A stretch of DNA of 64,000 nucleotides from an uncultured Bryobacteraceae bacterium (lineage in GTDB: Bacteria > Acidobacteriota > Terriglobia > Bryobacterales > Bryobacteraceae): assembly GCA_938003835.1 (NCBI GenBank), contig CALKXJ010000020.1:124001-188000 (forward strand), read 5' to 3'. The position numbers were made by a program, and so were the translations under genes. The notes beneath the pieces were generated by a model. That model was not told the origin of the DNA and made no database searches. It saw only the letters and a list, made by a program, of their open reading frames with translations. This document shows positions 1 to 64,000 of the stretch, in pieces; position 1 is the stretch's first letter; each line of letters starts with the position of its first letter.

Positions 1-895
1 TGTCGACTGCCATGCCGGCGAGTCGCTCGAGAGCATCACGCCGCTGCTGGTGCCCCGCACGCCCTCCTGGCAAGCCGGCGAGAGCGGGCCGGCGGCCCGC
101 GCGCCCAGCGTGAGGCACCGCTGGGACCAGCCCGGCCGCAAGCACCTGACGCCGGAGGCCTATGCGCGTCGCGCCGCCGAGATGGCTGCGCGCGGCTTCC
201 CGATCCTCAAGTTCGACATCGACGTCCCAATGCCGTTCCCCACCGATCAGTACAATCGGGACCTGAGCCCGGCGGAGGTGGACTACGCCGCCTCGCTGGT
301 GGCCGCCGTCCGGCAAGCCGTCGGGCCGGGCCTCGGCGTGGCGATTGACTGCCACTGGAACTACGGTGTCGGCGCCGCCGTCGAGCTGGCGCGGGCGCTC
401 GAGCCCTATCGCCTGGCGTGGTTCGAAGATCCCGTTCCTCCGGAGAATCTGGACGCCCTCGCCCAGGTGCAGCGCGCCACGCGGCTGCCGGTAGCCACCG
501 GCGAAAACCATTACCACCGCGTCGATTTCGAGCGGCTGATCCGGGAAGCGGGCCTTCGCCTGCTCGCGCCGGACGTGCAGAAGGTCGGGCTCTGGGAAGG
601 GCGCAAGCTCGCCGACCTCGCCGACATGCATTACGTCAACCTGGCGTTCCACAATGTCAGCGGACCGATCGGCACCATGGCCGGCGTCCACCTTTCGGCC
701 GCCGTACCCAACTTCCTGGCTCTGGAGTGGCACGCCGCGGACGTTCCCTTCTTCGACGCGCTGGTTCGCGGGCTTGATGGTCCGCTGATCGAAAACGGCT
801 CGATCCGCGTGCCGGACGCTCCCGGGCTCGGCATTGAGCTCGATGAGGATGTCGCCTGGCGCTATCGCAAGCCGGGCGAGAGATTCTTCGAGTAG
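1..895 (+). CDS. Enolase-superfamily sugar-acid dehydratase/racemase (MR/MLE), 5'-truncated
   Basis: The reading frame is open from base 2, so the true start lies before the window; the in-frame GTG at 50 is probably internal. What remains is the catalytic barrel of a mandelate racemase/muconate lactonizing-type enzyme, which abstracts a proton alpha to a carboxylate, usually of an acid sugar. Visible landmarks are LKFDID (general-base strand), AIDCHWNY (first metal ligand), WFEDPVPPEN (second ligand, Glu), TGENHYHR (third ligand, Glu) and the HNVSGPIG / ALEWH segments near the C terminus. The substrate cannot be read from sequence. Its last 34 bases overlap, convergently, the end of the next gene. 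Confidence 0.85.
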   Translation, partial: VDCHAGESLESITPLLVPRTPSWQAGESGPAARAPSVRHRWDQPGRKHLTPEAYARRAAEMAARGFPILKFDIDVPMPFPTDQYNRDLSPAEVDYAASLVAAVRQAVGPGLGVAIDCHWNYGVGAAVELARALEPYRLAWFEDPVPPENLDALAQVQRATRLPVATGENHYHRVDFERLIREAGLRLLAPDVQKVGLWEGRKLADLADMHYVNLAFHNVSGPIGTMAGVHLSAAVPNFLALEWHAADVPFFDALVRGLDGPLIENGSIRVPDAPGLGIELDEDVAWRYRKPGERFFE

Positions 896-3800
896 CGCCG
901 GGCGAGCAGCAACAGAAACGCTGCGCCGCCGGCGAACGCGGCCGCGAGCGCGGCGACGCCGTTCATACGCAGGTCGGCGGCCGGCTGCGTCGCCAGGGGC
1001 AGGGCGCGCCGCGCCGCCTCGATCCAGAACAGCGCCACGCCGAAGCTCACCAGATCGACGCTCGAAGTGCGGATCACCAGCCAGACGATGCCGATGAGCA
1101 CCGCGCCGGCGGCGAAATGGAAAAGCCACTGCCAGGCATTCGTCGAGCGGCTGAGCGCCACCAGCGCCAGCACCACACCGGCCACCGCGAGGCCGGTGCG
1201 GAAACGCAGATAGCCGATGCCCGCCGATGCGAGGATCGTCGCCGTGCAGAGCGTTCCGAAGGAAACGAACAGGCTCCGGCCGAGGGCGGCGAAGGCGGGC
1301 AGGTAGGTCTCCGGACCTGCCAGGCTCCACAGCCCGACCGAGAGGCGGTCCCCGGGCACATGCTGGCTGGCGAAGGTCAGAGCCTCTGCCGTGCCCCAGA
1401 CAAGCGCGGCCACGGCGACAGCCCGCGCCAGGGAGGGCCTGGGCAGAGTGCGGTAGCCGTAGCCGACCTGCAAGAAAATGTCGGTCGCCAGCGCCAGCAG
1501 GAAGATGCCTGCGCCGGAGAGAACGGCCATGACCAGCCGGCTGAGCAGAGCCTGCTGAATATAGTTCTGAAGCGGCTTGGCCGTGTCGTAAGCCGCCAGG
1601 ACATTCGGCCACTCGTTGGCCGCGGCCGCCAGGGCCACCACCGTCGCGGTGCCGCCCGCCGCCAGATAAACTCTCCAGCGCGGCTGATGCGCCGCCTCTC
1701 CCTCGCGGCCGCTCAGGCGGCGGATCCCCGCGACGAGCAGCAGCAGACCCAAGGCGCCGCCGAGCGCCGGCATGATCGTCGATTGCAACCGCGGCCGGTT
1801 GAACTCGCGCAGCCATTCTTCAGGCAGTTTCAGGAAGCGGCGGAAGTAGGAGATGTCCTCTCCTACCACGGTCAGCGACAGCCGCGCCGTCGCTTCACCG
1901 GCGCGGAAGCCCTGTTCCTCCCAGACAAAGACGTGATCGGTGCGATTCTCGAGGTTCGATACGTTCGAGTCGACCAGCCGGTAGCGCTCGATGGCAATCT
2001 TCTGGAATTCGGCCAGCCAGCCCTCGGCCCGCCGGCGCGCCTCCTCCGGCGTCAACCTGGCCCCGGGCGCCTTCTCATCGAGAACATGGTCGAGGCGAAA
2101 AGCACGGCCCTGCTGATCAACGAAGACCCGCCACTCCTCGCGCTCCAGCGGCCTGTAATAACGCACCGACCAGACACCAGCCGTCGTTCGATCCCGGACG
2201 ATTTCGTTGGCGCGCCGGGGGCCCTCCAGGCGGCGCAGGTACTCGAAATCAGCGGCGTTCAATCCGGTGACGAATTGAACGGCTCGCCGCCACGATGCCG
2301 GATCGAGGTTCCGTTCACCAAGCGCGCGGTCGGCCGTGGCCGCCGCCTCGGCTTTCGTCACGAACACTCGGATAAAACCGCCGAACAGATAGGGGCGCCA
2401 GAGCAATCCCGCCAGAAGTCCTGCTGCGGCGGCAGCCCAGAGCCACGCCGGCGACCACTGCGGCGCGAGCGGCGGCGCGGGCGCCGGGCGTTCCCCCGCC
2501 TCCGCCGGAGCAGGCGAGACTTCGGCTTCCTCGTTCAAGACCCCGGGCGCGGTCACGAAGCCGCCGTTGCGCCGGTAAAAGAAGAGCGAGATGGCCAGCG
2601 GCAGAAGCACAATGCCTGCCACTGCGGCGCCGCTCAGGCGGAAGTACCAGCTCCCGGACTCGAACAGGAACATGCCGATGAATACGGCGTCCACGGTGTA
2701 GTGCCACACCAGCGTCGCCATGATGCCCCACCGCAACATGACTGCGCCGGCCAGCACGCCGATCAGGCCCACTTCGACCCCGCGAATCCATCCCGGCTGC
2801 TGCGGATAGTTCGAGTGGAGAAAGCCCCAGACCAGCGCAGGAACGAGCAGGGCCAGCCAGCTGGAGCGCAGGTAGCGCTTGAGAAGTGCGATCGCCAGCA
2901 GGCGGAACCAGAACTCCTCCGATGTGGAAGCCAGCACGGAGATTGTCAGCGGGTACAGCCACGGCGCGGCCGTTGACAGCAGATCCGAGTAACCCACATC
3001 CTGCGGGCTCCAGGCGCCGAACCGGCGCCCCACGAGATAAAAAGCCACCACGAGACCTAGGTGAACGGCGGTCAGGCCATAGCCGGTGACGCAGGCCAGG
3101 AAGAACTCTTTGGTAGCAAGGCCTCGGCGGGAGAAGAGGGCTGCCAGCGACGCTTTCTTCGGGTGTGCGCTCCGGTACAGCGGCTCGCCTGCCGCCGCGG
3201 CCAGGATCACATAGAAGAACGTACCCACGCCGGCGCCCACCGCCTGTAGCAGGCCGAAGAGCACGGTTTCCCGGAAGGGCGTGGAGGTGGGCATGCCGTC
3301 GATGAAGAAGGCGAGCAGGTTGAGCTGGTTGAGTACCATCAACCCGCCGACCACGCCGCTGAGCGCCACCAGCGGCCTCCAGGGAATCTGGCGACGCCGG
3401 AGCCAGCGGATCACCAGGATGACGGCGGCGACAAACAGCACGGCGGCGCAGGCTTCCGCGGCCCACTGAAACAGCTCGTTGCTGGCGCGCATCCGCGCGA
3501 AGTCCCGCTCCCACTGTTCGGGAACGTGAAGGAACTCCAGGTACTCGCCGATGCGGTCACCTTGAACCACCACTCGCCGGCGGAGCGTGGCGCCTTTGGC
3601 TGCGAAACCCTCTTCCTCCCAGGTGAACCGGTGATCCTGGCGCGCCGGGCGCTCTTCCGCCCGCTGCTCGACGAGCCGGTGCGGCGCTTCGGTCTGACTG
3701 CGGAGGAAGGCTTCGGCAATGGCGCGCGCCTCCTCCGGAGCGAGGCGCGCCCCCGGCGCCGCCTCTTCGATGACGTGCCGGAAGCCCACCAGTCGGCCCT

Positions 3801-4170
3801 GCGGCGACAGATAAACCGCCAACTCCTCTCTCTCCGGCGGGCGGAACCACCGTGCCCGCCAGCGCCAGACCGGCACGCGCTCGCCCATGAGCCGGTTGGC
3901 CTCTTCGAGTCCCAACTCGCGCTCGAGGAACAGCCGCGCCCGGTCATCCGGGTCGAACAGCGTCAGTTGCCGATAGCCGGCTGTGCCGAGCCCCTGCGAG
4001 GAGAGAAATTCCGCTGCTCGCACCGTGATTTCGCTCTTCGAGTAACGCAGCGTGAGCGAGGCTTGCGGGAAGGCGGCCCGCCAGTTCTCCACCACGTACC
4101 AGACCGAGAGGACGCTCACTGCCGCGAGCCCCGCCATCAGCCTCTTCTCAGGCGTCTCGATCCGCTCCAC
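862..4170 (-). CDS. Large CPBP-family intramembrane protease-like protein with internal duplication
   Basis: About 1102 aa, several times longer than a normal CPBP (Abi) protein. The start chosen is GTG at 4170, because GGAGGAAGG lies a few bases upstream; the frame extends to a TTG at 4194 without a better site. The first half has a membrane anchor, a soluble segment (about residues 60-215), then a multi-span domain with the CPBP motifs TSEEFWFRL (EExxxR, about residue 417), GFLHSN (about 450) and WHYTVDA. The second half repeats the soluble segment (compare RPPEREE with RPLEREE, and PGARLAPEEAR with PGARLTPEEAR) followed by more membrane spans, but no EExxxR copy is visible there. CPBP proteins are Rce1-like proteases or membrane chaperone-like proteins; the substrate is unknown. 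Confidence 0.8.
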   Translation of the reverse strand: MERIETPEKRLMAGLAAVSVLSVWYVVENWRAAFPQASLTLRYSKSEITVRAAEFLSSQGLGTAGYRQLTLFDPDDRARLFLERELGLEEANRLMGERVPVWRWRARWFRPPEREELAVYLSPQGRLVGFRHVIEEAAPGARLAPEEARAIAEAFLRSQTEAPHRLVEQRAEERPARQDHRFTWEEEGFAAKGATLRRRVVVQGDRIGEYLEFLHVPEQWERDFARMRASNELFQWAAEACAAVLFVAAVILVIRWLRRRQIPWRPLVALSGVVGGLMVLNQLNLLAFFIDGMPTSTPFRETVLFGLLQAVGAGVGTFFYVILAAAAGEPLYRSAHPKKASLAALFSRRGLATKEFFLACVTGYGLTAVHLGLVVAFYLVGRRFGAWSPQDVGYSDLLSTAAPWLYPLTISVLASTSEEFWFRLLAIALLKRYLRSSWLALLVPALVWGFLHSNYPQQPGWIRGVEVGLIGVLAGAVMLRWGIMATLVWHYTVDAVFIGMFLFESGSWYFRLSGAAVAGIVLLPLAISLFFYRRNGGFVTAPGVLNEEAEVSPAPAEAGERPAPAPPLAPQWSPAWLWAAAAAGLLAGLLWRPYLFGGFIRVFVTKAEAAATADRALGERNLDPASWRRAVQFVTGLNAADFEYLRRLEGPRRANEIVRDRTTAGVWSVRYYRPLEREEWRVFVDQQGRAFRLDHVLDEKAPGARLTPEEARRRAEGWLAEFQKIAIERYRLVDSNVSNLENRTDHVFVWEEQGFRAGEATARLSLTVVGEDISYFRRFLKLPEEWLREFNRPRLQSTIMPALGGALGLLLLVAGIRRLSGREGEAAHQPRWRVYLAAGGTATVVALAAAANEWPNVLAAYDTAKPLQNYIQQALLSRLVMAVLSGAGIFLLALATDIFLQVGYGYRTLPRPSLARAVAVAALVWGTAEALTFASQHVPGDRLSVGLWSLAGPETYLPAFAALGRSLFVSFGTLCTATILASAGIGYLRFRTGLAVAGVVLALVALSRSTNAWQWLFHFAAGAVLIGIVWLVIRTSSVDLVSFGVALFWIEAARRALPLATQPAADLRMNGVAALAAAFAGGAAFLLLLARRYSKNLSPGLR

Positions 4171-4250
4171 TTGCCTTCCTCCGGTACCCTCCAACTATAC
4201 CGGCAGTCGTGATACATTCGCCGGAAGAACCACCACGCAAGGAGGATCGA

Positions 4251-6863
4251 ATGCGTCTGACGCGAAGGAGCCTGTTCATCAGTGTGGCGGCGGCCGCGGC
4301 GGCGCGGGCCGCTGCCGAATCGGGTGAGACGACCTTCCCGGTGATGCCCGGCCGGCGTTTCTCCGGCGAAGCCCTGCGCGAAATCGCCTTCCCGCTGGGG
4401 GGCATCGGCACCGGGACCATCTCTCTGGGAGGCTGCGGCCAGCTCCGGGACTGGGAGATCCTGAACCGGCCGGCCAAGGGGGCGCGAAATCCGTTCACAT
4501 TCGCCTGCCTGCGCTTGGCCGGGGGCGAGCTCGAAAAGCCGGTGATCCGGGTGCTCGAACGCCGGCCGTTGCCCCCGTTCAACTACGCCCACGGCGTGCC
4601 CCGGGAGACCAGCCTCGGCCTGCCGCGCTTCCGTAAGGCGACCTTCGTCGGCGCCTACCCGTTCGCCCAGCTCCACCTTGCCGACGCCCGCCTGCCCGTC
4701 GAGGTGCTGCTCGAGGCCTTCAATCCGATGATCCCGCTCGATACGGACGACTCCGGCCTGCCCGTCGCCGTGCTGGACTACACCGTCGCCTCCCACGCCA
4801 CCGCGCCGCTCGATGTGGCCGTGGCCTTCTCCATGATGAATCCCATCGGCGCTGCCGCGATGACGCTCCAGGGCGGACGCCGCGCGCCGCACTTTGGCCA
4901 GAACGTCAACGAGTTCCGCCGCGACAAGGGCGTCGCCGGCATTCTGATGTCCTCGAAGAAATATCCGCCGGACTCGGCCCGCTACGGAACCATGGCTTTG
5001 CTCACTCGCGACGGCGATCTCTCCTGGCGCCTGCGCTGGGAGCATGGCGCCTGGTGGGATGAGCTCCACAAGTGGTGGGATGAGTTCCTCGCGAAAGGCC
5101 GCTTCCCGAACAACTCTGCTCCGCCGTCGGAGGACGGCGCCACCGAGTACGCCACGCTCGCCACGCACTTTACGCTCGAACCCGGCGCGAGCCGCAAGAT
5201 TACCTTCGTGCTTGCTTGGCACTTCCCCAACGTCGAAATCAATTGGAGCGGCGACGAGAAGGTGCGCGGCATGGTGCTCAAGAACCACTACGGCACGCGC
5301 TGGCCGTCGGCCTGGGAGCCCGGCCGCTATGTGCTCGAGCACTACGACAGGCTGCGGCGCCGCTCGGAGGCGTACCGCGACGCCCTGTACTCCTCCACGC
5401 TCCCGCCCGCGGTGCTCGATGCCGTCTCCAGCCAGGCCTCCATCATCCGCACGCCTACGGTGATGGTGCTCGAAGGCAGGAAGACGCTCGCCTTCGAGGG
5501 CTGCAACGACAGCTCCGGCTGCTGCCCCATGAACTGCACCCACGTTTACAACTACGAGCAGGCGATGGCCTTCCTCTATCCCGAGCTCGAACGCAGCATG
5601 CGGGAGATCGACTTCCTCATCAACATGCGCGAAGACGGCAGCATGGGCTTCCGCACCGCCGTGCCGCTTGAAAAGGGCGGCCGCGTGCCCTTTCCCGCGG
5701 CGGACGGGCAGATGGGATGCGTGATGAAGGTCTACCGGGAGTGGCAGCTCTCAGGCGACGATGCCTGGCTCAAGAAGCTCTGGCCCGAGGTCAAACGCGC
5801 GCTCGAGTATGCCTGGAAACAGTGGGACGCCGATCAGGACGGCGTCATGGAGGGCGAGCAGCACAACACCTACGACATCGAGTTCTACGGCCCGAACACG
5901 ATGATGGGGACGCTCTACCTGGGGGCGCTGACCGCCGCGGCCCGCATGGCCCGGCACCTCGGCGAGACCGCGACGGCGGAACGCTACGAGCAGCTCGCGC
6001 GTGCCGGCAGCGCCAAACTCGATCAACTGCTCTTCAACGGCGAGTTCTACATCCAGCGCGTCGACGAGCGGAATCCGAAGGCGGCCAAGTATCAATATGG
6101 CGAAGGGTGTCTGTCGGACCAGTTGCTCGGCCAGTGGTTCGCCGAGGTCGTCGCACTGGGCAAGCTCCTGCCGCAGGAGCACATTCGCCGCGCCCTGGCC
6201 TCGATCTTCCGCTACAACTTCCGCGAGAACTTCGAGGACTTCCCGAATGCGCAGCGGCTCTACGCGCTCAACGACGACAAAGGGCTGCTGCTGTGCAGTT
6301 GGCCCAAAGGCGGCCGCCCGGAGCTGCCCTTCGTCTATTCCGACGAGGTCTGGTCGGGTATCGAGTACCAGGTGGCCGCACACCTCATCTACGAGGGAAT
6401 GGTGAAAGAGGGTCTCACCATCGTGCGAGCCGTCCGCGAGCGCCACGACGGCATCCGGCGCAACCCCTGGAACGAGTTCGAATGCGGCAGCCACTACGCC
6501 CGCGCCATGGCGAGCTGGTCCTTGCTCACCGCCTTGAGCGGATTCCACTATTCCGCCCCGGCCAAGGAGCTGGCTTTCCGGCCTCGCTACCGCCAGAACG
6601 CCTTCCGCTGTCTGTTCGTGGCGGGTTCGGCCTGGGGAACCTACAGCCAGGAGGGCGCGGACCAGAGGCTGCGCGCCGCCGTCGAGGTCGCCGAGGGGAA
6701 GCTGGAGATCGCCCGGCTCCGCCTGCCCTTCGCGAAGGCGGACGCCACGGTGCGCGCCTCAATACCGGCAAAGCTGCACGTCGCCGAAGGGACTGCCGTG
6801 GTTGAATTCCAGCCGCCCGCGAGGCTGGAGGGCGGCCAAAAGCTGGAGATTTCGCTCGGCTGA
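4251..6863 (+). CDS. GH116-family glycoside hydrolase (glucosylceramidase/beta-glucosidase type), Tat-exported
   Basis: 870 aa. The start at ATG 4251 is fixed by AAGGAGG a few bases upstream; the frame is open further but without a ribosome site. It begins with a twin-arginine leader (LTRRSLFI followed by an Ala-rich stretch), so the folded enzyme is probably exported by Tat. The body matches GH116 (human GBA2 relatives): the N-terminal FPLGGIGTGTISLGG segment, CTHVYNYEQAMAFLYPEL in the (alpha/alpha)6 barrel, and NTYDIEFYGPN, where the TYD aspartate corresponds by motif to the likely acid/base. Family members cleave beta-glucosides, beta-xylosides or GlcNAc; the exact glycan is not predictable. 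It diverges from the CPBP gene across an 80-bp gap and runs convergently into the peroxiredoxin gene. Confidence 0.85.
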   Translation: MRLTRRSLFISVAAAAAARAAAESGETTFPVMPGRRFSGEALREIAFPLGGIGTGTISLGGCGQLRDWEILNRPAKGARNPFTFACLRLAGGELEKPVIRVLERRPLPPFNYAHGVPRETSLGLPRFRKATFVGAYPFAQLHLADARLPVEVLLEAFNPMIPLDTDDSGLPVAVLDYTVASHATAPLDVAVAFSMMNPIGAAAMTLQGGRRAPHFGQNVNEFRRDKGVAGILMSSKKYPPDSARYGTMALLTRDGDLSWRLRWEHGAWWDELHKWWDEFLAKGRFPNNSAPPSEDGATEYATLATHFTLEPGASRKITFVLAWHFPNVEINWSGDEKVRGMVLKNHYGTRWPSAWEPGRYVLEHYDRLRRRSEAYRDALYSSTLPPAVLDAVSSQASIIRTPTVMVLEGRKTLAFEGCNDSSGCCPMNCTHVYNYEQAMAFLYPELERSMREIDFLINMREDGSMGFRTAVPLEKGGRVPFPAADGQMGCVMKVYREWQLSGDDAWLKKLWPEVKRALEYAWKQWDADQDGVMEGEQHNTYDIEFYGPNTMMGTLYLGALTAAARMARHLGETATAERYEQLARAGSAKLDQLLFNGEFYIQRVDERNPKAAKYQYGEGCLSDQLLGQWFAEVVALGKLLPQEHIRRALASIFRYNFRENFEDFPNAQRLYALNDDKGLLLCSWPKGGRPELPFVYSDEVWSGIEYQVAAHLIYEGMVKEGLTIVRAVRERHDGIRRNPWNEFECGSHYARAMASWSLLTALSGFHYSAPAKELAFRPRYRQNAFRCLFVAGSAWGTYSQEGADQRLRAAVEVAEGKLEIARLRLPFAKADATVRASIPAKLHVAEGTAVVEFQPPARLEGGQKLEISLG

Positions 6864-6868
6864 GCGCC

Positions 6869-7393
6869 TCAGCTCTTCTTGAGCCGGGTGCACGCATTCA
6901 GCGCGCCCGTCGGGTCGATCGCCGCCTGGCCCTCTTCGATGTGCCGGATCCGGCCCTCGCCGTCGATGACAAAAGTCGTCCGGCTGGCGATGCCGCGCTC
7001 TTCGATGAGCACGCCGTAGTCGCGGGAAGCCTTGCGCATGAAGTCGCTCAACATCGCATAGGAAGCGCCGATCTCGCCAGCCCAGTGCTGCAAGGTCGGC
7101 AGGTTATCCGTGCTCACCAGGAAGACCTCCGCGCCGGCCTCCTCGAACTTGGCCAGATGATCCCGGTAAGCGTGCACCTCCTTGGTGCAACCCCCGGTGA
7201 AGGCCGCCGGAAAGAAGGCGAGCACCACCGTCTTGCCCCGCAGCTCGGCGAGCGAGACGGGCTTGCCGGTGGTCGACGGCAGCGTGAACGCCGGCGCCAT
7301 GTCGCCCACTTTGAGATGCGTTTTGCCCGGAGTCTGGCCGAAGGCGGTCCCCGCAAGGATCAGGCTTGCCGCGAGAGTCGAAACGAACTTCAT
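6869..7393 (-). CDS. Exported peroxiredoxin (AhpC/TSA, BCP-like)
   Basis: 174 aa. It has a cleavable signal peptide ([19 protein letters not shown]), so the enzyme probably acts in the periplasm. The thioredoxin-fold core contains [11 protein letters not shown], then [13 protein letters not shown] with the peroxidatic cysteine; a second cysteine close to the C terminus (NACTRL) may be resolving. The family reduces peroxides using thiol donors. AAGGAGG precedes the ATG at 7393. Only 5 bases separate its stop from that of the convergent GH116 gene, so no terminator hairpin fits between them. Confidence 0.88.
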
Positions 7394-7440
7394 GCACCCT
7401 CCTTTTCCATCATCTTAGCTGAAGCGCCGGGCGCGCCGGA

Positions 7441-8622
7441 TCAGGGTCGCAGGATCGCCACCGGCGCTTGCTGGATCTCGCCGGTCACCTGCGCGGCTTC
7501 GTCGCCGACGAAGATGTTGACCTCCGAGCGGACGCCGAACTCCTCCAGATAAATCCCCGGCTCGATCGAAAAACAGGTTCCGGGGATGATCCGCCGCTCG
7601 TCGTGCGTCTCGAGATTATCCATGTTGGCGCCGGCGCCATGGACGTCCCGGCCGATCGAGTGGCCCGTGCGATGAATGAACCGCTCGGCGAAGCCCTGCT
7701 CGCGGATATACTCCCGTGCGGCGTCGTCCACTTCGTAGCCCCGAAGCGTTCGCCGCTGGCGCGCCGCGTCCTGGACGAGCCGGACCGCCCGGTCGCGCGC
7801 CTCCCGCACGATGTCGAAGATGCGGACCATCGCCGAGGGCGCCTGCTCGCCGCAGTAACCCGTCCAAGTGCTGTCGTAGTAGACGGCCTCCGGGCGGTCG
7901 AACTTGGCCCAAAGATCGATCAGCACCCAGTCGCCGCGCCGGATCTCGCGCGAACGTTCACGCGAAGGCTCGTAGTGCGGGTTCGAGGCATTGTCGTTCA
8001 CCGCCACGATCGGGCCGTGGTCGGTCACCAGTCCCTCGCGGCGGAAGGCCTCGAGGATGAAATTCTTGATCGTCCACTCCGTGGTGGCGCGGCCGGCCCC
8101 GAGCTCGTTGCCGATCCGCCGGAAAGCCTGCCGCCGGATCTCATCCACCCTGCGGCCCGCCTCGAGATGCGTCCCCAATTGCTCCGTTGTCCAACGCGCC
8201 TCGAAATACTGCACCAGGTCGGCCGAACTCGCCACCGCGACGCCGCAGCTCCGCACCAGCTCCACGGTTCCGGCGTCCACCATCGCCACATAGGGAATCG
8301 CGCACTCCGGCGAGTATTGCATCGCCACCGTCCGCATGTCGGCGAGCAATTCCTCCAGGCCTGCGCGGTGGCTGCGCCAGCTCGAGTAGACCTGCTTCTT
8401 CCCGGGCAGCGCGTCGAGTATCCCCGCTTCCACCTGATGCACCAGGCCGCGCGGCTCACCCGTGGCCGGAATCAGGTAGTACCACCGGCGCGTAGCCAGT
8501 CGCGGCGGCTCGAATTCGAGGATCCGGTAGGCGAGCGGGTCGCGCCGGTGATGATCCATGAACAGCCAGCCGTCCAGTCCCTCGGCGCCCACCGCCCTCT
8601 GAATTTCGACGAGCCTTCCCAT
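7441..8622 (-). CDS. M24-family metallopeptidase (Xaa-Pro aminopeptidase-like)
   Basis: 393 aa. The pita-bread peptidase domain fills the C-terminal half, and its metal ligands are visible in order: Asp in VLIDLWAK, Asp in YYDSTW, His in RTGHSIG, Glu in SIEPGIY and Glu in SEVNIF. The N-terminal half is the usual creatinase-type domain. No signal peptide is seen, so it is probably cytoplasmic, hydrolysing short peptides, likely with proline at P1'. The ATG at 8622 overlaps the stop of the peptide-transporter gene by one base (TGATG), with GGAGG upstream; a GTG one codon earlier is possible. The overlap with a peptide importer suggests uptake followed by hydrolysis. Confidence 0.85.
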   Translation of the reverse strand: MGRLVEIQRAVGAEGLDGWLFMDHHRRDPLAYRILEFEPPRLATRRWYYLIPATGEPRGLVHQVEAGILDALPGKKQVYSSWRSHRAGLEELLADMRTVAMQYSPECAIPYVAMVDAGTVELVRSCGVAVASSADLVQYFEARWTTEQLGTHLEAGRRVDEIRRQAFRRIGNELGAGRATTEWTIKNFILEAFRREGLVTDHGPIVAVNDNASNPHYEPSRERSREIRRGDWVLIDLWAKFDRPEAVYYDSTWTGYCGEQAPSAMVRIFDIVREARDRAVRLVQDAARQRRTLRGYEVDDAAREYIREQGFAERFIHRTGHSIGRDVHGAGANMDNLETHDERRIIPGTCFSIEPGIYLEEFGVRSEVNIFVGDEAAQVTGEIQQAPVAILRP

Positions 8623-10100
8623 CACTTCACGCCTCCCATGAGCCGTTTCATCGGTCGCACCAACAGCGCCAGCACTACGGCTGCGGCGAAGCTAACGCCG
8701 GCCACGGCGCCGAACAGGGAGGGCAGCGACAGCGTTTCGTAAAGCGCCGCCGTCCTTCCGCCGAGGTAGTTTCCCACCGCCAAAGACAGAAACCAGACGC
8801 CCATCAGAAATCCCCCCACGCGCGGCGGTGCGAGCTTCGTCATCACGCTCAGTCCCACCGGGCTCAGGCAGAGCTCCCCGCAAGTGTGCAACAGGTACGT
8901 TCCCACGAGCCACAGCGGACTCACGGCGACGCCCGCCTCGGCGCGCCCCGCGGGAATGATCAGCAGGGCGAATCCGGCGCTCGCTCCCAGCAGGCCGAGC
9001 ACGAACTTCGCCGGGCTCGAAGGCTCGCGCTCGCCCAGCCGCACCCACAGCCAGGCGAAGACCGGCGCCAGAGCGATGATGAACAGCGAATTGAGCGATT
9101 GGAGCCAGCTTGCCGGAAAGTCGAAGCCGAGCACCTGCTTGTCGACGCTGCGCTGCGCGAACAGATTGAGCGTCGAACCGGCCTGCTCGAAGACTGCCCA
9201 AAACACCGTCGAGGCGGCAAACAGCACGCCGACCACCGCCAGCCGGCGGCGCTCCTCGCGGGTCCAATCCCCGCCCGCAAGCAGCCACACAAAGATCGCG
9301 CCCACCGCGACCAGCAGGCCTGCGCCGAAGGCGTTCGAAACCGCCTCCGGCGACAACCTCCAGGCGCCGGCGGACACGCCGGTCGCGACGAAGGTGCCGG
9401 CGAGCCCCGCGGCTCCCAGCCACGCCACCAGGCGCTTGATGACTCTCCGGCGCGCCCCAACGTCGATCGACGGCGGCAGCCCGGCGTCTCCCAGATGCTT
9501 GCCGCCCGCCACGTACTGGATCGTCCCCAGCGTCATCCCCAGCCCGGCCAGTGCAAAACCGAGATGCCAGTTCACGCGCTGTCCCAGGTATCCGCAGGCG
9601 AGCGGCGCCAGAAACGCTCCGAGATTGATGCCCATGTAGAAGATTGAGAAGCCTGCATCGCGCCGGGTATCACCGGGAGCATAAAGCCGGCCGACAATCG
9701 CGCTGATGTTCGGCTTCAGCAGACCGGTGCCGGCGGCGATCACCAACAACCCCCCAAAGAACGACGGCAGGCTGTGTACCACCAACAGGAAATTCCCCGC
9801 GGCAATGAGAAGCCCGCCGGCGAGCACCGCCCGGCGCTGCCCGAGCAGCCGGTCGGCCAGCCACCCGCCGGGCAGGCTCAGCAGATAAACCATGGCGGTG
9901 AACAACCCGTAGATGGCTCCCGCGCTCGCCACGGTGAAACCCAGGCCTCCCTGCGCTTCCGGCGCCGTCATGAAAAGGATCAACAGCGCCCGCATGCCGT
10001 AGTAGCTGAACCGCTCCCAGACCTCGGTGAAAAAGAGCGTGGCGAGACCGCGCGGGTGTCCGAAAAAGCCGCCTCCCGCCCGCTTCAATGGCGTCTCCAT
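8622..10100 (-). CDS. POT/PTR-family proton-dependent di/tripeptide transporter
   Basis: 492 aa, the usual length for the family, with about 12-14 hydrophobic segments. The start carries the classic signature FFTEVWERFSYYGMRALL (the ExxER-type motif used for proton coupling), and a later LHTCGELCLSPVGLSVM segment matches the second conserved POT region. It sits in the inner membrane and imports small peptides. Its ATG at 10100 lies inside the end of the ABC ATPase gene (16-base overlap) and its stop overlaps the start of the M24 peptidase, so the three genes are almost certainly one transcript. Confidence 0.9.
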   Translation of the reverse strand: METPLKRAGGGFFGHPRGLATLFFTEVWERFSYYGMRALLILFMTAPEAQGGLGFTVASAGAIYGLFTAMVYLLSLPGGWLADRLLGQRRAVLAGGLLIAAGNFLLVVHSLPSFFGGLLVIAAGTGLLKPNISAIVGRLYAPGDTRRDAGFSIFYMGINLGAFLAPLACGYLGQRVNWHLGFALAGLGMTLGTIQYVAGGKHLGDAGLPPSIDVGARRRVIKRLVAWLGAAGLAGTFVATGVSAGAWRLSPEAVSNAFGAGLLVAVGAIFVWLLAGGDWTREERRRLAVVGVLFAASTVFWAVFEQAGSTLNLFAQRSVDKQVLGFDFPASWLQSLNSLFIIALAPVFAWLWVRLGEREPSSPAKFVLGLLGASAGFALLIIPAGRAEAGVAVSPLWLVGTYLLHTCGELCLSPVGLSVMTKLAPPRVGGFLMGVWFLSLAVGNYLGGRTAALYETLSLPSLFGAVAGVSFAAAVVLALLVRPMKRLMGGVK

Positions 10101-11293
10101 GAGATCTCGGTCCTGAGATTCGCCACACCCGCGCGGTCTTTCGCATCGACGACGCGGAAGGCCACGACGTCATCCAGCCAGTCCTGGCTCGTGCCGTCCC
10201 AGTTCTGTGTGGCTACCGTGAGTGTATACTCCTGGCGGGTCAACAGGCAATCGAAGCCGAACTCGATCTCGAGCTCCTCGCCGCGCCGGAACCGGCCCAG
10301 GCGCCGGCCTTCGACGCGCGTGTTCGTGCCAAAGACGTCGAGGCCCAGCCGGTTCCGGACCAGAATGCCCACTACCGGCTCGTCGACCTCACGCTCGAAC
10401 CGCGCCCGGATGCGCACCCGGACCGGCTCGCCGGCTTCGAAGACGTTCGCCGCCGCCCCGCCTCCGTCCAGCAGCGCGACCTCCTGGATGCGGCTGGCGC
10501 CGTCGCCGTGCCGAAAGCTCCCGCGAGGGCCGGCGCCCGCGCGCGTCTCGTCGCGCTCGTCCTGCTCGCGCCGTTCCAAGACCATGCCCACGTAGCGGTT
10601 TACCACGTCGCTCGGCCGCCCTTCGGCTGCGATCTGGCCGTCGAGCAGGAAGATCGCCCGGTCCGCAATCTGTTTCACTAGGCCCAGGTCGTGCGACACA
10701 AACAGCACGGTCGCGCCGCGCCGCTTGAGCTCCTCGAATTTCTTGATGCAGCGGTTGGAGAAGATCGCGTCACCCACCGCCAGCGCTTCGTCCACCAGCA
10801 AGACATCCGGCTCGACGTGTATGGCCGTCGCGAAAGCCAGGCGGACGTACATCCCGCTCGAATACTCTTTCACCGGGCGATCGATGAACTCGCCGATCTC
10901 GGCGAACCGTTCGATGGAGGGAAAGACTTCCTCGACCTGCCGGCGCTCCAGGCCCAGGATCTCGGCGTTGAGATAAACATTCTCGCGGCCCGTGAATTCC
11001 GGATTGAAGCCCGCGCCGAGTTCGAGAATCGCTGCGACGCGACCCTCAGTGACGACCCGGCCGGACGTCGGCGCGAGGATCCCGCTCACGATCGCCAGCA
11101 GCGTGCTCTTGCCGCAGCCGTTCGGGCCGACCACGCCCAGTGTCTCGCCGCGCTCTACTTTCAGGCTGACATTCTTGAGCGCCCAGAACTCCTGATGAAG
11201 AGCGCGCCTGCTCAACGCCGCAAGCTCCAGGATGCGATCGAATGGCCGGCGATACAGGCGGTAGACCTTCGAGACGTTCTGAACCAGGATCAA
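10085..11293 (-). CDS. Wzt-like ABC transporter ATPase for polysaccharide export, with C-terminal carbohydrate-binding-type extension
   Basis: 402 aa. The first ~240 residues are an ABC ATPase: Walker A GPNGCGKST, signature EYSSGMYVRLA, Walker B VLLVDEAL. The remainder is a beta-rich extension like the Wzt C-terminal domain that recognises the capped O-antigen chain. Such proteins work with a separate Wzm-type permease, and none is encoded next to it here. The start is uncertain: the frame opens with TTG at 11293 with no clear ribosome site and no internal ATG near the N terminus. It follows the distal tail-tip gene after 49 bases on the same strand, so read-through from the particle module is possible. 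Confidence 0.83.
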   Translation of the reverse strand: MILVQNVSKVYRLYRRPFDRILELAALSRRALHQEFWALKNVSLKVERGETLGVVGPNGCGKSTLLAIVSGILAPTSGRVVTEGRVAAILELGAGFNPEFTGRENVYLNAEILGLERRQVEEVFPSIERFAEIGEFIDRPVKEYSSGMYVRLAFATAIHVEPDVLLVDEALAVGDAIFSNRCIKKFEELKRRGATVLFVSHDLGLVKQIADRAIFLLDGQIAAEGRPSDVVNRYVGMVLERREQDERDETRAGAGPRGSFRHGDGASRIQEVALLDGGGAAANVFEAGEPVRVRIRARFEREVDEPVVGILVRNRLGLDVFGTNTRVEGRRLGRFRRGEELEIEFGFDCLLTRQEYTLTVATQNWDGTSQDWLDDVVAFRVVDAKDRAGVANLRTEISWRRH

Positions 11294-11342
11294 GACCGGT
11301 ACGTCAGACTATAGCGCGCCGGCCCCCCGCTCGACAATCCGC

Positions 11343-14081
11343 TCAGCCCTGAAAGAAGCTCCGCCGGTTGCTCTTCGGCAGCGGTGCGGGGTAGCCGATC
11401 AGACAATACTGGTCCAGCGCGAACAGCACCACCGATTCGACATTTTCGGCCTGCGCCATCCGCACCTCCTTGAGCCAGGGAGTTGTCGCGTCCATCAGAC
11501 CCACAAGGAAGGCTCGCTTCGAGGCAGGGAATCCGTTCATTCGGGGAAAGGTGATGGTATGCCGGCTCAGGTCCAGGTTGCGCACAAACGTGTAGGTGAA
11601 GCTCTCCGTCTTCAGGCAATCGAGCGTCGCCGGCGTCCAGTTCGGCGCGTAGTTGATTAGCCGGTTGAGTGGCGTGTCGTTCACATCGGTGGGATAGAGC
11701 ACCTCAAAACGGCAGTTGGGAAAAGCCGAGCGCACAAAATCCATCACCGCAGCGGTGAAAGCCCCGATCAGCGAGGGCAGCAACTGGACTTCTTCGGGGT
11801 AGTCCGCCGGGTCGGCGAAGTTGCTGGGAATCACCCGCATCGGGCGCCCGTAGATGCTTTGAAACGTACTGACGGTGTAGGCGTCGTAAAACGGCATGCC
11901 CGAGCCCGGCAGAGGGAAGTACCACCACTGCACTTCGCCGAACTGAAGATACGGCTGGTGACCGGTCGCCGCGAGCAACTCCGCCATCTCCAGGTAAACC
12001 TGCCGCCAGTAGTTTAGGCTCGTCGGGGAGAAGTTGGTTTGTAGCGCCGGCGTGTTCAGCCAGACGGCCTCGCCGTTGGGATAACGCTGCGCGATGCCCG
12101 CCTCCGGCGTCGGATCCCCGTGCTGGAGCTCCATGCTGAATGCCGCCACGACGTCGAGCCCGTAGTTGCGCAGCGCGGTGTAAAATGCCAGGCTCCAGTC
12201 CCGCACCGCCCGGTTCAACCGCGGCAGGGCGGCCAAATCCGTCCGCCAATCCCCGTCCGTGCCCCCGCTGAGCTTCGGCCCGCTCACGATAACCTGCATG
12301 CTCGCTGATTCCGAGCGCGCCGAGATGGTCACCTTGTTGCCCGCTGTCCCCATCGCGCGGGCGAACACCGTCAGGCGGCTTCCCTCGGCCTGTGCTCGCA
12401 CTGCGGTGTAGCCGCGATTCAATTCGAGCTCGAACGCCTTTGCCACGGTCTCCGCCGTATCGCCGATTCGATTCACGTGCTGGAGGATCGCGTCCTGCTC
12501 CGGCGGGTAATCCTCGTTGCCGATTCGCAGCTCCGTCAGCTTGCTGAATTCCGGCGTGCCGACGAAGTCGACGGTCGCCGACGCGTACTGGTGACCCGGC
12601 CGGTGCAATTCATAGAACCAAAGCGCGCCCACGTAGTGGTTCACTCGCCCGTGAAAGCCCAGCTTGTGAATCAGCCAGGCCGTCCGCTCCGCCGCCAGCG
12701 CCATCGAGTGATCCGTGTCCCAGTCGGTCGCCAGGTTCAGCTTCGGCTCGCCTGGAAAATCGGGCAGCGTCGTTACGGGAAGGGCAATCTCGACGAAATC
12801 GAAATAAAAGTGGCTCCCCGGAGCTCCGGCGTGCGTGACGGTCAGCTCGTGCTCTCCAGACTCCAGTTCGGCGGCCAGCACACGCCGCAACACGTCCTCG
12901 CCTGCGATGAACAGGTTCTCCAGCCTCGCCGGTTGCCCGTCCACGACGATCTGGATCTGCGCCCCGTTGAACGTCGAGCGCGTCCCTAGGTAGAGCCGGT
13001 GCGCCGCAGGCATCCGATACCGGCACCTCAGCCCGGATCCTGGCGTCACCGTCAGCGAGATGGTTCCCCCGGAGAAATTCCCCTTGGCCCGGCTCCACTC
13101 CCCGAAATACTCGATCCCGGCGGAATCGTCTTCGATCCGCCGGCTCCCCGGGCCGGCTACCTGATACGTTCGCCTGGTCCCCGTGACGCTCCAGTTGGAA
13201 ACTACCACCTCGAACTCGCTCCGGGCGAATGCGCCCGGCTGGAGCTCAGCCGAGTACGTCCATCGCATCTTGCGCACTGCCGTGGTGGGCACAACGCGCC
13301 CGAAGCGGTCCGTCAGCGATCCGAAGGGGAGGGTGATTCTCCATTTGTGCGGGGACTGGCCTCCGGAAAAGGTCCGCCACCAAGGCGTCCAGTACTCCGT
13401 TCGGGCGCCGGCCACAAAACCGTACACGCCGATTCGATTACCGTTGGCTCCCGTCGTGCTTGTCTCCGGAGTCTGTCCTGCTCCGACGTAGATCAGCCGG
13501 ATGCGGCGCCCCTGTTGCAACGCCCGCATCTGCGTCGAAAAGGTGTTTACGCTGGCGACGATCGCTCCGATGGCGGCCTCGAGCGTATCGTTGGCATAGA
13601 GCTGGTAGGTGTGATGTTCTCCCAGAAACGAAATCCCGACGTAATCGCCCGCCGTCGCCGTCCCCGCCAGCTCGAGTTCCGCCGTCGCGCAAACATACTG
13701 CCCCTCCACGGGAACCGCGTAGTTCTTGAGTGGGACTTGGTAGAACTGCTCTCCGCTCCCGTCGTCGGCCCAGATGCGCAAGTAGGGCCAATCCACTGTC
13801 GGATAGAGTGTTGAATCGATAGGGATACAGTTCGTGCGTGTCTCTTCGTAGGACAGCACCAGCCCGCTTAAGTCTCCGTCCGGCAGGTTGCGCAGCGCCG
13901 GATGCTCGAAGACATTGTCCCGGTTCCATTCAATGACGGCCCAATCGAACTGCTGCCGCCAGGTCCCCGACACCCGGAACCCGGTCGGCCCGGCATGGTG
14001 CATGGCTGCGATCGCGGAGGGTCTCTCGTAGTAACATTGCAGGTCCCGGTCCGGTCGGAGCTTTTCCAAGACCTCGGGCAT
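11343..14081 (-). CDS. Large distal tail-tip/fibre-like protein of the particle module, possible TIM-barrel hydrolase-like domain
   Basis: 912 aa, not assigned to a family with confidence. It is the last gene of the head-tail module and sits where phages encode tip or receptor-binding proteins. The N-terminal ~450 residues are beta-rich with repeated sugar-binding-like or Ig-like character. The C-terminal half alternates helices and strands, with WSLAFYTALRNYGLDVVAAFSMEL and FGEVQWWYFP (Glu near residue 716), which resembles a glycosidase-type TIM barrel. Gene transfer agent tips also carry a TIM-barrel-like domain, so the parallel is of interest, but neither homology nor catalysis is shown here. 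The ATG at 14081 has GAGGGA upstream and lies 9 bases after the previous stop. Confidence 0.5.
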   Translation of the reverse strand: MPEVLEKLRPDRDLQCYYERPSAIAAMHHAGPTGFRVSGTWRQQFDWAVIEWNRDNVFEHPALRNLPDGDLSGLVLSYEETRTNCIPIDSTLYPTVDWPYLRIWADDGSGEQFYQVPLKNYAVPVEGQYVCATAELELAGTATAGDYVGISFLGEHHTYQLYANDTLEAAIGAIVASVNTFSTQMRALQQGRRIRLIYVGAGQTPETSTTGANGNRIGVYGFVAGARTEYWTPWWRTFSGGQSPHKWRITLPFGSLTDRFGRVVPTTAVRKMRWTYSAELQPGAFARSEFEVVVSNWSVTGTRRTYQVAGPGSRRIEDDSAGIEYFGEWSRAKGNFSGGTISLTVTPGSGLRCRYRMPAAHRLYLGTRSTFNGAQIQIVVDGQPARLENLFIAGEDVLRRVLAAELESGEHELTVTHAGAPGSHFYFDFVEIALPVTTLPDFPGEPKLNLATDWDTDHSMALAAERTAWLIHKLGFHGRVNHYVGALWFYELHRPGHQYASATVDFVGTPEFSKLTELRIGNEDYPPEQDAILQHVNRIGDTAETVAKAFELELNRGYTAVRAQAEGSRLTVFARAMGTAGNKVTISARSESASMQVIVSGPKLSGGTDGDWRTDLAALPRLNRAVRDWSLAFYTALRNYGLDVVAAFSMELQHGDPTPEAGIAQRYPNGEAVWLNTPALQTNFSPTSLNYWRQVYLEMAELLAATGHQPYLQFGEVQWWYFPLPGSGMPFYDAYTVSTFQSIYGRPMRVIPSNFADPADYPEEVQLLPSLIGAFTAAVMDFVRSAFPNCRFEVLYPTDVNDTPLNRLINYAPNWTPATLDCLKTESFTYTFVRNLDLSRHTITFPRMNGFPASKRAFLVGLMDATTPWLKEVRMAQAENVESVVLFALDQYCLIGYPAPLPKSNRRSFFQG

Positions 14082-14090
14082 CCCGGTCCC

Positions 14091-17000
14091 TCACAGCCGG
14101 ATTGTCACCGTCAAGTCGGCGCCCGGCGTCACACCGTCGCCATAACCCACCGAAACAATGTCCAACGTGAGCTCCCCCCGCTCGCGCAAGGGCGGCAAGC
14201 CGAACCCGTCAACGACATTCGACATCGTCGCGCCTGCGGGAATTGTCAGCGCACAGTATGGCTGGCCGTCCTGCCGGAGTTGCAACTGGACCGGCGCTCC
14301 AGTCGGGGCCTGACCCACCACCGCGAAGATGTCTCGCACCGAATGGGCTTCCTCGATCACCAGCGGAGGCGCCGCGTTAGTCTGAATCGCCAGATACCCT
14401 TCCACCTGAATCGAAAGCTGCCCACCAGAGAGCGTTCGCAACCCTTGCTGCGCTGTTTCGGTGAAGCTTACCCGCGCTGTTTCGCTGTTTCCCCGCGTGT
14501 TCGTCACATAGAGTTCCGCTGCGGCGATCCGCACGTCCGGGATGAAGATTGGATAAGCGAAACTCCCGCTCGCTGGACTGCCGAAGAAGTTCTTCACGAA
14601 CGGCACCACAAAAACCTTGCGTGCCAGACCGTAAATGGCGCTGCCGGCGGGATGGACCCGCGGCGTCGTGCCGAACGCTCCCCGGCTCACCTCGCACTGT
14701 GTCCCACCGGCGAGTACCGTGTCCACGACCATGAGCTCCGGCCCGATCTGAACCACCGAACCCTCGCCCCACCCCTGCGGAGCCGAAAGGTGGATCACCG
14801 TATCGCTTTCGGCAAGCTCGGCTGCGAGCGCAAGCGGCGTCGGGCTGTCCAGTTCGTTCCAGTAATGCAGCGTCAACGTCCCCGCTTGCACGTTTCGCGT
14901 GTTCGCCAGATCGGTGAATCCGACGCTCACCAGCTCCACCGTGCCTTGGCCGGCCGGAATCAGCCCGAATACCGGTCGTCCCGGGACGTCATGATCAATG
15001 CCGACGCTCCCGCTGGCGCCCCCGATGACCCAGCGTGTCAGTGGCGACAGCTCGTAGGCGCATTCTCGCCCGTGAACGTTCGTGGCTCGCCCCGAGATAT
15101 GCACGGTGGCTCCTTCGCGGTTCGGTACCTCGAACTCCACCGGACTCGTTGCCCCGGCCGCGCCGAAATGCCAGGACGATTCGGCCACCACGAACCGGCT
15201 GCTCGCGTCCGGCACGACGCTCCAAGCCGGCCTCACCGTCAGCGTCTGCGCGTCGTTGGCGAGCACCGTTCTCTCCTGGCCCGCCCCTTTCCCGCGCGTG
15301 ATCCGCACCGTCATCCCTGCGTACTCGTTGGCGAGCATCTGGAGCGTCGCGCTTCCGATCGTGTTTTGCGACGCTGAGCTGACCGCCTGCTCCGGCACGA
15401 GCTCCAGTCGCCAGTAGAACCGCGCGTGATCGAAGTTCTCATCCGGTGGGCCGGCCAGAATCACCGGCAGCCCCGTGTCCCGAAATTCGCTCGCCCGGGC
15501 GACGCTGCTCGCAATCCGGTATAGCGTCGACGGTGAGTCTCCGCGGTACACATGGAAAGACGCCGTCTCCCGCGAGAAACTCAATCCGCGCAACGTGACG
15601 GAATAGTTGCTGCCCCCGGAGGGAATCGCCGCAGGCACCGTGAACGAAAGCGGACCCTCCGCCCCGTCCCCGTCCACCCCGCTCACCGCGTAATAAAGCG
15701 TCTGCCCGCCGCTGAGCACGCCGCTTCCACCCTCGATGCGAGGAGCCAGACTTAGCAGCGGCGCCCCGGCCCGGCTGATTTCCGGCTTCGCCGGAGGAAC
15801 GAAGCCGACGCTCAGCGTGACAGTGACCGCGCCGTCGCTGTTTCCCGCCGCCTTCTCGGCGATTTCAAACTGCGGCTTGCCGTCCTCATCCAGGATCTTG
15901 CCGATCAGCGGCCGCGGCAGCCCGACCGCGCTTCCCGGCTGCCGTCCTTCCCCCGGACCTTCCCCCAGGGACCGGTCGTCGTACCAGGCATCGTCGTGCT
16001 TTTGGCAGGTGAGCGCCAGGGTCCGGTAATTCGCTCCCACCGCCACCTTGAGGATCTGGAAAGGCTGCCGGATCAGGCCCTCTTTCGCATATGTCAGGGT
16101 GATCAGGTCCCCAGGCTTGAGCCCCAGGCCGCGCACGCTCGTCTCGAACTCGACAAAGAGATTCCCGCGTATGTCCTTGTCGAGTTGCCGCCGGATCAAC
16201 CGCGCCGCTTGGCTCACGTTCGGAATCCCGAGAGCATGGAGCGTCGCGCTCACCTCCTGCGCGGTCGCCAGCACGTCGTCGACGTCCACCAGCGAGAGGC
16301 TGTCTTGCTGGTACTCATTGAACTCGTTCTGAAATTCCACCGAGTACCGGTTCGGCGTCTCCGCATTCGTCCGCGACCACAACCGCAGCGCCGGCTCCCC
16401 ACTCTTTCTCCGCAAAATCCCGGAGAAGCCCGTTGTGCCGTCGCCGAATTCGTAGCAGGGCCATCCGCCGTTGTACGGCTCGACGCTGTTGCTGCCCGGC
16501 GGCTTCGTCGGCTGCTGCAAGGCAAAGCTCCCCTCCGGATGGAGCTCGAGCACCCCTCCCGCGCCATACGTCAGATACAGGCCTGCCGCGTTTCGCACCC
16601 CGCGCACCAGATCCGCCGCGCTGCGACGCTTGCGAACCACCAGATTGCACTGATAACGCGGAACCTGCCGCACTCCGCCGTACAAATCCTGGACTTCGAT
16701 CAGCTCGTCGCAATGCGCTGCGGTCCGTGCGAAACTCTTCAGATCGAGTTCCTCCAGTCCCCACCCGCAACGCCGCAGCAGATCCAGAATGACCCAGGCC
16801 GGGTTATTCGTGAACCGGTAACTGGAATAGATTCCGTTCAGGTCGAAAGTCTCCAGCTTGAGCCCGTGCACCAGCGCCTCGATGCGCGGTAGCGCCCGCC
16901 CGTCGCTGATCCGGTTTGGCACCGCCACCGACATGTAGGCCATGCTGCCGTAAGGGTCACCCAGCGGCTGGCCCGCCTTGTCGGTGAAATCCAGGTTGAA

Positions 17001-18023
17001 ACCGCCGGTCCGTCCCCCCAGGCTCACCACGTTGTACCAGCCGGTCGCTGTCATGTCCGCTCCGGCTCGCCCCTCCGGAATCTCGATCCCGTTCACCACC
17101 ACTTTCAGCACGCCCTCGATCTCGCCCATGCCCAACAGCACTTCCATGCGCGTCAGGTTCCCGTCGTTTCGAGCGAAAACCACCGGCGGCTCCAGCCACG
17201 CCGTGCCGTAGATGAGCGGCACGAAGTCGTTGTATCGCGCCAGATTCTCCGTCGGCACGCTAAGGTGGGCGCCGCGCTCGCCATAGCTTCTTACGGCTAC
17301 GGCCGCCGGCACGAATTCGATGCCTCCGAAACGTCGCGTGTCGTTTCCTGCCGAGTCGCGGTCGAACATCCCGCGCTCCTCGCAGCTCTGCCGGGTATAG
17401 TCGCACCAGGCGTACGGCACGCCGTTGTTCAGATTGCCGACCCCGTCCGTCAACCCCGCCGAGTAGCCGCAGCGAAAGAACGGCGAGTAACGTCCTTTCG
17501 TTCCGCCCCGCACTGCCTCCTGTCGCTGCGCGCTCGTCGCTGGAAACGTCCAGGGGCAGCGCCTCTGGATGCGCACCTCCGGCAGAAAGCTGCGTTGCAG
17601 GCTCAGCCGGTTCGTGAAGCTCAATCGGAAAACGGTCTCCGTGACCTCCTCCGGAGGATTCGCAATCCCGCGGAAAACCACCACCGCCTCCGACGTGGCC
17701 GCACGGTGCCTCAGATCGAAAAAGACAAACCGCACCGTGAGCCGCGCCCCTTTCCAGCCCACGCTGCGCTCCACTTGCGAGAAAAACGAATCCGCGTTCG
17801 CCAGCGAAATCGAGATCTTGGAAATCGCGTCGATGCCTTCTTCCGAACCGGCGTGCATCTCGAAGACGTTGTGCTGCAAAACCCGCGCCTGATAATCCCG
17901 CCCTTCGAAACGCACCGCATGCGTGCTCCACGAGTGAACCTCACCTGAGCTGAGCTCACAATCGAATAGCAACAGCGGTGTGTCGAGGATCTGCCGTTCT
18001 TTGATTTCCGGTATGCCTGCCAT
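14091..18023 (-). CDS. Tail-tip hub protein: lambda gpL-like N terminus fused to gpJ-like body
   Basis: 1310 aa. Residues 1-~220 look like lambda gpL/DUF2163-type tip proteins and hold four cysteines at 156, 185, 207 and 214; the last three are spaced x21 and x6, close to the spacing I recall for the gpL iron-sulfur ligands. From about residue 250 (PLIYGTAWLEPPVV) the sequence becomes J-like, with hub domains (ELIEVQDLYGGVRQVPRYQCN) and then fibronectin/Ig-type beta domains (VTVTLSVGFVPPAKPEIS, YYAVSGVDGDGAEGP). The protein would plug the distal tail and carry receptor-facing domains. It starts 3 bases after the preceding stop, consistent with translational coupling. Confidence 0.65.
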   Translation of the reverse strand: MAGIPEIKERQILDTPLLLFDCELSSGEVHSWSTHAVRFEGRDYQARVLQHNVFEMHAGSEEGIDAISKISISLANADSFFSQVERSVGWKGARLTVRFVFFDLRHRAATSEAVVVFRGIANPPEEVTETVFRLSFTNRLSLQRSFLPEVRIQRRCPWTFPATSAQRQEAVRGGTKGRYSPFFRCGYSAGLTDGVGNLNNGVPYAWCDYTRQSCEERGMFDRDSAGNDTRRFGGIEFVPAAVAVRSYGERGAHLSVPTENLARYNDFVPLIYGTAWLEPPVVFARNDGNLTRMEVLLGMGEIEGVLKVVVNGIEIPEGRAGADMTATGWYNVVSLGGRTGGFNLDFTDKAGQPLGDPYGSMAYMSVAVPNRISDGRALPRIEALVHGLKLETFDLNGIYSSYRFTNNPAWVILDLLRRCGWGLEELDLKSFARTAAHCDELIEVQDLYGGVRQVPRYQCNLVVRKRRSAADLVRGVRNAAGLYLTYGAGGVLELHPEGSFALQQPTKPPGSNSVEPYNGGWPCYEFGDGTTGFSGILRRKSGEPALRLWSRTNAETPNRYSVEFQNEFNEYQQDSLSLVDVDDVLATAQEVSATLHALGIPNVSQAARLIRRQLDKDIRGNLFVEFETSVRGLGLKPGDLITLTYAKEGLIRQPFQILKVAVGANYRTLALTCQKHDDAWYDDRSLGEGPGEGRQPGSAVGLPRPLIGKILDEDGKPQFEIAEKAAGNSDGAVTVTLSVGFVPPAKPEISRAGAPLLSLAPRIEGGSGVLSGGQTLYYAVSGVDGDGAEGPLSFTVPAAIPSGGSNYSVTLRGLSFSRETASFHVYRGDSPSTLYRIASSVARASEFRDTGLPVILAGPPDENFDHARFYWRLELVPEQAVSSASQNTIGSATLQMLANEYAGMTVRITRGKGAGQERTVLANDAQTLTVRPAWSVVPDASSRFVVAESSWHFGAAGATSPVEFEVPNREGATVHISGRATNVHGRECAYELSPLTRWVIGGASGSVGIDHDVPGRPVFGLIPAGQGTVELVSVGFTDLANTRNVQAGTLTLHYWNELDSPTPLALAAELAESDTVIHLSAPQGWGEGSVVQIGPELMVVDTVLAGGTQCEVSRGAFGTTPRVHPAGSAIYGLARKVFVVPFVKNFFGSPASGSFAYPIFIPDVRIAAAELYVTNTRGNSETARVSFTETAQQGLRTLSGGQLSIQVEGYLAIQTNAAPPLVIEEAHSVRDIFAVVGQAPTGAPVQLQLRQDGQPYCALTIPAGATMSNVVDGFGLPPLRERGELTLDIVSVGYGDGVTPGADLTVTIRL

Positions 18024-18026
18024 GTT

Positions 18027-18827
18027 TCAGCTCTGCTGGAGATTCACCGCTATCCGGATGACGCTCGCATGACAGTCGACCCCCTCGGTGCGGACCCGGA
18101 GCTCGTCGCTCGCAAAACGCGCATTCGGGAAAACCCCTCCTCGCTCCCGGCTCTCCTTGTAACTCGAGGCGCCACGGTGAGGCTCCACCTGCATGCCGTA
18201 GACTTCCACCGAGCCGCCCGCCGGTAACGCCACCCCGAAGTGCACGCGCGTCTCCGCCCCGCCCAGTCGCCCCGTCTGCGAAATGCGCCTCCACGAACTC
18301 GTAACTTGAAACTCCGCCTGTTGGACCTGCGAAGCGCTCCACTGTTTCAACCTCAACCCGATCGGCGTGGCGCTTCTTGCATACAGGCTCCAGCAGTAGT
18401 AATAGTCCGCCGGCACATCTAGCGCCTGCGAAATCATCTGCTCCGTCTGCCCGAGATTGACCAGGCGCGCCGCCCCGCGACCGCCAAACGGATCTCCGAC
18501 TCCGGGGGTGACGCTCAGCAGCGGGTCTTTCTGCCACTCCGCCTTGGTCAGGTCGCCGCTCCAGGCGAGCAGATTTCCGGTGGGATCCAGGAAGCAGAAC
18601 GAGCCGAGACTCCCTTCACAGGCGTGAAACAGCTCCTCGACAGCACGCCACTCCGCATCGCTCATCCCGTTCAGGTGGAGCTCCCACTCCAGATGCTGCT
18701 CGTCGGGGTCTCCCAGCTTGATCTCCGCGCCTTCCTGGGTCAGGCTGATCGCGGTCCTGCCTCGCCGCCTCCGCTTCAAGGGATACTGGGCGACTGCGCC
18801 GGTCGCCAGTTGAGGAAAGTAGCGCAT
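18027..18827 (-). CDS. Minor tail protein, M/DUF2460-like N terminus with extra beta domain
   Basis: 266 aa. The first ~100 residues (FPQLATGAVAQYPLK, then EWELHLNGMSDAEWRAVEELF and GSFCFLDP) are paralogous to the next gene upstream and resemble lambda gpM/DUF2460-type proteins, which cap the tail between tube and tip. The remaining ~165 residues form a beta-rich, lectin-like module (YYYCWSLYARS, VEVYGMQVEPH), perhaps carbohydrate-binding. It begins one base after the stop of the paralogue. The specific role is inferred from position. Confidence 0.6.
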   Translation of the reverse strand: MRYFPQLATGAVAQYPLKRRRRGRTAISLTQEGAEIKLGDPDEQHLEWELHLNGMSDAEWRAVEELFHACEGSLGSFCFLDPTGNLLAWSGDLTKAEWQKDPLLSVTPGVGDPFGGRGAARLVNLGQTEQMISQALDVPADYYYCWSLYARSATPIGLRLKQWSASQVQQAEFQVTSSWRRISQTGRLGGAETRVHFGVALPAGGSVEVYGMQVEPHRGASSYKESRERGGVFPNARFASDELRVRTEGVDCHASVIRIAVNLQQS

Positions 18828-18828
18828 C

Positions 18829-19188
18829 TCAGCCTCGGTTCTCCCTGATGACCAGTGTCGTTTGCCCCTGATTGAGGTCTTCGAACGAAAGCGTCAGCTC
18901 ATCGTGCTGGATGCTGCACGAAGGGTACCGCTGCCCGTCCCAGGGATCCGTGAAAGCAAACTCCCCGGCCCGCCCCTGCTGCGCCTGGAAGAACTCTTCG
19001 ATCTGCGCCAGCTCGCTCTCATCCACCCGGTCGAGCCGGATGATCCACTGTCGCTGCGGAGCGCCGTAGTCCGGGCAGCGCTGCTCACTCCCGTCGACGA
19101 ACCGGAATATTTGCGTCGAGTAGGCCAGCAGCTTTTCCGCCGGATACTGGAGAACGGCCCCCGTCTTCAGACGCGGAAACTCACTCAT
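18829..19188 (-). CDS. Small minor tail protein, M/DUF2460-like
   Basis: 119 aa, about the size of lambda gpM. The pattern FPRLKTGAVLQYP ... QWIIRLDRVDESELAQIEEFF ... GEFAFTDPWDG is shared with the N terminus of the downstream gene, so the two arose by duplication. In siphoviruses this protein joins the tail tube end to the tip complex. The ATG at 19188 has AGGGAGCAG upstream. It lies directly after the tape-measure gene, which is where M sits in lambda-type tail operons. Confidence 0.6.
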   Translation of the reverse strand: MSEFPRLKTGAVLQYPAEKLLAYSTQIFRFVDGSEQRCPDYGAPQRQWIIRLDRVDESELAQIEEFFQAQQGRAGEFAFTDPWDGQRYPSCSIQHDELTLSFEDLNQGQTTLVIRENRG

Positions 19189-19230
19189 CGTTTCTGCTCC
19201 CTGAATGGCGTGGAACGCGCGGAAAAAGCT

Positions 19231-19938
19231 TCAGAGATCGGCCACGACGTCGGCGAGCGTGTGCGTGTTGAGCAGTGCCTCTTTCACCGCCCGCGCGATC
19301 TCCGCACTGTGGTCCAAAAACGATCGGCTGTCGATCGCCTGCACCTGGATTGTGATCGGCGTCGTCACAGGCGCCGGGCTCGTCACCGTCCGCGGCGCGA
19401 GCCCCTGGCCGTAGTCAAGCGGCTGAAGTCGCCCCCCGCTTAGCGCCGCCGTCCATTCGATCGGGGGGGGCGCGACGTACCTCGTCAGCACGGTCTCCTT
19501 CGGCTTCTCCTCGCCGCCAAACAACTTCCCAACCAGCCGCACGAGGCCCAGGCCGCTGCCCAGAAAACCCAGCACGCTGCGGGCTATGCCTCCGGCCGTT
19601 GAAGCTTTGCTCTCGCCGGCCTTCGCCAGCGAATTCTCGATCACTGCCCTGGTGTTAGCCTCCACCGTGTCGGCCTGCAACCGCGAAACCACTGCAAGCT
19701 CTGCCAGGCGCTGCGCCAGTTGCGTCATCGGCCCCTCGAGACTCCTGAGGGTCTCGTTCTCGGTCGCGGTCTTGCTCTTGGCCTCCTCGGCGTCTTCTGC
19801 CCGGCGACTGGCTGAATCCGTCGCCACTCGGGAAAGCAGGCCCGCGATCAGCTCCTCCGCCGGCCGCTCCGGCGCCCCGCGCGCAATCACTCCGGCCAGC
19901 AGGCTGCTCAGCACCCTCCGCGCTTCATCGTTCCCCAT
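19231..19938 (-). CDS. Very short tape measure-like protein
   Basis: 235 aa. It follows the G/GT chaperone gene and precedes the tip genes, the invariable position of the tape measure. It has a helical N-terminal half, a Gly-rich hydrophobic segment (SVLGFLGSGLGLVRLVGKLFGG) and a C terminus typical of tape measures (IQVQAIDSRSFLDHSAEIARAVKEAL cut here to its core motif SRSFLDHSAEIARAV). Normal siphophage tape measures run 600-2000 aa, so the tail would be short. GGAAGGAGG precedes the ATG at 19938. The start overlaps the end of the frameshifted GT reading frame by 14 bases. Confidence 0.6.
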   Translation of the reverse strand: MGNDEARRVLSSLLAGVIARGAPERPAEELIAGLLSRVATDSASRRAEDAEEAKSKTATENETLRSLEGPMTQLAQRLAELAVVSRLQADTVEANTRAVIENSLAKAGESKASTAGGIARSVLGFLGSGLGLVRLVGKLFGGEEKPKETVLTRYVAPPPIEWTAALSGGRLQPLDYGQGLAPRTVTSPAPVTTPITIQVQAIDSRSFLDHSAEIARAVKEALLNTHTLADVVADL

Positions 19939-20619
19939 TGCTTGCCTCCTTCCCTAGCTCGCTCTCGAGCAGGCAGAATGCCTCCACGGTCTTCGCCGGC
20001 AACTCCTCGATCATCGGCGCTCGCAGCATCTTCCACACCGCGTACTCTTCGATCCAGGCCAGGCTCTGCCCGGTAATGTAGGAGACGGGGCAGATCTCGG
20101 TTGCCACACCTCGGCGCGCCCACACCGGCCGCCCCCCCGGCTCCCCCTCGAGCCCCAGCCAGCCGCAGCGCCGCCTTCGCTCCAGGCCGCTCTTTCTGCA
20201 TGTCTCGCACTTCCACGCGGCCCGGTTTGCAAACTGAAAGTGGAAGGCGACAATCAGTTTTTTCGTTCTTCCTCGGAAAGACCGCACTCGGCCTTGATCG
20301 CCGCCACGATCTCCTGGCAGAGCTCCTCGGGACCACTCTCGATCAGCTCGCTCGGGCCTGCCTCTTTGCCGTCGATCACTAGGCCCGTCACCTCTTTGAG
20401 GCCCCATTCCAGGTAAACCCGCTCGACCTCCCGCTCGAGTACCGTCGCCTCGATCTTTTCCCTCAGGTCGCTGCCCGCCTCCAGAAACTCGATGCGACGC
20501 GCCAGGTCGCGAATGCGCTTCGTGAGTTCGATTCGGCGCCCGAACGTCATCCGCGCGATGGTAAACCTCACGCCGGGCGCTGTCTTCGATTCATACGTGA
20601 CCGAGCTCGTGTACTCCAT
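19925..20619 (-). CDS. GT-type tail assembly chaperone made by -1 ribosomal frameshift
   Basis: The G frame (from 20619) ends in the codons CGA AAA AAC TGA. A -1 slip on A_AAA_AAC at 20263-20257 moves ribosomes into an open frame that runs to 19925, adding about 110 residues and giving a fusion near 231 aa. The added T part starts LIVAFHFQFANRAAWK and has a Cys cluster (KCETCRKSG ... RRCGW) that could bind zinc. The layout is that of lambda G/GT: same position between tail tube and tape measure, same direction of slip. In lambda the fusion recruits the tape measure while G coats it. The stop overlaps the tape-measure start. Frameshifting itself is predicted, not shown. Confidence 0.75.
20254..20619 (-). 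CDS. Tail assembly chaperone, G-like (zero-frame product)
   Basis: 121 aa, mostly helical: MTFGRRIELTKRIRDLARRIEFLEAG, then VYLEWGLKEVTGLVIDGKEAG, ending GLSEEERKN. The size, helical content and position between the tail-tube and tape-measure genes fit the G protein of siphovirus tails, which binds the tape measure during assembly and is absent from the finished particle. Its stop codon TGA directly follows the slippery heptamer used to make the longer GT product. It starts 12 bases after the tail-tube stop. Confidence 0.7.
   Translation of the reverse strand: MEYTSSVTYESKTAPGVRFTIARMTFGRRIELTKRIRDLARRIEFLEAGSDLREKIEATVLEREVERVYLEWGLKEVTGLVIDGKEAGPSELIESGPEELCQEIVAAIKAECGLSEEERKN
20257..20263 (-). 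promoter_or_regulatory. Programmed -1 frameshift slippery site A_AAA_AAC
   Basis: On the minus strand the heptamer AAAAAAC sits in the X_XXY_YYZ phase of the G frame (codons AAA AAC) and is followed at once by the TGA stop. Slipping back one base reads AAA AAA CTG ATT and continues open for 110 codons. This is one of the canonical -1 slip sequences. The surrounding codons are GC-rich, so an A6 run here is conspicuous. A downstream stimulatory structure was not worked out. Confidence 0.75.
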
Positions 20620-20631
20620 CGCCCTGCTCCA

Positions 20632-21801
20632 TCAGGCGAAGGCCAGATAGATCTCATCGTCGATCCAGCCCTGTGCCCGGCAATCCCGGAACCGCCACTC
20701 CAGGCGCGTCTCGTCGTCTAGGAACTCCGGTACCTCCGGAATCACGCTTTTCAGGTACACGCCGCACAGTTGCCCCGGCTGGATGCCCAATTGGAACATC
20801 ACGCTGATCGGTGACCGCTGGCGTGCCGCCTGGTAAAGGGATTTTGTCGCCTCGTCCGGCCTCTCATAGAGGCTGAAGCTCGCTGCCACATACCTCTCCC
20901 CGGCCACGATGCACCGTGGACCCATCGAGCCGAACTCCTTCGCCCGCATGTCAAGGTTGTTGTCCAGTACTACCTCGGCCTCCGTCAGCGTTAGAAACCG
21001 CTCCGGAGTTGTGCCGAGCCACGCCTGACCGAGATTCCCCGGAACCACGCCGTAGCTGTCGGGAGTAAGCGGCGGCTCTTCGGGGAACTCATCCAGATCC
21101 CCTTGGCCGCTCTCGAAACTGGCGCTGTCTAGCAGGTCTTGCGCTGCCCCGCTGAAGGTGAATTCATGAAAGTCCGCGTTGATGTTCACACGCAGGCGGT
21201 CGACGGCCGCCCCCGCGAGAATCCGGTGCACCGCGCTCTCCGGGCTCCAGTAATCGAAGATGCTGATGCTCGGCAGCGTGGCGCCCGGCAGAAACGTCAT
21301 CGTCCTCTCGATCGGCGTCCCAGCGCCGACCGCCCCGGTGAATGGCGCGTTCAGCTGTACCGTCTGCGCATCCACCACCGCCGTCACGAACCGGATCTCC
21401 CCCGCGCACGCCACCGCTTGCCCCGGAATCAGTCCATGGGCGTTCCCCATTCTTAACTGCGTCCCGCTCACCGCGCTCACCACTCCCCCAGCGAAGCTCC
21501 GCGAGCCGCCTCCGAACGCCGCCAGGAACAACGGCCGGTATCCCGGCGCCGCCGCCCCCGACGGCCACTCCGCCAGATAGGTCGTCAGCTCGAAACTCGT
21601 GCGGCGCCTCACCCCGCTTGGGATCCCCCCGAAGGTTCGCCCGCCGATCTTGTCCCGCCGTTCGATCCGTTCCAGCTCCTGTCTGGCGACCAGGCGCACC
21701 GCCGGCACACGAGTCGCTCCCTCGATCGGCGCCACCTGACCAAAGCGGTCTTCGATCGCTACATAAAACCGGTTCTGCTTGGTGGAAATGTAACACGACA
21801 T
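20632..21801 (-). CDS. Major tail tube protein (probable)
   Basis: 389 aa. It is beta-rich and lies between the tail-terminator-like gene and the G/GT chaperones, the slot of the major tail protein. Segments such as FYVAIEDRFGQVAPIEGATRVPAVRL and GGRTFGGIPSGVRRRTSFELTTYL are typical of tube proteins; a central insert (HGLIPGQAVACAGE ... VTAVVDAQTVQLN) looks like a small Ig-like or hydrolase-like beta domain that could decorate the tube surface. The family is assigned by position and fold impression only. Confidence 0.6.
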   Translation of the reverse strand: MSCYISTKQNRFYVAIEDRFGQVAPIEGATRVPAVRLVARQELERIERRDKIGGRTFGGIPSGVRRRTSFELTTYLAEWPSGAAAPGYRPLFLAAFGGGSRSFAGGVVSAVSGTQLRMGNAHGLIPGQAVACAGEIRFVTAVVDAQTVQLNAPFTGAVGAGTPIERTMTFLPGATLPSISIFDYWSPESAVHRILAGAAVDRLRVNINADFHEFTFSGAAQDLLDSASFESGQGDLDEFPEEPPLTPDSYGVVPGNLGQAWLGTTPERFLTLTEAEVVLDNNLDMRAKEFGSMGPRCIVAGERYVAASFSLYERPDEATKSLYQAARQRSPISVMFQLGIQPGQLCGVYLKSVIPEVPEFLDDETRLEWRFRDCRAQGWIDDEIYLAFA

Positions 21802-21822
21802 CAGCGAGTCTCCGCCTCCTTT

Positions 21823-22320
21823 CTATCCCAAGCTCACATCCACATCGAAAACGACCCGGGCCGACTGTATATAACTCCGCCCCCCCGGCTTTGCCGCCTC
21901 GAACTGGATCTCGTAGCCCCCGCCGTAAAACACGCCATTGCCCCAGTCGCCATGACTCTGGTGCAGAACCTCGGTGATCGCATCCACATACAGCCCGAGC
22001 TGCTGTTCCAGTCCTGCCAGCCGTTCTCCCGACACCCGCACCTCGATGTTCAGTCTGGCCGTGCCGGAGAAGCTGCGAAATTTCTCTCGCTGTAAATTGC
22101 GCACCCGGTCACAGTACACGTAGATCGCCGGATACCGGAATGTCTGCCCTCGCTCGGCTACCTCACGCGAGGCATTTTCCAGAAACAGGCGCGTCTCCTC
22201 GAGCTCCGGGATCGCCACATTCTCCCGCAGCCGGATCTCCGCCAGCGCCCTTGCCATGCCCTCCTCCGACGCGAGCAGGCCCGCCAGTGTCCGCGTCGCC
22301 AGCCCTGCCACCTGCGCCAT
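21823..22320 (-). CDS. Tail terminator/tail completion-like protein
   Basis: 165 aa. Short alpha-beta protein placed just before the tail tube gene, where siphophages encode the terminator that caps the tail and fixes its length (lambda gpU-type). Motifs such as RYPAIYVYCDRVRNLQ and GTARLNIEVRVSGERL, followed by a helix LEQQLGLYVDAITEVL, fit that fold. The assignment rests on position, size and secondary-structure pattern. It begins 6 bases after the stop of the preceding gene. Confidence 0.5.
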   Translation of the reverse strand: MAQVAGLATRTLAGLLASEEGMARALAEIRLRENVAIPELEETRLFLENASREVAERGQTFRYPAIYVYCDRVRNLQREKFRSFSGTARLNIEVRVSGERLAGLEQQLGLYVDAITEVLHQSHGDWGNGVFYGGGYEIQFEAAKPGGRSYIQSARVVFDVDVSLG

Positions 22321-22326
22321 CGCCGC

Positions 22327-23067
22327 CTACCCTCTCATCAGGATCCGGTCGTTCCGCACGTAGCGCTCCGGCTCCTGTCCCGGCACCCCTGGCTGCCCCC
22401 GCTCCAGCTCTCCGCCGGACACCCATTCGCTCTGAAGCCCCTCCGGCGCCACTGTCTGCCGCGCCAGGTCCCGCTCCGAGCTTCCGACATAGACGTGGAA
22501 CCCTGCGGCCACCGCCGGCGGTTGCACGGCGCGCACTCCAAGCGCCCCCTCCGCAGCGAGCGTCCAGACCACCGCCTCGCTCGCTGCCCCGGTCTCACCC
22601 CGCGCATCCACCCATGCCACTTTGATCACGTACGTCCCGGGCGCCAGTGTCCCGGGCAGCGTTCGCACCAACGGCGCAGCCGCCTTCGGAATCGGCCTGC
22701 TCACCAGACCCACCCCGATCCGGAACAGCGTCTCGGCAGCCCACCGCGCTCGCATCCTGTAATCCGCCCACTTCCGCTCGAACCGTTGACTTACATGACT
22801 GTTGTGAATGTCTCCGTAAATGAGTGCCAGCGTCCGCAGCGTGTGCCACTGCTTCAGCGCCGGTGTCACCACCACCTGCGATAGCGCGGCTTGCCCGCCC
22901 GTGGTTCGGGCTAGAAACTCCTCCAGCTCTACGCCAATCTCCTTCATGGCGAGTTCGAGCTTCGCCTGGAGCGACACCCCCTCGGCCGCCGCCACCTCCG
23001 TCACAGCGGCGTCGTAGGCGCGCAAGTCCGCCACGTCCGATGCGTTGCCGTCGGTAAACAGTGCCAT
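22327..23067 (-). CDS. Head-tail connector region protein of unknown family with Fn3-like tail
   Basis: 246 aa. The first ~120 residues are helical (VSLQAKLELAMKEIGVELEEFL, then ALKQWHTLRTLALIYGDIHNS), as in gp6-type adaptor proteins that sit under the portal. The C-terminal part is beta-rich and Fn3-like (LAPGTYVIKVAWVDARGETGAASEA; GFHVYVGSS). Being between coat and tail terminator genes, a head-completion role is likely. I do not recognise the exact family. Confidence 0.45.
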   Translation of the reverse strand: MALFTDGNASDVADLRAYDAAVTEVAAAEGVSLQAKLELAMKEIGVELEEFLARTTGGQAALSQVVVTPALKQWHTLRTLALIYGDIHNSHVSQRFERKWADYRMRARWAAETLFRIGVGLVSRPIPKAAAPLVRTLPGTLAPGTYVIKVAWVDARGETGAASEAVVWTLAAEGALGVRAVQPPAVAAGFHVYVGSSERDLARQTVAPEGLQSEWVSGGELERGQPGVPGQEPERYVRNDRILMRG

Positions 23068-23089
23068 CGCTCTCCCTCGCCTCCCCTCG

Positions 23090-23416
23090 CTAGGCCTGCT
23101 TTTGCGACTTCAACGAGCGGTACGCCCGCAGCTCCGCTTCCGAGACCACCGCGATCTGCACTTTGCTGGCTGCCGCGAGCTCCTGGGCCCGCCGGTGCGA
23201 TGCCTCCAGTTCTCGCCGGTACTCGGCCGCCTCCGTCTCCGTGGCCAGCCGCCCCCTCCCCTCCACCAGAAGCTTCGCCGCCAGGCGCTTCGAGACCTCG
23301 GTCTTCACCCCAGGCACCCCTCCGTCCGGCGTCTCATAGCTGACAATCACCACCTCCTCCCCAGGAAGTTGCGCCTCCACCTCGCGAATCTTGCGGTAAT
23401 AGGCCTTCAGATCCAT
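23090..23416 (-). CDS. Small particle-module protein of unknown function
   Basis: 108 aa, charged and helical, following the coat gene and preceding the connector-like gene on the same strand. Visible features are an N-terminal DLKAYYRKIREVEAQLPGEEVVIVSYET segment and a Lys/Arg/Glu-rich coiled region around YRRELEASHRRAQELAAA. No cysteine pairs or nuclease motifs. It could be a head decoration or completion protein; nothing more can be supported. It is separated from the coat gene by a hairpin-containing spacer. Confidence 0.45.
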   Translation of the reverse strand: MDLKAYYRKIREVEAQLPGEEVVIVSYETPDGGVPGVKTEVSKRLAAKLLVEGRGRLATETEAAEYRRELEASHRRAQELAAASKVQIAVVSEAELRAYRSLKSQKQA

Positions 23417-23466
23417 CGCTCTCCTCTTCTGCTGCTTTCGTCCTTTCAGTTCCCTGCAAGGCCTTC

Positions 23467-23493
23467 GGGCCGGAGCCTCCTCGGCTCCGGCCC
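23467..23493 (-). terminator. Strong hairpin after the coat gene (attenuator or mRNA end-stabiliser)
   Basis: Perfect 11-bp inverted repeat (GGGCCGGAGCC / GGCTCCGGCCC) with a 5-base loop, starting 16 bases beyond the coat protein stop. On the transcribed strand it is not followed by a U run, so it is not a classical intrinsic terminator; it may cause partial termination or protect the coat mRNA 3' end. Confidence 0.55.
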
Positions 23494-23509
23494 GTGCTCC
23501 TCGCCCGCT

Positions 23510-24421
23510 CTAGCTCAGAACCCTCACGCCGAAGTTATTCCGCAGCACACCCACGCCGTAGAGCACGTCCACGGTGAATTGCTGAGCCAGCGTGTTCGGC
23601 TGGTAGCTCATGACCACGCGGATGCCGAAATTGCCCAGTTCGGCGTACTCGGCCACCGCACCGGTCCCCGGCAGCGGCTGCGGCAGCCGGCGGATCACCA
23701 GACCGATCGCGTCCCGCGCGAACGCCAGATTGTGCGTCGTCACCGGCGAGCTGCCCGTCTTGTGAACGAACTGCGAACGGAAGACGTAAAAGTCCTTCAC
23801 CTTGCCCACCGTGCCTTCCACCAGCGCCCGCAGTCCCGCCTCCCCCGCGGTCCGGAACTCGCTGAACCGCTCGATCTGCCGCAACTGCGAATAGGTGTTA
23901 CCGTCCACCACCAGAAACTTTGGCGCGCTCGCCGGCACCTTCGCGTTGAACAGCGCCGTCTCCGCCGCGTCGATCGTGGCCTCGGTAATCGCCGTGCCCG
24001 GCGCCCCCACCGCCGGGTTCGCCGTGAATTGCGCATACAGCCCCAGCAGGTCCGACTCGATCTTCTCGGCCAGCGCCACCATCGCCGGCTGCATGTACAG
24101 ATGCAGCAGATCCGGCACCGCCAGGACCTTCGTGACGTCCGGAATCTGGAACGTCGCCTCCGCATGCGTGTTGAGCACGATCTGTGCATTGCCCAGACTC
24201 GGACTCTGCGGCGTCACCGATCCGCCTTCGGCTAGATTGTTCGCCACCAGGCTCGGCGGAATCGAAACGTTCACCGTATCGCCCGCTTGGGCCAGCACCG
24301 GCTCGTAATCGCGATTGACCAGGTTACCCATGACAAGGTTCCCCATCAAAGCTGGTAACGCATCCGCCGCTACTAGCTTGACAATCGCATTCGCTAAGTT
24401 TGCTGAAGTGATAACTGGCAT
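23510..24421 (-). CDS. Major capsid (coat) protein, P22 gp5-like
   Basis: 303 aa. The N terminus (ITSANLANAIVKLVAADALPALMGNLVMGNLVNRDYEP) and the following VSIPPSLVAN, HAEATFQIPDVTKVL and FLVVDGNTYSQLRQIERF segments match P22-type coat proteins with the HK97 fold. Such coats assemble on a separate scaffold and need no protease, which agrees with the scaffold gene upstream and the lack of a protease gene. TTAGGAGAA precedes the ATG at 24421. The first ~25 codons use many A/T-ending codons (TCA, TTA, CTA, GTA, CCA, GCT, TTG), unlike the GC-ending codons of the rest and of the neighbours. Confidence 0.75.
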   Translation of the reverse strand: MPVITSANLANAIVKLVAADALPALMGNLVMGNLVNRDYEPVLAQAGDTVNVSIPPSLVANNLAEGGSVTPQSPSLGNAQIVLNTHAEATFQIPDVTKVLAVPDLLHLYMQPAMVALAEKIESDLLGLYAQFTANPAVGAPGTAITEATIDAAETALFNAKVPASAPKFLVVDGNTYSQLRQIERFSEFRTAGEAGLRALVEGTVGKVKDFYVFRSQFVHKTGSSPVTTHNLAFARDAIGLVIRRLPQPLPGTGAVAEYAELGNFGIRVVMSYQPNTLAQQFTVDVLYGVGVLRNNFGVRVLS

Positions 24422-24465
24422 GGTTCTCCTAACCTTGTTTCACTCGGTTGTTGATGTTCTCCAAC

Positions 24466-24500
24466 GCCGCTTAACGTAAGAGCGATGCCTTACCAGCGGC
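24466..24500 (-). promoter_or_regulatory. Imperfect stem-loop in the coat gene leader
   Basis: Nested inverted repeats: GCCGCT (24466-24471) with AGCGGC (24495-24500), and inside it GTAAG (24476-24480) with CTTAC (24489-24493), loop of 8 bases. It lies about 45 bases upstream of the coat ATG in a 173-bp spacer that is less GC-rich near the gene. It could be an mRNA processing or 5' stabilising element. Confidence 0.35.
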
Positions 24501-24594
24501 TCGGACTCTCGGTCTGCTGGAGCCGGCCTGCGCCCCCGGTCGCCCGGCGCCCGGCCTTCCCTGCGTCCCTGAGCCCCTCCATCGCCCTCTTCGC

Positions 24595-25179
24595 TCACTC
24601 GCCCCGGTAAACTTGCGAGATCGCTTGGGCAATCTCCTTTCGGATCCGGTCCAGCTCCTCCCGGTCCATCCCCGGCTTGATCCGGTCCAGACTGAACCGT
24701 CCGGAAAACGATTCCGCCGGGCTCGAGCTCGCCCCGGAACCCCCTCCTACCCGCGCCGGCAGAAGCTCCGGATTCTCCCGGGCGAAACGGGCCAGGTACT
24801 CCTGCATGCTGACCTCCCCGTCAGGCCCCCGCGCCACCAGTCGCCCGTCCGGCGTCCGGTAAATGTCGTCTTTGACTGCCTTGAACCCCAGCTCCACCTT
24901 GGTCACGCCCAGCCGCACCAGCTCGTCGCGAATCGCCGCGTAGCGCTCCGTCTCCTCGGCCTTCCGCCGGCTCCGCTCGTTCTCCTGCACGAGCTCATTC
25001 ACCCGTCGCTCGAGCTGCTCCCGCCGCCGCCGCTCCTCCGCCAGCTCCGTCTTCAGCACCGGTTCCGCCCTGCTCCGTTCCGCCTCGATGAACTCTTGAA
25101 TCGCTTGATGTATCAGCGACCGGATGTTGGTCTCCGGAATCTCGACCTCACTCTTTGTCTCTTTCACTTGCTCTTCCAT
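24595..25179 (-). CDS. Capsid scaffolding protein (probable)
   Basis: 194 aa, acidic and strongly coiled-coil from about residue 28 to 85 (IHQAIQEFIEAERSRAEP ... RRRREQLERRVNELVQENE). The C terminus is helical with mixed charge (MDREELDRIRKEIAQAISQVY), as expected of the coat-binding end of a scaffold. The position between portal and coat genes is the standard one. Scaffolds guide procapsid assembly and then leave the shell. The family is inferred from position and composition, since scaffolds share little sequence. Confidence 0.6.
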   Translation of the reverse strand: MEEQVKETKSEVEIPETNIRSLIHQAIQEFIEAERSRAEPVLKTELAEERRRREQLERRVNELVQENERSRRKAEETERYAAIRDELVRLGVTKVELGFKAVKDDIYRTPDGRLVARGPDGEVSMQEYLARFARENPELLPARVGGGSGASSSPAESFSGRFSLDRIKPGMDREELDRIRKEIAQAISQVYRGE

Positions 25180-25282
25180 CGCCGTCCTCTCGCTTCAAGC
25201 CCTCCTTGACTCGTCCGCGACCGCCCGGTGGCCTCGCGCGTCTGCCGCGCCCCTCCGGGCGTTTTGGCTCACCCTAACCCGC

Positions 25283-26677
25283 TTATCCCTTCGGAAATGC
25301 CGCCTCGATCTCCTCCGCAATCCGTTCCTTGACCTCTTGCCGGACGTCGCACAGATACTTGAAAGCCAGCTTCTTGAATAGCTGTTTCCGCAGAGTCTCC
25401 GACGGGATCCCAAGGCTCAGCAACCTCTCGGCATCGGCTAGCTCCGCGGAGAAGTCCCCGATATCGAACTCTTCCAACCCGGATACGTCCACTGCAAGGC
25501 CGTCTTCGCGCGCCGCGACAATCGAACGCAGGACCCTCTTCATCGTGTCCTTCACGATGTCCCCGTAAGTCCGCAGCACCTCTTGGGTGATCGCAAAGTC
25601 CCTCTGCTTGCTGATCCCGGATTGCAGCGCTGCGCTCGACAGCCGGCCCCCGGCCTGCGACAGCAGGTAACACACCCGATAAATCTCCTCCTGGAGCCTC
25701 GCCAGATTCTCCGCCGCAATCGTGAAAACCTTCCCCTCCGGCTCCGTCCAGCCGAAACGATCCTCCGGCCCAAGCTGTATGTAGTAAGATTCTCCGACTA
25801 TCTGGTTCCACTCCCGGTCGGTGTAAACCACCGGCGAGGCGAACAGCCCCATCGTCAACGCCCACGACAGGGCATTCGCCTTGTTGAAATGCTCGAGCTG
25901 GAGCAGGCCGGCCTTGTTCATCAGCCACAACCCTTCCGGTACCCTCATCTCGAACAACGGCACCCGCTGCTGCTTCGCCAGGCCGTGCCGGCCGCTGTCG
26001 ACCAGCTCCGGTACGCCCGTCGTCTCGTTGATCCGCTGCCGCCGGTACACCCGGAAGCCCGTCCTGTCGTAGTAGGTCCAGCGCGTCTCCTGAATCAGCT
26101 CCTCGCTCGCCGCCGACTCCCGGTACGTCCGGTGCGTGCGGATCACCACCCAGTCGAAATTGCCCCGCTCGTCTCGGCTCCAATTGATCAATTCCGTCGG
26201 TGAGTATCCGACCAAGTACGCGCGCGAGGCCCCCAGGGCCTCTTCCTCTGCCCGAGTGCCCAGCGGACCCCTCACCCGGGGAAAGTCCACCAGAACATAC
26301 GCCGTACCCGAGATCAGCGCCTCGATCAGCAGCCCGCGGAAAAACTCGCTCAGGCTGCTGCCCCTTAGATCGCAATCCTCCGTGAACTCGGCAATGAAAC
26401 GCTTCCCCTCCTCGTCGTCCCCCTCCGTCAGCACCAGCGGCTCCCGCCGGAACAAAGTAGCCGCGTACCAGTCCACGATCGAGCCGATGTAATTCTCGTA
26501 GTAAACCCGGCTTAGCCGCTCTGCATAGACCTCGAGCGGCTCCCGCTGCCGTCTCACCAGGTAGTAAGCGGCGTTCGCCTTCAGTTGCTCCCCGCCGACG
26601 TACAGGTCTCGGTACGTCCTCCAGGTCGTCTTCTTTGCGACGTAATCGGGATGTTCCCGGTCGATCTGTGCCTCCAC
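25283..26677 (-). CDS. Portal protein
   Basis: 464 aa from the GTG at 26677, chosen because AGGAGAAGGAG lies about 8 bases upstream and the start falls 21 bases after the terminase stop; the frame is open further into the terminase gene. The sequence (YYENYIGSIVDWYAATLF, GLLIEALISGTAYVLVDFP, then GISKQRDFAITQEVLRTYGDIVKDTMKRVL) resembles DUF4055-type portals. Portals form the dodecameric DNA channel at one capsid vertex and dock TerL during packaging. Order TerL-portal-scaffold-coat is typical of tailed phages. Confidence 0.75.
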   Translation of the reverse strand: MEAQIDREHPDYVAKKTTWRTYRDLYVGGEQLKANAAYYLVRRQREPLEVYAERLSRVYYENYIGSIVDWYAATLFRREPLVLTEGDDEEGKRFIAEFTEDCDLRGSSLSEFFRGLLIEALISGTAYVLVDFPRVRGPLGTRAEEEALGASRAYLVGYSPTELINWSRDERGNFDWVVIRTHRTYRESAASEELIQETRWTYYDRTGFRVYRRQRINETTGVPELVDSGRHGLAKQQRVPLFEMRVPEGLWLMNKAGLLQLEHFNKANALSWALTMGLFASPVVYTDREWNQIVGESYYIQLGPEDRFGWTEPEGKVFTIAAENLARLQEEIYRVCYLLSQAGGRLSSAALQSGISKQRDFAITQEVLRTYGDIVKDTMKRVLRSIVAAREDGLAVDVSGLEEFDIGDFSAELADAERLLSLGIPSETLRKQLFKKLAFKYLCDVRQEVKERIAEEIEAAFPKG

Positions 26678-26697
26678 GCTTGCGCTCCTTCTCCTGC

Positions 26698-28008
26698 TCA
26701 GCCCAGCAAACTCCGCCCTTGTTCGCCCACCGGGCCCCGCGGCTCCCCGAACTCCTGCCACAACAGGTAGCCGAGCGCATCCGCAAGGTGCGTTCGCCGC
26801 GGGTCCCGATCCTTGTCGATCAAACTACTGCCCGGCTTGTAAGTCACTTCCTCGAAATCTCGAATCAGCTCCCGGCACTTCGGGCTGACATAGAGCCGTA
26901 TTTCCCCAGCCGCATTCCTCAGCCGGGCGTTTACCAGCGCCACACGGTCGCGTACCGCCGGGTTCCTCCGGGGAATCCGGTAGTCCACCCGGCTGTAGCC
27001 CCCTCGCGCTAGACACTTCCGCAGGATCTCGAGGTCCGTGCCGCCGCCCGTCTGCGCGTGCCGCCCCGAGGCGTCGGCATACACCCGAAGCCCCGCTTTC
27101 GTCGGCGGATACCGGTTGGCGAACTCCTCATACGCCTCCCAGGTGCTGGAACGGCTAAGCACGATCTCATCCAGCACCTGCACGGTCTCTCCCTCCCGCT
27201 GCGCAATTACGCTGCACATCGGATCGACGTTGAAGTCCAGCGCCCACATGAGCGGCTGCCTCGCATCCGCCTCGAGCTCCCGAACGTGGACCGCTCGCTC
27301 GAACGCGTGATACACCCGGCCCTCGTGCATGCTCAGGTATTCACCCAGCACCTCTTGCCGGTAAAACCGCTCGTCGTAGCTGTGCCGCAGCCGCTCGTAG
27401 AAATCCGGGATCTTTTCGAGCAGATGCCGGTTCTCCATCGGTCGGGCGACTACCGCCTCGTAACCCTCCACCGGCTTCTCGATGAACCGCCGGTAAACCC
27501 AGTCGTGGCCCTTCGGAGTCCACACGGCAAACCCGCAGAGCCGCCGTGCCAGCGGATCTCGTAGCCGCCCTTCCAGCCGCACCCACGCCTCCTCGGAGGT
27601 ATAGGTCAACTCGTCCACGCCGAACCAGGCCAGGTTTGTACCCCGAAGCCTCTCGTACTCCTCGAGCGAGCGAAACAGAATCCGCGAACGTGTATCTTTC
27701 AGCACTAAGACGTTCTCGGACTTATTCAGCTCATACGGAATCGAGTTGCTCTCCAGCACCTCGAGCAGCGTCGCTTGCGTGGTGTCCCGCAACATCGGAT
27801 ACGTGGGCGCTCCCACCAGGCCCGTCCGGCCGGGGTTCAGGTAACTCAGCTTGATCGCCTCCTGGCACAGCGCCCGGCTCTTGCCCGAACCGATCGGCCC
27901 GGAAAACCCCTTGAAACGTGCCTGCGAACGATGAAACCGCGCTTGAGACGGCAGCGCTGCGTACTCGATCAGGCAGGTACATCTTCCGTCCCGGACGGTT
28001 CGACCCAT
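26698..28008 (-). CDS. Terminase large subunit (packaging ATPase and nuclease)
   Basis: 436 aa. ATPase part: Walker A GPIGSGKS (37-44), Walker B LAWFGVDE (126-133, acidic pair D132/E133). RNase H-like nuclease part: ALDFNVDP (D258), VYADASG (D312) and THLADALG (D410), so the three metal-binding acidic residues are all present. It should translocate and cut DNA at the portal. The start at ATG 28008 overlaps the TerS-like gene by 40 bases; no strong ribosome site is visible, so coupling is likely. Intact motifs argue that the module can still package DNA. Confidence 0.85.
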   Translation of the reverse strand: MGRTVRDGRCTCLIEYAALPSQARFHRSQARFKGFSGPIGSGKSRALCQEAIKLSYLNPGRTGLVGAPTYPMLRDTTQATLLEVLESNSIPYELNKSENVLVLKDTRSRILFRSLEEYERLRGTNLAWFGVDELTYTSEEAWVRLEGRLRDPLARRLCGFAVWTPKGHDWVYRRFIEKPVEGYEAVVARPMENRHLLEKIPDFYERLRHSYDERFYRQEVLGEYLSMHEGRVYHAFERAVHVRELEADARQPLMWALDFNVDPMCSVIAQREGETVQVLDEIVLSRSSTWEAYEEFANRYPPTKAGLRVYADASGRHAQTGGGTDLEILRKCLARGGYSRVDYRIPRRNPAVRDRVALVNARLRNAAGEIRLYVSPKCRELIRDFEEVTYKPGSSLIDKDRDPRRTHLADALGYLLWQEFGEPRGPVGEQGRSLLG

Positions 28009-28274
28009 GTCACCACAATCTCCCGGGGGCGCTCTTCCTCGAGCTCCTTGCGCAGCTCCAGCAGCCGGATGAAGTCTCCCACGCTTGCCTTGAAGTCACT
28101 CTTCTTCAGCCGCTCTTCGAGCCGCGCAAGGATTTCGTCGATGAGTTCTGCCTTCCGTTGATACCAGTCTTCGGCCGCCTGCCGGCCTGACCTCGTCCCG
28201 GCTCGCCCATCCCCCGACCGCAGTGCCCCCTCCCCTCTCTCGCTTCCTGCCCCTCCCTTCCGTCTCTCCGCCAT
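27969..28274 (-). CDS. Small-terminase-like protein lacking a visible HTH domain
   Basis: 101 aa from the ATG at 28274 (the frame extends to 28313). The N-terminal ~40 residues are Gly/Arg-rich and look disordered; then come two helices (AEDWYQRKAELIDEILARLEERL; SVGDFIRLLELRKELEEE) and a short C-terminal strand REIVVTWVEP. The helical oligomerisation core and the C-terminal strand that docks TerL resemble small terminases, but no N-terminal helix-turn-helix for pac-site binding is seen. The gene directly precedes and overlaps TerL, which supports the assignment. Confidence 0.5.
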   Translation of the reverse strand: MAERRKGGAGSERGEGALRSGDGRAGTRSGRQAAEDWYQRKAELIDEILARLEERLKKSDFKASVGDFIRLLELRKELEEERPREIVVTWVEPSGTEDVPA

Positions 28275-28319
28275 CCCACTCGACTGCCTCCGGTTCCTCA
28301 CCGCACTCCACACTTATGC

Positions 28320-28355
28320 GGGCGGCGCCCCAACTCAGGCCCTCCGGCGCCGCCC
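28320..28355 (-). terminator. GC-rich hairpin before the particle module
   Basis: Perfect 10-bp inverted repeat GGGCGGCGCC / GGCGCCGCCC with a 16-base loop, about 45 bases upstream of the TerS-like start. No U run follows on either strand, so it may be a factor-dependent stop for upstream transcription or a leader structure of the module. Confidence 0.35.
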
Positions 28356-28450
28356 CTCGCATCCCTCTAGGAAGCCCCACACTCGCCCATCGCTGGTATG
28401 AGCCTACCACCCAGAAGCTGCGATTCCTCCGCTGGGCGAGCTCTATCCGT

Positions 28451-28479
28451 CTGATAAAACAGGGAAAGATTCGCGTGAA
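28451..28479 (-). promoter_or_regulatory. Candidate promoter for the particle module
   Basis: Reading leftward, TTCACG (28479-28474) and TATCAG (28456-28451) are separated by 17 bases, each matching 4 of 6 sigma-70 consensus bases. It lies in a locally AT-richer patch of the only sizeable gap before the module. Weak by sequence alone. Confidence 0.3.
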
Positions 28480-28525
28480 CTCGCCGTGACTGCCCAAGCC
28501 GCCTGCCAGAGCTTAGCCGAGAAGC

Positions 28526-29638
28526 TTAACCCTCTGTGTTCTCGACAAACTCCCCCACCGGGATGCCGTAAATGGCCGGCTTGCCCTCCCGGTCGCTCTC
28601 GAAAAACAACCACCGGCTGTCCGGCGAAAACGCCAGGTTGGCGCGCGCTGGCTCCGAACTCTTGTGCTCGCAGAGCGTCAGCTCGCGCCCGGTCACCCGT
28701 AGCAGCAACAAAATGTGGGGACTCGCCTTCGTCCCGCTCGCCCCGGCAAACACCGAGGCGTTGCGGTTGGCAGCAAATGCCACAAACTGCGACGTCTTCG
28801 CGATGAGCCTGTCCTCGCCGGTCTCGACCACGATCTCCCGCAGGCTGTGTAGCTGCCGTGGATCTGGCGGATAGTTCAGATAAATGAGCGTCTCCCCGTC
28901 CCGGGTAAACAGGGCCTGCCCCGTTCGGCCCGCCGCCACCGCCAGGCGTCGCTCGTTGCGTCCGCCGAAGTCGACCAGCAGCAACTCCCCCTCGCCCGTC
29001 CGCACCAGGACCATCGCCGCCCGCGGCCGGATCAGCGGCTGCCTTAGCACGCCCTCCCGCTCGATCACCGTCTCCGTGCGCCCGCTTCCCAGATCCGTGA
29101 GCCTCAGCCGCGAACGACCCCCGGACACCTCGACAAACGCCGCCCTCCGCCCGTCGCCTGACACCGCCGGCCCGTCCCCCCGCTCGTACCCCGGCGAAAT
29201 CTCGTATAACTTCCTTGCTCGGTAATTCCTGAGGCTGACGCGCACGAGCGACCGCCCGTCGAAGTAAACAACGTGACGCTCGTCAGGCAGTAGCGCCACC
29301 GTCTCCGCCGCGAGCTCCGCCGCCTCCGTCACCAGCCAGTTCTGGCCCGTCTTGATGTCCATTCGGTAGACTTGGGCCGTGCCGGTGCGCTCCGAGCTGT
29401 ACACCAGAAAGTTCCCTCGTCCAGACACGCACGGGGTAATCGGCGCAGGGAGCCGGCTTTGGTGCGCCGGATCCGTGAATCGTGTCACCACGAACTCGGT
29501 GGCGGGGTCCAGATAACGCCGCGCTTCGGAAGGGAAGATTCGCCCCTTCTGCGTCGCGGCCGGCAGACGGAGCAGCGAACAATACGCAACGAAGGAACGT
29601 CGGCTCCAGCCCCGGCCGGGCGGCCGAGCCCGAATCAT
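28526..29638 (-). CDS. Tat-exported TolB/PD40-type beta-propeller protein
   Basis: 370 aa from the ATG at 29638; the longer open frame upstream is antisense-like and not used. The N terminus has a twin-arginine pattern (WSRRSFVAY) followed by a short hydrophobic stretch, so Tat export is likely. Repeated PD40 blades are visible: GNFLVYSSERTGTAQVYRMD, RAAFVEVSGGRSRLRLTDLG, TRDGETLIYLNYPPD, FSPDSRWLFFESDREGKPAIY. Such propellers usually bind proteins or glycans in the periplasm; no catalytic residues are recognised and the role is unknown. Confidence 0.75.
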   Translation of the reverse strand: MIRARPPGRGWSRRSFVAYCSLLRLPAATQKGRIFPSEARRYLDPATEFVVTRFTDPAHQSRLPAPITPCVSGRGNFLVYSSERTGTAQVYRMDIKTGQNWLVTEAAELAAETVALLPDERHVVYFDGRSLVRVSLRNYRARKLYEISPGYERGDGPAVSGDGRRAAFVEVSGGRSRLRLTDLGSGRTETVIEREGVLRQPLIRPRAAMVLVRTGEGELLLVDFGGRNERRLAVAAGRTGQALFTRDGETLIYLNYPPDPRQLHSLREIVVETGEDRLIAKTSQFVAFAANRNASVFAGASGTKASPHILLLLRVTGRELTLCEHKSSEPARANLAFSPDSRWLFFESDREGKPAIYGIPVGEFVENTEG

Positions 29639-29688
29639 ACACTTCGATCCTAGCACGCGCCTCCCCAAACTCCCCCTCAGGCGCGCGC

Positions 29689-30618
29689 TCACATCTTCTC
29701 GAGCTCGATGTTCCCGTTCGAGGTCTCCAGCTCCAGCATCGGACCTCCGCCGCCGATCACCCCTTCCAGTCTCGTCTTGCCTCGCTCTCCCCCCTCGACG
29801 TCGAAGTTGGTCGAAATCGCCCCGTTCGTCGTCGAAGCCTTCACCCGTGCCGCCAGCGCCCCCGGCGCGCGGACCACAATCGAGCCGTTGCTGGTCCTCA
29901 CTACAACGTCCGTCTTCGGTGCCTGTTCCAGCGTCAGCCGCACCGCTCCGTTTGACGTCCGCAGCCTCACCGGGCGGCTTCCCGCCGCCTCCGCCAGCCG
30001 CACCTCGATGCTCGCATTCGACGTCGTCGCCTCCAGGGGTGCCCGGACGCCCTCCGCCTGAATCCGGCCGTTGGATGTCCGCAGCACGGCGGCTCCGCTG
30101 CATTCGGCCAGCTCCACCCGCCCGTTCGACGTCGATGCCTCCACATCTCCCCGGATGCGCACGGCGCGGATTCCCCCGTTGGAACTCGCCAGCCGGCTCT
30201 CGCCCTCGATGTCCTCCACCTCCACGCCGCCGTTCGACGTCTCCGCTCGCTCGACCGCGATCTGCCGCGGTGCCCGGATCGTAAAACTCGCCCCCATGTT
30301 CCCGCGCCGTCCCGACGGTCGGACCACCCGAATTCGCACCGCCTCCTCCGTCGCCACGATGTCGATCCTCATCGCTTCTAGCAACTCCTTGCTCGACGCC
30401 TGGCGCGTGCCGCGGATCTCCACCTCCTGGCGCTCCCAGCCCGTGATCCGGATCGATCCGTTCAACGACTCCACCGAGAGCCGTCCCCCGGCCTTCAGCG
30501 GATAACTGTAACTGAAATCCTCCTTGACTGTGGCCGGGCTCGCCAGCTCCTCCAACTCGCAACCGGCCAGCAGAATCGCGCTTGCGCCCGCCAGCACCGC
30601 GCCCGCTACAGTTCGCAT
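29689..30618 (-). CDS. DUF4097-type beta-solenoid lipoprotein
   Basis: 309 aa. The ATG at 30618 is preferred over a GTG at 30645 because it gives a clean lipoprotein leader ending in the lipobox LLAGC. The rest is a repetitive beta-structure in which TSNG/SSNG recurs about every 20-25 residues (AETSNGGVEVEDI, LASSNGGIRAVRI, ASTSNGRVELAEC, LRTSNGRIQAEGV, VRTSNGSIVVRAP, ASTTNGAISTNFD, LETSNGNIELEKM), typical of DUF4097 solenoids. Membrane-anchored, function unknown; in acidobacteria these genes often sit near sigma/anti-sigma systems. Confidence 0.75.
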   Translation of the reverse strand: MRTVAGAVLAGASAILLAGCELEELASPATVKEDFSYSYPLKAGGRLSVESLNGSIRITGWERQEVEIRGTRQASSKELLEAMRIDIVATEEAVRIRVVRPSGRRGNMGASFTIRAPRQIAVERAETSNGGVEVEDIEGESRLASSNGGIRAVRIRGDVEASTSNGRVELAECSGAAVLRTSNGRIQAEGVRAPLEATTSNASIEVRLAEAAGSRPVRLRTSNGAVRLTLEQAPKTDVVVRTSNGSIVVRAPGALAARVKASTTNGAISTNFDVEGGERGKTRLEGVIGGGGPMLELETSNGNIELEKM

Positions 30619-30727
30619 CTCTTTCTTCCCCACGGCTATACGCACCCCACCCGGATTTGTTCCATCCCCCGCTTGGGGAACTCCGCCGCCATGTTAGCCT
30701 GAAATTATCCCATGGGTCAGTCCCCCT

Positions 30728-34165
<3,438 letters not shown>

Positions 34166-34190
34166 TCCGCGCGAACGCACCTGCTGCGCT

Positions 34191-34502
34191 TCAGGCGCCG
34201 CCCGGGCCCGTCTCCAGCCTGCGCCAGAGCGTGCTCGCTGCAAGATGCTCGTCTATCAGAGTCCGGCTCAGCACGTCCGCCGGAACCCCGTACCGGTGCC
34301 CCTCCACCGCTGCCGCCAGGGCCTCGAGCCGCGCCTCTTCCACCATCACCGCGCGGTGCCGCCACGACAGCTCCACCTGATCGAGCCGCTCCGCCTCGGC
34401 CGCCGGCCTCAAAACCGGCCCGCGCCGTGCCACGCCCCGCAGCGGCTCGGCCATGGGCTCGACCACGCCTCCCTGCCGGCCGATTGACAGCTTCTCCGCC
34501 AT
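34191..34502 (-). CDS. flgM: FlgM-like anti-sigma-28 factor
   Basis: 103 aa. The C-terminal two thirds follow the FlgM pattern: ERLDQVELSWRHRAVMVEEARLEALAAAVEGHRYGVPADVLSRTLIDEHL, that is a DxVELS segment, then an RLxALxxAVxxGxYxVxxxxLxxxLI helix that binds FliA. The N terminus is unstructured, as usual. FlgM holds sigma-28 inactive until it is exported through the completed hook. It is the last gene of the leftward flagellar operon, 36 bases after flgJ; its partner fliA is the twelfth gene of the opposite operon. Assignment is by motif and context. Confidence 0.6.
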   Translation of the reverse strand: MAEKLSIGRQGGVVEPMAEPLRGVARRGPVLRPAAEAERLDQVELSWRHRAVMVEEARLEALAAAVEGHRYGVPADVLSRTLIDEHLAASTLWRRLETGPGGA

Positions 34503-34538
34503 CTCTGAAGCTTCTTATCGGCCGGCTGCGCCAACCTC

Positions 34539-34835
34539 TCACGGTTTCGTGCGAAGCCCCTCCACGATCAGCTCCGCCAGCCCCAGCCCCCCAGCTCCCG
34601 CCAGCGCCTGCGCCAACTGCGCCTCGGCCAGTTCCACCATCGTCGCCCCCGCCTCATCCTCGCCAGTGCCCAACCAGCCCTCGCCTGAAGCCCGCGCCGC
34701 CTTGAGCATCTCCGTCACCAGCAGCGCTTCGAACTCCGCCGCCGCCCGCCGCAACAGCTCCGGATCCTCCCTCTGCCCGGACTCCTTGAGCCGCGCCAGC
34801 CGCTCCGCCCAAACCTCTCCCAGCGGTGCAATCAT
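34539..34835 (-). CDS. flgJ: FlgJ rod-binding domain protein (no muramidase domain)
   Basis: 98 aa, corresponding only to the rod-capping N-terminal domain of enterobacterial FlgJ: RRAAAEFEALLVTEMLKAAR is the family hallmark. The peptidoglycan hydrolase domain present in gammaproteobacteria is missing, as in many other phyla, so a separate enzyme must open the wall. The ATG directly follows the flgI stop (TAGATG). Confidence 0.85.
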   Translation of the reverse strand: MIAPLGEVWAERLARLKESGQREDPELLRRAAAEFEALLVTEMLKAARASGEGWLGTGEDEAGATMVELAEAQLAQALAGAGGLGLAELIVEGLRTKP

Positions 34836-35939
34836 CTAAATCACCTCGATCTCCGCCTCGAGCGCGCCCGCCGCCCGCAGGTTCTCCAGAATCGCAATGA
34901 CGTCCCGCGGCGTCGAGCCGATCGCCAGAAGCGCCCGCACCAGATCCTCCACGGTCGCCCCCGGCTCGAGCGCCACATGTCGCGCCTTCTCCTCGCTCAC
35001 GCCCACCTGCCGCTCAGGCACCGTCACCGTCTGCCCCTGACTGAACGGCGCCGGCTGCGATACCGCATACGCCGTGCGCACCTCCACCGTCAGCGCCCCG
35101 TGCAGGATCGACACCGGCGCGATCCGCACCTCCTTGCCCATCACAATGGTTCCCGTACGCTCGTTGATCACGATCCGCGCTGCCCGGTCCGCCTCCACCG
35201 TCAGATTCTCCACCAGCGAGACGAACTCCACCGTGCGCCCCGCATACTCCTTCGGAACCTCCACCACCACCGTCCCGGCGCTCTCGGCCCGCGCCACGGC
35301 TCTCCCGGATCCGCCGAACTGTTTGTTCACCGCCTCGGCCAGCCGCGCCGCCGTCGTGAAATCGCTCCTCCGAAGCTGCCACCGCAACGTCCCACTCGCC
35401 ACCTCCGACGGCGGCGCCCGCTCCACGATCGCTCCGTTCACAATCCGGCCCGCCGTCGGATGGTTCATCGTCTTCGTGTTGCCCCCTCCACCCGCCAGAA
35501 ATCCCCCGGTGACCACCGGCCCCTGCGCCACCGCATACACCTGCCCGTCGGCCGCCTTGAGCGGCGTCAGCAACAGCAGACCTCCTTGCAACGTCGTCGC
35601 GTCGCCCACCGCCGCCACGTTCACGTCGATCCGCGTCCCCGGCTGCGCAAACGGAGGCAGATTCGCCGTCACCATCACCGCCGCCGTGTTGCGCACCAGC
35701 ATCGCCTTCGGATCCACCGAGACACCCATCCGCTCGAGCAGATTCGCTAGCGTCTGCGCCGAAAAGACCGTCTGGCGCTTGTCGCCCGTCCCCGCCAGCC
35801 CCACCACCAGCCCGTAGCCGAGCAGTTGGTTGTCGCGCACCCCCTCGAGCGCCGCCACCTCCTTGAGCCGCGCCGGAGCGCCACGGCCGGAGACCGCCGT
35901 CAAAACCAGCGCCAGCCAGACCTTCGCTCCCAACCGCAT
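34836..35939 (-). CDS. flgI: Flagellar P-ring protein FlgI
   Basis: 367 aa, normal length. Signal peptide (MRLGAKVWLALVLTAVSGRGAPA) followed by RLKEVAALEGVRDNQLLGYGLVVGL, the strongly conserved start of mature FlgI. It forms the ring around the rod in the peptidoglycan layer and is escorted by FlgA, whose gene is two places upstream. It begins 9 bases after flgH. Presence of P- and L-ring genes shows the cell has an outer membrane. Confidence 0.95.
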   Translation of the reverse strand: MRLGAKVWLALVLTAVSGRGAPARLKEVAALEGVRDNQLLGYGLVVGLAGTGDKRQTVFSAQTLANLLERMGVSVDPKAMLVRNTAAVMVTANLPPFAQPGTRIDVNVAAVGDATTLQGGLLLLTPLKAADGQVYAVAQGPVVTGGFLAGGGGNTKTMNHPTAGRIVNGAIVERAPPSEVASGTLRWQLRRSDFTTAARLAEAVNKQFGGSGRAVARAESAGTVVVEVPKEYAGRTVEFVSLVENLTVEADRAARIVINERTGTIVMGKEVRIAPVSILHGALTVEVRTAYAVSQPAPFSQGQTVTVPERQVGVSEEKARHVALEPGATVEDLVRALLAIGSTPRDVIAILENLRAAGALEAEIEVI

Positions 35940-35948
35940 CTTCGACCC

Positions 35949-36620
35949 TCAGAATGGCAGCAACCCCAGCAGGAGCCGGTAAAGGAAGTTCGGCCGCCGA
36001 ATCGCATCCCCCACCACGCCCCTGCCGTTCACCTTCACCTCGAGATTCGCCAGCCGGTCCGAGGAGACCCGGTTTCGCCCGTCCAGATCGTTCCAGCGCA
36101 CCACGCCCCGCACCGTCACCTGCTGGCGCTCGGCGTTGATCCAGACCTCCTTGGACCCTTCCACCACCAGGTTCCCGTTCGGCAGAACATGCGTCACCCG
36201 GCCCGAAATCGTCGTCGTCAGCACCGTCTCCCGGCTGGTCTCCCCCTGCCCGTCGAGCTCTTGCTGGCCTCCGAGATCGGCCAGATTCGCCAGCGGCCCC
36301 GTCGCCTTCCTCAGCCCGCCCAGAGCCGCGACGCCGCCCCGCGCGCTCCCTTTCCGCGTCGCGCTTGTCGCCCCGCGGCTCAACGCCGAGGCCCGGTCCG
36401 CCACCACAATCGTGACGATGTCATCCACCCGGCGCGCCCGCAGGTCCGGAGCGATCTCGCTCAGCATGCCGCTGTCGGTGTAGAGCGAGCCGGCGCTGGC
36501 GCGACGCTCCGCAGCCCGACTGCTCGCCTCCTGAATGTACTCCTCGAGCGTCGGCGCCCCCTGCCGCTCTGCTGCCGCAAAGGCGGCGCCCGCCGCCATC
36601 GCCAAGAAAAACCTCATCAT
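35949..36620 (-). CDS. flgH: Flagellar L-ring protein FlgH, without lipobox
   Basis: 223 aa. The core is clear FlgH: SLYTDSGMLSEIAPDLRARRVDDIVTIVV, then NGNLVVEGSKEVWINAERQQVTVRGVVR. The leader MMRFFLAMAAGAAFAAAERQ looks like an ordinary signal peptide with no cysteine, and the whole protein contains none, whereas FlgH is usually an outer-membrane lipoprotein. The first ATG overlaps the flgA stop (ATGA). It should form the outer-membrane ring around the rod. Confidence 0.92.
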   Translation of the reverse strand: MMRFFLAMAAGAAFAAAERQGAPTLEEYIQEASSRAAERRASAGSLYTDSGMLSEIAPDLRARRVDDIVTIVVADRASALSRGATSATRKGSARGGVAALGGLRKATGPLANLADLGGQQELDGQGETSRETVLTTTISGRVTHVLPNGNLVVEGSKEVWINAERQQVTVRGVVRWNDLDGRNRVSSDRLANLEVKVNGRGVVGDAIRRPNFLYRLLLGLLPF

Positions 36621-37525
36621 CGGACCGCTCCTTGCTCGCTGAGATCCACCGCAAGTTGGCCCGGCCCTTCCACGACCGCCCGGAAGCGCCTGCCGGTCGC
36701 CGGATTCCGAACCAGCACGGCGTCACCGCGGCGGCCGGGAGTCTCCGCGCGCGCCTCGAGCACCAGGCGCGCCCCGGCGCTCCGGACCTCTACCTCGACC
36801 GCATCCCCCCGCTTGACTTCCGGCGCCAGCCACAACGCCTCCCCTGTCACCACCTCGCCGGCGCGGATCCTTCGCCGCGGGCGAGCGCCCACAACCTCAG
36901 CAGCCCTGAGCGCCTCCGGCACGGCCCTCGGGAACACCTCCACCAGCCGCTCCTCGACGTCACCGGCCTCGACCGGCCTTCCCGGCGCCAGATCGCGCCG
37001 CGCCACCAGCGCCCGCCGCTCGACCCGCACCCTCACCCGCGCCCAGACCGGCGCCGTCCGCCCGCTCGCCATGCGCACCCGGCCTCGCCAAAGCACCGTC
37101 CCGCCCGGCTGCGCCGGCGGCCCGGCCAGCCCGGCCAGAGGAAACTCAATAGCTCCGCCCGGCACCGGATACCGGGCGTAGTCCACAATCTCGATCCGCG
37201 CCTCCTCGCCCAGGCTGCGCCGCATCGCCTCCACCAGATCCGCTTCCGCCAGCCGCACGACGGCCCGCTCGACGCAAACGGCGTCGACGGAAGCCTCGAT
37301 CAGCCCGTGCCGCCGCGCCAGACGCGCCAGCTCCGCCGGAGCCAGCACGCGCCGGATGCCCGGCGCCGGCGCATAGCCGAGCTCGAGCGCCGGATCGAGC
37401 GCGGCAAACAGCGGCCTCAGCCGCGCCAGCTCCCCGGCGCGGATCCGCTCGCCTTCCACCACCAGACACTCCTCGGCCGGCGCCCATGCCGTGAGAAAAG
37501 CCGCCGCCAGAACCACCCGCCTCAT
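36617..37525 (-). CDS. flgA: FlgA, periplasmic chaperone for P-ring assembly
   Basis: 302 aa with a signal peptide (MRRVVLAAAFLTAWA). The C-terminal SAF-type domain is typical: VARRDLAPGRPVEAGDVEERLVEV, then RRRIRAGEVVTGEALWLAPEVKRGDAVEVEV and GDAVLVRNPATGRRFRAVVEG. FlgA stabilises FlgI subunits before they form the P ring. The gene overlaps flgG upstream by an ATGA and flgH downstream by another, so the rod and ring genes are translationally coupled. Confidence 0.88.
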   Translation of the reverse strand: MRRVVLAAAFLTAWAPAEECLVVEGERIRAGELARLRPLFAALDPALELGYAPAPGIRRVLAPAELARLARRHGLIEASVDAVCVERAVVRLAEADLVEAMRRSLGEEARIEIVDYARYPVPGGAIEFPLAGLAGPPAQPGGTVLWRGRVRMASGRTAPVWARVRVRVERRALVARRDLAPGRPVEAGDVEERLVEVFPRAVPEALRAAEVVGARPRRRIRAGEVVTGEALWLAPEVKRGDAVEVEVRSAGARLVLEARAETPGRRGDAVLVRNPATGRRFRAVVEGPGQLAVDLSEQGAVR

Positions 37526-38313
37526 CGCGTCACGTTGTTGGCCTGCTGGTACATCTCGTCAGCCGCCCGCACCACCTTGGCATTAGCCTCGTACGCCCGC
37601 TGGCTCACGATTAGGTTGATGAACTCCTCCACCACGCTCACGTTCGACTGCTCCACATAGCCCTGTAACAGCGTGCCGCCTCCCTCCTGGCCGCCCGGAT
37701 TGCCGATCGTCGGTTCGCCCGAGGCGTCCGTCGGAGTGAACAGGTTCCGCCCGATGCTGTTCAATCCCGCCGGGTTCGGAAACAGCGCCAGTTGGATCTG
37801 CCCGGCTAGCTGCGCCGTCGTCTGCCCCGGCGTGAGATAACTTACCGTGCCGTCCGGCGCGATCGTGATCGATTGCGCCTCCGGCGGCAGCGTGATCTGC
37901 GGCTCCAGCGGATCCCCGTCGGCCGTCACCAGGTTCCCGTCCCGGTCCAGATGGAACGTCCCGGCTCGCGTGTACGCCAGCTCGCCCGATGGCAGGCGGA
38001 TCTGGAACATCCCTCGGCCCTGGATCACCAGATCGAGCGGGTTGTTCGTCAGCATGAAATTGCCCTGCGAAAAGATGATCTCGTTGGCCACCGGCCGCGT
38101 CCCCAGGCCGAGCTGCAAGCCCGTCGGAACGATCGTCTGCGATCCGGCCGCCGCCCCCGGTTGGACGAAGTTCTGATAGAGCAGATCCTGAAACTGCGTC
38201 CGCCGCGCCTTGAAGCCTACCGTGTTGGCATTGGCCAGATTGTGCGCGATGTTGTCCACGTTCATCTGCTGCGCGGTCATGCCGCTCGCCGCGCTGAACA
38301 GGGCTCGAATCAT
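37522..38313 (-). CDS. flgG: Flagellar distal rod protein FlgG
   Basis: 263 aa, standard length. N terminus MIRALFSAASGMTAQQMNVDNIAHNLANANTVGFK carries the rod/hook signature; the C terminus EQSNVSVVEEFINLIVSQRAYEANAKVV is equally diagnostic. A Gln/Gly-rich stretch around FVQPGAAAGSQT is the usual FlgG-specific insert. It builds the distal rod that crosses the periplasm. The coding region ends by overlapping the flgA start. Confidence 0.95.
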   Translation of the reverse strand: MIRALFSAASGMTAQQMNVDNIAHNLANANTVGFKARRTQFQDLLYQNFVQPGAAAGSQTIVPTGLQLGLGTRPVANEIIFSQGNFMLTNNPLDLVIQGRGMFQIRLPSGELAYTRAGTFHLDRDGNLVTADGDPLEPQITLPPEAQSITIAPDGTVSYLTPGQTTAQLAGQIQLALFPNPAGLNSIGRNLFTPTDASGEPTIGNPGGQEGGGTLLQGYVEQSNVSVVEEFINLIVSQRAYEANAKVVRAADEMYQQANNVTR

Positions 38314-38352
38314 CTTCCGTCGCCTCCCTCGTCCCGAAAAAAACTCACCGCT

Positions 38353-39105
38353 TCAGGAGCCCACACGCGCCACCTCCTCGAGCGCCTTGCGGCTCATCTC
38401 GCTCGCCACGGCCACGGCCCGGCCGAGCATCTCGAACTGCCGCATCAGGCTCACCAGCCGCACCGCACCCTCGGCCGGCGCTACGTTCGAGCTCTCGAGC
38501 TTGCCTTGATAGATCACCGCCCCCGTGGCTCGCTGCGGCTCCCCCGCCCCGCCGGCCACCCGGAAGTAGGTTCCCTCCTGCTTGGCCAGCACCGACGGAT
38601 CAGCAAAATCGGCCAGGGCGAGCATCGCCACGAGCGCACCCTCCTGCCGTACCGACCCGTCGCCCGAGACTTCGAACGGGCGGCTCGCATCGAGCCGCAC
38701 CAGCCGCCCCGCCTGGTCGAGCACCCGGTAGCCCTGCTCGGTGACCAGTTCGCCCGCCGGCGAGAGGTGAAAGTTGCCATTGCGCGTGTACAGCCGCCCG
38801 CCCGGCCCATCCACCACGAAAAAGCCCCGGCCCGAGATCGCCAGATGGGTCGCCACGCCTGTCGCCACGAGCGTCCCTTGGGAAAAATCGGTCCAGTGCC
38901 GGTCGATCACCGGCAGAAGCGGCGGGCCGGCTGAAGCCTCCTCGCCCGTCGCCTCCAGCGCCTCCGGCGCCAGATAGAGGCTGTAGAACTCCCGGTCGGC
39001 CTTGTAGCCGGCGGCGGAGGAATTGGCCAGATTGTTCGCCAGCATCTCGAGCGATTCCATGCGGGCCTTCATGCCGCTGGCGGCCGATATGGTCAGTGCA
39101 TCCAT
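38353..39105 (-). CDS. flgF: Flagellar proximal rod protein FlgF
   Basis: 250 aa. Shares the rod signature MLANNLANSSAAGYKADREF and the C-terminal VRLVSLMRQFEMLGRAVAV, but is more divergent than FlgG, as expected of FlgF. The middle contains the conserved hook-domain segment ISGRGFFVVDGPGGRLYTRNGNF. First gene of the leftward operon; its ATG is 121 bases from fliK. No flgB, flgC or fliE is in the window, so the proximal rod set is split between loci. Confidence 0.88.
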   Translation of the reverse strand: MDALTISAASGMKARMESLEMLANNLANSSAAGYKADREFYSLYLAPEALEATGEEASAGPPLLPVIDRHWTDFSQGTLVATGVATHLAISGRGFFVVDGPGGRLYTRNGNFHLSPAGELVTEQGYRVLDQAGRLVRLDASRPFEVSGDGSVRQEGALVAMLALADFADPSVLAKQEGTYFRVAGGAGEPQRATGAVIYQGKLESSNVAPAEGAVRLVSLMRQFEMLGRAVAVASEMSRKALEEVARVGS

Positions 39106-39226
39106 AGCGGACTGCTCTCGCCAGACCCTCCTCGCAAGCGGCGTGCCGCGCCCCGCTCGGGCCGCTAAGCGCCGATGCCGGCATCGGATAGGCGAGCTGC
39201 GGGGCGGACGAAGCGGTGGCGAGATT
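39106..39226. promoter_or_regulatory. Divergent flagellar intergenic region with 16-bp palindrome
   Basis: Holds the start signals of both flagellar operons. A perfect 16-bp palindrome, CCGATGCCGGCATCGG, occupies 39172-39187 and could be the site of a dimeric regulator. No convincing sigma-70, sigma-28 or sigma-54 promoter was recognised in either direction. Confidence 0.4.
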
Positions 39227-41068
39227 ATGTCTGCCCCCTGCCGGCTGACAAGATGTCGTCGCGCCCTGCGCCGCTATCCTTCTCAAAACACGCGCCCGCC
39301 CGCTGGTCCCCGGTTTGCCCGTACGCCCGGCGTGACGCTCGCTGTGCCAGCCACGCTTTCAGGCCTCTTCCCGCCGGCCGCGCCTCTCGGCGCAGGGGAA
39401 GATTCCGCCTTGCCCTCGGGTGTGGCGCCGCCTTCGAGCGGCTTCCTCGAGGAACTGCTCGCCTGGAGCCCCCCTGGCGGATGGGAGCCCGAGACCCATA
39501 ACAGCTTCTGGCCCGATGAGCCACCTGAGGGGCCGGAGCCTGGCCCGGTTTCTCGAGTCCCGCCCGCGGCAGCGCCCCCGCCGCCAGAGGAGGACGGGCG
39601 AGGCCGGATCCTCGAGAGCGCCGGGCTTGCCCTGCCCGCATTCCTCGCCCCGGCCGTGGCGGCCCTGGCCACCTTCTCCGGCTCCATATCGCCCGCAGAT
39701 CCCCGTCTGCCGCTCGAACCGGTCCTGCCTGCCTCTGCCCTTAGCCCGTTTCCGGGCCTGGGAGCGTCCGGTGCGCCGTCGCCCGCAACCTACGGCACGG
39801 AGGCCGCAACGGCGCCGCCCGGGGCCCTGGGCGGCTCGCTCCCCGAGGTTTCACCGTTGCTTGGCGGCGAAACGCCGCATGCGGCCACTCCGCCCTCCGG
39901 GGCGCCTGCCTCCGCGCTCGGAAGCGCCTGGCCGGCCGCTCAGCTCATCGATGGCGCTCCCGCCGCCGGTGCGCCGCCACGGCAGGCTCCGCGCGGCGAG
40001 CTCGCCCTAGCGATCGAGGCGACCCAGAAGCCGCCCGCCCATGCGCTCGAGGGCTCGCGCGCGCCCCTCCCGTCAAAGCCGCCCGGGGCGCCAGCCCACG
40101 CGAGCGTTCCGGGCGCGCGGCCCATGGCGGAAGCGCCGCGGGAATCCCGCACGGCCGAGCTCCCCCTGCGGGGCCCGTCGGGTGCGGACGCGCCGGCCGG
40201 CTCGCGCCGGCAAGCCGGAGAGGCGTCTGGTGACGAGCCTCTCCGGCAGCATGTCGCACCGACCAAGGTTCGGCCCCAGGCGCCGCCCGGAGCTTCTGTG
40301 GCGAAAGGCGCGCCCTCCGGGACGTCGTTTTCCGGCCCGGTTGAAGCGGAGGGCGGGAGCTTCTCGGAACCCGTCGGCCGCCAGGCGCGGCCAGTGCGGG
40401 GAACGGAGGTTGCCAGCGCCGCGGACGGTCGCGTTCCCCCGGCGCGGCCCGGGGGTGCCCTAAAAGCAACGGAGATGGATGCGCTTCGCCCGGCCCGTCA
40501 GGCGGCGACGGCGGAAAAGCCGACTGAGGGCCTGCCCGTGCCCGGTCCGGGCAATGTCCGGACGCCCCCCGGACCAGCAGTGTCCTCAAGCGCGACCCTG
40601 GCCGGCTCGCCGCCGGAGCCTGCCCCAGCCGTTAGCGGGAACTCGACCCCGCGCGCTGCTTCGGCCGCCCCGGCGCGGCGCATCGAGCTGCGCCTGGCGC
40701 GCCCGCACGCCGAGACCCTCACGGTCGAGGTGGCTGAGCGGCGCGGCCGCATCGAGCTGGCCGTCAGAACACCGGACCGCGAGCTGGCCGCCTCGCTCGG
40801 CGAACAGGCTACGGAGGTGGTGCGCCGCCTCGAGGCGGCCGGTTTCCGCGCCCAGGCCTTCACGCCCCACGCCCCGGATCGGGTGCTCGAGCCGCGCCTG
40901 GAGGCGACTGCGGAGGCCGCGCCGGATCTCCGGGAGCGCGGGGGAAACGCTCGGCAGGAAAGCGGCGGCGGGAACCAGCAGCAGGGTGCCGGGCAGGACT
41001 CCGATGGTGAGTTCCCCGAGGAGAAGTTTTTCAGCCTGAGAGCAGGCCGAGAGGAGATCGATCGATGA
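39227..41068 (+). CDS. fliK: Flagellar hook-length control protein FliK
   Basis: About 613 aa. The long N-terminal ~480 residues are Pro/Ala/Gly-rich and low in complexity, as in the ruler part of FliK. The C-terminal domain is recognisable: IELRLARPHAETLTVEVAERRGRIELAVRTPDRELAASL ... VVRRLEAAGF matches the Flg_hook domain that contacts FlhB to switch export specificity. The start is uncertain: ATG 39227 has only a weak site, and the frame is open to 39023. The stop overlaps the flgD start (ATGA). Confidence 0.75.
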   Translation: MSAPCRLTRCRRALRRYPSQNTRPPAGPRFARTPGVTLAVPATLSGLFPPAAPLGAGEDSALPSGVAPPSSGFLEELLAWSPPGGWEPETHNSFWPDEPPEGPEPGPVSRVPPAAAPPPPEEDGRGRILESAGLALPAFLAPAVAALATFSGSISPADPRLPLEPVLPASALSPFPGLGASGAPSPATYGTEAATAPPGALGGSLPEVSPLLGGETPHAATPPSGAPASALGSAWPAAQLIDGAPAAGAPPRQAPRGELALAIEATQKPPAHALEGSRAPLPSKPPGAPAHASVPGARPMAEAPRESRTAELPLRGPSGADAPAGSRRQAGEASGDEPLRQHVAPTKVRPQAPPGASVAKGAPSGTSFSGPVEAEGGSFSEPVGRQARPVRGTEVASAADGRVPPARPGGALKATEMDALRPARQAATAEKPTEGLPVPGPGNVRTPPGPAVSSSATLAGSPPEPAPAVSGNSTPRAASAAPARRIELRLARPHAETLTVEVAERRGRIELAVRTPDRELAASLGEQATEVVRRLEAAGFRAQAFTPHAPDRVLEPRLEATAEAAPDLRERGGNARQESGGGNQQQGAGQDSDGEFPEEKFFSLRAGREEIDR

Positions 41069-41361
41069 CGACGATGATCGCAACCGTCCCGCAAGCGGCG
41101 CCACGGGCCGAAGCGGGCCCGCCCATGGGGGGCGAGCCGAAATTGGCGCCGCCCTCCAAGCAGATGTTCCTCGAGCTGTTGATCGCCCAGCTCCGCCACC
41201 AGAACCCGCTCGAGCCGATGAACGGCGCCGAGTTCCTCTCGCAGTTGGCCGAGTTCTCCGCTCTTGAGCAGATGGTGGCCATTCGCGAGGAGATCGCCAC
41301 GCTCCGGAAGGCGCTCCTCGCCGGCTCGGGCGAGATGCCGGAAACGAATTCTCAACCCTAA
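41065..41361 (+). CDS. flgD: FlgD hook-cap scaffold, N-terminal domain only
   Basis: 98 aa. The core MFLELLIAQLRHQNPLEPMNGAEFLSQLAEFSALEQM is unmistakable FlgD. Typical FlgD is about 220 aa, with Tudor/Fn3-like domains after this helix; here the protein stops shortly after the scaffold helix, and no continuation in another frame was recognised. It caps the growing hook and helps FlgE assemble. Sits between fliK and flgE, the normal context. Confidence 0.88.
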   Translation: MTTMIATVPQAAPRAEAGPPMGGEPKLAPPSKQMFLELLIAQLRHQNPLEPMNGAEFLSQLAEFSALEQMVAIREEIATLRKALLAGSGEMPETNSQP

Positions 41362-41374
41362 GGAGAGTGCTCAG

Positions 41375-42598
41375 ATGTTCACTTCGTTTACCACCGCGCT
41401 GTCGGCGCTCAATGCCCATTCGGCGGCCATTGACGTCGTCGGTCATAACCTGGCCAATCTCAATACCACCGGCTTCAAGAATGCGGTCGTGAGCTTCTAT
41501 GACCTGGTCACGCAGTCGCTCGGGCCGGCGCTCGGCGCCTCGCAGGCGGGCTTCGGCGTCGGCCGGCCGGCCGTCTTCCGGCAGTTCGTCCAGGGCGCCA
41601 TCCAGCGCAGCTCAGGAGCCCTCGATGTGGCCATCCAGGGCGACGGGTTCCTGGTTGTCAAGGACGACGCCGGCGCGACGTTCTATACGCGCGGCGGCCA
41701 CCTTCAGGTCGACAAGAACGGCGTGCTCAGAACCTCCACGGGCGAGCGCGTCCAGGGCTGGATGGCGTCGGCCGGCGTGATCACTCCGACCGGCTATACG
41801 GGCGACATCGTCGTGCCGGTCGGGGCTTTGAAGCCGCCGCAGGCCACCACGCGCTTCTCCTTCGACCTGAACCTGAACGCCGCGGCGGCGCAAGGCGACA
41901 CCTTCTCGAGCTCCATCGAGATCTTCGACTCGCTCGGCAACTCGCATGTGCTGACGGTCACCTTCACCAAGACGGCTAACCCGAACGAGTGGAGCTATCA
42001 GGTGGACGTGCCGGGCCAGACCGTCACCGGCTCGCCCACCGGCACGCTCACCTTCGACGCCAACGGGATCCTCCAGCCGCCGGCCAACTGGCCCTCGCCC
42101 ATCATCACCATCGCTGCGCCAACCACCGGCGCGGCCCAGATGGATCTCGATTGGGATCTCTTCCAGGGCTCGACGCCCCGGCTGACGCAGTTCGTCCAGG
42201 CCTCGGCCGTCTCCGCCAATGCGCAGAACGGCTCGCCGGCGGCGCAACTGGTCCGCGTGGGTATGGCCGACGGCGGCATCATCCTGGCCCAATACTCTTC
42301 CGGTGAGCAGGAGCCGATCGCCCAGCTCGCCCTGGCCACCATCCGCAACCCGGAGCAGCTCACCGCCGTCGGCAACAACAACTACCAGCTCAATGCGCAG
42401 ACGGCGCTGCCGGCCGTGGGACCCCCGGGCACCGGCGGCCGCGGGATGATCCTGGGCGGCGCGCTCGAGAACTCCACCGTCGATCTGGCCAAGGAGTTCA
42501 CCAACCTGATCACGTATCAGCGCGGCTATCAGGCGAGCACCCGCCTGGTGACGACCGCCGACGAGCTGAGTCAGGAGACCATCAACCTCAAGCGATAA
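41375..42598 (+). CDS. flgE: Flagellar hook protein FlgE
   Basis: 407 aa from ATG 41375, with AAGGAG about 9 bases upstream; the frame extends back into flgD but without support. N terminus MFTSFTTALSALNAHSAAIDVVGHNLANLNTTGFK and C terminus VDLAKEFTNLITYQRGYQASTRLV are the hook signatures, with the middle D1/D2 domains (SSIEIFDSLGNSHVLTVTF) between them. It polymerises into the universal joint linking rod and filament. Confidence 0.95.
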   Translation: MFTSFTTALSALNAHSAAIDVVGHNLANLNTTGFKNAVVSFYDLVTQSLGPALGASQAGFGVGRPAVFRQFVQGAIQRSSGALDVAIQGDGFLVVKDDAGATFYTRGGHLQVDKNGVLRTSTGERVQGWMASAGVITPTGYTGDIVVPVGALKPPQATTRFSFDLNLNAAAAQGDTFSSSIEIFDSLGNSHVLTVTFTKTANPNEWSYQVDVPGQTVTGSPTGTLTFDANGILQPPANWPSPIITIAAPTTGAAQMDLDWDLFQGSTPRLTQFVQASAVSANAQNGSPAAQLVRVGMADGGIILAQYSSGEQEPIAQLALATIRNPEQLTAVGNNNYQLNAQTALPAVGPPGTGGRGMILGGALENSTVDLAKEFTNLITYQRGYQASTRLVTTADELSQETINLKR

Positions 42599-42610
42599 AG
42601 GAGAGCGGCA

Positions 42611-42859
42611 ATGACGCCCCAGGAACGCATCGCTCCTCTGGCCGACGTGCCGGTGCCCGTGGAAGCCGAGCTTGACCGCAAGACCATGACCGTGGCCGAG
42701 ATCCTGCGTTTCGAGCCGGGCAGCGTCATCAAGCTCAACCGCTCGGCCGGCGAAAACATCGATATCCGCGTCGGCGGCTGTCTGGTCGCCTTCGGCGAGA
42801 TTGTCGTCCTCGAGGAGACCCTGGGCGTGCGCATCACAGACTTCAACGACGGGCGCTAG
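42611..42859 (+). CDS. fliN: Flagellar switch protein FliN
   Basis: 82 aa, a single SpoA domain: VPVEAELDRKTMTVAEILRFEPGSVIKLNRSAGENIDIRVGGCLVAFGEIVVLEETLGVRI, the family pattern cut here to its landmarks. FliN forms the lower C-ring and docks the export ATPase complex. AAGGAGAGCGGC precedes the ATG. A second FliN-like gene lies at 50308-51096. fliM and fliG, its C-ring partners, are not in the window. Confidence 0.92.
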   Translation: MTPQERIAPLADVPVPVEAELDRKTMTVAEILRFEPGSVIKLNRSAGENIDIRVGGCLVAFGEIVVLEETLGVRITDFNDGR

Positions 42860-42884
42860 AGGCGCTCGCAAGGACGGAGGGACC

Positions 42885-43199
42885 GTGGAGATCGTAAGGC
42901 AACTTCTGGCCGTGGTCCTCGTGGTGGCGCTTGCCGCCGGCTCCGCCTGGTGGCTCCGGCGCGGGGCGCCTCTCCGCCCGGCACGGTGGCCCCGGCGGGG
43001 CCGGACGCGCCGGCTCGAGCTGCTCGAACGCCTGCCGCTCGGGCCGCACCAGTCACTTTGCCTGGTGCGCTCCGGCGAGAGGGTCCTTACCCTGCTCGTG
43101 CATTCCGGCGGGGGCCTGCTGCTCGAAAGTCGGCCGCTTGAGGAGCTCGAATTCGCATCGGAGACCGCCGCGCCGCTTGGCCGGCGGGTGCCTGCATGA
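42885..43199 (+). CDS. fliO: FliO-like flagellar export assembly factor
   Basis: 104 aa from GTG 42885, chosen for the upstream AGGACGGAGGG. One N-terminal membrane helix (VRQLLAVVLVVALAAGSAWWL), then a basic linker and a small domain LELLERLPLGPHQSLCLVRSGERVLTLLVHSGG that fits FliO, which helps FliP form its ring. Poorly conserved family; position between fliN and fliP supports the call. The stop lies just before the fliP ribosome site. Confidence 0.75.
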   Translation: MEIVRQLLAVVLVVALAAGSAWWLRRGAPLRPARWPRRGRTRRLELLERLPLGPHQSLCLVRSGERVLTLLVHSGGGLLLESRPLEELEFASETAAPLGRRVPA

Positions 43200-43210
43200 G
43201 GAGGCCGGCC

Positions 43211-43939
43211 ATGCGACTTCTGCTTTCAGCATGGATTGCCGCCGGAGCCGCGGCGGCCCAGTCTCCGGGTTCGTTCCTCGGCATACCGCCCGGGCCGGCG
43301 CGCGACGGGAGCGCCATCAGCCTGCCCATGCAGATCGTGCTGCTGCTCACCGCGCTCACGCTCCTGCCGGCGGCCCTGGTTTCGATGACCCCCTTCCTGC
43401 GCATCACCGTCGTGCTGCACTTCCTCCGGCAGGCGCTCGGCACGCAGACCACCCCCTCCAACCAGGTCCTGCTCGGCATGGCGCTCTTCCTGACGCTGCT
43501 CATCATGCAGCCGGTCGTCTCCGACATCTACCAGCAGAGCTGGGGGCCGCTCGAGCGCGGCGAGATCACGGCGGCGCAGGCGCTCGAACGCGCCCGCGAA
43601 CCGCTGCGCGCCTTCCTGATCCGCTATGTGCGCGAAAAGGACGTGGCCACGCTGCTTGAGATCTCGAAAACCCCGCCGCCGGCCACGCCGGCCGATCTCG
43701 AATTGCGCATCCTCATCCCGGCCTATGTGCTCAGCGAGCTCAAGACCGGCTTCCAGATCGGCGCCGTGCTCTTTCTGCCGTTTCTTGTCATCGACCTCGT
43801 GGTGGCCTCCGTGACGCTTTCCGTCGGCATGGTGCAGTTGCCTCCGGTGATGATCTCCGCTCCGTTCAAGGTCCTGCTGTTCGTGCTCGTCGACGGCTGG
43901 AATCTCGTCGTCGGATCGCTGGTCAGGAGCTTTTACTGA
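43211..43939 (+). CDS. fliP: Flagellar export gate protein FliP
   Basis: 242 aa from ATG 43211, where GAGGAGG lies 6 bases upstream; an ATG at 43196 overlapping fliO is less likely. Signal-like leader, then the FliP core ALVSMTPFLRITVVLHFLRQALGTQTTPSNQVLLG and AYVLSELKTGFQIGAVLFLPFLVIDLVV. Five FliP subunits nucleate the export channel with FliQ and FliR, whose genes follow directly. Confidence 0.95.
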   Translation: MRLLLSAWIAAGAAAAQSPGSFLGIPPGPARDGSAISLPMQIVLLLTALTLLPAALVSMTPFLRITVVLHFLRQALGTQTTPSNQVLLGMALFLTLLIMQPVVSDIYQQSWGPLERGEITAAQALERAREPLRAFLIRYVREKDVATLLEISKTPPPATPADLELRILIPAYVLSELKTGFQIGAVLFLPFLVIDLVVASVTLSVGMVQLPPVMISAPFKVLLFVLVDGWNLVVGSLVRSFY

Positions 43940-43956
43940 AGGCGGATCGAACCCTC

Positions 43957-44226
43957 ATGGGCGAGCAACAAGTCGTCGATCTGGTGCGCCAGACGCTCGT
44001 GACCACCTTCTGGCTCGGCCTGCCGCTGCTCGGCGTCGGCTTCCTGGCCGGCGTCGTGATGAGCCTGGTGCAGATCGTCACCTCGATGCAGGATTCGGCC
44101 TTCGGAACGGTGCCGCGCCTGGCGGCCTTCCTGGCGGCGCTCATCCTGTTCCTTCCCTGGATGCTCATGAAGCTGATCGCCTTCACCTTGGCGCTGCTCG
44201 GCGATTTCACCCCGTATGCCCGTTGA
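43957..44226 (+). CDS. fliQ: Flagellar export gate protein FliQ
   Basis: 89 aa with two membrane helices. VVDLVRQTLVTTFWLGLPLLGVGFLAG and SLVQIVTSMQDSAFGTVPRLAAF match FliQ (conserved QxxTxxQD-type region). It wraps around FliP in the export gate. The last 11 bases overlap the fliR start. Confidence 0.93.
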   Translation: MGEQQVVDLVRQTLVTTFWLGLPLLGVGFLAGVVMSLVQIVTSMQDSAFGTVPRLAAFLAALILFLPWMLMKLIAFTLALLGDFTPYAR

Positions 44227-45001
44227 GCTTCGGATCCCCCTCGATGCCCTCTACGGTTTCCTGCTCGTGCTGGCGCGCGTCTCCGGCGCGTTGAGCTTCG
44301 TGCCGCTGCCCGGGCTGCGCTCGGTGCCGGTCGCCGGGCGCGCGATGGCCGCCCTGGCGCTCACCGTGGCGCTCTACCCTCTCTGGCCGGCTGTCGCCGC
44401 CCGGCGGGCGCTCACGGCGGGAGAGCTCGCCGTCTGGATGCTGGCCGAGCTCGCCTTCGGAGCCGCCGTCGGAGTCGCCGTGGCCTTCCTGAACGAGGCC
44501 TTCGTCCTCTCCAGCCAGATCTACGGGCTCCAGGCCGGCTACGGCTACGCCTCCACGATCGACCCGGCCACCGAGGCCGACTCGAGCGTGCTGCAAATCC
44601 TTGCCCATCTGGCGGCGGGCCTGCTGTTCTTCTCGCTCGGCCTCGACCGCCAGATCCTTCGCATCTTCGCCCGGAGCCTGGCGAGCTGCCCGCCGGGCGC
44701 CTGCCTGCTCGATCTGGCTTCGGGATGGGAGCTGCTGCGCCTGGGCGCCGTCATGTGCTCCACCGCGGTGCGCCTGGCGCTGCCCGTGGTGGCGCTGCTG
44801 GTGATGGTCGACCTGGCGCTCGCGCTGCTCGGCCGCATCAATGCGCAACTGCAACTGCTGATGCTGGCCTTCCCGGTCAAGATGCTGGCGTCCATGGCAG
44901 TTCTGGCGGCGATTGCCCTCCTGCTGCCGGCCGTCTATCGCGGCGCTGCCGAGCAGATCCTGCACGTGGTGGCGGCCGCAGTCTCCGTTCCGGCGAGGTG
45001 A
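44216..45001 (+). CDS. fliR: Flagellar export gate protein FliR
   Basis: 261 aa, about six membrane helices. LLVLARVSGALSFVPLPGLRSVPVAGRAMAALALT and AFVLSSQIYGLQAGYGYASTIDP are the family landmarks. One copy joins FliP5Q4 to close the channel. Start overlaps fliQ; flhB begins 3 bases after its stop. Confidence 0.93.
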   Translation: MPVELRIPLDALYGFLLVLARVSGALSFVPLPGLRSVPVAGRAMAALALTVALYPLWPAVAARRALTAGELAVWMLAELAFGAAVGVAVAFLNEAFVLSSQIYGLQAGYGYASTIDPATEADSSVLQILAHLAAGLLFFSLGLDRQILRIFARSLASCPPGACLLDLASGWELLRLGAVMCSTAVRLALPVVALLVMVDLALALLGRINAQLQLLMLAFPVKMLASMAVLAAIALLLPAVYRGAAEQILHVVAAAVSVPAR

Positions 45002-45004
45002 GCC

Positions 45005-46090
45005 ATGGCCGATCGCGGCGAACGCACCGAGCAACCGACCGAACGAAGGATTCAGAAGGCGCGCGAGGAGGGCAATTTCCCCGTCAGCCGCGAGTTTGTC
45101 GGCGCGCTCCAGTTTTCGGTTTTCGTCGCGCTCCTCACCGCCTTCTCAAGCCTTTGGCTGGCTCAAACCCGCGCCCTTACCTCCGCTCTACTGCGCGCCG
45201 GCTTTGAAATCGAGCTCACCCCGGCCGCCCTCGTGCGCCTGCTGCGGGATGAGCTTCTGCCCTCGATGTGGCCTCTGGCGGCGGCCGGCGGCCTGCTGGT
45301 GGCGGCGACGCTGGCCGCCCAGCTTCTCACCACACGCATGGGCCTGTCGACAAAAAAACTTCTGCCGGACTTCAAGCGGCTCGACCCGATCGCGCGGCTC
45401 AGGGAGCTGCCCCGGCAGAACCTCTCGCAGTTCGTCCACGCCCTGATCTTGTTGCCGTTGTTCCTGGCGGCGGTCTGGGCCGTGGCCAGCGAGAACCTCG
45501 AGAGCTTTCTCCGCCTGCCCCTGCTCGATGTGGTGAGCGGCACGGCGCGGCTCGGCGAGGCCGTCGAGGCGCTCCTGTGGCGCGCCGCCGCCCTTTTCCT
45601 CCTCATTGGCGTCATCGACCTGGCGCGCCAGCGGCGCCACTACCGCAAGAACCTGCGCATGTCGCGCCAGGAGATTCGCGAAGAGCTCAAGGAAGTTGAA
45701 GGCAACCCGCAGATCAAGGCGCGCATCCGCCGCCTCCAGCGTGAGCTGCTCCGGCGGCAGATGATGCGCCAAGTCGAGCGGGCCACCGCCGTCGTGGTCA
45801 ACCCGACGCACTACGCCGTCGCCCTGCTCTACGAAATGGAGACGATGGCGGCGCCAAAAGTCGTGGCGAAGGGCAAGAACTACCTGGCGCAGCGCATACG
45901 CCAGCGGGCCCTCGAGCACGGCGTGCCGATCGTCGAGAACGCGCCGCTCGCGCAGGCGCTCTACCGCTCGGTCGAGGTCGGCCAGGAGATTCCCGTGCAC
46001 CTCTACCGGGCCGTGGCCGAGATCCTGGCCTACCTCTACAAGCTCATGCACGGGCGGCGCGGCGCCAAAGCCGCGCCTAGGGAGGCATAA
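45005..46090 (+). CDS. flhB: Flagellar export switch protein FlhB
   Basis: 361 aa. N terminus DRGERTEQPTERRIQKAREEGNFPVSRE, four membrane helices, then the cytoplasmic domain with the self-cleavage motif NPTH (near residue 266) in VVVNPTHYAVALLYE. Cleavage between Asn and Pro, prompted by FliK, switches export from hook to filament subunits. Its TAA stop is immediately followed by the flhA ATG. Confidence 0.95.
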   Translation: MADRGERTEQPTERRIQKAREEGNFPVSREFVGALQFSVFVALLTAFSSLWLAQTRALTSALLRAGFEIELTPAALVRLLRDELLPSMWPLAAAGGLLVAATLAAQLLTTRMGLSTKKLLPDFKRLDPIARLRELPRQNLSQFVHALILLPLFLAAVWAVASENLESFLRLPLLDVVSGTARLGEAVEALLWRAAALFLLIGVIDLARQRRHYRKNLRMSRQEIREELKEVEGNPQIKARIRRLQRELLRRQMMRQVERATAVVVNPTHYAVALLYEMETMAAPKVVAKGKNYLAQRIRQRALEHGVPIVENAPLAQALYRSVEVGQEIPVHLYRAVAEILAYLYKLMHGRRGAKAAPREA

Positions 46091-48256
46091 ATGGCGACAG
46101 CGACCAGCACACCCGTCGGAGCGGTGGCCGGCGCCGGCTTCGAAGGAGCCCAGGGGGCACAGCGGGCGCCGCAGGCGGGCGCAAAGCCGCGAGCACTGGC
46201 GCTGGTGCCGGGCTTCGCGGCCGCCTTCCCCCGCGCCGGCTGGGGCGACGTGGCCGTGCCCGTGGCGGTGCTCGGCGTCGTGCTGGCGATGATCACGCCG
46301 CTCAGGCCCTGGATGCTCGACGTGCTCATCAGCGCCAACATCACGCTGTCGGTCATCATCCTGCTGGTCGCCATGTACGTGGCCCGCCCGGTCGATTTCA
46401 GCGTCTTTCCCACCACCCTGCTGCTGATGACGCTCTTCCGGCTGGCCCTGAACATCAGCTCCTCGCGCCTCATCCTGCTCGAGGGCAACACCGGCACCGG
46501 CGCCGCCGGCCGCGTCATCGAGGCCTTCGGCAGTTTCGTCGTCGGCGGCAACTACATCGTCGGTGCGGTGATCTTCCTCGTGCTGATCGCCATCCAGTAC
46601 GTGGTGATCAACCACGGCGCGGTGCGCATCTCCGAGGTCACGGCGCGATTCACGCTCGATGCCATGCCGGGCAAGCAGATGTCGATCGACTCGGACCTGA
46701 ACGCCGGCCTGATCGACGAGGCCGAGGCGCGCGAGCGCCGCAGGAAGCTCGCCGCCGAAAGCGAGTTCTACGGCGCCATGGACGGCGCCTCCCGCTTCAC
46801 CCAGCGCGACGCCGTGGCGAGCATCCTCATCACCGGCATCAACATCATCGCCGGCTTCCTCATCGGCGTGCTCCAGCACGGCATGGAGCTCAAGCGGGCG
46901 CTCGAAACCTACACCGTGCTCACCATCGGCGATGGCCTGGTGACGGTGATCCCCGCGCTGATGATCTCCATCTCCGGCGGCCTCATTGTCACCCGCGCCA
47001 GCTCGGAGACACGCCTCGGAGCCGACTTCCGCAGCCAGGTCTTCTCGAGCGCCCAGCCGCTGTTTCTTGCCTCCGCCGTGCTCGTGGCGCTGGCCGCCTT
47101 CCCGGGGCTGCCGAAGATCCCCTTCCTGGTCCTGGGCGGCGGCGTCGCCTACGGCGCCTGGCGGCTGGAGCAGAAGTCCCGGGCGGCAAAGGCGGCCCCG
47201 CCGCCGCAGACGGGTGTGCCCGCACGCGAAAACCTCGAGGCCCTGCTCAAGGTCGAGCCGCTGGCCGTCTCGGTGGGCCTGGGCTTGGTCAAGCTGGTCG
47301 AGGGTGGCTCCGCCTCGCCGCTGCTGAAGCGCATCGCGGGCATCCGGCGGCAACTGGCAGCCGATCTCGGCTTCCTGCTGCCGCCCGTGCGCGTCACCGA
47401 CAACCTCTCGCTCAAGGCGGGCGAATATGTGATCTCGCTCAAGGGCGTCGAGATCGCCCGTTACGAAATCATGCCCGGCTGTGAGCTGGCCATCCAACCG
47501 GCGACCACCCCGGCGCGCCCCATCGAGGGCATCGCCACCCGGGAGCCGGCCTTCGGCATCCCCGCGCTCTGGATTTCCACCGCTCAGGCGGAGGCTGCGC
47601 GCGAGGCCGGCTACACCGTCGTCGATCCGGTGAGCGTCCTCGGCACCCATCTGGCCGAGGTGGCCCGCAGCCACGCCCACGAGCTGTTCTCCCGGCAGGA
47701 CGCCAAGCGCCTGCTCGACCGGGTGGCCGAGGAGAATCCCCGCGTCGTCGAGGACCTGGTGCCGAAGCTCCTGCCGCTTGCCACCTGCCAGAAGGTGCTC
47801 CAGAACCTGCTGCGCGAGCGCGTCTCGATCCGCGACGCCGTGACGATTCTCGAGGCGCTGGGCGACGCCGCCCAGATCACGCGGAACCCCGTGCTGCTCA
47901 CCGAATATGTCCGGCAGGCCATCCGGCGCATGGTGGTCCAGCCCTACCTGAACGCCAGAGGAGAGCTCGCCGCCTGGCTGCTTGGCGCCTCGCTCGATCA
48001 GATGGTCGAGCGGGCGACCGAGCACGGCGAGCACACCTCCCACCTGAACCTGGCGCCGCATCAGGTGCGGGACCTTGCCGAGAAACTCGCCCGCGTGGCG
48101 GGCGCCACCGAGACCCCGGTCGTTCTGCTCACCAGCTCCGGAGCGCGCTACTTCATCCGGCAAATCGCCGAGACGGCCTGTCGCAACCTGGTGGTGATCT
48201 CCCATAGTGAGCTGCCCCCGGGCCTCAAGGTGATCTCGCTCGGAGTGGTCGAATAG
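46091..48256 (+). CDS. flhA: Flagellar export protein FlhA
   Basis: 721 aa, slightly long because of an Ala/Gly-rich N-terminal extension of about 50 residues. Membrane part: MLDVLISANITLSVIILLVAMYV, PTTLLLMTLFRLALNISSSRLIL, then the FHIPEP-type region with DAMPGKQMSIDSDLNAGLIDEAEAR. The C-terminal cytoplasmic half forms the export platform ring. It uses the proton motive force to drive export with the gate proteins encoded just upstream. Confidence 0.95.
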   Translation: MATATSTPVGAVAGAGFEGAQGAQRAPQAGAKPRALALVPGFAAAFPRAGWGDVAVPVAVLGVVLAMITPLRPWMLDVLISANITLSVIILLVAMYVARPVDFSVFPTTLLLMTLFRLALNISSSRLILLEGNTGTGAAGRVIEAFGSFVVGGNYIVGAVIFLVLIAIQYVVINHGAVRISEVTARFTLDAMPGKQMSIDSDLNAGLIDEAEARERRRKLAAESEFYGAMDGASRFTQRDAVASILITGINIIAGFLIGVLQHGMELKRALETYTVLTIGDGLVTVIPALMISISGGLIVTRASSETRLGADFRSQVFSSAQPLFLASAVLVALAAFPGLPKIPFLVLGGGVAYGAWRLEQKSRAAKAAPPPQTGVPARENLEALLKVEPLAVSVGLGLVKLVEGGSASPLLKRIAGIRRQLAADLGFLLPPVRVTDNLSLKAGEYVISLKGVEIARYEIMPGCELAIQPATTPARPIEGIATREPAFGIPALWISTAQAEAAREAGYTVVDPVSVLGTHLAEVARSHAHELFSRQDAKRLLDRVAEENPRVVEDLVPKLLPLATCQKVLQNLLRERVSIRDAVTILEALGDAAQITRNPVLLTEYVRQAIRRMVVQPYLNARGELAAWLLGASLDQMVERATEHGEHTSHLNLAPHQVRDLAEKLARVAGATETPVVLLTSSGARYFIRQIAETACRNLVVISHSELPPGLKVISLGVVE

Positions 48257-48299
48257 TTTGCCGTGATTCTGCCGATCTAAGGGAAAGCGAGCGTGGAAG

Positions 48300-49532
48300 A
48301 TGAGGTTGAAATCCTATTTCGCCGAAACCATCGAAGCCGCCCTCGAGCAGGCTCGCAAGGAACTCGGCCCGGAAGCGATGCTGGTCTACTCCCGGGAGGC
48401 GCTCCCGGAGGCTCGCTATCTCGGCCGCTACGAGGTGGTTCTGGCGCTGCCCGCCGCCGGTCCGAGGGAGCAACCCCCGCCGCCTCTTGCGCCCCTCCCG
48501 CACGAGGGCGCTCCCGAGCAGGCGCCTGCTGCCGCTGAGGACCCGCAACTGTCCCGCCTGGCGCGGGAAGTGGCCTGGCTCAAGGGCGAGATCGAGCGCA
48601 TGAGCGCGGCGGCGGCAAGATCGCGGCGGGCCGAGACTCGACGCCGCGCTCCGGAACTGGCGACGCTGCTCGAACGCTTGGTCGAGGCGGGCCTGGCCGA
48701 GGAGATCACCGAGGAGCTGGCCCGCCGCCTCGAAGCGCGACCCGAACTCGACGCCTGCCTCTTGAGCCCCGACACGGCCGTACTCGAGACGCTGCTCAGG
48801 GACGAGCTCGGCTCGATGTTCGCCACCGACGCGCGCCTGGGCGTCGACGACGCCTCGCCCAGCGTCGTGGCTCTGGTGGGCCCGCCCGGCTCCGGCAAGA
48901 CCACGACGCTGGTGAAGCTGGCCGTGGCCTACGGGCTTGCCCGGCGCCGGCCCGTCAAGCTCGTCTCGACCGATATGTGGCGCCTGGGCGGCGCCGAGCA
49001 GCTCCGCTCGTACGCGGCAATCCTGGGGGTTCCCTTCGAAACCGCCGAAACGCCGGGCGCACTGGCGATGGCCCTCGAGGAACTGCGCGCCAGACACCTG
49101 GTCTTGATCGACACGCCGGGCTGCGCCGGCGGCGATCTGGAGGCCATGGCTGAGCTCGAAGCTTGGCTTGCCGGGCGCACCGGCATCGACGTCCACCTGA
49201 CCCTAAGCGCGTCGATGAAACCGGCCGATCTAAGAGTTGCGATCGCGCGCTACGAGCGGCTCCGGCCGTCGAAGCTCCTGTTCACGCGGCTGGACGAGAC
49301 GGCTTCGCCTGGAACCATCGTCAGCGAATCGATCCGGACAGCCATGCCCGTTTCGTTCCTCGCCAACGGCCAGAGAATTCCCGAAGACCTGCTGGAAGCC
49401 GGCCGGGAACAGGTCCTGGACCTTGTCCTCGCGGCCGGCGCCGGCCAGGGCGGCCCCCGCCGTGAAAGCCGGCTCGTCGCGCCGTTGGCGGGCGATTCCC
49501 GCGCCGTGGGCGGCAGGGCGGCGGCAGCGTAG
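48300..49532 (+). CDS. flhF: FlhF, SRP-type GTPase for flagellar placement
   Basis: 410 aa. N-terminal MRLKSYFAETIEAALEQARKELGPEAMLVYSRE is typical; a Pro/Ala-rich linker and helical N domain follow, then the GTPase: GPPGSGKTTTLVKLA (residues ~194-208), STDMWRLGGAEQL, IDTPGCAGGD and KLLFTRLDET. FlhF marks the pole where the flagellum is built. Its regulator FlhG usually follows, but here fliA comes next, so control of flagellar number may differ or be encoded elsewhere. Confidence 0.92.
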   Translation: MRLKSYFAETIEAALEQARKELGPEAMLVYSREALPEARYLGRYEVVLALPAAGPREQPPPPLAPLPHEGAPEQAPAAAEDPQLSRLAREVAWLKGEIERMSAAAARSRRAETRRRAPELATLLERLVEAGLAEEITEELARRLEARPELDACLLSPDTAVLETLLRDELGSMFATDARLGVDDASPSVVALVGPPGSGKTTTLVKLAVAYGLARRRPVKLVSTDMWRLGGAEQLRSYAAILGVPFETAETPGALAMALEELRARHLVLIDTPGCAGGDLEAMAELEAWLAGRTGIDVHLTLSASMKPADLRVAIARYERLRPSKLLFTRLDETASPGTIVSESIRTAMPVSFLANGQRIPEDLLEAGREQVLDLVLAAGAGQGGPRRESRLVAPLAGDSRAVGGRAAAA

Positions 49533-49547
49533 GACCCCGAGGCGGCG

Positions 49548-50297
49548 ATGCACCCCTATCAGGCACTCACCGAGACCCGCGACGAACAGCGCGAGCGCCT
49601 GATCCTGGAGCACTTGCCCCAGGTCCGCCTCATCGCCCGCCGGATCCATGAGCGGCTGCCCGAAAGTGTCAGCCTCGAAGACCTCATCTCGACCGGCATC
49701 GTCGGGCTGATCCAGGCCATCGACAACTTCGATCCGCGCCACGGGGTCAAGCTCAAGACTTACGCCGAGTACAAGATCCGCGGCGCCATCCTGGACAGCC
49801 TTCGCGGGCTGGATTGGGCGCCACGCCAGCAGCGCCGCAAGGCCAAACAGATCGAAGCCGCCATCGACCGGCTCGAGCAGCGCTGGCAGCGCACCCCCAC
49901 CGAGGAGGAGATTGCCGAGGAGCTCGGACTTTCAATCGAAGACTACCGGGAGTGGCTCGTCGACGTGCGGGGCGTCAACCTGGGCAGCTTCGAGCTGGCG
50001 AATTCGGACGAGGACGGGCGCGACCTGCTCGCCTTCATCTCCGACGGGGAAGAGAACTGGCCTTCGACGCTGGTGGAGCGCGCCGAACTCGAGCGGCTCC
50101 TGGCCGAAGCCATCGAAAGAATGCCCGCCATCGAGCGGACGATTTTGAGCCTCTACTATCACGAGGAGCTGACCCTGCGCGAGGCGGCCAAGGTGGTCAA
50201 ACTGCACGAGTCGCGGGTCTCGCAACTGAAGTCCCAGGCGATCCTGCGACTGCGCAGCTACATGCGTTCGCGCTGGCCGATGCCGCGCGGAAAGTGA
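49548..50297 (+). CDS. fliA: Flagellar sigma factor FliA (sigma-28)
   Basis: 249 aa. Region 2: LPQVRLIARRIHERLPESVSLEDLISTGIVGLIQAIDNFDP and TYAEYKIRGAILDSLR; region 3: RRKAKQIEAAIDRLEQRWQRTPTEEEIAEELGLS; region 4: RTILSLYYHEELTLREAAKVVKLHESRVSQLKSQAI. FliA directs late flagellar genes (flagellin, motor, chemotaxis), none of which lie here. The FlgM-like antagonist is at 34191-34502. Start ATG is 15 bases after flhF. Confidence 0.92.
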   Translation: MHPYQALTETRDEQRERLILEHLPQVRLIARRIHERLPESVSLEDLISTGIVGLIQAIDNFDPRHGVKLKTYAEYKIRGAILDSLRGLDWAPRQQRRKAKQIEAAIDRLEQRWQRTPTEEEIAEELGLSIEDYREWLVDVRGVNLGSFELANSDEDGRDLLAFISDGEENWPSTLVERAELERLLAEAIERMPAIERTILSLYYHEELTLREAAKVVKLHESRVSQLKSQAILRLRSYMRSRWPMPRGK

Positions 50298-50307
50298 GGA
50301 GGGGCCG

Positions 50308-51096
50308 GTGCCGCAGCAACACGAACGCGCGCTCGTCGATATCTGGATCCGCTGCCTGCGCGAAGCCGTCGAGGCGCTGACCGGCGAGCCGCCGGAAATC
50401 ACCGTCCCGGCCCACTCAGGCGCCCCCGCCGAGGCCGTTCGCTGGTGGCGCCAGCGTCTCGACCATCCCGAGGGGGCTTGGATCTGGGTCGGGGCCCCCG
50501 AAGCAACCGCCGCCAGCCTCGGCGGCCGGGTTCTTCAGGCCGCAGGGCTCGCTGATGCCGATGCCGGCCAGGCGCGCGGCACCTACTTCGAGATCTTGCA
50601 ACAGGCCACCTCGGCTACGGCGGTTGCCCTCGGCGGGCGATTCGGCAGAGAGCTGCGCGCGCTCGAGAGCGAGGAGGTTTCCGGCCAAGCGCCGCCGGAG
50701 AGCTGGGAATTGCGCCTGGCGTTGCCGGGCGAAGAGCCGTCCTCGCTCTGGGTGGCCTTCGAGGGTCTTGGCGAGCTGGTCTCGCCCCCGGTCGAGGAGG
50801 CGACATTGGTCGTAACCGGGACATCTTCCTCCGGCGGGCAGCCCATCGACCTTCTTCTAGACGTCGAGCTTCCGGTAAGCGTCTCCTTCGGGCGTACCCA
50901 ACTGCCGCTGAAGGAGGTCTTGAAGCTTACCTCGGGCTCGATCGTGGAGCTCAACCGGCCCGTGGCTGAGCCCGTCGAGGTGATCGTCAACAACTGCGTG
51001 ATCGCACGGGGCGAGGTGGTCGTCGTGGAAGGCAACTACGGGGTGAGAATCACCGAGATCGTCAGCAGGCAGCAGCGCCTGCGGACGCTGGGCTGA
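50308..51096 (+). CDS. FliY/FliN-like protein with CheC/CheX-type N-terminal region
   Basis: 262 aa from GTG 50308, with GAGGAGGGG upstream. The C-terminal ~80 residues form a SpoA domain close to FliN (LLLDVELPVSVSFGRTQLPLKEVLKLTSGSIVELNRPVAEPVEVIVNNCVIARGEVVVVEG, landmarks only). The N-terminal ~180 residues have the look of a CheC/CheX-like alpha-beta domain (FEILQQATSATAVALGG), as in FliY, but the usual D/S-x3-E-x2-N phosphatase motif is not evident. It may form a second C-ring layer or tune the switch. The gene follows fliA by 10 bases. Confidence 0.7.
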   Translation: MPQQHERALVDIWIRCLREAVEALTGEPPEITVPAHSGAPAEAVRWWRQRLDHPEGAWIWVGAPEATAASLGGRVLQAAGLADADAGQARGTYFEILQQATSATAVALGGRFGRELRALESEEVSGQAPPESWELRLALPGEEPSSLWVAFEGLGELVSPPVEEATLVVTGTSSSGGQPIDLLLDVELPVSVSFGRTQLPLKEVLKLTSGSIVELNRPVAEPVEVIVNNCVIARGEVVVVEGNYGVRITEIVSRQQRLRTLG

Positions 51097-51104
51097 ACAC
51101 GGTC

Positions 51105-51497
51105 ATGACACTGGGCGGGCTGATGGCACTCCTGCTCTGGTCGCTGCTGGCCGCCTGCGCCGGCGCCGCGATCTGGGCCCTGGCGCGCCTGCGCCGGCGT
51201 CTCAGCCACCTCGAACAGGCCTGCCAGGGGCGGTTCGAGGCGGTTGAGAAATCTTGCGAGAAGCTCCAGTGGGAACTCGAGACCGCCACCGAAACCTGCC
51301 GGCGCCTCGAGCGGGCCATCGAGGCGCTCCCGGCCGGCGCGCCGCCTAGACCCGGCATCAACCTGAGCCGCCGCTTCCAGGCGATCCGCCTCTACCGGCA
51401 GGGAGAACGGCCGGAGCAGATCGCCGCCGCGCTCGGCGTGCCTGTGCGCGAAATCGAGCTGCTCATCAAAGTCCACCAGATCACCATGAATGCCTGA
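51105..51497 (+). CDS. DUF2802-like membrane coiled-coil protein
   Basis: 130 aa. One N-terminal membrane helix (LMALLLWSLLAACAGAAIWAL), a coiled coil (RRRLSHLEQACQGRFEAVEKSCEKL) and a C-terminal helix-turn-helix-like stretch RFQAIRLYRQGERPEQIAAALGVPVREIELLIKV, as in DUF2802 proteins often found beside flagellar genes. Function unknown. Last gene of the rightward operon; 24 bases separate it from the convergent PDZ gene. Confidence 0.6.
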   Translation: MTLGGLMALLLWSLLAACAGAAIWALARLRRRLSHLEQACQGRFEAVEKSCEKLQWELETATETCRRLERAIEALPAGAPPRPGINLSRRFQAIRLYRQGERPEQIAAALGVPVREIELLIKVHQITMNA

Positions 51498-51521
51498 GCG
51501 GGCAACCCGGCCCCGGCAGGC

Positions 51522-52388
51522 CTACAGGCTGATGCCCGGCCGGCGAATCCGCTCGTAACGAAGGCCTTCGCGGCGCGGGCCCGGCTCCTCCACGGTGACG
51601 GTGATGATCATTTCGCGTTTGTCCCGCACGATCGTCAGCGCGACCGCTCCGCCTTTGGCGGAACGGACAGCCTCGGTGACCTCGCGGGGCCTCTTGACCG
51701 GTTTATCACCCGCCTTGATAATCACATCGCCTGCCTTGAGCCCCGCCTTCGCGGCCGGCGAGTCCGGCTTCACCGCGCGAATCAGAACCCCCTCCTGGAC
51801 TCCGAAATACTCCGCCAGTTGCGGTTCGAGCGCCTCGGCCTCGATGCCGAGCATGCCGCTCCGCCAGGTCGTGAACACGTTGGGCAAGTCGTGCGGGAAA
51901 CTCCAGGCCTGGATGTCGGGAATCCGGATCTCGCCGAGCGGGCCGAATGGGCCGCAGTTCTTGCACGTGCCGATCGTGGCGTTGATCGTCATCACGGAGC
52001 CGTCACGGTTCACTTTCAGCGTCACCACGCGGCCGACCGGAGTCTCCCGCACCAGGCGTATGAACTGCGCGACGCCATGGACGAGCTGGCCGTTGTACTC
52101 GAGCACGACGTCGCCGCGCTTCAAGCCGGCCTTCTCCGCCGGGCTGCCCTCGGCCACACTCGTGATCACGACGCCTCGCTCTTCGGCGAGCTTCTTCTCC
52201 CGCGCAGTCTCGGCGTCGACCTCACGCACGCCCACGCCTAGATAGCTCCGGGAGCCGCCCCCCGGGAGGGCGTTCATGGCGATCGGACCGGGCGGCAGTG
52301 GTGGCGCCGGCGGCGCTATCTCGTCCTGCGCAACAAGCACCGGCAAGAGTATAAGGGCAACTAGCGCCGTCAGGATTGCAATCCTCAT
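51522..52388 (-). CDS. Exported protein with two PDZ domains
   Basis: 288 aa with a signal peptide (MRIAILTALVALILLPVLVAQ). Two PDZ domains: first around SYLGVGVREVD ... GVVITSVAEGSPAEKAGLKRGDVVLEYNG, second around MLGIEAEALEP ... GVLIRAVKPDSPAAKAGLKAGDVIIKAGD. There is no trypsin-like protease domain as in HtrA, so it should be a periplasmic adaptor or peptide sensor. It lies downstream of the ECF sigma/anti-sigma pair, with an 85-base gap, on the same strand, suggesting a link to envelope stress signalling. Confidence 0.8.
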   Translation of the reverse strand: MRIAILTALVALILLPVLVAQDEIAPPAPPLPPGPIAMNALPGGGSRSYLGVGVREVDAETAREKKLAEERGVVITSVAEGSPAEKAGLKRGDVVLEYNGQLVHGVAQFIRLVRETPVGRVVTLKVNRDGSVMTINATIGTCKNCGPFGPLGEIRIPDIQAWSFPHDLPNVFTTWRSGMLGIEAEALEPQLAEYFGVQEGVLIRAVKPDSPAAKAGLKAGDVIIKAGDKPVKRPREVTEAVRSAKGGAVALTIVRDKREMIITVTVEEPGPRREGLRYERIRRPGISL

Positions 52389-52473
52389 GTCCGCCTCTGC
52401 TGTCGAATCTTGCCGCCTCGAAAGCCTCTTCCGCTTCTTTAGACGGACCTCTGTGGCAAAGGTCCCGCCGCCC

Positions 52474-53382
52474 TCAAAAGATGCCCGGCGAGGCGTTCAT
52501 CGCCTGGAGAATCCGCGCGCTGCGCTGCCGGATGTAGGCGTCGCTCTCCCGGCCGAGCAACGCCTGAAGCGTCTCGACGACGTCCGCGCGGGGGGAGGTC
52601 GCCAGCAGCTCGACCGCCATGGCGCGAACGTTGGCGTCACCGTCGCTGAGCAGCGCCTTCGAGAGGACCTGCCGGTTGTCCGGATCGTCGGCGTAGGGCT
52701 TCAAGCCTTCTAACGCCTTAAGCCGGATCGCGGGATTCGGGTCCCGCTCGAGCGCCTCGAGGAAGACTTTCCGGACCTCCGGCCTCTCCGCCACCTCGCG
52801 CAGCGTTTCCAAAGCATCGGCGCGAACCGCCGGGTCGATTGGGTCGCGCGCCGCCTCGAGCAACAGCCGGCGCACTGTCTCATCGGTCAATGGCCCCCGA
52901 ACCCACCGCGTCCGGCTCTCCTCCACCTGGAGCCGCAGCTCGCCCGCAGGCGTGTGCTCGATATAGCGTACCCGCAGGCCCGCCGGCTCCGGCCGGAAGC
53001 TGAGGCCGGGGCCAAGCCCGGTTGACAGCCGTCCGCCCAAAAAGCCCAGCGCCAGCACCGCCAGGGCTCCTGCCAGTTTGCCCCAGGCCGGCCGGCCAGG
53101 CAGCGGCGATACAAACCACGACGCGAGCCGCTCTTGCCAACCCGAGGAGGCCCGTTCGCGCGCGAGAGTCTCCGAGAGCGCGCGCCGGCAAGCGGCGAGC
53201 AGCTCCGGCGGCGGCTCCCCTCGTGCCGCCTCCACCGCTTGGGCAAACAGACGCTGACGCTCGAGCTCGGCGCGGCAGGCGGCGCAGGCTTCCAGATGCC
53301 TGCGCACCTCCTCGCTTTCACTCGGCGGCAGCTCACCGTGGTAGTAGAGCAGGATTTGTTCTGTTCTGCTCGCGCAACTCAT
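52474..53382 (-). CDS. Membrane anti-sigma factor with zinc-finger N terminus and HEAT-repeat C terminus
   Basis: 302 aa. Zinc-binding anti-sigma domain at residues ~1-45 with the HxxxCxxC pattern in RRHLEACAACRAEL. One membrane helix (LAGALAVLALGFLGGRL) near residue 105. The periplasmic C-terminal half has HEAT-like repeats (DPAVRADALETLREVAE, NPAIRLKALEGLKPYAD, DANVRAMAVELLATS, DAYIRQRSARILQAM). The ATG overlaps the stop of the sigma factor gene (ATGA), so they are made together. The HEAT part probably senses a partner. Confidence 0.85.
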   Translation of the reverse strand: MSCASRTEQILLYYHGELPPSESEEVRRHLEACAACRAELERQRLFAQAVEAARGEPPPELLAACRRALSETLARERASSGWQERLASWFVSPLPGRPAWGKLAGALAVLALGFLGGRLSTGLGPGLSFRPEPAGLRVRYIEHTPAGELRLQVEESRTRWVRGPLTDETVRRLLLEAARDPIDPAVRADALETLREVAERPEVRKVFLEALERDPNPAIRLKALEGLKPYADDPDNRQVLSKALLSDGDANVRAMAVELLATSPRADVVETLQALLGRESDAYIRQRSARILQAMNASPGIF

Positions 53383-54002
53383 AGGAAATCCCCCAGGGCC
53401 AGGCGCATCTTCTGTGTCGCCCGGAACAGACAGTTTTTCACGGCCTCCTCAGAGGCGCCCAGCACCAATCCAATCTCTTTCAGGCGCATCCCATGGAAGT
53501 GCCGGAGCTCGAAGACCAGTCGCTCCCGGCTCGACAATCGCTCGAGCGCCGATCGTGTCCGCTCCTCGATCTCGCGGCTGAGCAACGCCCGCTGCGGATC
53601 GGTCTCCGCCCGGGCCTCCGGAACCCTATCCAGCATGTCCGGCCCGGTTTCGCCGTTACCCGCGACCGCCAGCATCTGCCGGCGCACTTTGCGCTTGCGC
53701 AGCACGTCCAGGCATAGATTGGCGACGATGCGATAAAGCCAGCTCTCGAAGCTCGAGTCGAAGCGGAAATGACGCAGGTTGCGCCAGACGCGAAGAAACG
53801 CCTCCTGGTAGATGTCCCGGGCGTCCTCGGGTGAGCGCAAAAAGCTCATCGCCAGCCGCAAGACATCAGCGTCGTGCGCCTGAACCAGCCGCTCGAAGGC
53901 TGCCTGATCCCCTTGCTGCGCCGCGCGGATCAGACTCGCCTCCTCGGCGGCCATCTCGGTCGTCAGAGCGCTGCCAGCCAGACTCGTTGCGGGATCCGCC
54001 AA
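53379..54002 (-). CDS. ECF-family RNA polymerase sigma factor
   Basis: 207 aa. Region 2: LRLAMSFLRSPEDARDIYQEAFLRVWRNLRHFR and FESWLYRIVANLCLDVLRKRK; region 4: LSSRERLVFELRHFHGMRLKEIGLVLGASEEAVKNCLFRA. A typical RpoE-like group member held at the membrane by the anti-sigma factor encoded in overlap just downstream. Target promoters cannot be inferred here. The true start may be internal (ATG at the MAAEE segment). Confidence 0.88.
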   Translation of the reverse strand: MADPATSLAGSALTTEMAAEEASLIRAAQQGDQAAFERLVQAHDADVLRLAMSFLRSPEDARDIYQEAFLRVWRNLRHFRFDSSFESWLYRIVANLCLDVLRKRKVRRQMLAVAGNGETGPDMLDRVPEARAETDPQRALLSREIEERTRSALERLSSRERLVFELRHFHGMRLKEIGLVLGASEEAVKNCLFRATQKMRLALGDFL

Positions 54003-54047
54003 CGCTAATAAAGACGAACCCGCGCCGGAAAGGTCACGCCGCCCGGC

Positions 54048-55748
54048 CTAGTTCGCCAGTTCGACCTCGATACTCCGCCGCCCGGGATCGAGCGCCGTGA
54101 TCCGGAAGCTTCGAACCTCACCGGCGCGTAGCGCGGCGGCAGCGGCCCGGGGCGCCCTCCCCTGCTTCCACTTGGCCGCCAGCATGGCCGTCAGTTGCCC
54201 GAGGTCGGCTTTGCCGGCCGCCGCCCCGGCGCCTTCATCCTCCTGCGCCCGGGCCGCGCTCATCCGGCACAGCGCCGATACGCCGTCGCCGAGCTCGATC
54301 TTCGCCGTCTCGCCCGTCACCTCCACTACTCGGCCGGTCACCACGTCGCCCCTCTTGTGCTCGGCAATATATTCGTCGGCGGGTGTCGGCTCCAGTTGCT
54401 TGAGGCCCAACCGGATCCGGCGCCGCTCCCGGTCGATGCCCAGCACGAGCGCCCGCACGGTTTGTCCTTCGGCCAGCGCCTCCCGCGGGTGTTTGATTTG
54501 CCGAGAACTCGAGATGTCGGCGATGTGGATCATCCCCTCGATCCCCTCTTCGAGCTCAACGAAGGCGCCGAACTTGGCCAAGTTCGTCACCTTGCCTTCG
54601 ACGATGCTGCCGGCCGGGTGGCGCTCCTCGATCGTCTCCCAGGGATCGCCGAGCACCTGCTTGAGGCCGAGGCTCAAGCGCCGCTCCGCTGCGTTCACCG
54701 CCAGCACCACCGCCTCGACCGCTTCGCCGGCCCGGAGGATCTCCGAAGGCTTGCGCTGTTTCTTCGACCAGGACATCTCCGAGACGTGAATCAGCCCGTC
54801 TACGCCCGGTTCGACCTCGACAAAAGCGCCGAAGTCCGCCAGCCGCATCACCGTGCCCCGGACGCGCGTACCGGGCGGATACTTCTGCTCCGCCAGGCTC
54901 CACGGGTCCGGCACAAGCTGCTTGCGGCCCAATGAGATACGACGGTTCTCGCGATCGATCTTGAGGATCTTGACCTCGATGGCCTCGCCCTCGGAGAGCA
55001 CGTCCGAAGGCTTGTTCACCCGCGTCCAGGCCAGATCGGTCACATGCAGCAGGCCGTCGATGCCCCCCAGATCGACGAAGGCGCCGAAATCGGTGATGCT
55101 GCGGACGACGCCCGTAACGACCTCCCCCTCCTCGAGACTCGAGAATCGCCTCTCGCGAGCCGCCGCGGCCTCTTCCTCGAGCACCACGCGCCGGTCGACC
55201 ACGACGTCCTCTTTGGCGGTGTCAAGCTGGATGATCTTGCAGCGAATCTCCTGCCCCACTAGCGCTTCCATCTCTGCGGCATCCCGGGCGCCCGAACGCG
55301 AAGCGGGGAGGAAGGCCCGCACCCCCACGTCCACGGCGAGGCCGCCCTTGACCACCTCGCGAACCGTGCCCGCAATGACGCTGCCACTTGCATGGGCCTG
55401 CTCCAGCGCGCTCCAGTCCGTCGGCCGCTTCACGCGGACCGTCGAGAGAGCGTAATATCCCTCGGGGGATCTTCCCGTCACCACCACGGTCAAACGGTCA
55501 CCGGCGTGGACTGTGAGGCCTCCCCCGGCGTCGCGAAACGACTCGGGCGGCAGGATCCCCTCGCGCTTGCGGCCGATATCCACCAGCACGCCTTCCTCGC
55601 CGGCGCTCACCACGATGCCCTCTAGCACCTCCCCCGGCTGAGCTTCCGCGGGCCGGCGCTTCTCAAACTCGGCCAGCAGTTCAGCAAACGAGGTCTCTTC
55701 GGGAACGGACAGGGTCTCGTCGGGTTCGGGAGAAACGGGATTATTCAT
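54048..55748 (-). CDS. rpsA: Ribosomal protein S1
   Basis: 566 aa with six S1 (OB-fold) repeats: GEVLEGIVVSAGEEGVLVDIG, GSVIAGTVREVVKGGLAVDVG, GEVVTGVVRSITDFGAFVDLG, GTRVRGTVMRLADFGAFVEV, GSIVEGKVTNLAKFGAFVEL and GDVVTGRVVEVTGETAKIEL. Six repeats and the short acidic N terminus fit bacterial S1, which binds mRNA on the 30S subunit and helps initiation. It diverges from the histidine kinase gene; only 47 bases separate the starts. No clear ribosome site precedes its ATG, which is common for rpsA. Confidence 0.9.
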   Translation of the reverse strand: MNNPVSPEPDETLSVPEETSFAELLAEFEKRRPAEAQPGEVLEGIVVSAGEEGVLVDIGRKREGILPPESFRDAGGGLTVHAGDRLTVVVTGRSPEGYYALSTVRVKRPTDWSALEQAHASGSVIAGTVREVVKGGLAVDVGVRAFLPASRSGARDAAEMEALVGQEIRCKIIQLDTAKEDVVVDRRVVLEEEAAAARERRFSSLEEGEVVTGVVRSITDFGAFVDLGGIDGLLHVTDLAWTRVNKPSDVLSEGEAIEVKILKIDRENRRISLGRKQLVPDPWSLAEQKYPPGTRVRGTVMRLADFGAFVEVEPGVDGLIHVSEMSWSKKQRKPSEILRAGEAVEAVVLAVNAAERRLSLGLKQVLGDPWETIEERHPAGSIVEGKVTNLAKFGAFVELEEGIEGMIHIADISSSRQIKHPREALAEGQTVRALVLGIDRERRRIRLGLKQLEPTPADEYIAEHKRGDVVTGRVVEVTGETAKIELGDGVSALCRMSAARAQEDEGAGAAAGKADLGQLTAMLAAKWKQGRAPRAAAAALRAGEVRSFRITALDPGRRSIEVELAN

Positions 55749-55795
55749 GAATCAACGGGGCAGAAACTTATTTTGGCACAATCGGGACGAGACCC

Positions 55796-57052
55796 GTGGA
55801 ACGCTTCAAGCACCTCTGGGGCCGGCTCAGTCGCATCGTGCGCCCGCAGGAGCTGGCCTGGCTGCTGCTGTTCGCCGCTCTGGGCGCGGTCAGCCCCACG
55901 TTGAACAGCGCCGAGATCCAGTTGCTCGCCGCGCTCGCCCTGCTTCAGGTCTTCGAGCCCCACCTGGGCTTCCTGAACTCTCCGCGCGGCCGGTTTCTCT
56001 CGCTCGCGCTCAAGCTGCTGCTCGGCTACCTGCTCATCGGCGTCTCCGGCGGCGTACAGAGCAGCTATTACCTCATCATGATGGTCCCGGTGGTCTCCGC
56101 CGCCACCACGCTCGGCGCCCGGGGCACCTTCCTGGTGACGCTCGCCGCGTGCCTGTCCTACCTCTCCTTCCTCCTGTTCCTCGACTGGGAGTGGCAATAC
56201 CTGGCCCCGGAGGACGCGCGCGAACTGGCGCTCCGCATCCTCTTCCTCGGCATGCTCGGGTTCCTCACCTACCGGCTGGCCGAGGCGGACCGGTTGCAGG
56301 CGCGCAAGTATCAAAGCGTCGCCGAGCAACTGGCGGAGGCCAACCGGAATCTGCAAGCTGCCGAAGCGGCGGTGCGTCGTTCCGAACGCCTGGCCGCCTT
56401 GGGCCAGCTCACCGCCGGGCTTGCGCACGAGCTGCGCAACCCTTTGGGCACCATGAAAGCCGCCGCCGAGGTGCTGCGCCAGAAGGTCTCCGCCGACAAC
56501 GAGGTGGCGCGCGAGCTCGCCGGCTTCATCGAAGCCGAGGTCGACCGCACGAACAACCTCATCACCCGTTTCCTGAACTTTGCCCGGCCTTTCGAGCTCC
56601 GTTTGAAAGAGACCGAACTCACCGAGGTGATCGACCGCGCCATCGCCCAGCTTGCCCAGCATAAGCCGCCGTTCGATGTGGTGGTCTACAAGAACTACTC
56701 TCCCGACATCAGGCCCTTCCCGCTCGACGCCGAGTTGATCGAAAGCGTCGTCTACAACCTGCTCGAGAACGCCGCCCAGGCCAGCCCGCCGGGCGGCGCC
56801 ATCACGGTCAAGACGCGCCCCGTCGAGGGCGCCGTCGAGATCGCCGTCATCGACAGAGGCACGGGCATCGCCCGCGCGGATCGGGAAAGTATCTTCAATC
56901 CGTTCTTCACCACCAAGCCCAACGGCGTCGGCCTGGGGCTGGCCATCGTCGCCAAGATCGTCGACGAGCACGGCGGTAAAATAGCGGTCGAGAGCGAGCC
57001 GGGTGAGGGGAGCGTCTTCCGCGTGTTGTTGCCGGTGAGCCGACCAGAATGA
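55796..57052 (+). CDS. Membrane sensor histidine kinase, NtrB-like
   Basis: 418 aa from GTG 55796. About five or six membrane helices in the first ~170 residues, a coiled signalling helix (YQSVAEQLAEANRNLQAAEAAV), then the kinase: H box LAHELRNPLGTMK (His near residue 211), N box NLLENAAQAS, G boxes DRGTGIARAD and FFTTKPNGVGLGLAIV. No PAS or periplasmic loop of size, so the membrane part itself probably senses the signal. Overlaps the response-regulator gene by 4 bases (ATGA). Confidence 0.9.
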   Translation: MERFKHLWGRLSRIVRPQELAWLLLFAALGAVSPTLNSAEIQLLAALALLQVFEPHLGFLNSPRGRFLSLALKLLLGYLLIGVSGGVQSSYYLIMMVPVVSAATTLGARGTFLVTLAACLSYLSFLLFLDWEWQYLAPEDARELALRILFLGMLGFLTYRLAEADRLQARKYQSVAEQLAEANRNLQAAEAAVRRSERLAALGQLTAGLAHELRNPLGTMKAAAEVLRQKVSADNEVARELAGFIEAEVDRTNNLITRFLNFARPFELRLKETELTEVIDRAIAQLAQHKPPFDVVVYKNYSPDIRPFPLDAELIESVVYNLLENAAQASPPGGAITVKTRPVEGAVEIAVIDRGTGIARADRESIFNPFFTTKPNGVGLGLAIVAKIVDEHGGKIAVESEPGEGSVFRVLLPVSRPE

Positions 57053-58395
57053 AGCACCGCATTCTCGTGGTCGAGGACGAGGAGAAACTCCGGCGGGTCG
57101 TCGAGCTCCAGCTCGTCTCCGCCGGCTTCGAGGTCGATCAGGCCGGCAGCGCCGAAGAAGGCTTGAAGCTCGCCGACCGCGCCGACCTGATCCTCACGGA
57201 CCTCCGGCTGCCCGGCATGGACGGCCTGGAGCTCATCCGCGCTATCCGGCGCCAGAATGCCTCCACTCCCATCATCGTCATCACCGCCTTTGGCACCGTC
57301 GAAAGCGCGGTCGAGGCGATGAAGGCAGGCGCTTTCGACTTCCTGCCCAAGCCGTTCTCCATGGACCACCTCATGGCGGTCGTCCACAAAGCGCTCGAAG
57401 TGCGCCTGCTGCGCGACGAGAACCGGAAACTGCGCGAGGAGGTCGTCCGCCGCTACTCGTTTGACAACATCATCGGCCGCAGCCCGGCCATGCAGGAGAT
57501 CTTCGCCACCATCGAGCGCGTGGCGCCCACCCGGGCCACCGTGCTGATCGCCGGCGAGAGCGGCACCGGCAAGGACCTCATCGCCCGCGCCATCCATTAC
57601 CACTCGCCGCGCCGGGACCGTCCCTTTGTCAAGATCAACTGCACGGCCATCCCGGAAAACCTGATGGAGAGCGAGCTGTTCGGCTACGAGAAGGGGGCGT
57701 TTACCGGGGCCGTCACCAGCAAGCCGGGCCGCTTCGAGCTGGCCGATACGGGAACCGTCTTCCTGGACGAGATCGGTGACGTGCCGCCCAACATTCAGGT
57801 GAAACTGCTGCGCGTGCTCCAGGAGCGGGAGTTCGAGCGGCTGGGCAGCAACCGCACTCGCCAGATCGACGTGCGCGTCATCGCCGCCACCAACGCCGAC
57901 CTGCGCGCCGCGCTCGAACACGGCGCCTTCCGCGAGGATCTCTACTATCGCCTGAACGTGGTTCCGATCAACGTGCCTCCGCTGCGCGAGCGCAAGGAGG
58001 ACATCCCGGCGCTCGTCGAGCATTTCATCCGCAAGTACGCCGCGGAGTTCTCCAGTCCGGTCAAGGGGATCTCCGAGGAGGCGCTCGAGGTGCTGCGCCG
58101 GTATCATTGGCCGGGCAACGTGCGCGAACTCGAAAACGTCATCGAGCGCGGCCTGGTACTGTGCTCGGGCGAGATCCTCGAGGCGGCCGATATCAAGCTT
58201 GACACCGCCTCGCGCAACAGCCGCAGCTCGGACGAGTCCCTGCTGCCGCCGGGGATGACCCTCGAGGAGCACGAGCGGGAGCTCATCCGCAGGGCGCTCG
58301 AAAAGGCGAAGGGCAACAAGAGCCAGGCCGCCCGGCTGCTAGGCCTGAGCCGAAACGCTCTCCGGTACCGGCTGTCCCAGATGGGCCTGGACTAG
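57049..58395 (+). CDS. NtrC-family sigma-54 response regulator
   Basis: 448 aa. Receiver domain with phospho-acceptor Asp in [16 protein letters not shown] (residue ~52) and LPKPF lysine. AAA+ domain: Walker [14 protein letters not shown], sigma-54-contact loop GAFTGAV, Walker [11 protein letters not shown]-terminal Fis-type helix-turn-helix: [24 protein letters not shown]. It activates sigma-54 promoters after phosphorylation by the kinase made from the overlapping gene. Its targets are not obvious; sigma-54 activators of this type often control flagella, and a flagellar locus lies nearby, but no linking site was found. Confidence 0.92.
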
Positions 58396-58399
58396 CCGG

Positions 58400-58445
58400 T
58401 TGACACCGGCGCGCCGGCGCGTCACAATTTGGAAGTCAGTCCAAA
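58400..58445 (+). promoter_or_regulatory. Promoter and likely operator of the merR gene
   Basis: TTGACA at 58400-58405 and CACAAT at 58423-58428 are 17 bases apart, a good sigma-70-type promoter. A perfect inverted repeat TTTGGA-N6-TCCAAA (58428-58445) overlaps the expected transcript start, and a 10-bp GC palindrome fills the spacer. Suggests autoregulation by the MerR protein. Confidence 0.55.
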
Positions 58446-58465
58446 TCCAACGTGACGGGTCGCCC

Positions 58466-58963
58466 ATGTTCAAAACAAAACGCCTCCGAGCTGACCTCGC
58501 TCCCGAATCCCCCACCTTCACCAGCAACGAAGTGGCCCGCATCGCCGGCGTCAGCCTTCGCCAGCTCCAGTGGTGGGACGAACGCAAGGTGGTCTCGCCG
58601 GCCCACGCCGGCCACAAGCGCGTCTATACCCCGGCCGAGGTCATCGAGGTCAGCGTCATCGCCGAGTTGCGCCGCAAAGGTTTTTCTCTGCAAAAGATCC
58701 GGCGCGTGCTCCGCTTCCTCGAGCGCGAAATGGGCCGCCGCTTGAGCGATGTCCTGCGCGGCGACTCCACCTTGCACCTGCTGACCGACGGCAAGAACCT
58801 GTATCTGGAGGACCGCGAGTCGCGCATCATCGACATCCTCAAAAACGCCCGCCAGCCCATGTTCCTGGTCTCGGTCTCCGACCAGATTCGCCGCCTCCAG
58901 GCCGTACGCAAGCCGCCTGCTACGGTTGCCTCACCGGCGCGGCGGCGGGCCCGGGCCGTCTGA
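58466..58963 (+). CDS. MerR-family transcriptional regulator
   Basis: 165 aa from ATG 58466. N-terminal winged helix: FTSNEVARIAGVSLRQLQWWDERKVVSPAHAGHKRVYTPAEVIEVSVIAELRRKGFSLQKIRRVLRFLE, landmarks as in MerR. The C-terminal part (LHLLTDGKNLYLEDRESRIIDILKNARQPMFLV) is a short ligand or dimer domain without the cysteines of metal sensors, so the signal is unknown. Its promoter is directly upstream. Convergent with the flavoprotein gene, 8 bases between stops. Confidence 0.85.
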   Translation: MFKTKRLRADLAPESPTFTSNEVARIAGVSLRQLQWWDERKVVSPAHAGHKRVYTPAEVIEVSVIAELRRKGFSLQKIRRVLRFLEREMGRRLSDVLRGDSTLHLLTDGKNLYLEDRESRIIDILKNARQPMFLVSVSDQIRRLQAVRKPPATVASPARRRARAV

Positions 58964-58971
58964 CCCCCGGC

Positions 58972-59664
58972 TCAATCGTACTTTTCGTAGATGAGTCGGC
59001 GCCTCTCGAAGCCCATGTCGAGGAGTATCCGCCGCACGTCGTCCACCATCGCCTTGAGCCCGCAAACGTAGACATCCAGGTCCCGGCGTTCCCCCACGGC
59101 CTCCCGGACGTGCGCCTGCACATGCCCGGTGCGACCTTTCCAGTCCTCGGGCGGCCGGCTCAGTACGGGCCAGAAACGGAAGTTCCCGTGCCGCCGCTCC
59201 AGTTCCTCGAACTCCTCGCGGTAAAGCAAGCCGTGTTCGTACCGGGCCCCGAAGACTAGCGTGAACTGGCAACCGGACTCCCAAAGCCGGGGATCCTGGA
59301 CCATGGCCCGTACGGGCGCGATCCCTGTGCCTGTAGCCACGAAAACCGAATCCGAGATCGGCCGGCGCAACACAAAGTAGCCCATCGGGCCGCTGACCGG
59401 CACGCGGTCGCCCGGCTTGAGCTCGAACAAGCGAGGTGTGAGGTGCCCGTTCGGCACCCGGTTCAGGCACAGCTCGAACCGGCGGCCGCCTGGCGCCGAG
59501 CAGATCGAGTAGGCTCGCGTCACCGGCCTGCCGCCGATCTCCTCGGTCAAGGAGACGAACTGGCCGGGCTCGTACTGAAACCGCTCGGCTCCCTCCACCT
59601 CGAAAACGAAGTGACGCACTCCGGGGGCGATGTCGCGATATTCGACCAGCCTGGCCGTTCGCAG
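58972..59664 (-). CDS. Ferredoxin-NADP reductase-like flavoprotein
   Basis: About 230 aa. FAD-binding: RPVTRAYSICSAP (the RxYS motif); NAD(P)-binding: FVATGTGIAPVRAMVQ and DVYVCGLKAMVDDVRRIL (CGxxxM). It lacks iron-sulfur ligands, so it should pass electrons between NAD(P)H and ferredoxin or flavodoxin. No ATG, GTG or TTG fits the start; a CTG at 59664 sits 6 bases after GGGAGGGGA and matches the family N terminus. The site overlaps the end of the cbiX gene, so translation is probably coupled to it. Confidence 0.78.
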   Translation of the reverse strand: MRTARLVEYRDIAPGVRHFVFEVEGAERFQYEPGQFVSLTEEIGGRPVTRAYSICSAPGGRRFELCLNRVPNGHLTPRLFELKPGDRVPVSGPMGYFVLRRPISDSVFVATGTGIAPVRAMVQDPRLWESGCQFTLVFGARYEHGLLYREEFEELERRHGNFRFWPVLSRPPEDWKGRTGHVQAHVREAVGERRDLDVYVCGLKAMVDDVRRILLDMGFERRRLIYEKYD

Positions 59665-59681
59665 CGTCGATCCCCTCCCGC

Positions 59682-60047
59682 TCAGCCCGCCTGGAGTGCC
59701 CGGTCCAGCAGAATCCGCCCGAGCGCCGGATGCCCGTCCAACGTCTCGGTGATTTCGATCCTCACATGAGGATGGATGCGCCGGGCCTCCTCGGCGATGC
59801 GCGGCAGATCCTGCGCCGCGTGCCGCCCGAGCGTGAGAAAGTAAGGGATCACCACCACGCGCTCGGCGCCCTGGCGGACAAGGCACTCCACCGTCGCCAG
59901 CAGATCCGGCGGCGTACAGTCAAGAAACGCCACCTCGACCAGGTCGAACCCGCCAGCCCGCGCCATCAGGCGCGCTGCGGCGCGAACCTGTTCATTGGCC
60001 TGCTCCAGGCGGGAGCCGTGGGCAAAAACAATATATCCAGTCCTCAC
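59682..60047 (-). CDS. CbiX/SirB-type sirohydrochlorin chelatase
   Basis: 121 aa, the single-domain form. Motifs: YIVFAHGSRLEQANEQV (metal-binding His in AHGS), VEVAFLDCTPPDL and VVVIPYFLTLGRHAAQDLP (second His in GRH). Such enzymes insert cobalt or iron into sirohydrochlorin for cobalamin or siroheme. It lies just upstream of the flavoprotein gene; siroheme-dependent sulfite or nitrite reduction needs electrons from such a partner, but no reductase gene is here. Confidence 0.85.
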   Translation of the reverse strand: MRTGYIVFAHGSRLEQANEQVRAAARLMARAGGFDLVEVAFLDCTPPDLLATVECLVRQGAERVVVIPYFLTLGRHAAQDLPRIAEEARRIHPHVRIEITETLDGHPALGRILLDRALQAG

Positions 60048-60081
60048 GCGCGGCTTGGCTATTCCCAGTCTCCCACAGCCT

Positions 60082-61524
60082 TCAGGCCAGCAGCGCCTCG
60101 ATCACATTGCCGTGCACGTCTGTCAGGCGGAAGTCGCGCCCCATGTGCCGGTAGGTCAGCCGCGTGTGATCGAAGCCCAGGCAGTGCAGGATTGTCGCAT
60201 TCAGGTCGTGTACGTGCACCGGATCCTTCACCACCTTGAGGCAGAGCTCGTCGGTTTCGCCGTGCACGTAGCCGCCGCGAATGCCGCCGCCGGCCATCCA
60301 CATGCTGTAAGCGCCAGGGTGGTGATCCCGGCCGGCATTGGAGGCATCCCGCGGATTACGGATCTCCACCATCGGCGTCCGCCCGAATTCACCGCCCCAG
60401 ATCACCAGCGTCTCGTCCAGCAGCCCGCGCTGCTTCAGATCCTTAATCAGAGCCGCCGTCGGCTGGTCGATGTCGTGCACGCGGCCGGGCAGCTTCTTGT
60501 TCAGCTCCGTGTGATCGTCCCAGGAGGCGTCCATCATCAGCACGAACCGCACGCCCCGCTCCACCATCCGGCGCGCCAGCAGGCAGTTGCGCGCATATTC
60601 GCGCCGGTGCTTATTGTCGGAATTGAAGCCGTACATCTCGAGCGTCTCGGGCGACTCGTCGGAGAAGTCCACCAGATCCGGCGCCTCCATCTGCATCCGG
60701 AAAGCCAGCTCGTAAGAGGCGATCCGCGAGGCAATCTCCATGTCGCCCGTCTCCGCCTGGCGCAGCCGGTTGAGGTCATTCACCAGTTCGAGGGTCAGTT
60801 TTTGGTTGTCCCGTGAAACGCCCTCCGGGTTCGACAGGTAAAGAATCGGATCCCCTTGCGCCCGCAGGATCGTGCCCTGGTAGTGTGACGGCAGAAAGCC
60901 GGAGGAGAAGTTGGTCGTCCCGCCGCTCGTCCCCTTGCCGGAGGGCAGCACCACGAAGCCCGGCAGGTTCTCCGATTCGCTTCCCAGCCCGTACATCACC
61001 CAGGCGCCCAGCGTCGGCCGCCCGAACTGGATGCTGCCGGTGAACAGCAGCAGCTGACCCGGGTGGTGATTGAAGGCGTCCGTGTGCATGGAGCGGATCA
61101 GCGTGATCTCGTCGGCCACCGAGCCCAGGTGCGGCAGCAGCTCCGACAGCTCCATGCCCGACTGGCCGTACTTGCGAAACTTGTACCGGCTCGCCATCAC
61201 CTTCGCCGTCGGCTTGATGAAGGCCAGCTTGAGATCGCGCGTCAGCTCCTCCGGCAGCGACTCGCCGTCATAGCGCTCGAGCGCCGGCTTCGGGTCGAAC
61301 AGCTCGTACTGGCTCGGGCCGCCCTCCATGAACATGTAGATGACGTGCTTGGCTTTCGGGGCAAAGTGCGGCGCTTTCGGCGCCAGCGGGTTTACCCCGG
61401 CGCCCGGCGCCGCCAGCCCGTCCCGCGCCAGCAGATCGAAGAGGGCAAACAGGCCGAAGCCGCCCGCCACGCCCCGCAGGAACTCACGCCGGTTGTGTAG
61501 GCCCACAAACTGATGCCAGTCCAT
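60082..61524 (-). CDS. DUF1501 family protein, Tat-exported
   Basis: 480 aa. Tat-type leader ([24 protein letters not shown]). The body has the DUF1501 landmarks [65 protein letters not shown]-type and [27 protein letters not shown], which resemble the metal site of sulfatase/alkaline-phosphatase-fold proteins. Function is not firmly known; it is nearly always paired with the cytochrome/DUF1553 gene found 14 bases upstream here. Common in Planctomycetes, Verrucomicrobia and Solibacter-type acidobacteria. Confidence 0.88.
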
Positions 61525-61538
61525 CGCAAGCCTCCCTC

Positions 61539-64000
<2,462 letters not shown>

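Follow-up and report, generated by a model that had tools for sequence, protein, structure and literature searches.

A 17-kb set of phage-type head and tail genes in the chromosome of an uncultured Bryobacteraceae bacterium probably encodes a particle system of tailed-phage origin that was domesticated long ago in this family of soil Acidobacteria and that most likely acts as a gene transfer agent (GTA). The particles would most likely transport DNA of the bacterium itself from cell to cell. On the best reading of the sequence, the module would be an independently domesticated GTA outside the RcGTA family, whose phage ancestor had a coat of P22 type. The original prediction, a GTA-like or domesticated particle in an acidobacterium, is supported by near-universal presence in the family, a host-congruent tree of the joined genes, low dN/dS, a partly conserved chromosomal neighbour and searches that found no PF00589 integrase on the contig and no att repeat.

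Gene content of the module

The module occupies 11343-28274 on the minus strand of the window (the whole 64,000-nt stretch of DNA analysed) and is uninterrupted, TerS starting near 28274 and the tip gene ending at 11343; all features given coordinates below are on this strand. The gene series is TerS, TerL, portal, scaffold, P22-like coat, connectors, tube, G/GT, tape measure, distal-tail proteins, hub and tip. An uninterrupted minus-strand head-and-tail block had been noted, and the open reading frame layout, profile matches and conserved order bear this out. No significant profile match was obtained for TerS, G/GT, the tape measure or the small head-tail proteins; these were named from position, size and conservation.

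TerL, the packaging ATPase and nuclease (26698..28008), matches PF03237, PF17289 and phrog_2 rather than PF03354, a profile that found no TerL. Its catalytic residues are invariant: K43 in 130/130 sequences, D132 and E133 in 135/135, D258 in 139/139, and D312 and D410 each in 141/141. Overlapping its start is a TerS-like small terminase of 101 amino acids (27969..28274), assigned from position and architecture. Open reading frames of this type were found in 56 of 64 loci (median, 89 amino acids) and were not obtained in the other eight. The AlphaFold2 (AF2) model of the window protein (pLDDT 72) has helices at residues 28-57 and 65-80 and a disordered N terminus; in this model, the only one of a TerS, no DNA-binding domain is predicted. 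In profile searches, TerS had no significant match in PDB or PHROGs, and a fold search with the model yielded only helical hairpins of an unspecific kind, none of them reaching E 0.001. In four phage-type relatives, the gene preceding TerL encodes 160-217 residues. GTA-type TerS proteins are described in the accessible text of Sherlock 2019 (PMC6854486) as short and without an N-terminal DNA-binding domain. The candidate here, as modelled, fits that type: it lies upstream of terL and is short, helical and without a predicted DNA-binding domain.

The head genes continue with the portal (25283..26761, start codon uncertain; phrog_145, 5.7e-47), the scaffold (24595..25179; phrog_206, 7e-07) and a P22-like major capsid protein of 303 amino acids (23510..24421; PF11651 P22_CoatProtein, 1.4e-16; phrog_283, 6.9e-42), the AF2 model of which was poor (pLDDT 42) and was left out of the analysis. 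A small protein of conserved order follows the coat (23090..23416), then candidates for the head-tail connector (22327..23067; conserved order and a weak match to phrog_8040 Hc3, E 0.0085) and the tail terminator (21823..22320; position and conserved order).

The tail section opens with a tube candidate (20632..21801; phrog_290 minor tail protein, 8.2e-09) and the putative tail assembly chaperone G (20254..20619), recognized by its position and by the frameshift site at its end, a slippery A AAA AAC heptamer for a -1 shift (20257..20263). This heptamer is present in 23 of the 28 loci examined and in 23 of 24 in-family modules. The T extension of G/GT (19925..20256) lies in the -1 frame, which stays open for 329 nt beyond the G stop in the window and for 320-389 nt across the 24 in-family modules. 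A short tape measure candidate of 235 amino acids (19231..19938) is named by position, without a profile match; such frames encode 184-269 amino acids in 16 genomes. The DUF2460 distal tail protein (18829..19188; PF09343, 9.5e-12) matches TIGR02217 (Rcc01695 family) only far below the cut-off; PF09343 has matches in both the window genome and Caulobacter. The next gene encodes a second DUF2460-type protein (18027..18827; PF09343 at 1.5e-4, below the cut-off), which also carries a GTA head-spike-fibre domain, scoring 53.7 bits with NF048003 GTA_spike_fiber against a cut-off of 36. Elsewhere in the window's genome, a small contig (C11, 3.4 kb) carries a second DUF2460 match. The hub, or central tail protein J (14091..18023; PF13550, phrog_31), scores far below the cut-off of the GTA_megatron profile, and the series ends with a TIM-barrel, NCTSP-type tail tip (11343..14081; PF23845, 1.3e-18). 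In 6 of 18 testable loci the tip gene lies away from the hub. No neighbour is shared by at least three of 11 contexts of unlinked tips, and two of these contexts (G007 and G032) adjoin a hub-like piece.

Upstream of TerS lies a weak copy of a conserved promoter-like element, AGTCAC ... TTATCAGACGG ... TGGTAG (28404..28491), with a score of 16, the 99th percentile of shuffles. Upstream regions from 83 loci served to define the element; 42 of these loci have it ahead of TerS, and 32 of the 42 show TGNTA at +46 to +49. Sigma-70 promoters and terminators, scanned for by consensus, were no more frequent than in shuffles. The element was not found at unlinked tips at the threshold used, in an insensitive scan that also missed the region upstream of TerS in G597.

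Ordinary chromosomal genes flank the module, as had been noted: TolB-like and DUF4097 genes upstream and, downstream, an ABC transporter ATPase with a Wzt domain (10085..11293; PF00005, PF14524), a POT transporter and a putative Xaa-Pro peptidase (the last read by eye). Base composition had been thought to match the host. This holds roughly, in that module and flank GC are correlated across 18 genomes (r = 0.87), but in the window the module has 64.1% GC and the flank 67.9%.

Distribution, descent and selection

The coat gene is present in 198 of 237 Bryobacteraceae genomes and 70 of 76 genera (180 genomes have a single match; one of the 198, G592, has only a distant coat) and was not found in the other 39. 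It occurs in 124 of 148 good-quality genomes and, in a sample of one genome per genus, in 54 of 61, a near-universal presence in the family. A sample of 396 genomes from the phylum yielded 2 close coats, both from Bryobacteraceae, 16 distant ones (at most 32% identity) and 378 genomes with none. Gene order is kept in all 18 further module loci examined (one, G089, is cut before the tail), and the conserved block is thus far beyond chance. A conserved location was confirmed in part: the order stands in these 18 loci, but the chromosomal neighbour is only partly conserved, the ABC/Wzt gene lying within 0.7 kb downstream in 7 of 18 testable loci.

When five module genes are joined, their tree has 17 of 28 splits in common with that of 22 ribosomal-cluster proteins (maximum of 4 in 2,000 shuffles), and 15 of the 17 module splits with support of at least 0.99 are present in the host tree. 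Conflicting splits number one at support 0.95 and two at 0.9. Module and host distances are correlated (Mantel r 0.71; permutation maximum 0.50, n = 5,000). The expected vertical phylogeny thus emerges from the joined genes, although seven single genes (g6, tube, G, tape measure, both DUF2460 proteins and tip) fall short, with Mantel r no higher than the maximum of 1,000 permutations; the tip tree has 1 of 14 splits in common with the host tree. Median dN/dS is 0.08-0.25 for genes with usable pairs (TerS and tip had none), well below 1, as anticipated for a domesticated system. No internal stop occurs in 181 coats. The coat match is in two pieces in six genomes and one coat (G003) has a TAG, reflecting either decay or assembly error. 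Judged from these sequence comparisons, the module is mostly vertically inherited and is under purifying selection.

The module is also present in the isolate KBS 96 (KB906767), and the accessible text of Eichorst et al. 2018 (PMC5900883) gives two prophages for this strain. Among the IMG/VR matches listed, 131 loci have the module coat, the longest contig being 20.7 kb; many 'viral' contigs in IMG/VR may be host genes.

Some of the same hosts also carry phage-type elements with beta clamp, SSB or methylase genes and a longer TerS (names read from open reading frames), one of which, in G054, has a 944-amino-acid tape measure. Because phage-type coat genes of Bryobacteraceae hosts nest among the module coats, mostly near the coat of their own host, capsid genes appear to have been exchanged repeatedly between the module and phages of the same hosts. 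A bias towards cheap amino acids, which has been reported for GTAs of the RcGTA type, is present in the hub and tip, and not in TerL, portal, coat or tube, each compared with one or two phage copies.

Alternative readings

The intact structural genes, and the related coats of phage-type elements in the same hosts, would also suit a temperate prophage lineage of the usual kind, diverging in step with its hosts. We consider this very improbable. Profile searches recognized no integrase, replication, repressor or lysis gene inside the block, and no integration or self-replication genes are conserved beside it in 21 loci, where only three chromosomal genes, all downstream, recur outside the block in at least five. 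The tyrosine integrase profile PF00589 has no match on the window's contig (five on other contigs of the genome), no exact direct repeat of at least 14 bases joins the two flanks as att sites would, and the 64,000-nt window has no tRNA gene. The joined-gene tree is congruent with the host, and the phage-type elements look different in the features given above. That the module is a decaying prophage relic, as the missing or split coat genes of some genomes might suggest, is scarcely credible for the family as a whole: reading frames are intact, dN/dS is far below 1, the frameshift and promoter-like elements are kept and the TerL catalytic residues are invariant.

A domesticated particle could instead serve some other purpose, for example to kill competitors or to deliver non-genomic cargo. 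The tip gene is variable and changes its place, which would be expected if the particle had to target a shifting range of cells. This reading is unlikely, as head, portal, scaffold, a TerS-like protein and a terminase with invariant residues have all been kept, and a tailocin-like killer would have no need of them. A tailocin in the strict sense, a tail without head or terminase, is disfavoured by the presence of head and terminase genes.

Proposed cycle and significance

For the favoured reading, a GTA, we propose that a host regulator turns on a single promoter upstream of TerS and that the head is assembled from the scaffold and the P22-like coat. The short TerS, without a sequence-specific DNA-binding part and often with a basic N terminus, would deliver host DNA unselectively to a fully active TerL. 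The tail would be short and of siphovirus type, with a G/GT frameshift and a tape measure of about 235 amino acids, and the hub, spike-fibre-like distal protein and tip may adsorb to related cells, to which packaged DNA would be transferred. No lysis gene or regulator was found for the module; both functions, together with the tip in some genera, would be encoded elsewhere on the chromosome.

We see an even chance that the module is a new, independent GTA lineage in most of the family, with a P22-type capsid and scaffold, whose capsid gene was repeatedly taken by phages of the same hosts. If so, the GTA would not only shuttle DNA but also serve as a reservoir of capsid genes adapted to these hosts. 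Such a system, spread across a family of Acidobacteriota, would bring in a capsid type that the RcGTA family does not show and offer a route for gene exchange in soil.

Comparison with known systems

The layout of the module resembles that of RcGTA, and its short TerS lacks a predicted DNA-binding domain, as reported for RcGTA. The differences lie in the coat, which by family profiles belongs to the P22 family and comes with a separate scaffold, rather than to PF05065; in the spike-fibre domain, which sits here on a distal-tail protein; in the absence from the block of any g14-type peptidase or capsid protease recognizable by profile; and in the host, the phylum of RcGTA being other than Acidobacteriota. 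PF05065 is absent from the window genome and has matches in Caulobacter, whereas PF11651 shows the reverse; we take Caulobacter to carry an RcGTA-like GTA with a PF05065 major capsid protein. Membership of Rhodogtaviriformidae, the group of the Rhodobacter capsulatus GTA (RcGTA), was rejected, the major capsid protein not being of the RcGTA family by profile. As the layout is alike but the capsid family differs, we liken the module to RcGTA in its working and place it outside that family.

As described, the gene sets of BaGTA and BhGTA differ from that of the module, and their hosts belong to other phyla. The accessible text of Kogay et al. 2022 (PMC9662315) recognizes three independently exapted GTA groups, two in Alphaproteobacteria and one in spirochetes, and presents BaGTA (Bartogtaviriformidae) and BhGTA (Brachygtaviriformidae) as tailed phages that became domesticated independently and that a group of hosts has retained, a description that would also fit the module. 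Our literature search (best-ranked matches, mostly without subscription papers and preprints) returned no report of a GTA in Acidobacteria.

Among phages, cyanophage S-H1 holds the nearest deposited TerL (36%), and Streptomyces phage Keanu has the coat with the lowest E value among the matches listed (27%, 2e-14) and the same order of TerS, TerL, portal, scaffold and coat. Unlike the module, both are true phages, of 39 and 82 kb, respectively; the gene before TerL encodes a 160-amino-acid hypothetical protein in S-H1 and, in Keanu, gp1, a 213-amino-acid protein annotated as helix-turn-helix.

Module content and distribution

The module lies on the minus strand at 11343–28274 and encodes TerS, TerL, portal, scaffold, a P22-like coat and three small head–tail proteins, followed in order by the tail genes: tube, the tail chaperone frameshift pair G/GT, tape measure, two DUF2460-type proteins, hub and tip. 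The contig that carries the window (C20) belongs to a 5.0-Mb genome in 38 contigs with a completeness of 100%. Two small contigs of the same genome encode a second tip homologue (C33, locus L345, 3.0 kb; 33%) and a second DUF2460 match below the cut-off (C11, L384, 3.4 kb), and may be a piece of a phage or a tail locus at an ectopic site.

We found the coat gene in 54 of 61 Bryobacteraceae genomes (one genome per genus), with 70–89% identity where it is full length. Across the family, 198 of 237 genomes have it (among good-quality genomes, 124 of 148), as do 70 of 76 genera. Most coat-positive genomes (180 of 198) have a single match; the other 18 have two or three, which include some split or distant coats, and one counted genome (G592) has a distant coat only. 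The coat is rare beyond the family, in 5 of 40 other-family genomes (two in f2 and one each in f3, f4 and f12). A phylum sample of 396 genomes gave 18 matches, 2 of them close and from the window's own family and 16 distant, at no more than 32% identity. One f3 genome with no coat detected (G073) has the module genes from tape measure and distal tail to hub and tip at a contig end (C91, L346); absence counts based on the coat only may therefore be somewhat too high. In genus g129 of family f31, 11 genomes have a diverged P22-like coat (24–27% identity; for example, L274 and L276–L279), which could stem from a prophage common there or from a further conserved module.

The genome_contigs collection gave 192 coat-encoding stretches, of which 80 were kept, and IMG/VR gave at least 599 in one scan and at least 592 in the other. 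The longest IMG/VR contig among the matches listed (131 loci on 130 contigs; L071–L150 and L285–L335) is 20.7 kb, about the size of the module, a ceiling that is only suggestive because proviruses there may be trimmed and metagenome contigs are short. Many of these coat-bearing ‘viral’ contigs may be acidobacterial chromosome.

Vertical descent and chromosomal site

For 31 genomes, we compared a module tree (TerL, portal, coat, tube and hub joined) with a host tree of 22 ribosomal-protein-cluster proteins, SecY included. The trees have 17 of 28 splits in common (mean 0.3 and maximum 4 in 2,000 label shuffles), and 15 of the 17 module splits with support of at least 0.99 are present in the host tree. 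No module split at this level conflicts with a host split of equal support; there is one conflict at 0.95 and two at 0.9. The Mantel r between module and host is 0.71, with a maximum of 0.50 over 5,000 permutations. Individually, portal shares 15 of 28 splits with the host tree, TerL 11 of 24, hub 11 of 23, coat 9 of 28 and tip 1 of 14, and the Mantel r is no higher than the largest value in 1,000 permutations for numbered gene g6, tube, G, tape measure, both DUF2460 proteins or tip. Short genes and tail parts therefore carry little signal or undergo exchange.

Beyond the window, 20 further coat loci were fetched: two phage-type (G032b and G054b, the suffix marking a separate coat copy) and 18 modules. 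Of these modules, three come from other families and one (G089) is cut before the tail. Gene order in all 18 modules is the same as in the window. TerS was below detection in seven (G007, G008, G047, G054a, G068, G081 and G089), TerL in G054a only, tape measure in G007 and G081 and tip in six, and G068 has an insertion of about 3.5 kb ahead of the distal-tail genes. The downstream neighbour was testable in 18 module loci, window included, and an ABC/Wzt gene lies within 0.7 kb downstream in 7 of them (the window's genome G000, G025, G027, G028, G029, G033 and G041); in G032 it is nearby but inverted. Because the genera with this flanking gene fall in different host clades, the arrangement points to an ancestral module site. 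The upstream neighbourhood is variable, and only ABC/Wzt, a POT transporter and an Xaa-Pro-type gene (plus ORFs antisense to such genes) recur outside the module in at least 5 of 21 loci.

Selection and coding integrity

Median pairwise dN/dS is 0.08–0.25 across module genes with usable pairs (2 pairs only for tape measure, none for TerS and tip), values that are rough given the high dS and the non-independence of the pairs. Internal stops occur in none of 181 coats; in other searches, the G003 coat carries one TAG and the coat is split into two pieces in six genomes. Matches with internal stops number 2 of 26 for TerS, 2 of 138 for TerL, 14 of 157 for portal, 1 of 174 for scaffold, 1 of 170 for g7, 49 of 131 for g11 and 2 of 117 for g14; we suspect that those in portal and g11 reflect a query starting upstream of the true frame. 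Every sequence that covers a TerL active-site residue (130–141 per residue) keeps it unchanged. Of 28 loci, 23 have the heptamer A AAA AAC where G ends; G017, three other-family loci and the G054 phage lack it. In the 24 in-family modules, the −1 frame stays open for 320–389 nt beyond the G stop.

Of 83 dereplicated regions preceding TerS, 42 contain TTTTCAATCACTTG-like sites that score higher than the 99th percentile of maxima from shuffled sequences (0.8 expected), with the matrix trained on the same set as was scored. TGNTA, a feature unused in training, follows at +46 to +49 in 32 of these 42, and inspection by eye shows a GTTCACAG-like box about 30 bases upstream. Together these elements would form one activator-dependent promoter, of which the window's own copy is weak.

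Probable capsid-gene exchange with phages

Five genomes have second coat copies: G032 (L053/L054), G041 (L336), G054 (L065/L066), G507 (L372) and G648 (L375). The adjacent scaffold is diverged (31–33%; none detected in G032), as are TerL (35–52%) and portal (35–37%) in all three elements compared for these genes. By names read from ORFs, the G032 element has phage genes such as methylases, and that of G054 a beta clamp, SSB and a long tape measure.

In the coat tree, these phage-type copies nest inside the module coats, and four of the five group with the clade of their host or close to it, one of these weakly. G032b groups with G032's own module (0.95–0.96) and G041b with G041 (0.93); in a larger tree, G041b falls inside a clade of ten, the rest of which are all from its host genus, g42 (0.83), the genus being assigned by matching contig coordinates. 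G054b stands beside the G023 and G054 modules (0.88–0.95), and G507x and G529, which is of another genus, sit together next to the g42 clade (0.74). G648b groups with G054b (0.98), not with its own host, which has a third coat as well. The phage-type TerLs (three elements) branch outside every module, and in a portal tree without outgroup the three phage-type sequences unite on a single long branch (1.00) next to the G068, G081 and G089 modules (0.98). Judged from these trees and the diverged neighbouring genes, phages and the resident module have likely exchanged capsid genes repeatedly; the simplest reading would be repeated capture of the resident gene, with phages as the presumed recipients.

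Comparison with gene transfer agents

No report of an acidobacterial GTA was found in the literature among the matches listed. On the most likely reading, that the module works as a GTA, we infer particle formation, random packaging, delivery, lysis and a regulator. In a carbon-cost test, hub and tip go with the GTA pattern and TerL, portal, coat and tube against it. The second DUF2460-type protein contains a GTA_spike_fiber domain (NCBIfam; 53.7 bits against a cut-off of 36), and the RcGTA models TIGR02217 and GTA_megatron match the first DUF2460-type protein and the hub, respectively, weakly and far below cut-off.

In 56 of 64 loci, TerL is preceded by a short ORF (start codons set by rule; median 89 aa, range 60–172) whose C-terminal end is a motif containing W; a core of about 60 residues is recognisable in most. 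The part preceding this core has a net charge of at least +3 in 35 of 56, and +2 in the window protein. The pre-TerL gene encodes 197 aa in the G054 phage, 213 aa in Streptomyces phage Keanu, 160 aa in cyanophage S-H1 and, counted between stop codons, at most 217 residues in G032b. RcGTA gp1 is described by Sherlock et al. (PMC6854486) as a short TerS without an N-terminal DNA-binding domain, which they propose as the basis of random packaging. Tape-measure candidates span 184–269 aa in 16 genomes, against 944 aa for that of the G054 phage. For the RcGTA protein, PMC7296036 describes a helix of 113 + 83 + 20 residues.

Six of the 18 testable module loci (G025, G028, G029, G033, G041 and G047) have no tip gene next to the hub, and all six genomes have a tip homologue (about 28–36% identity) elsewhere. 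Some genomes with a hub-linked tip also have an unlinked one, so the role of the unlinked copies is putative. RcGTA genes are scattered too, over five loci (PMC9662315).
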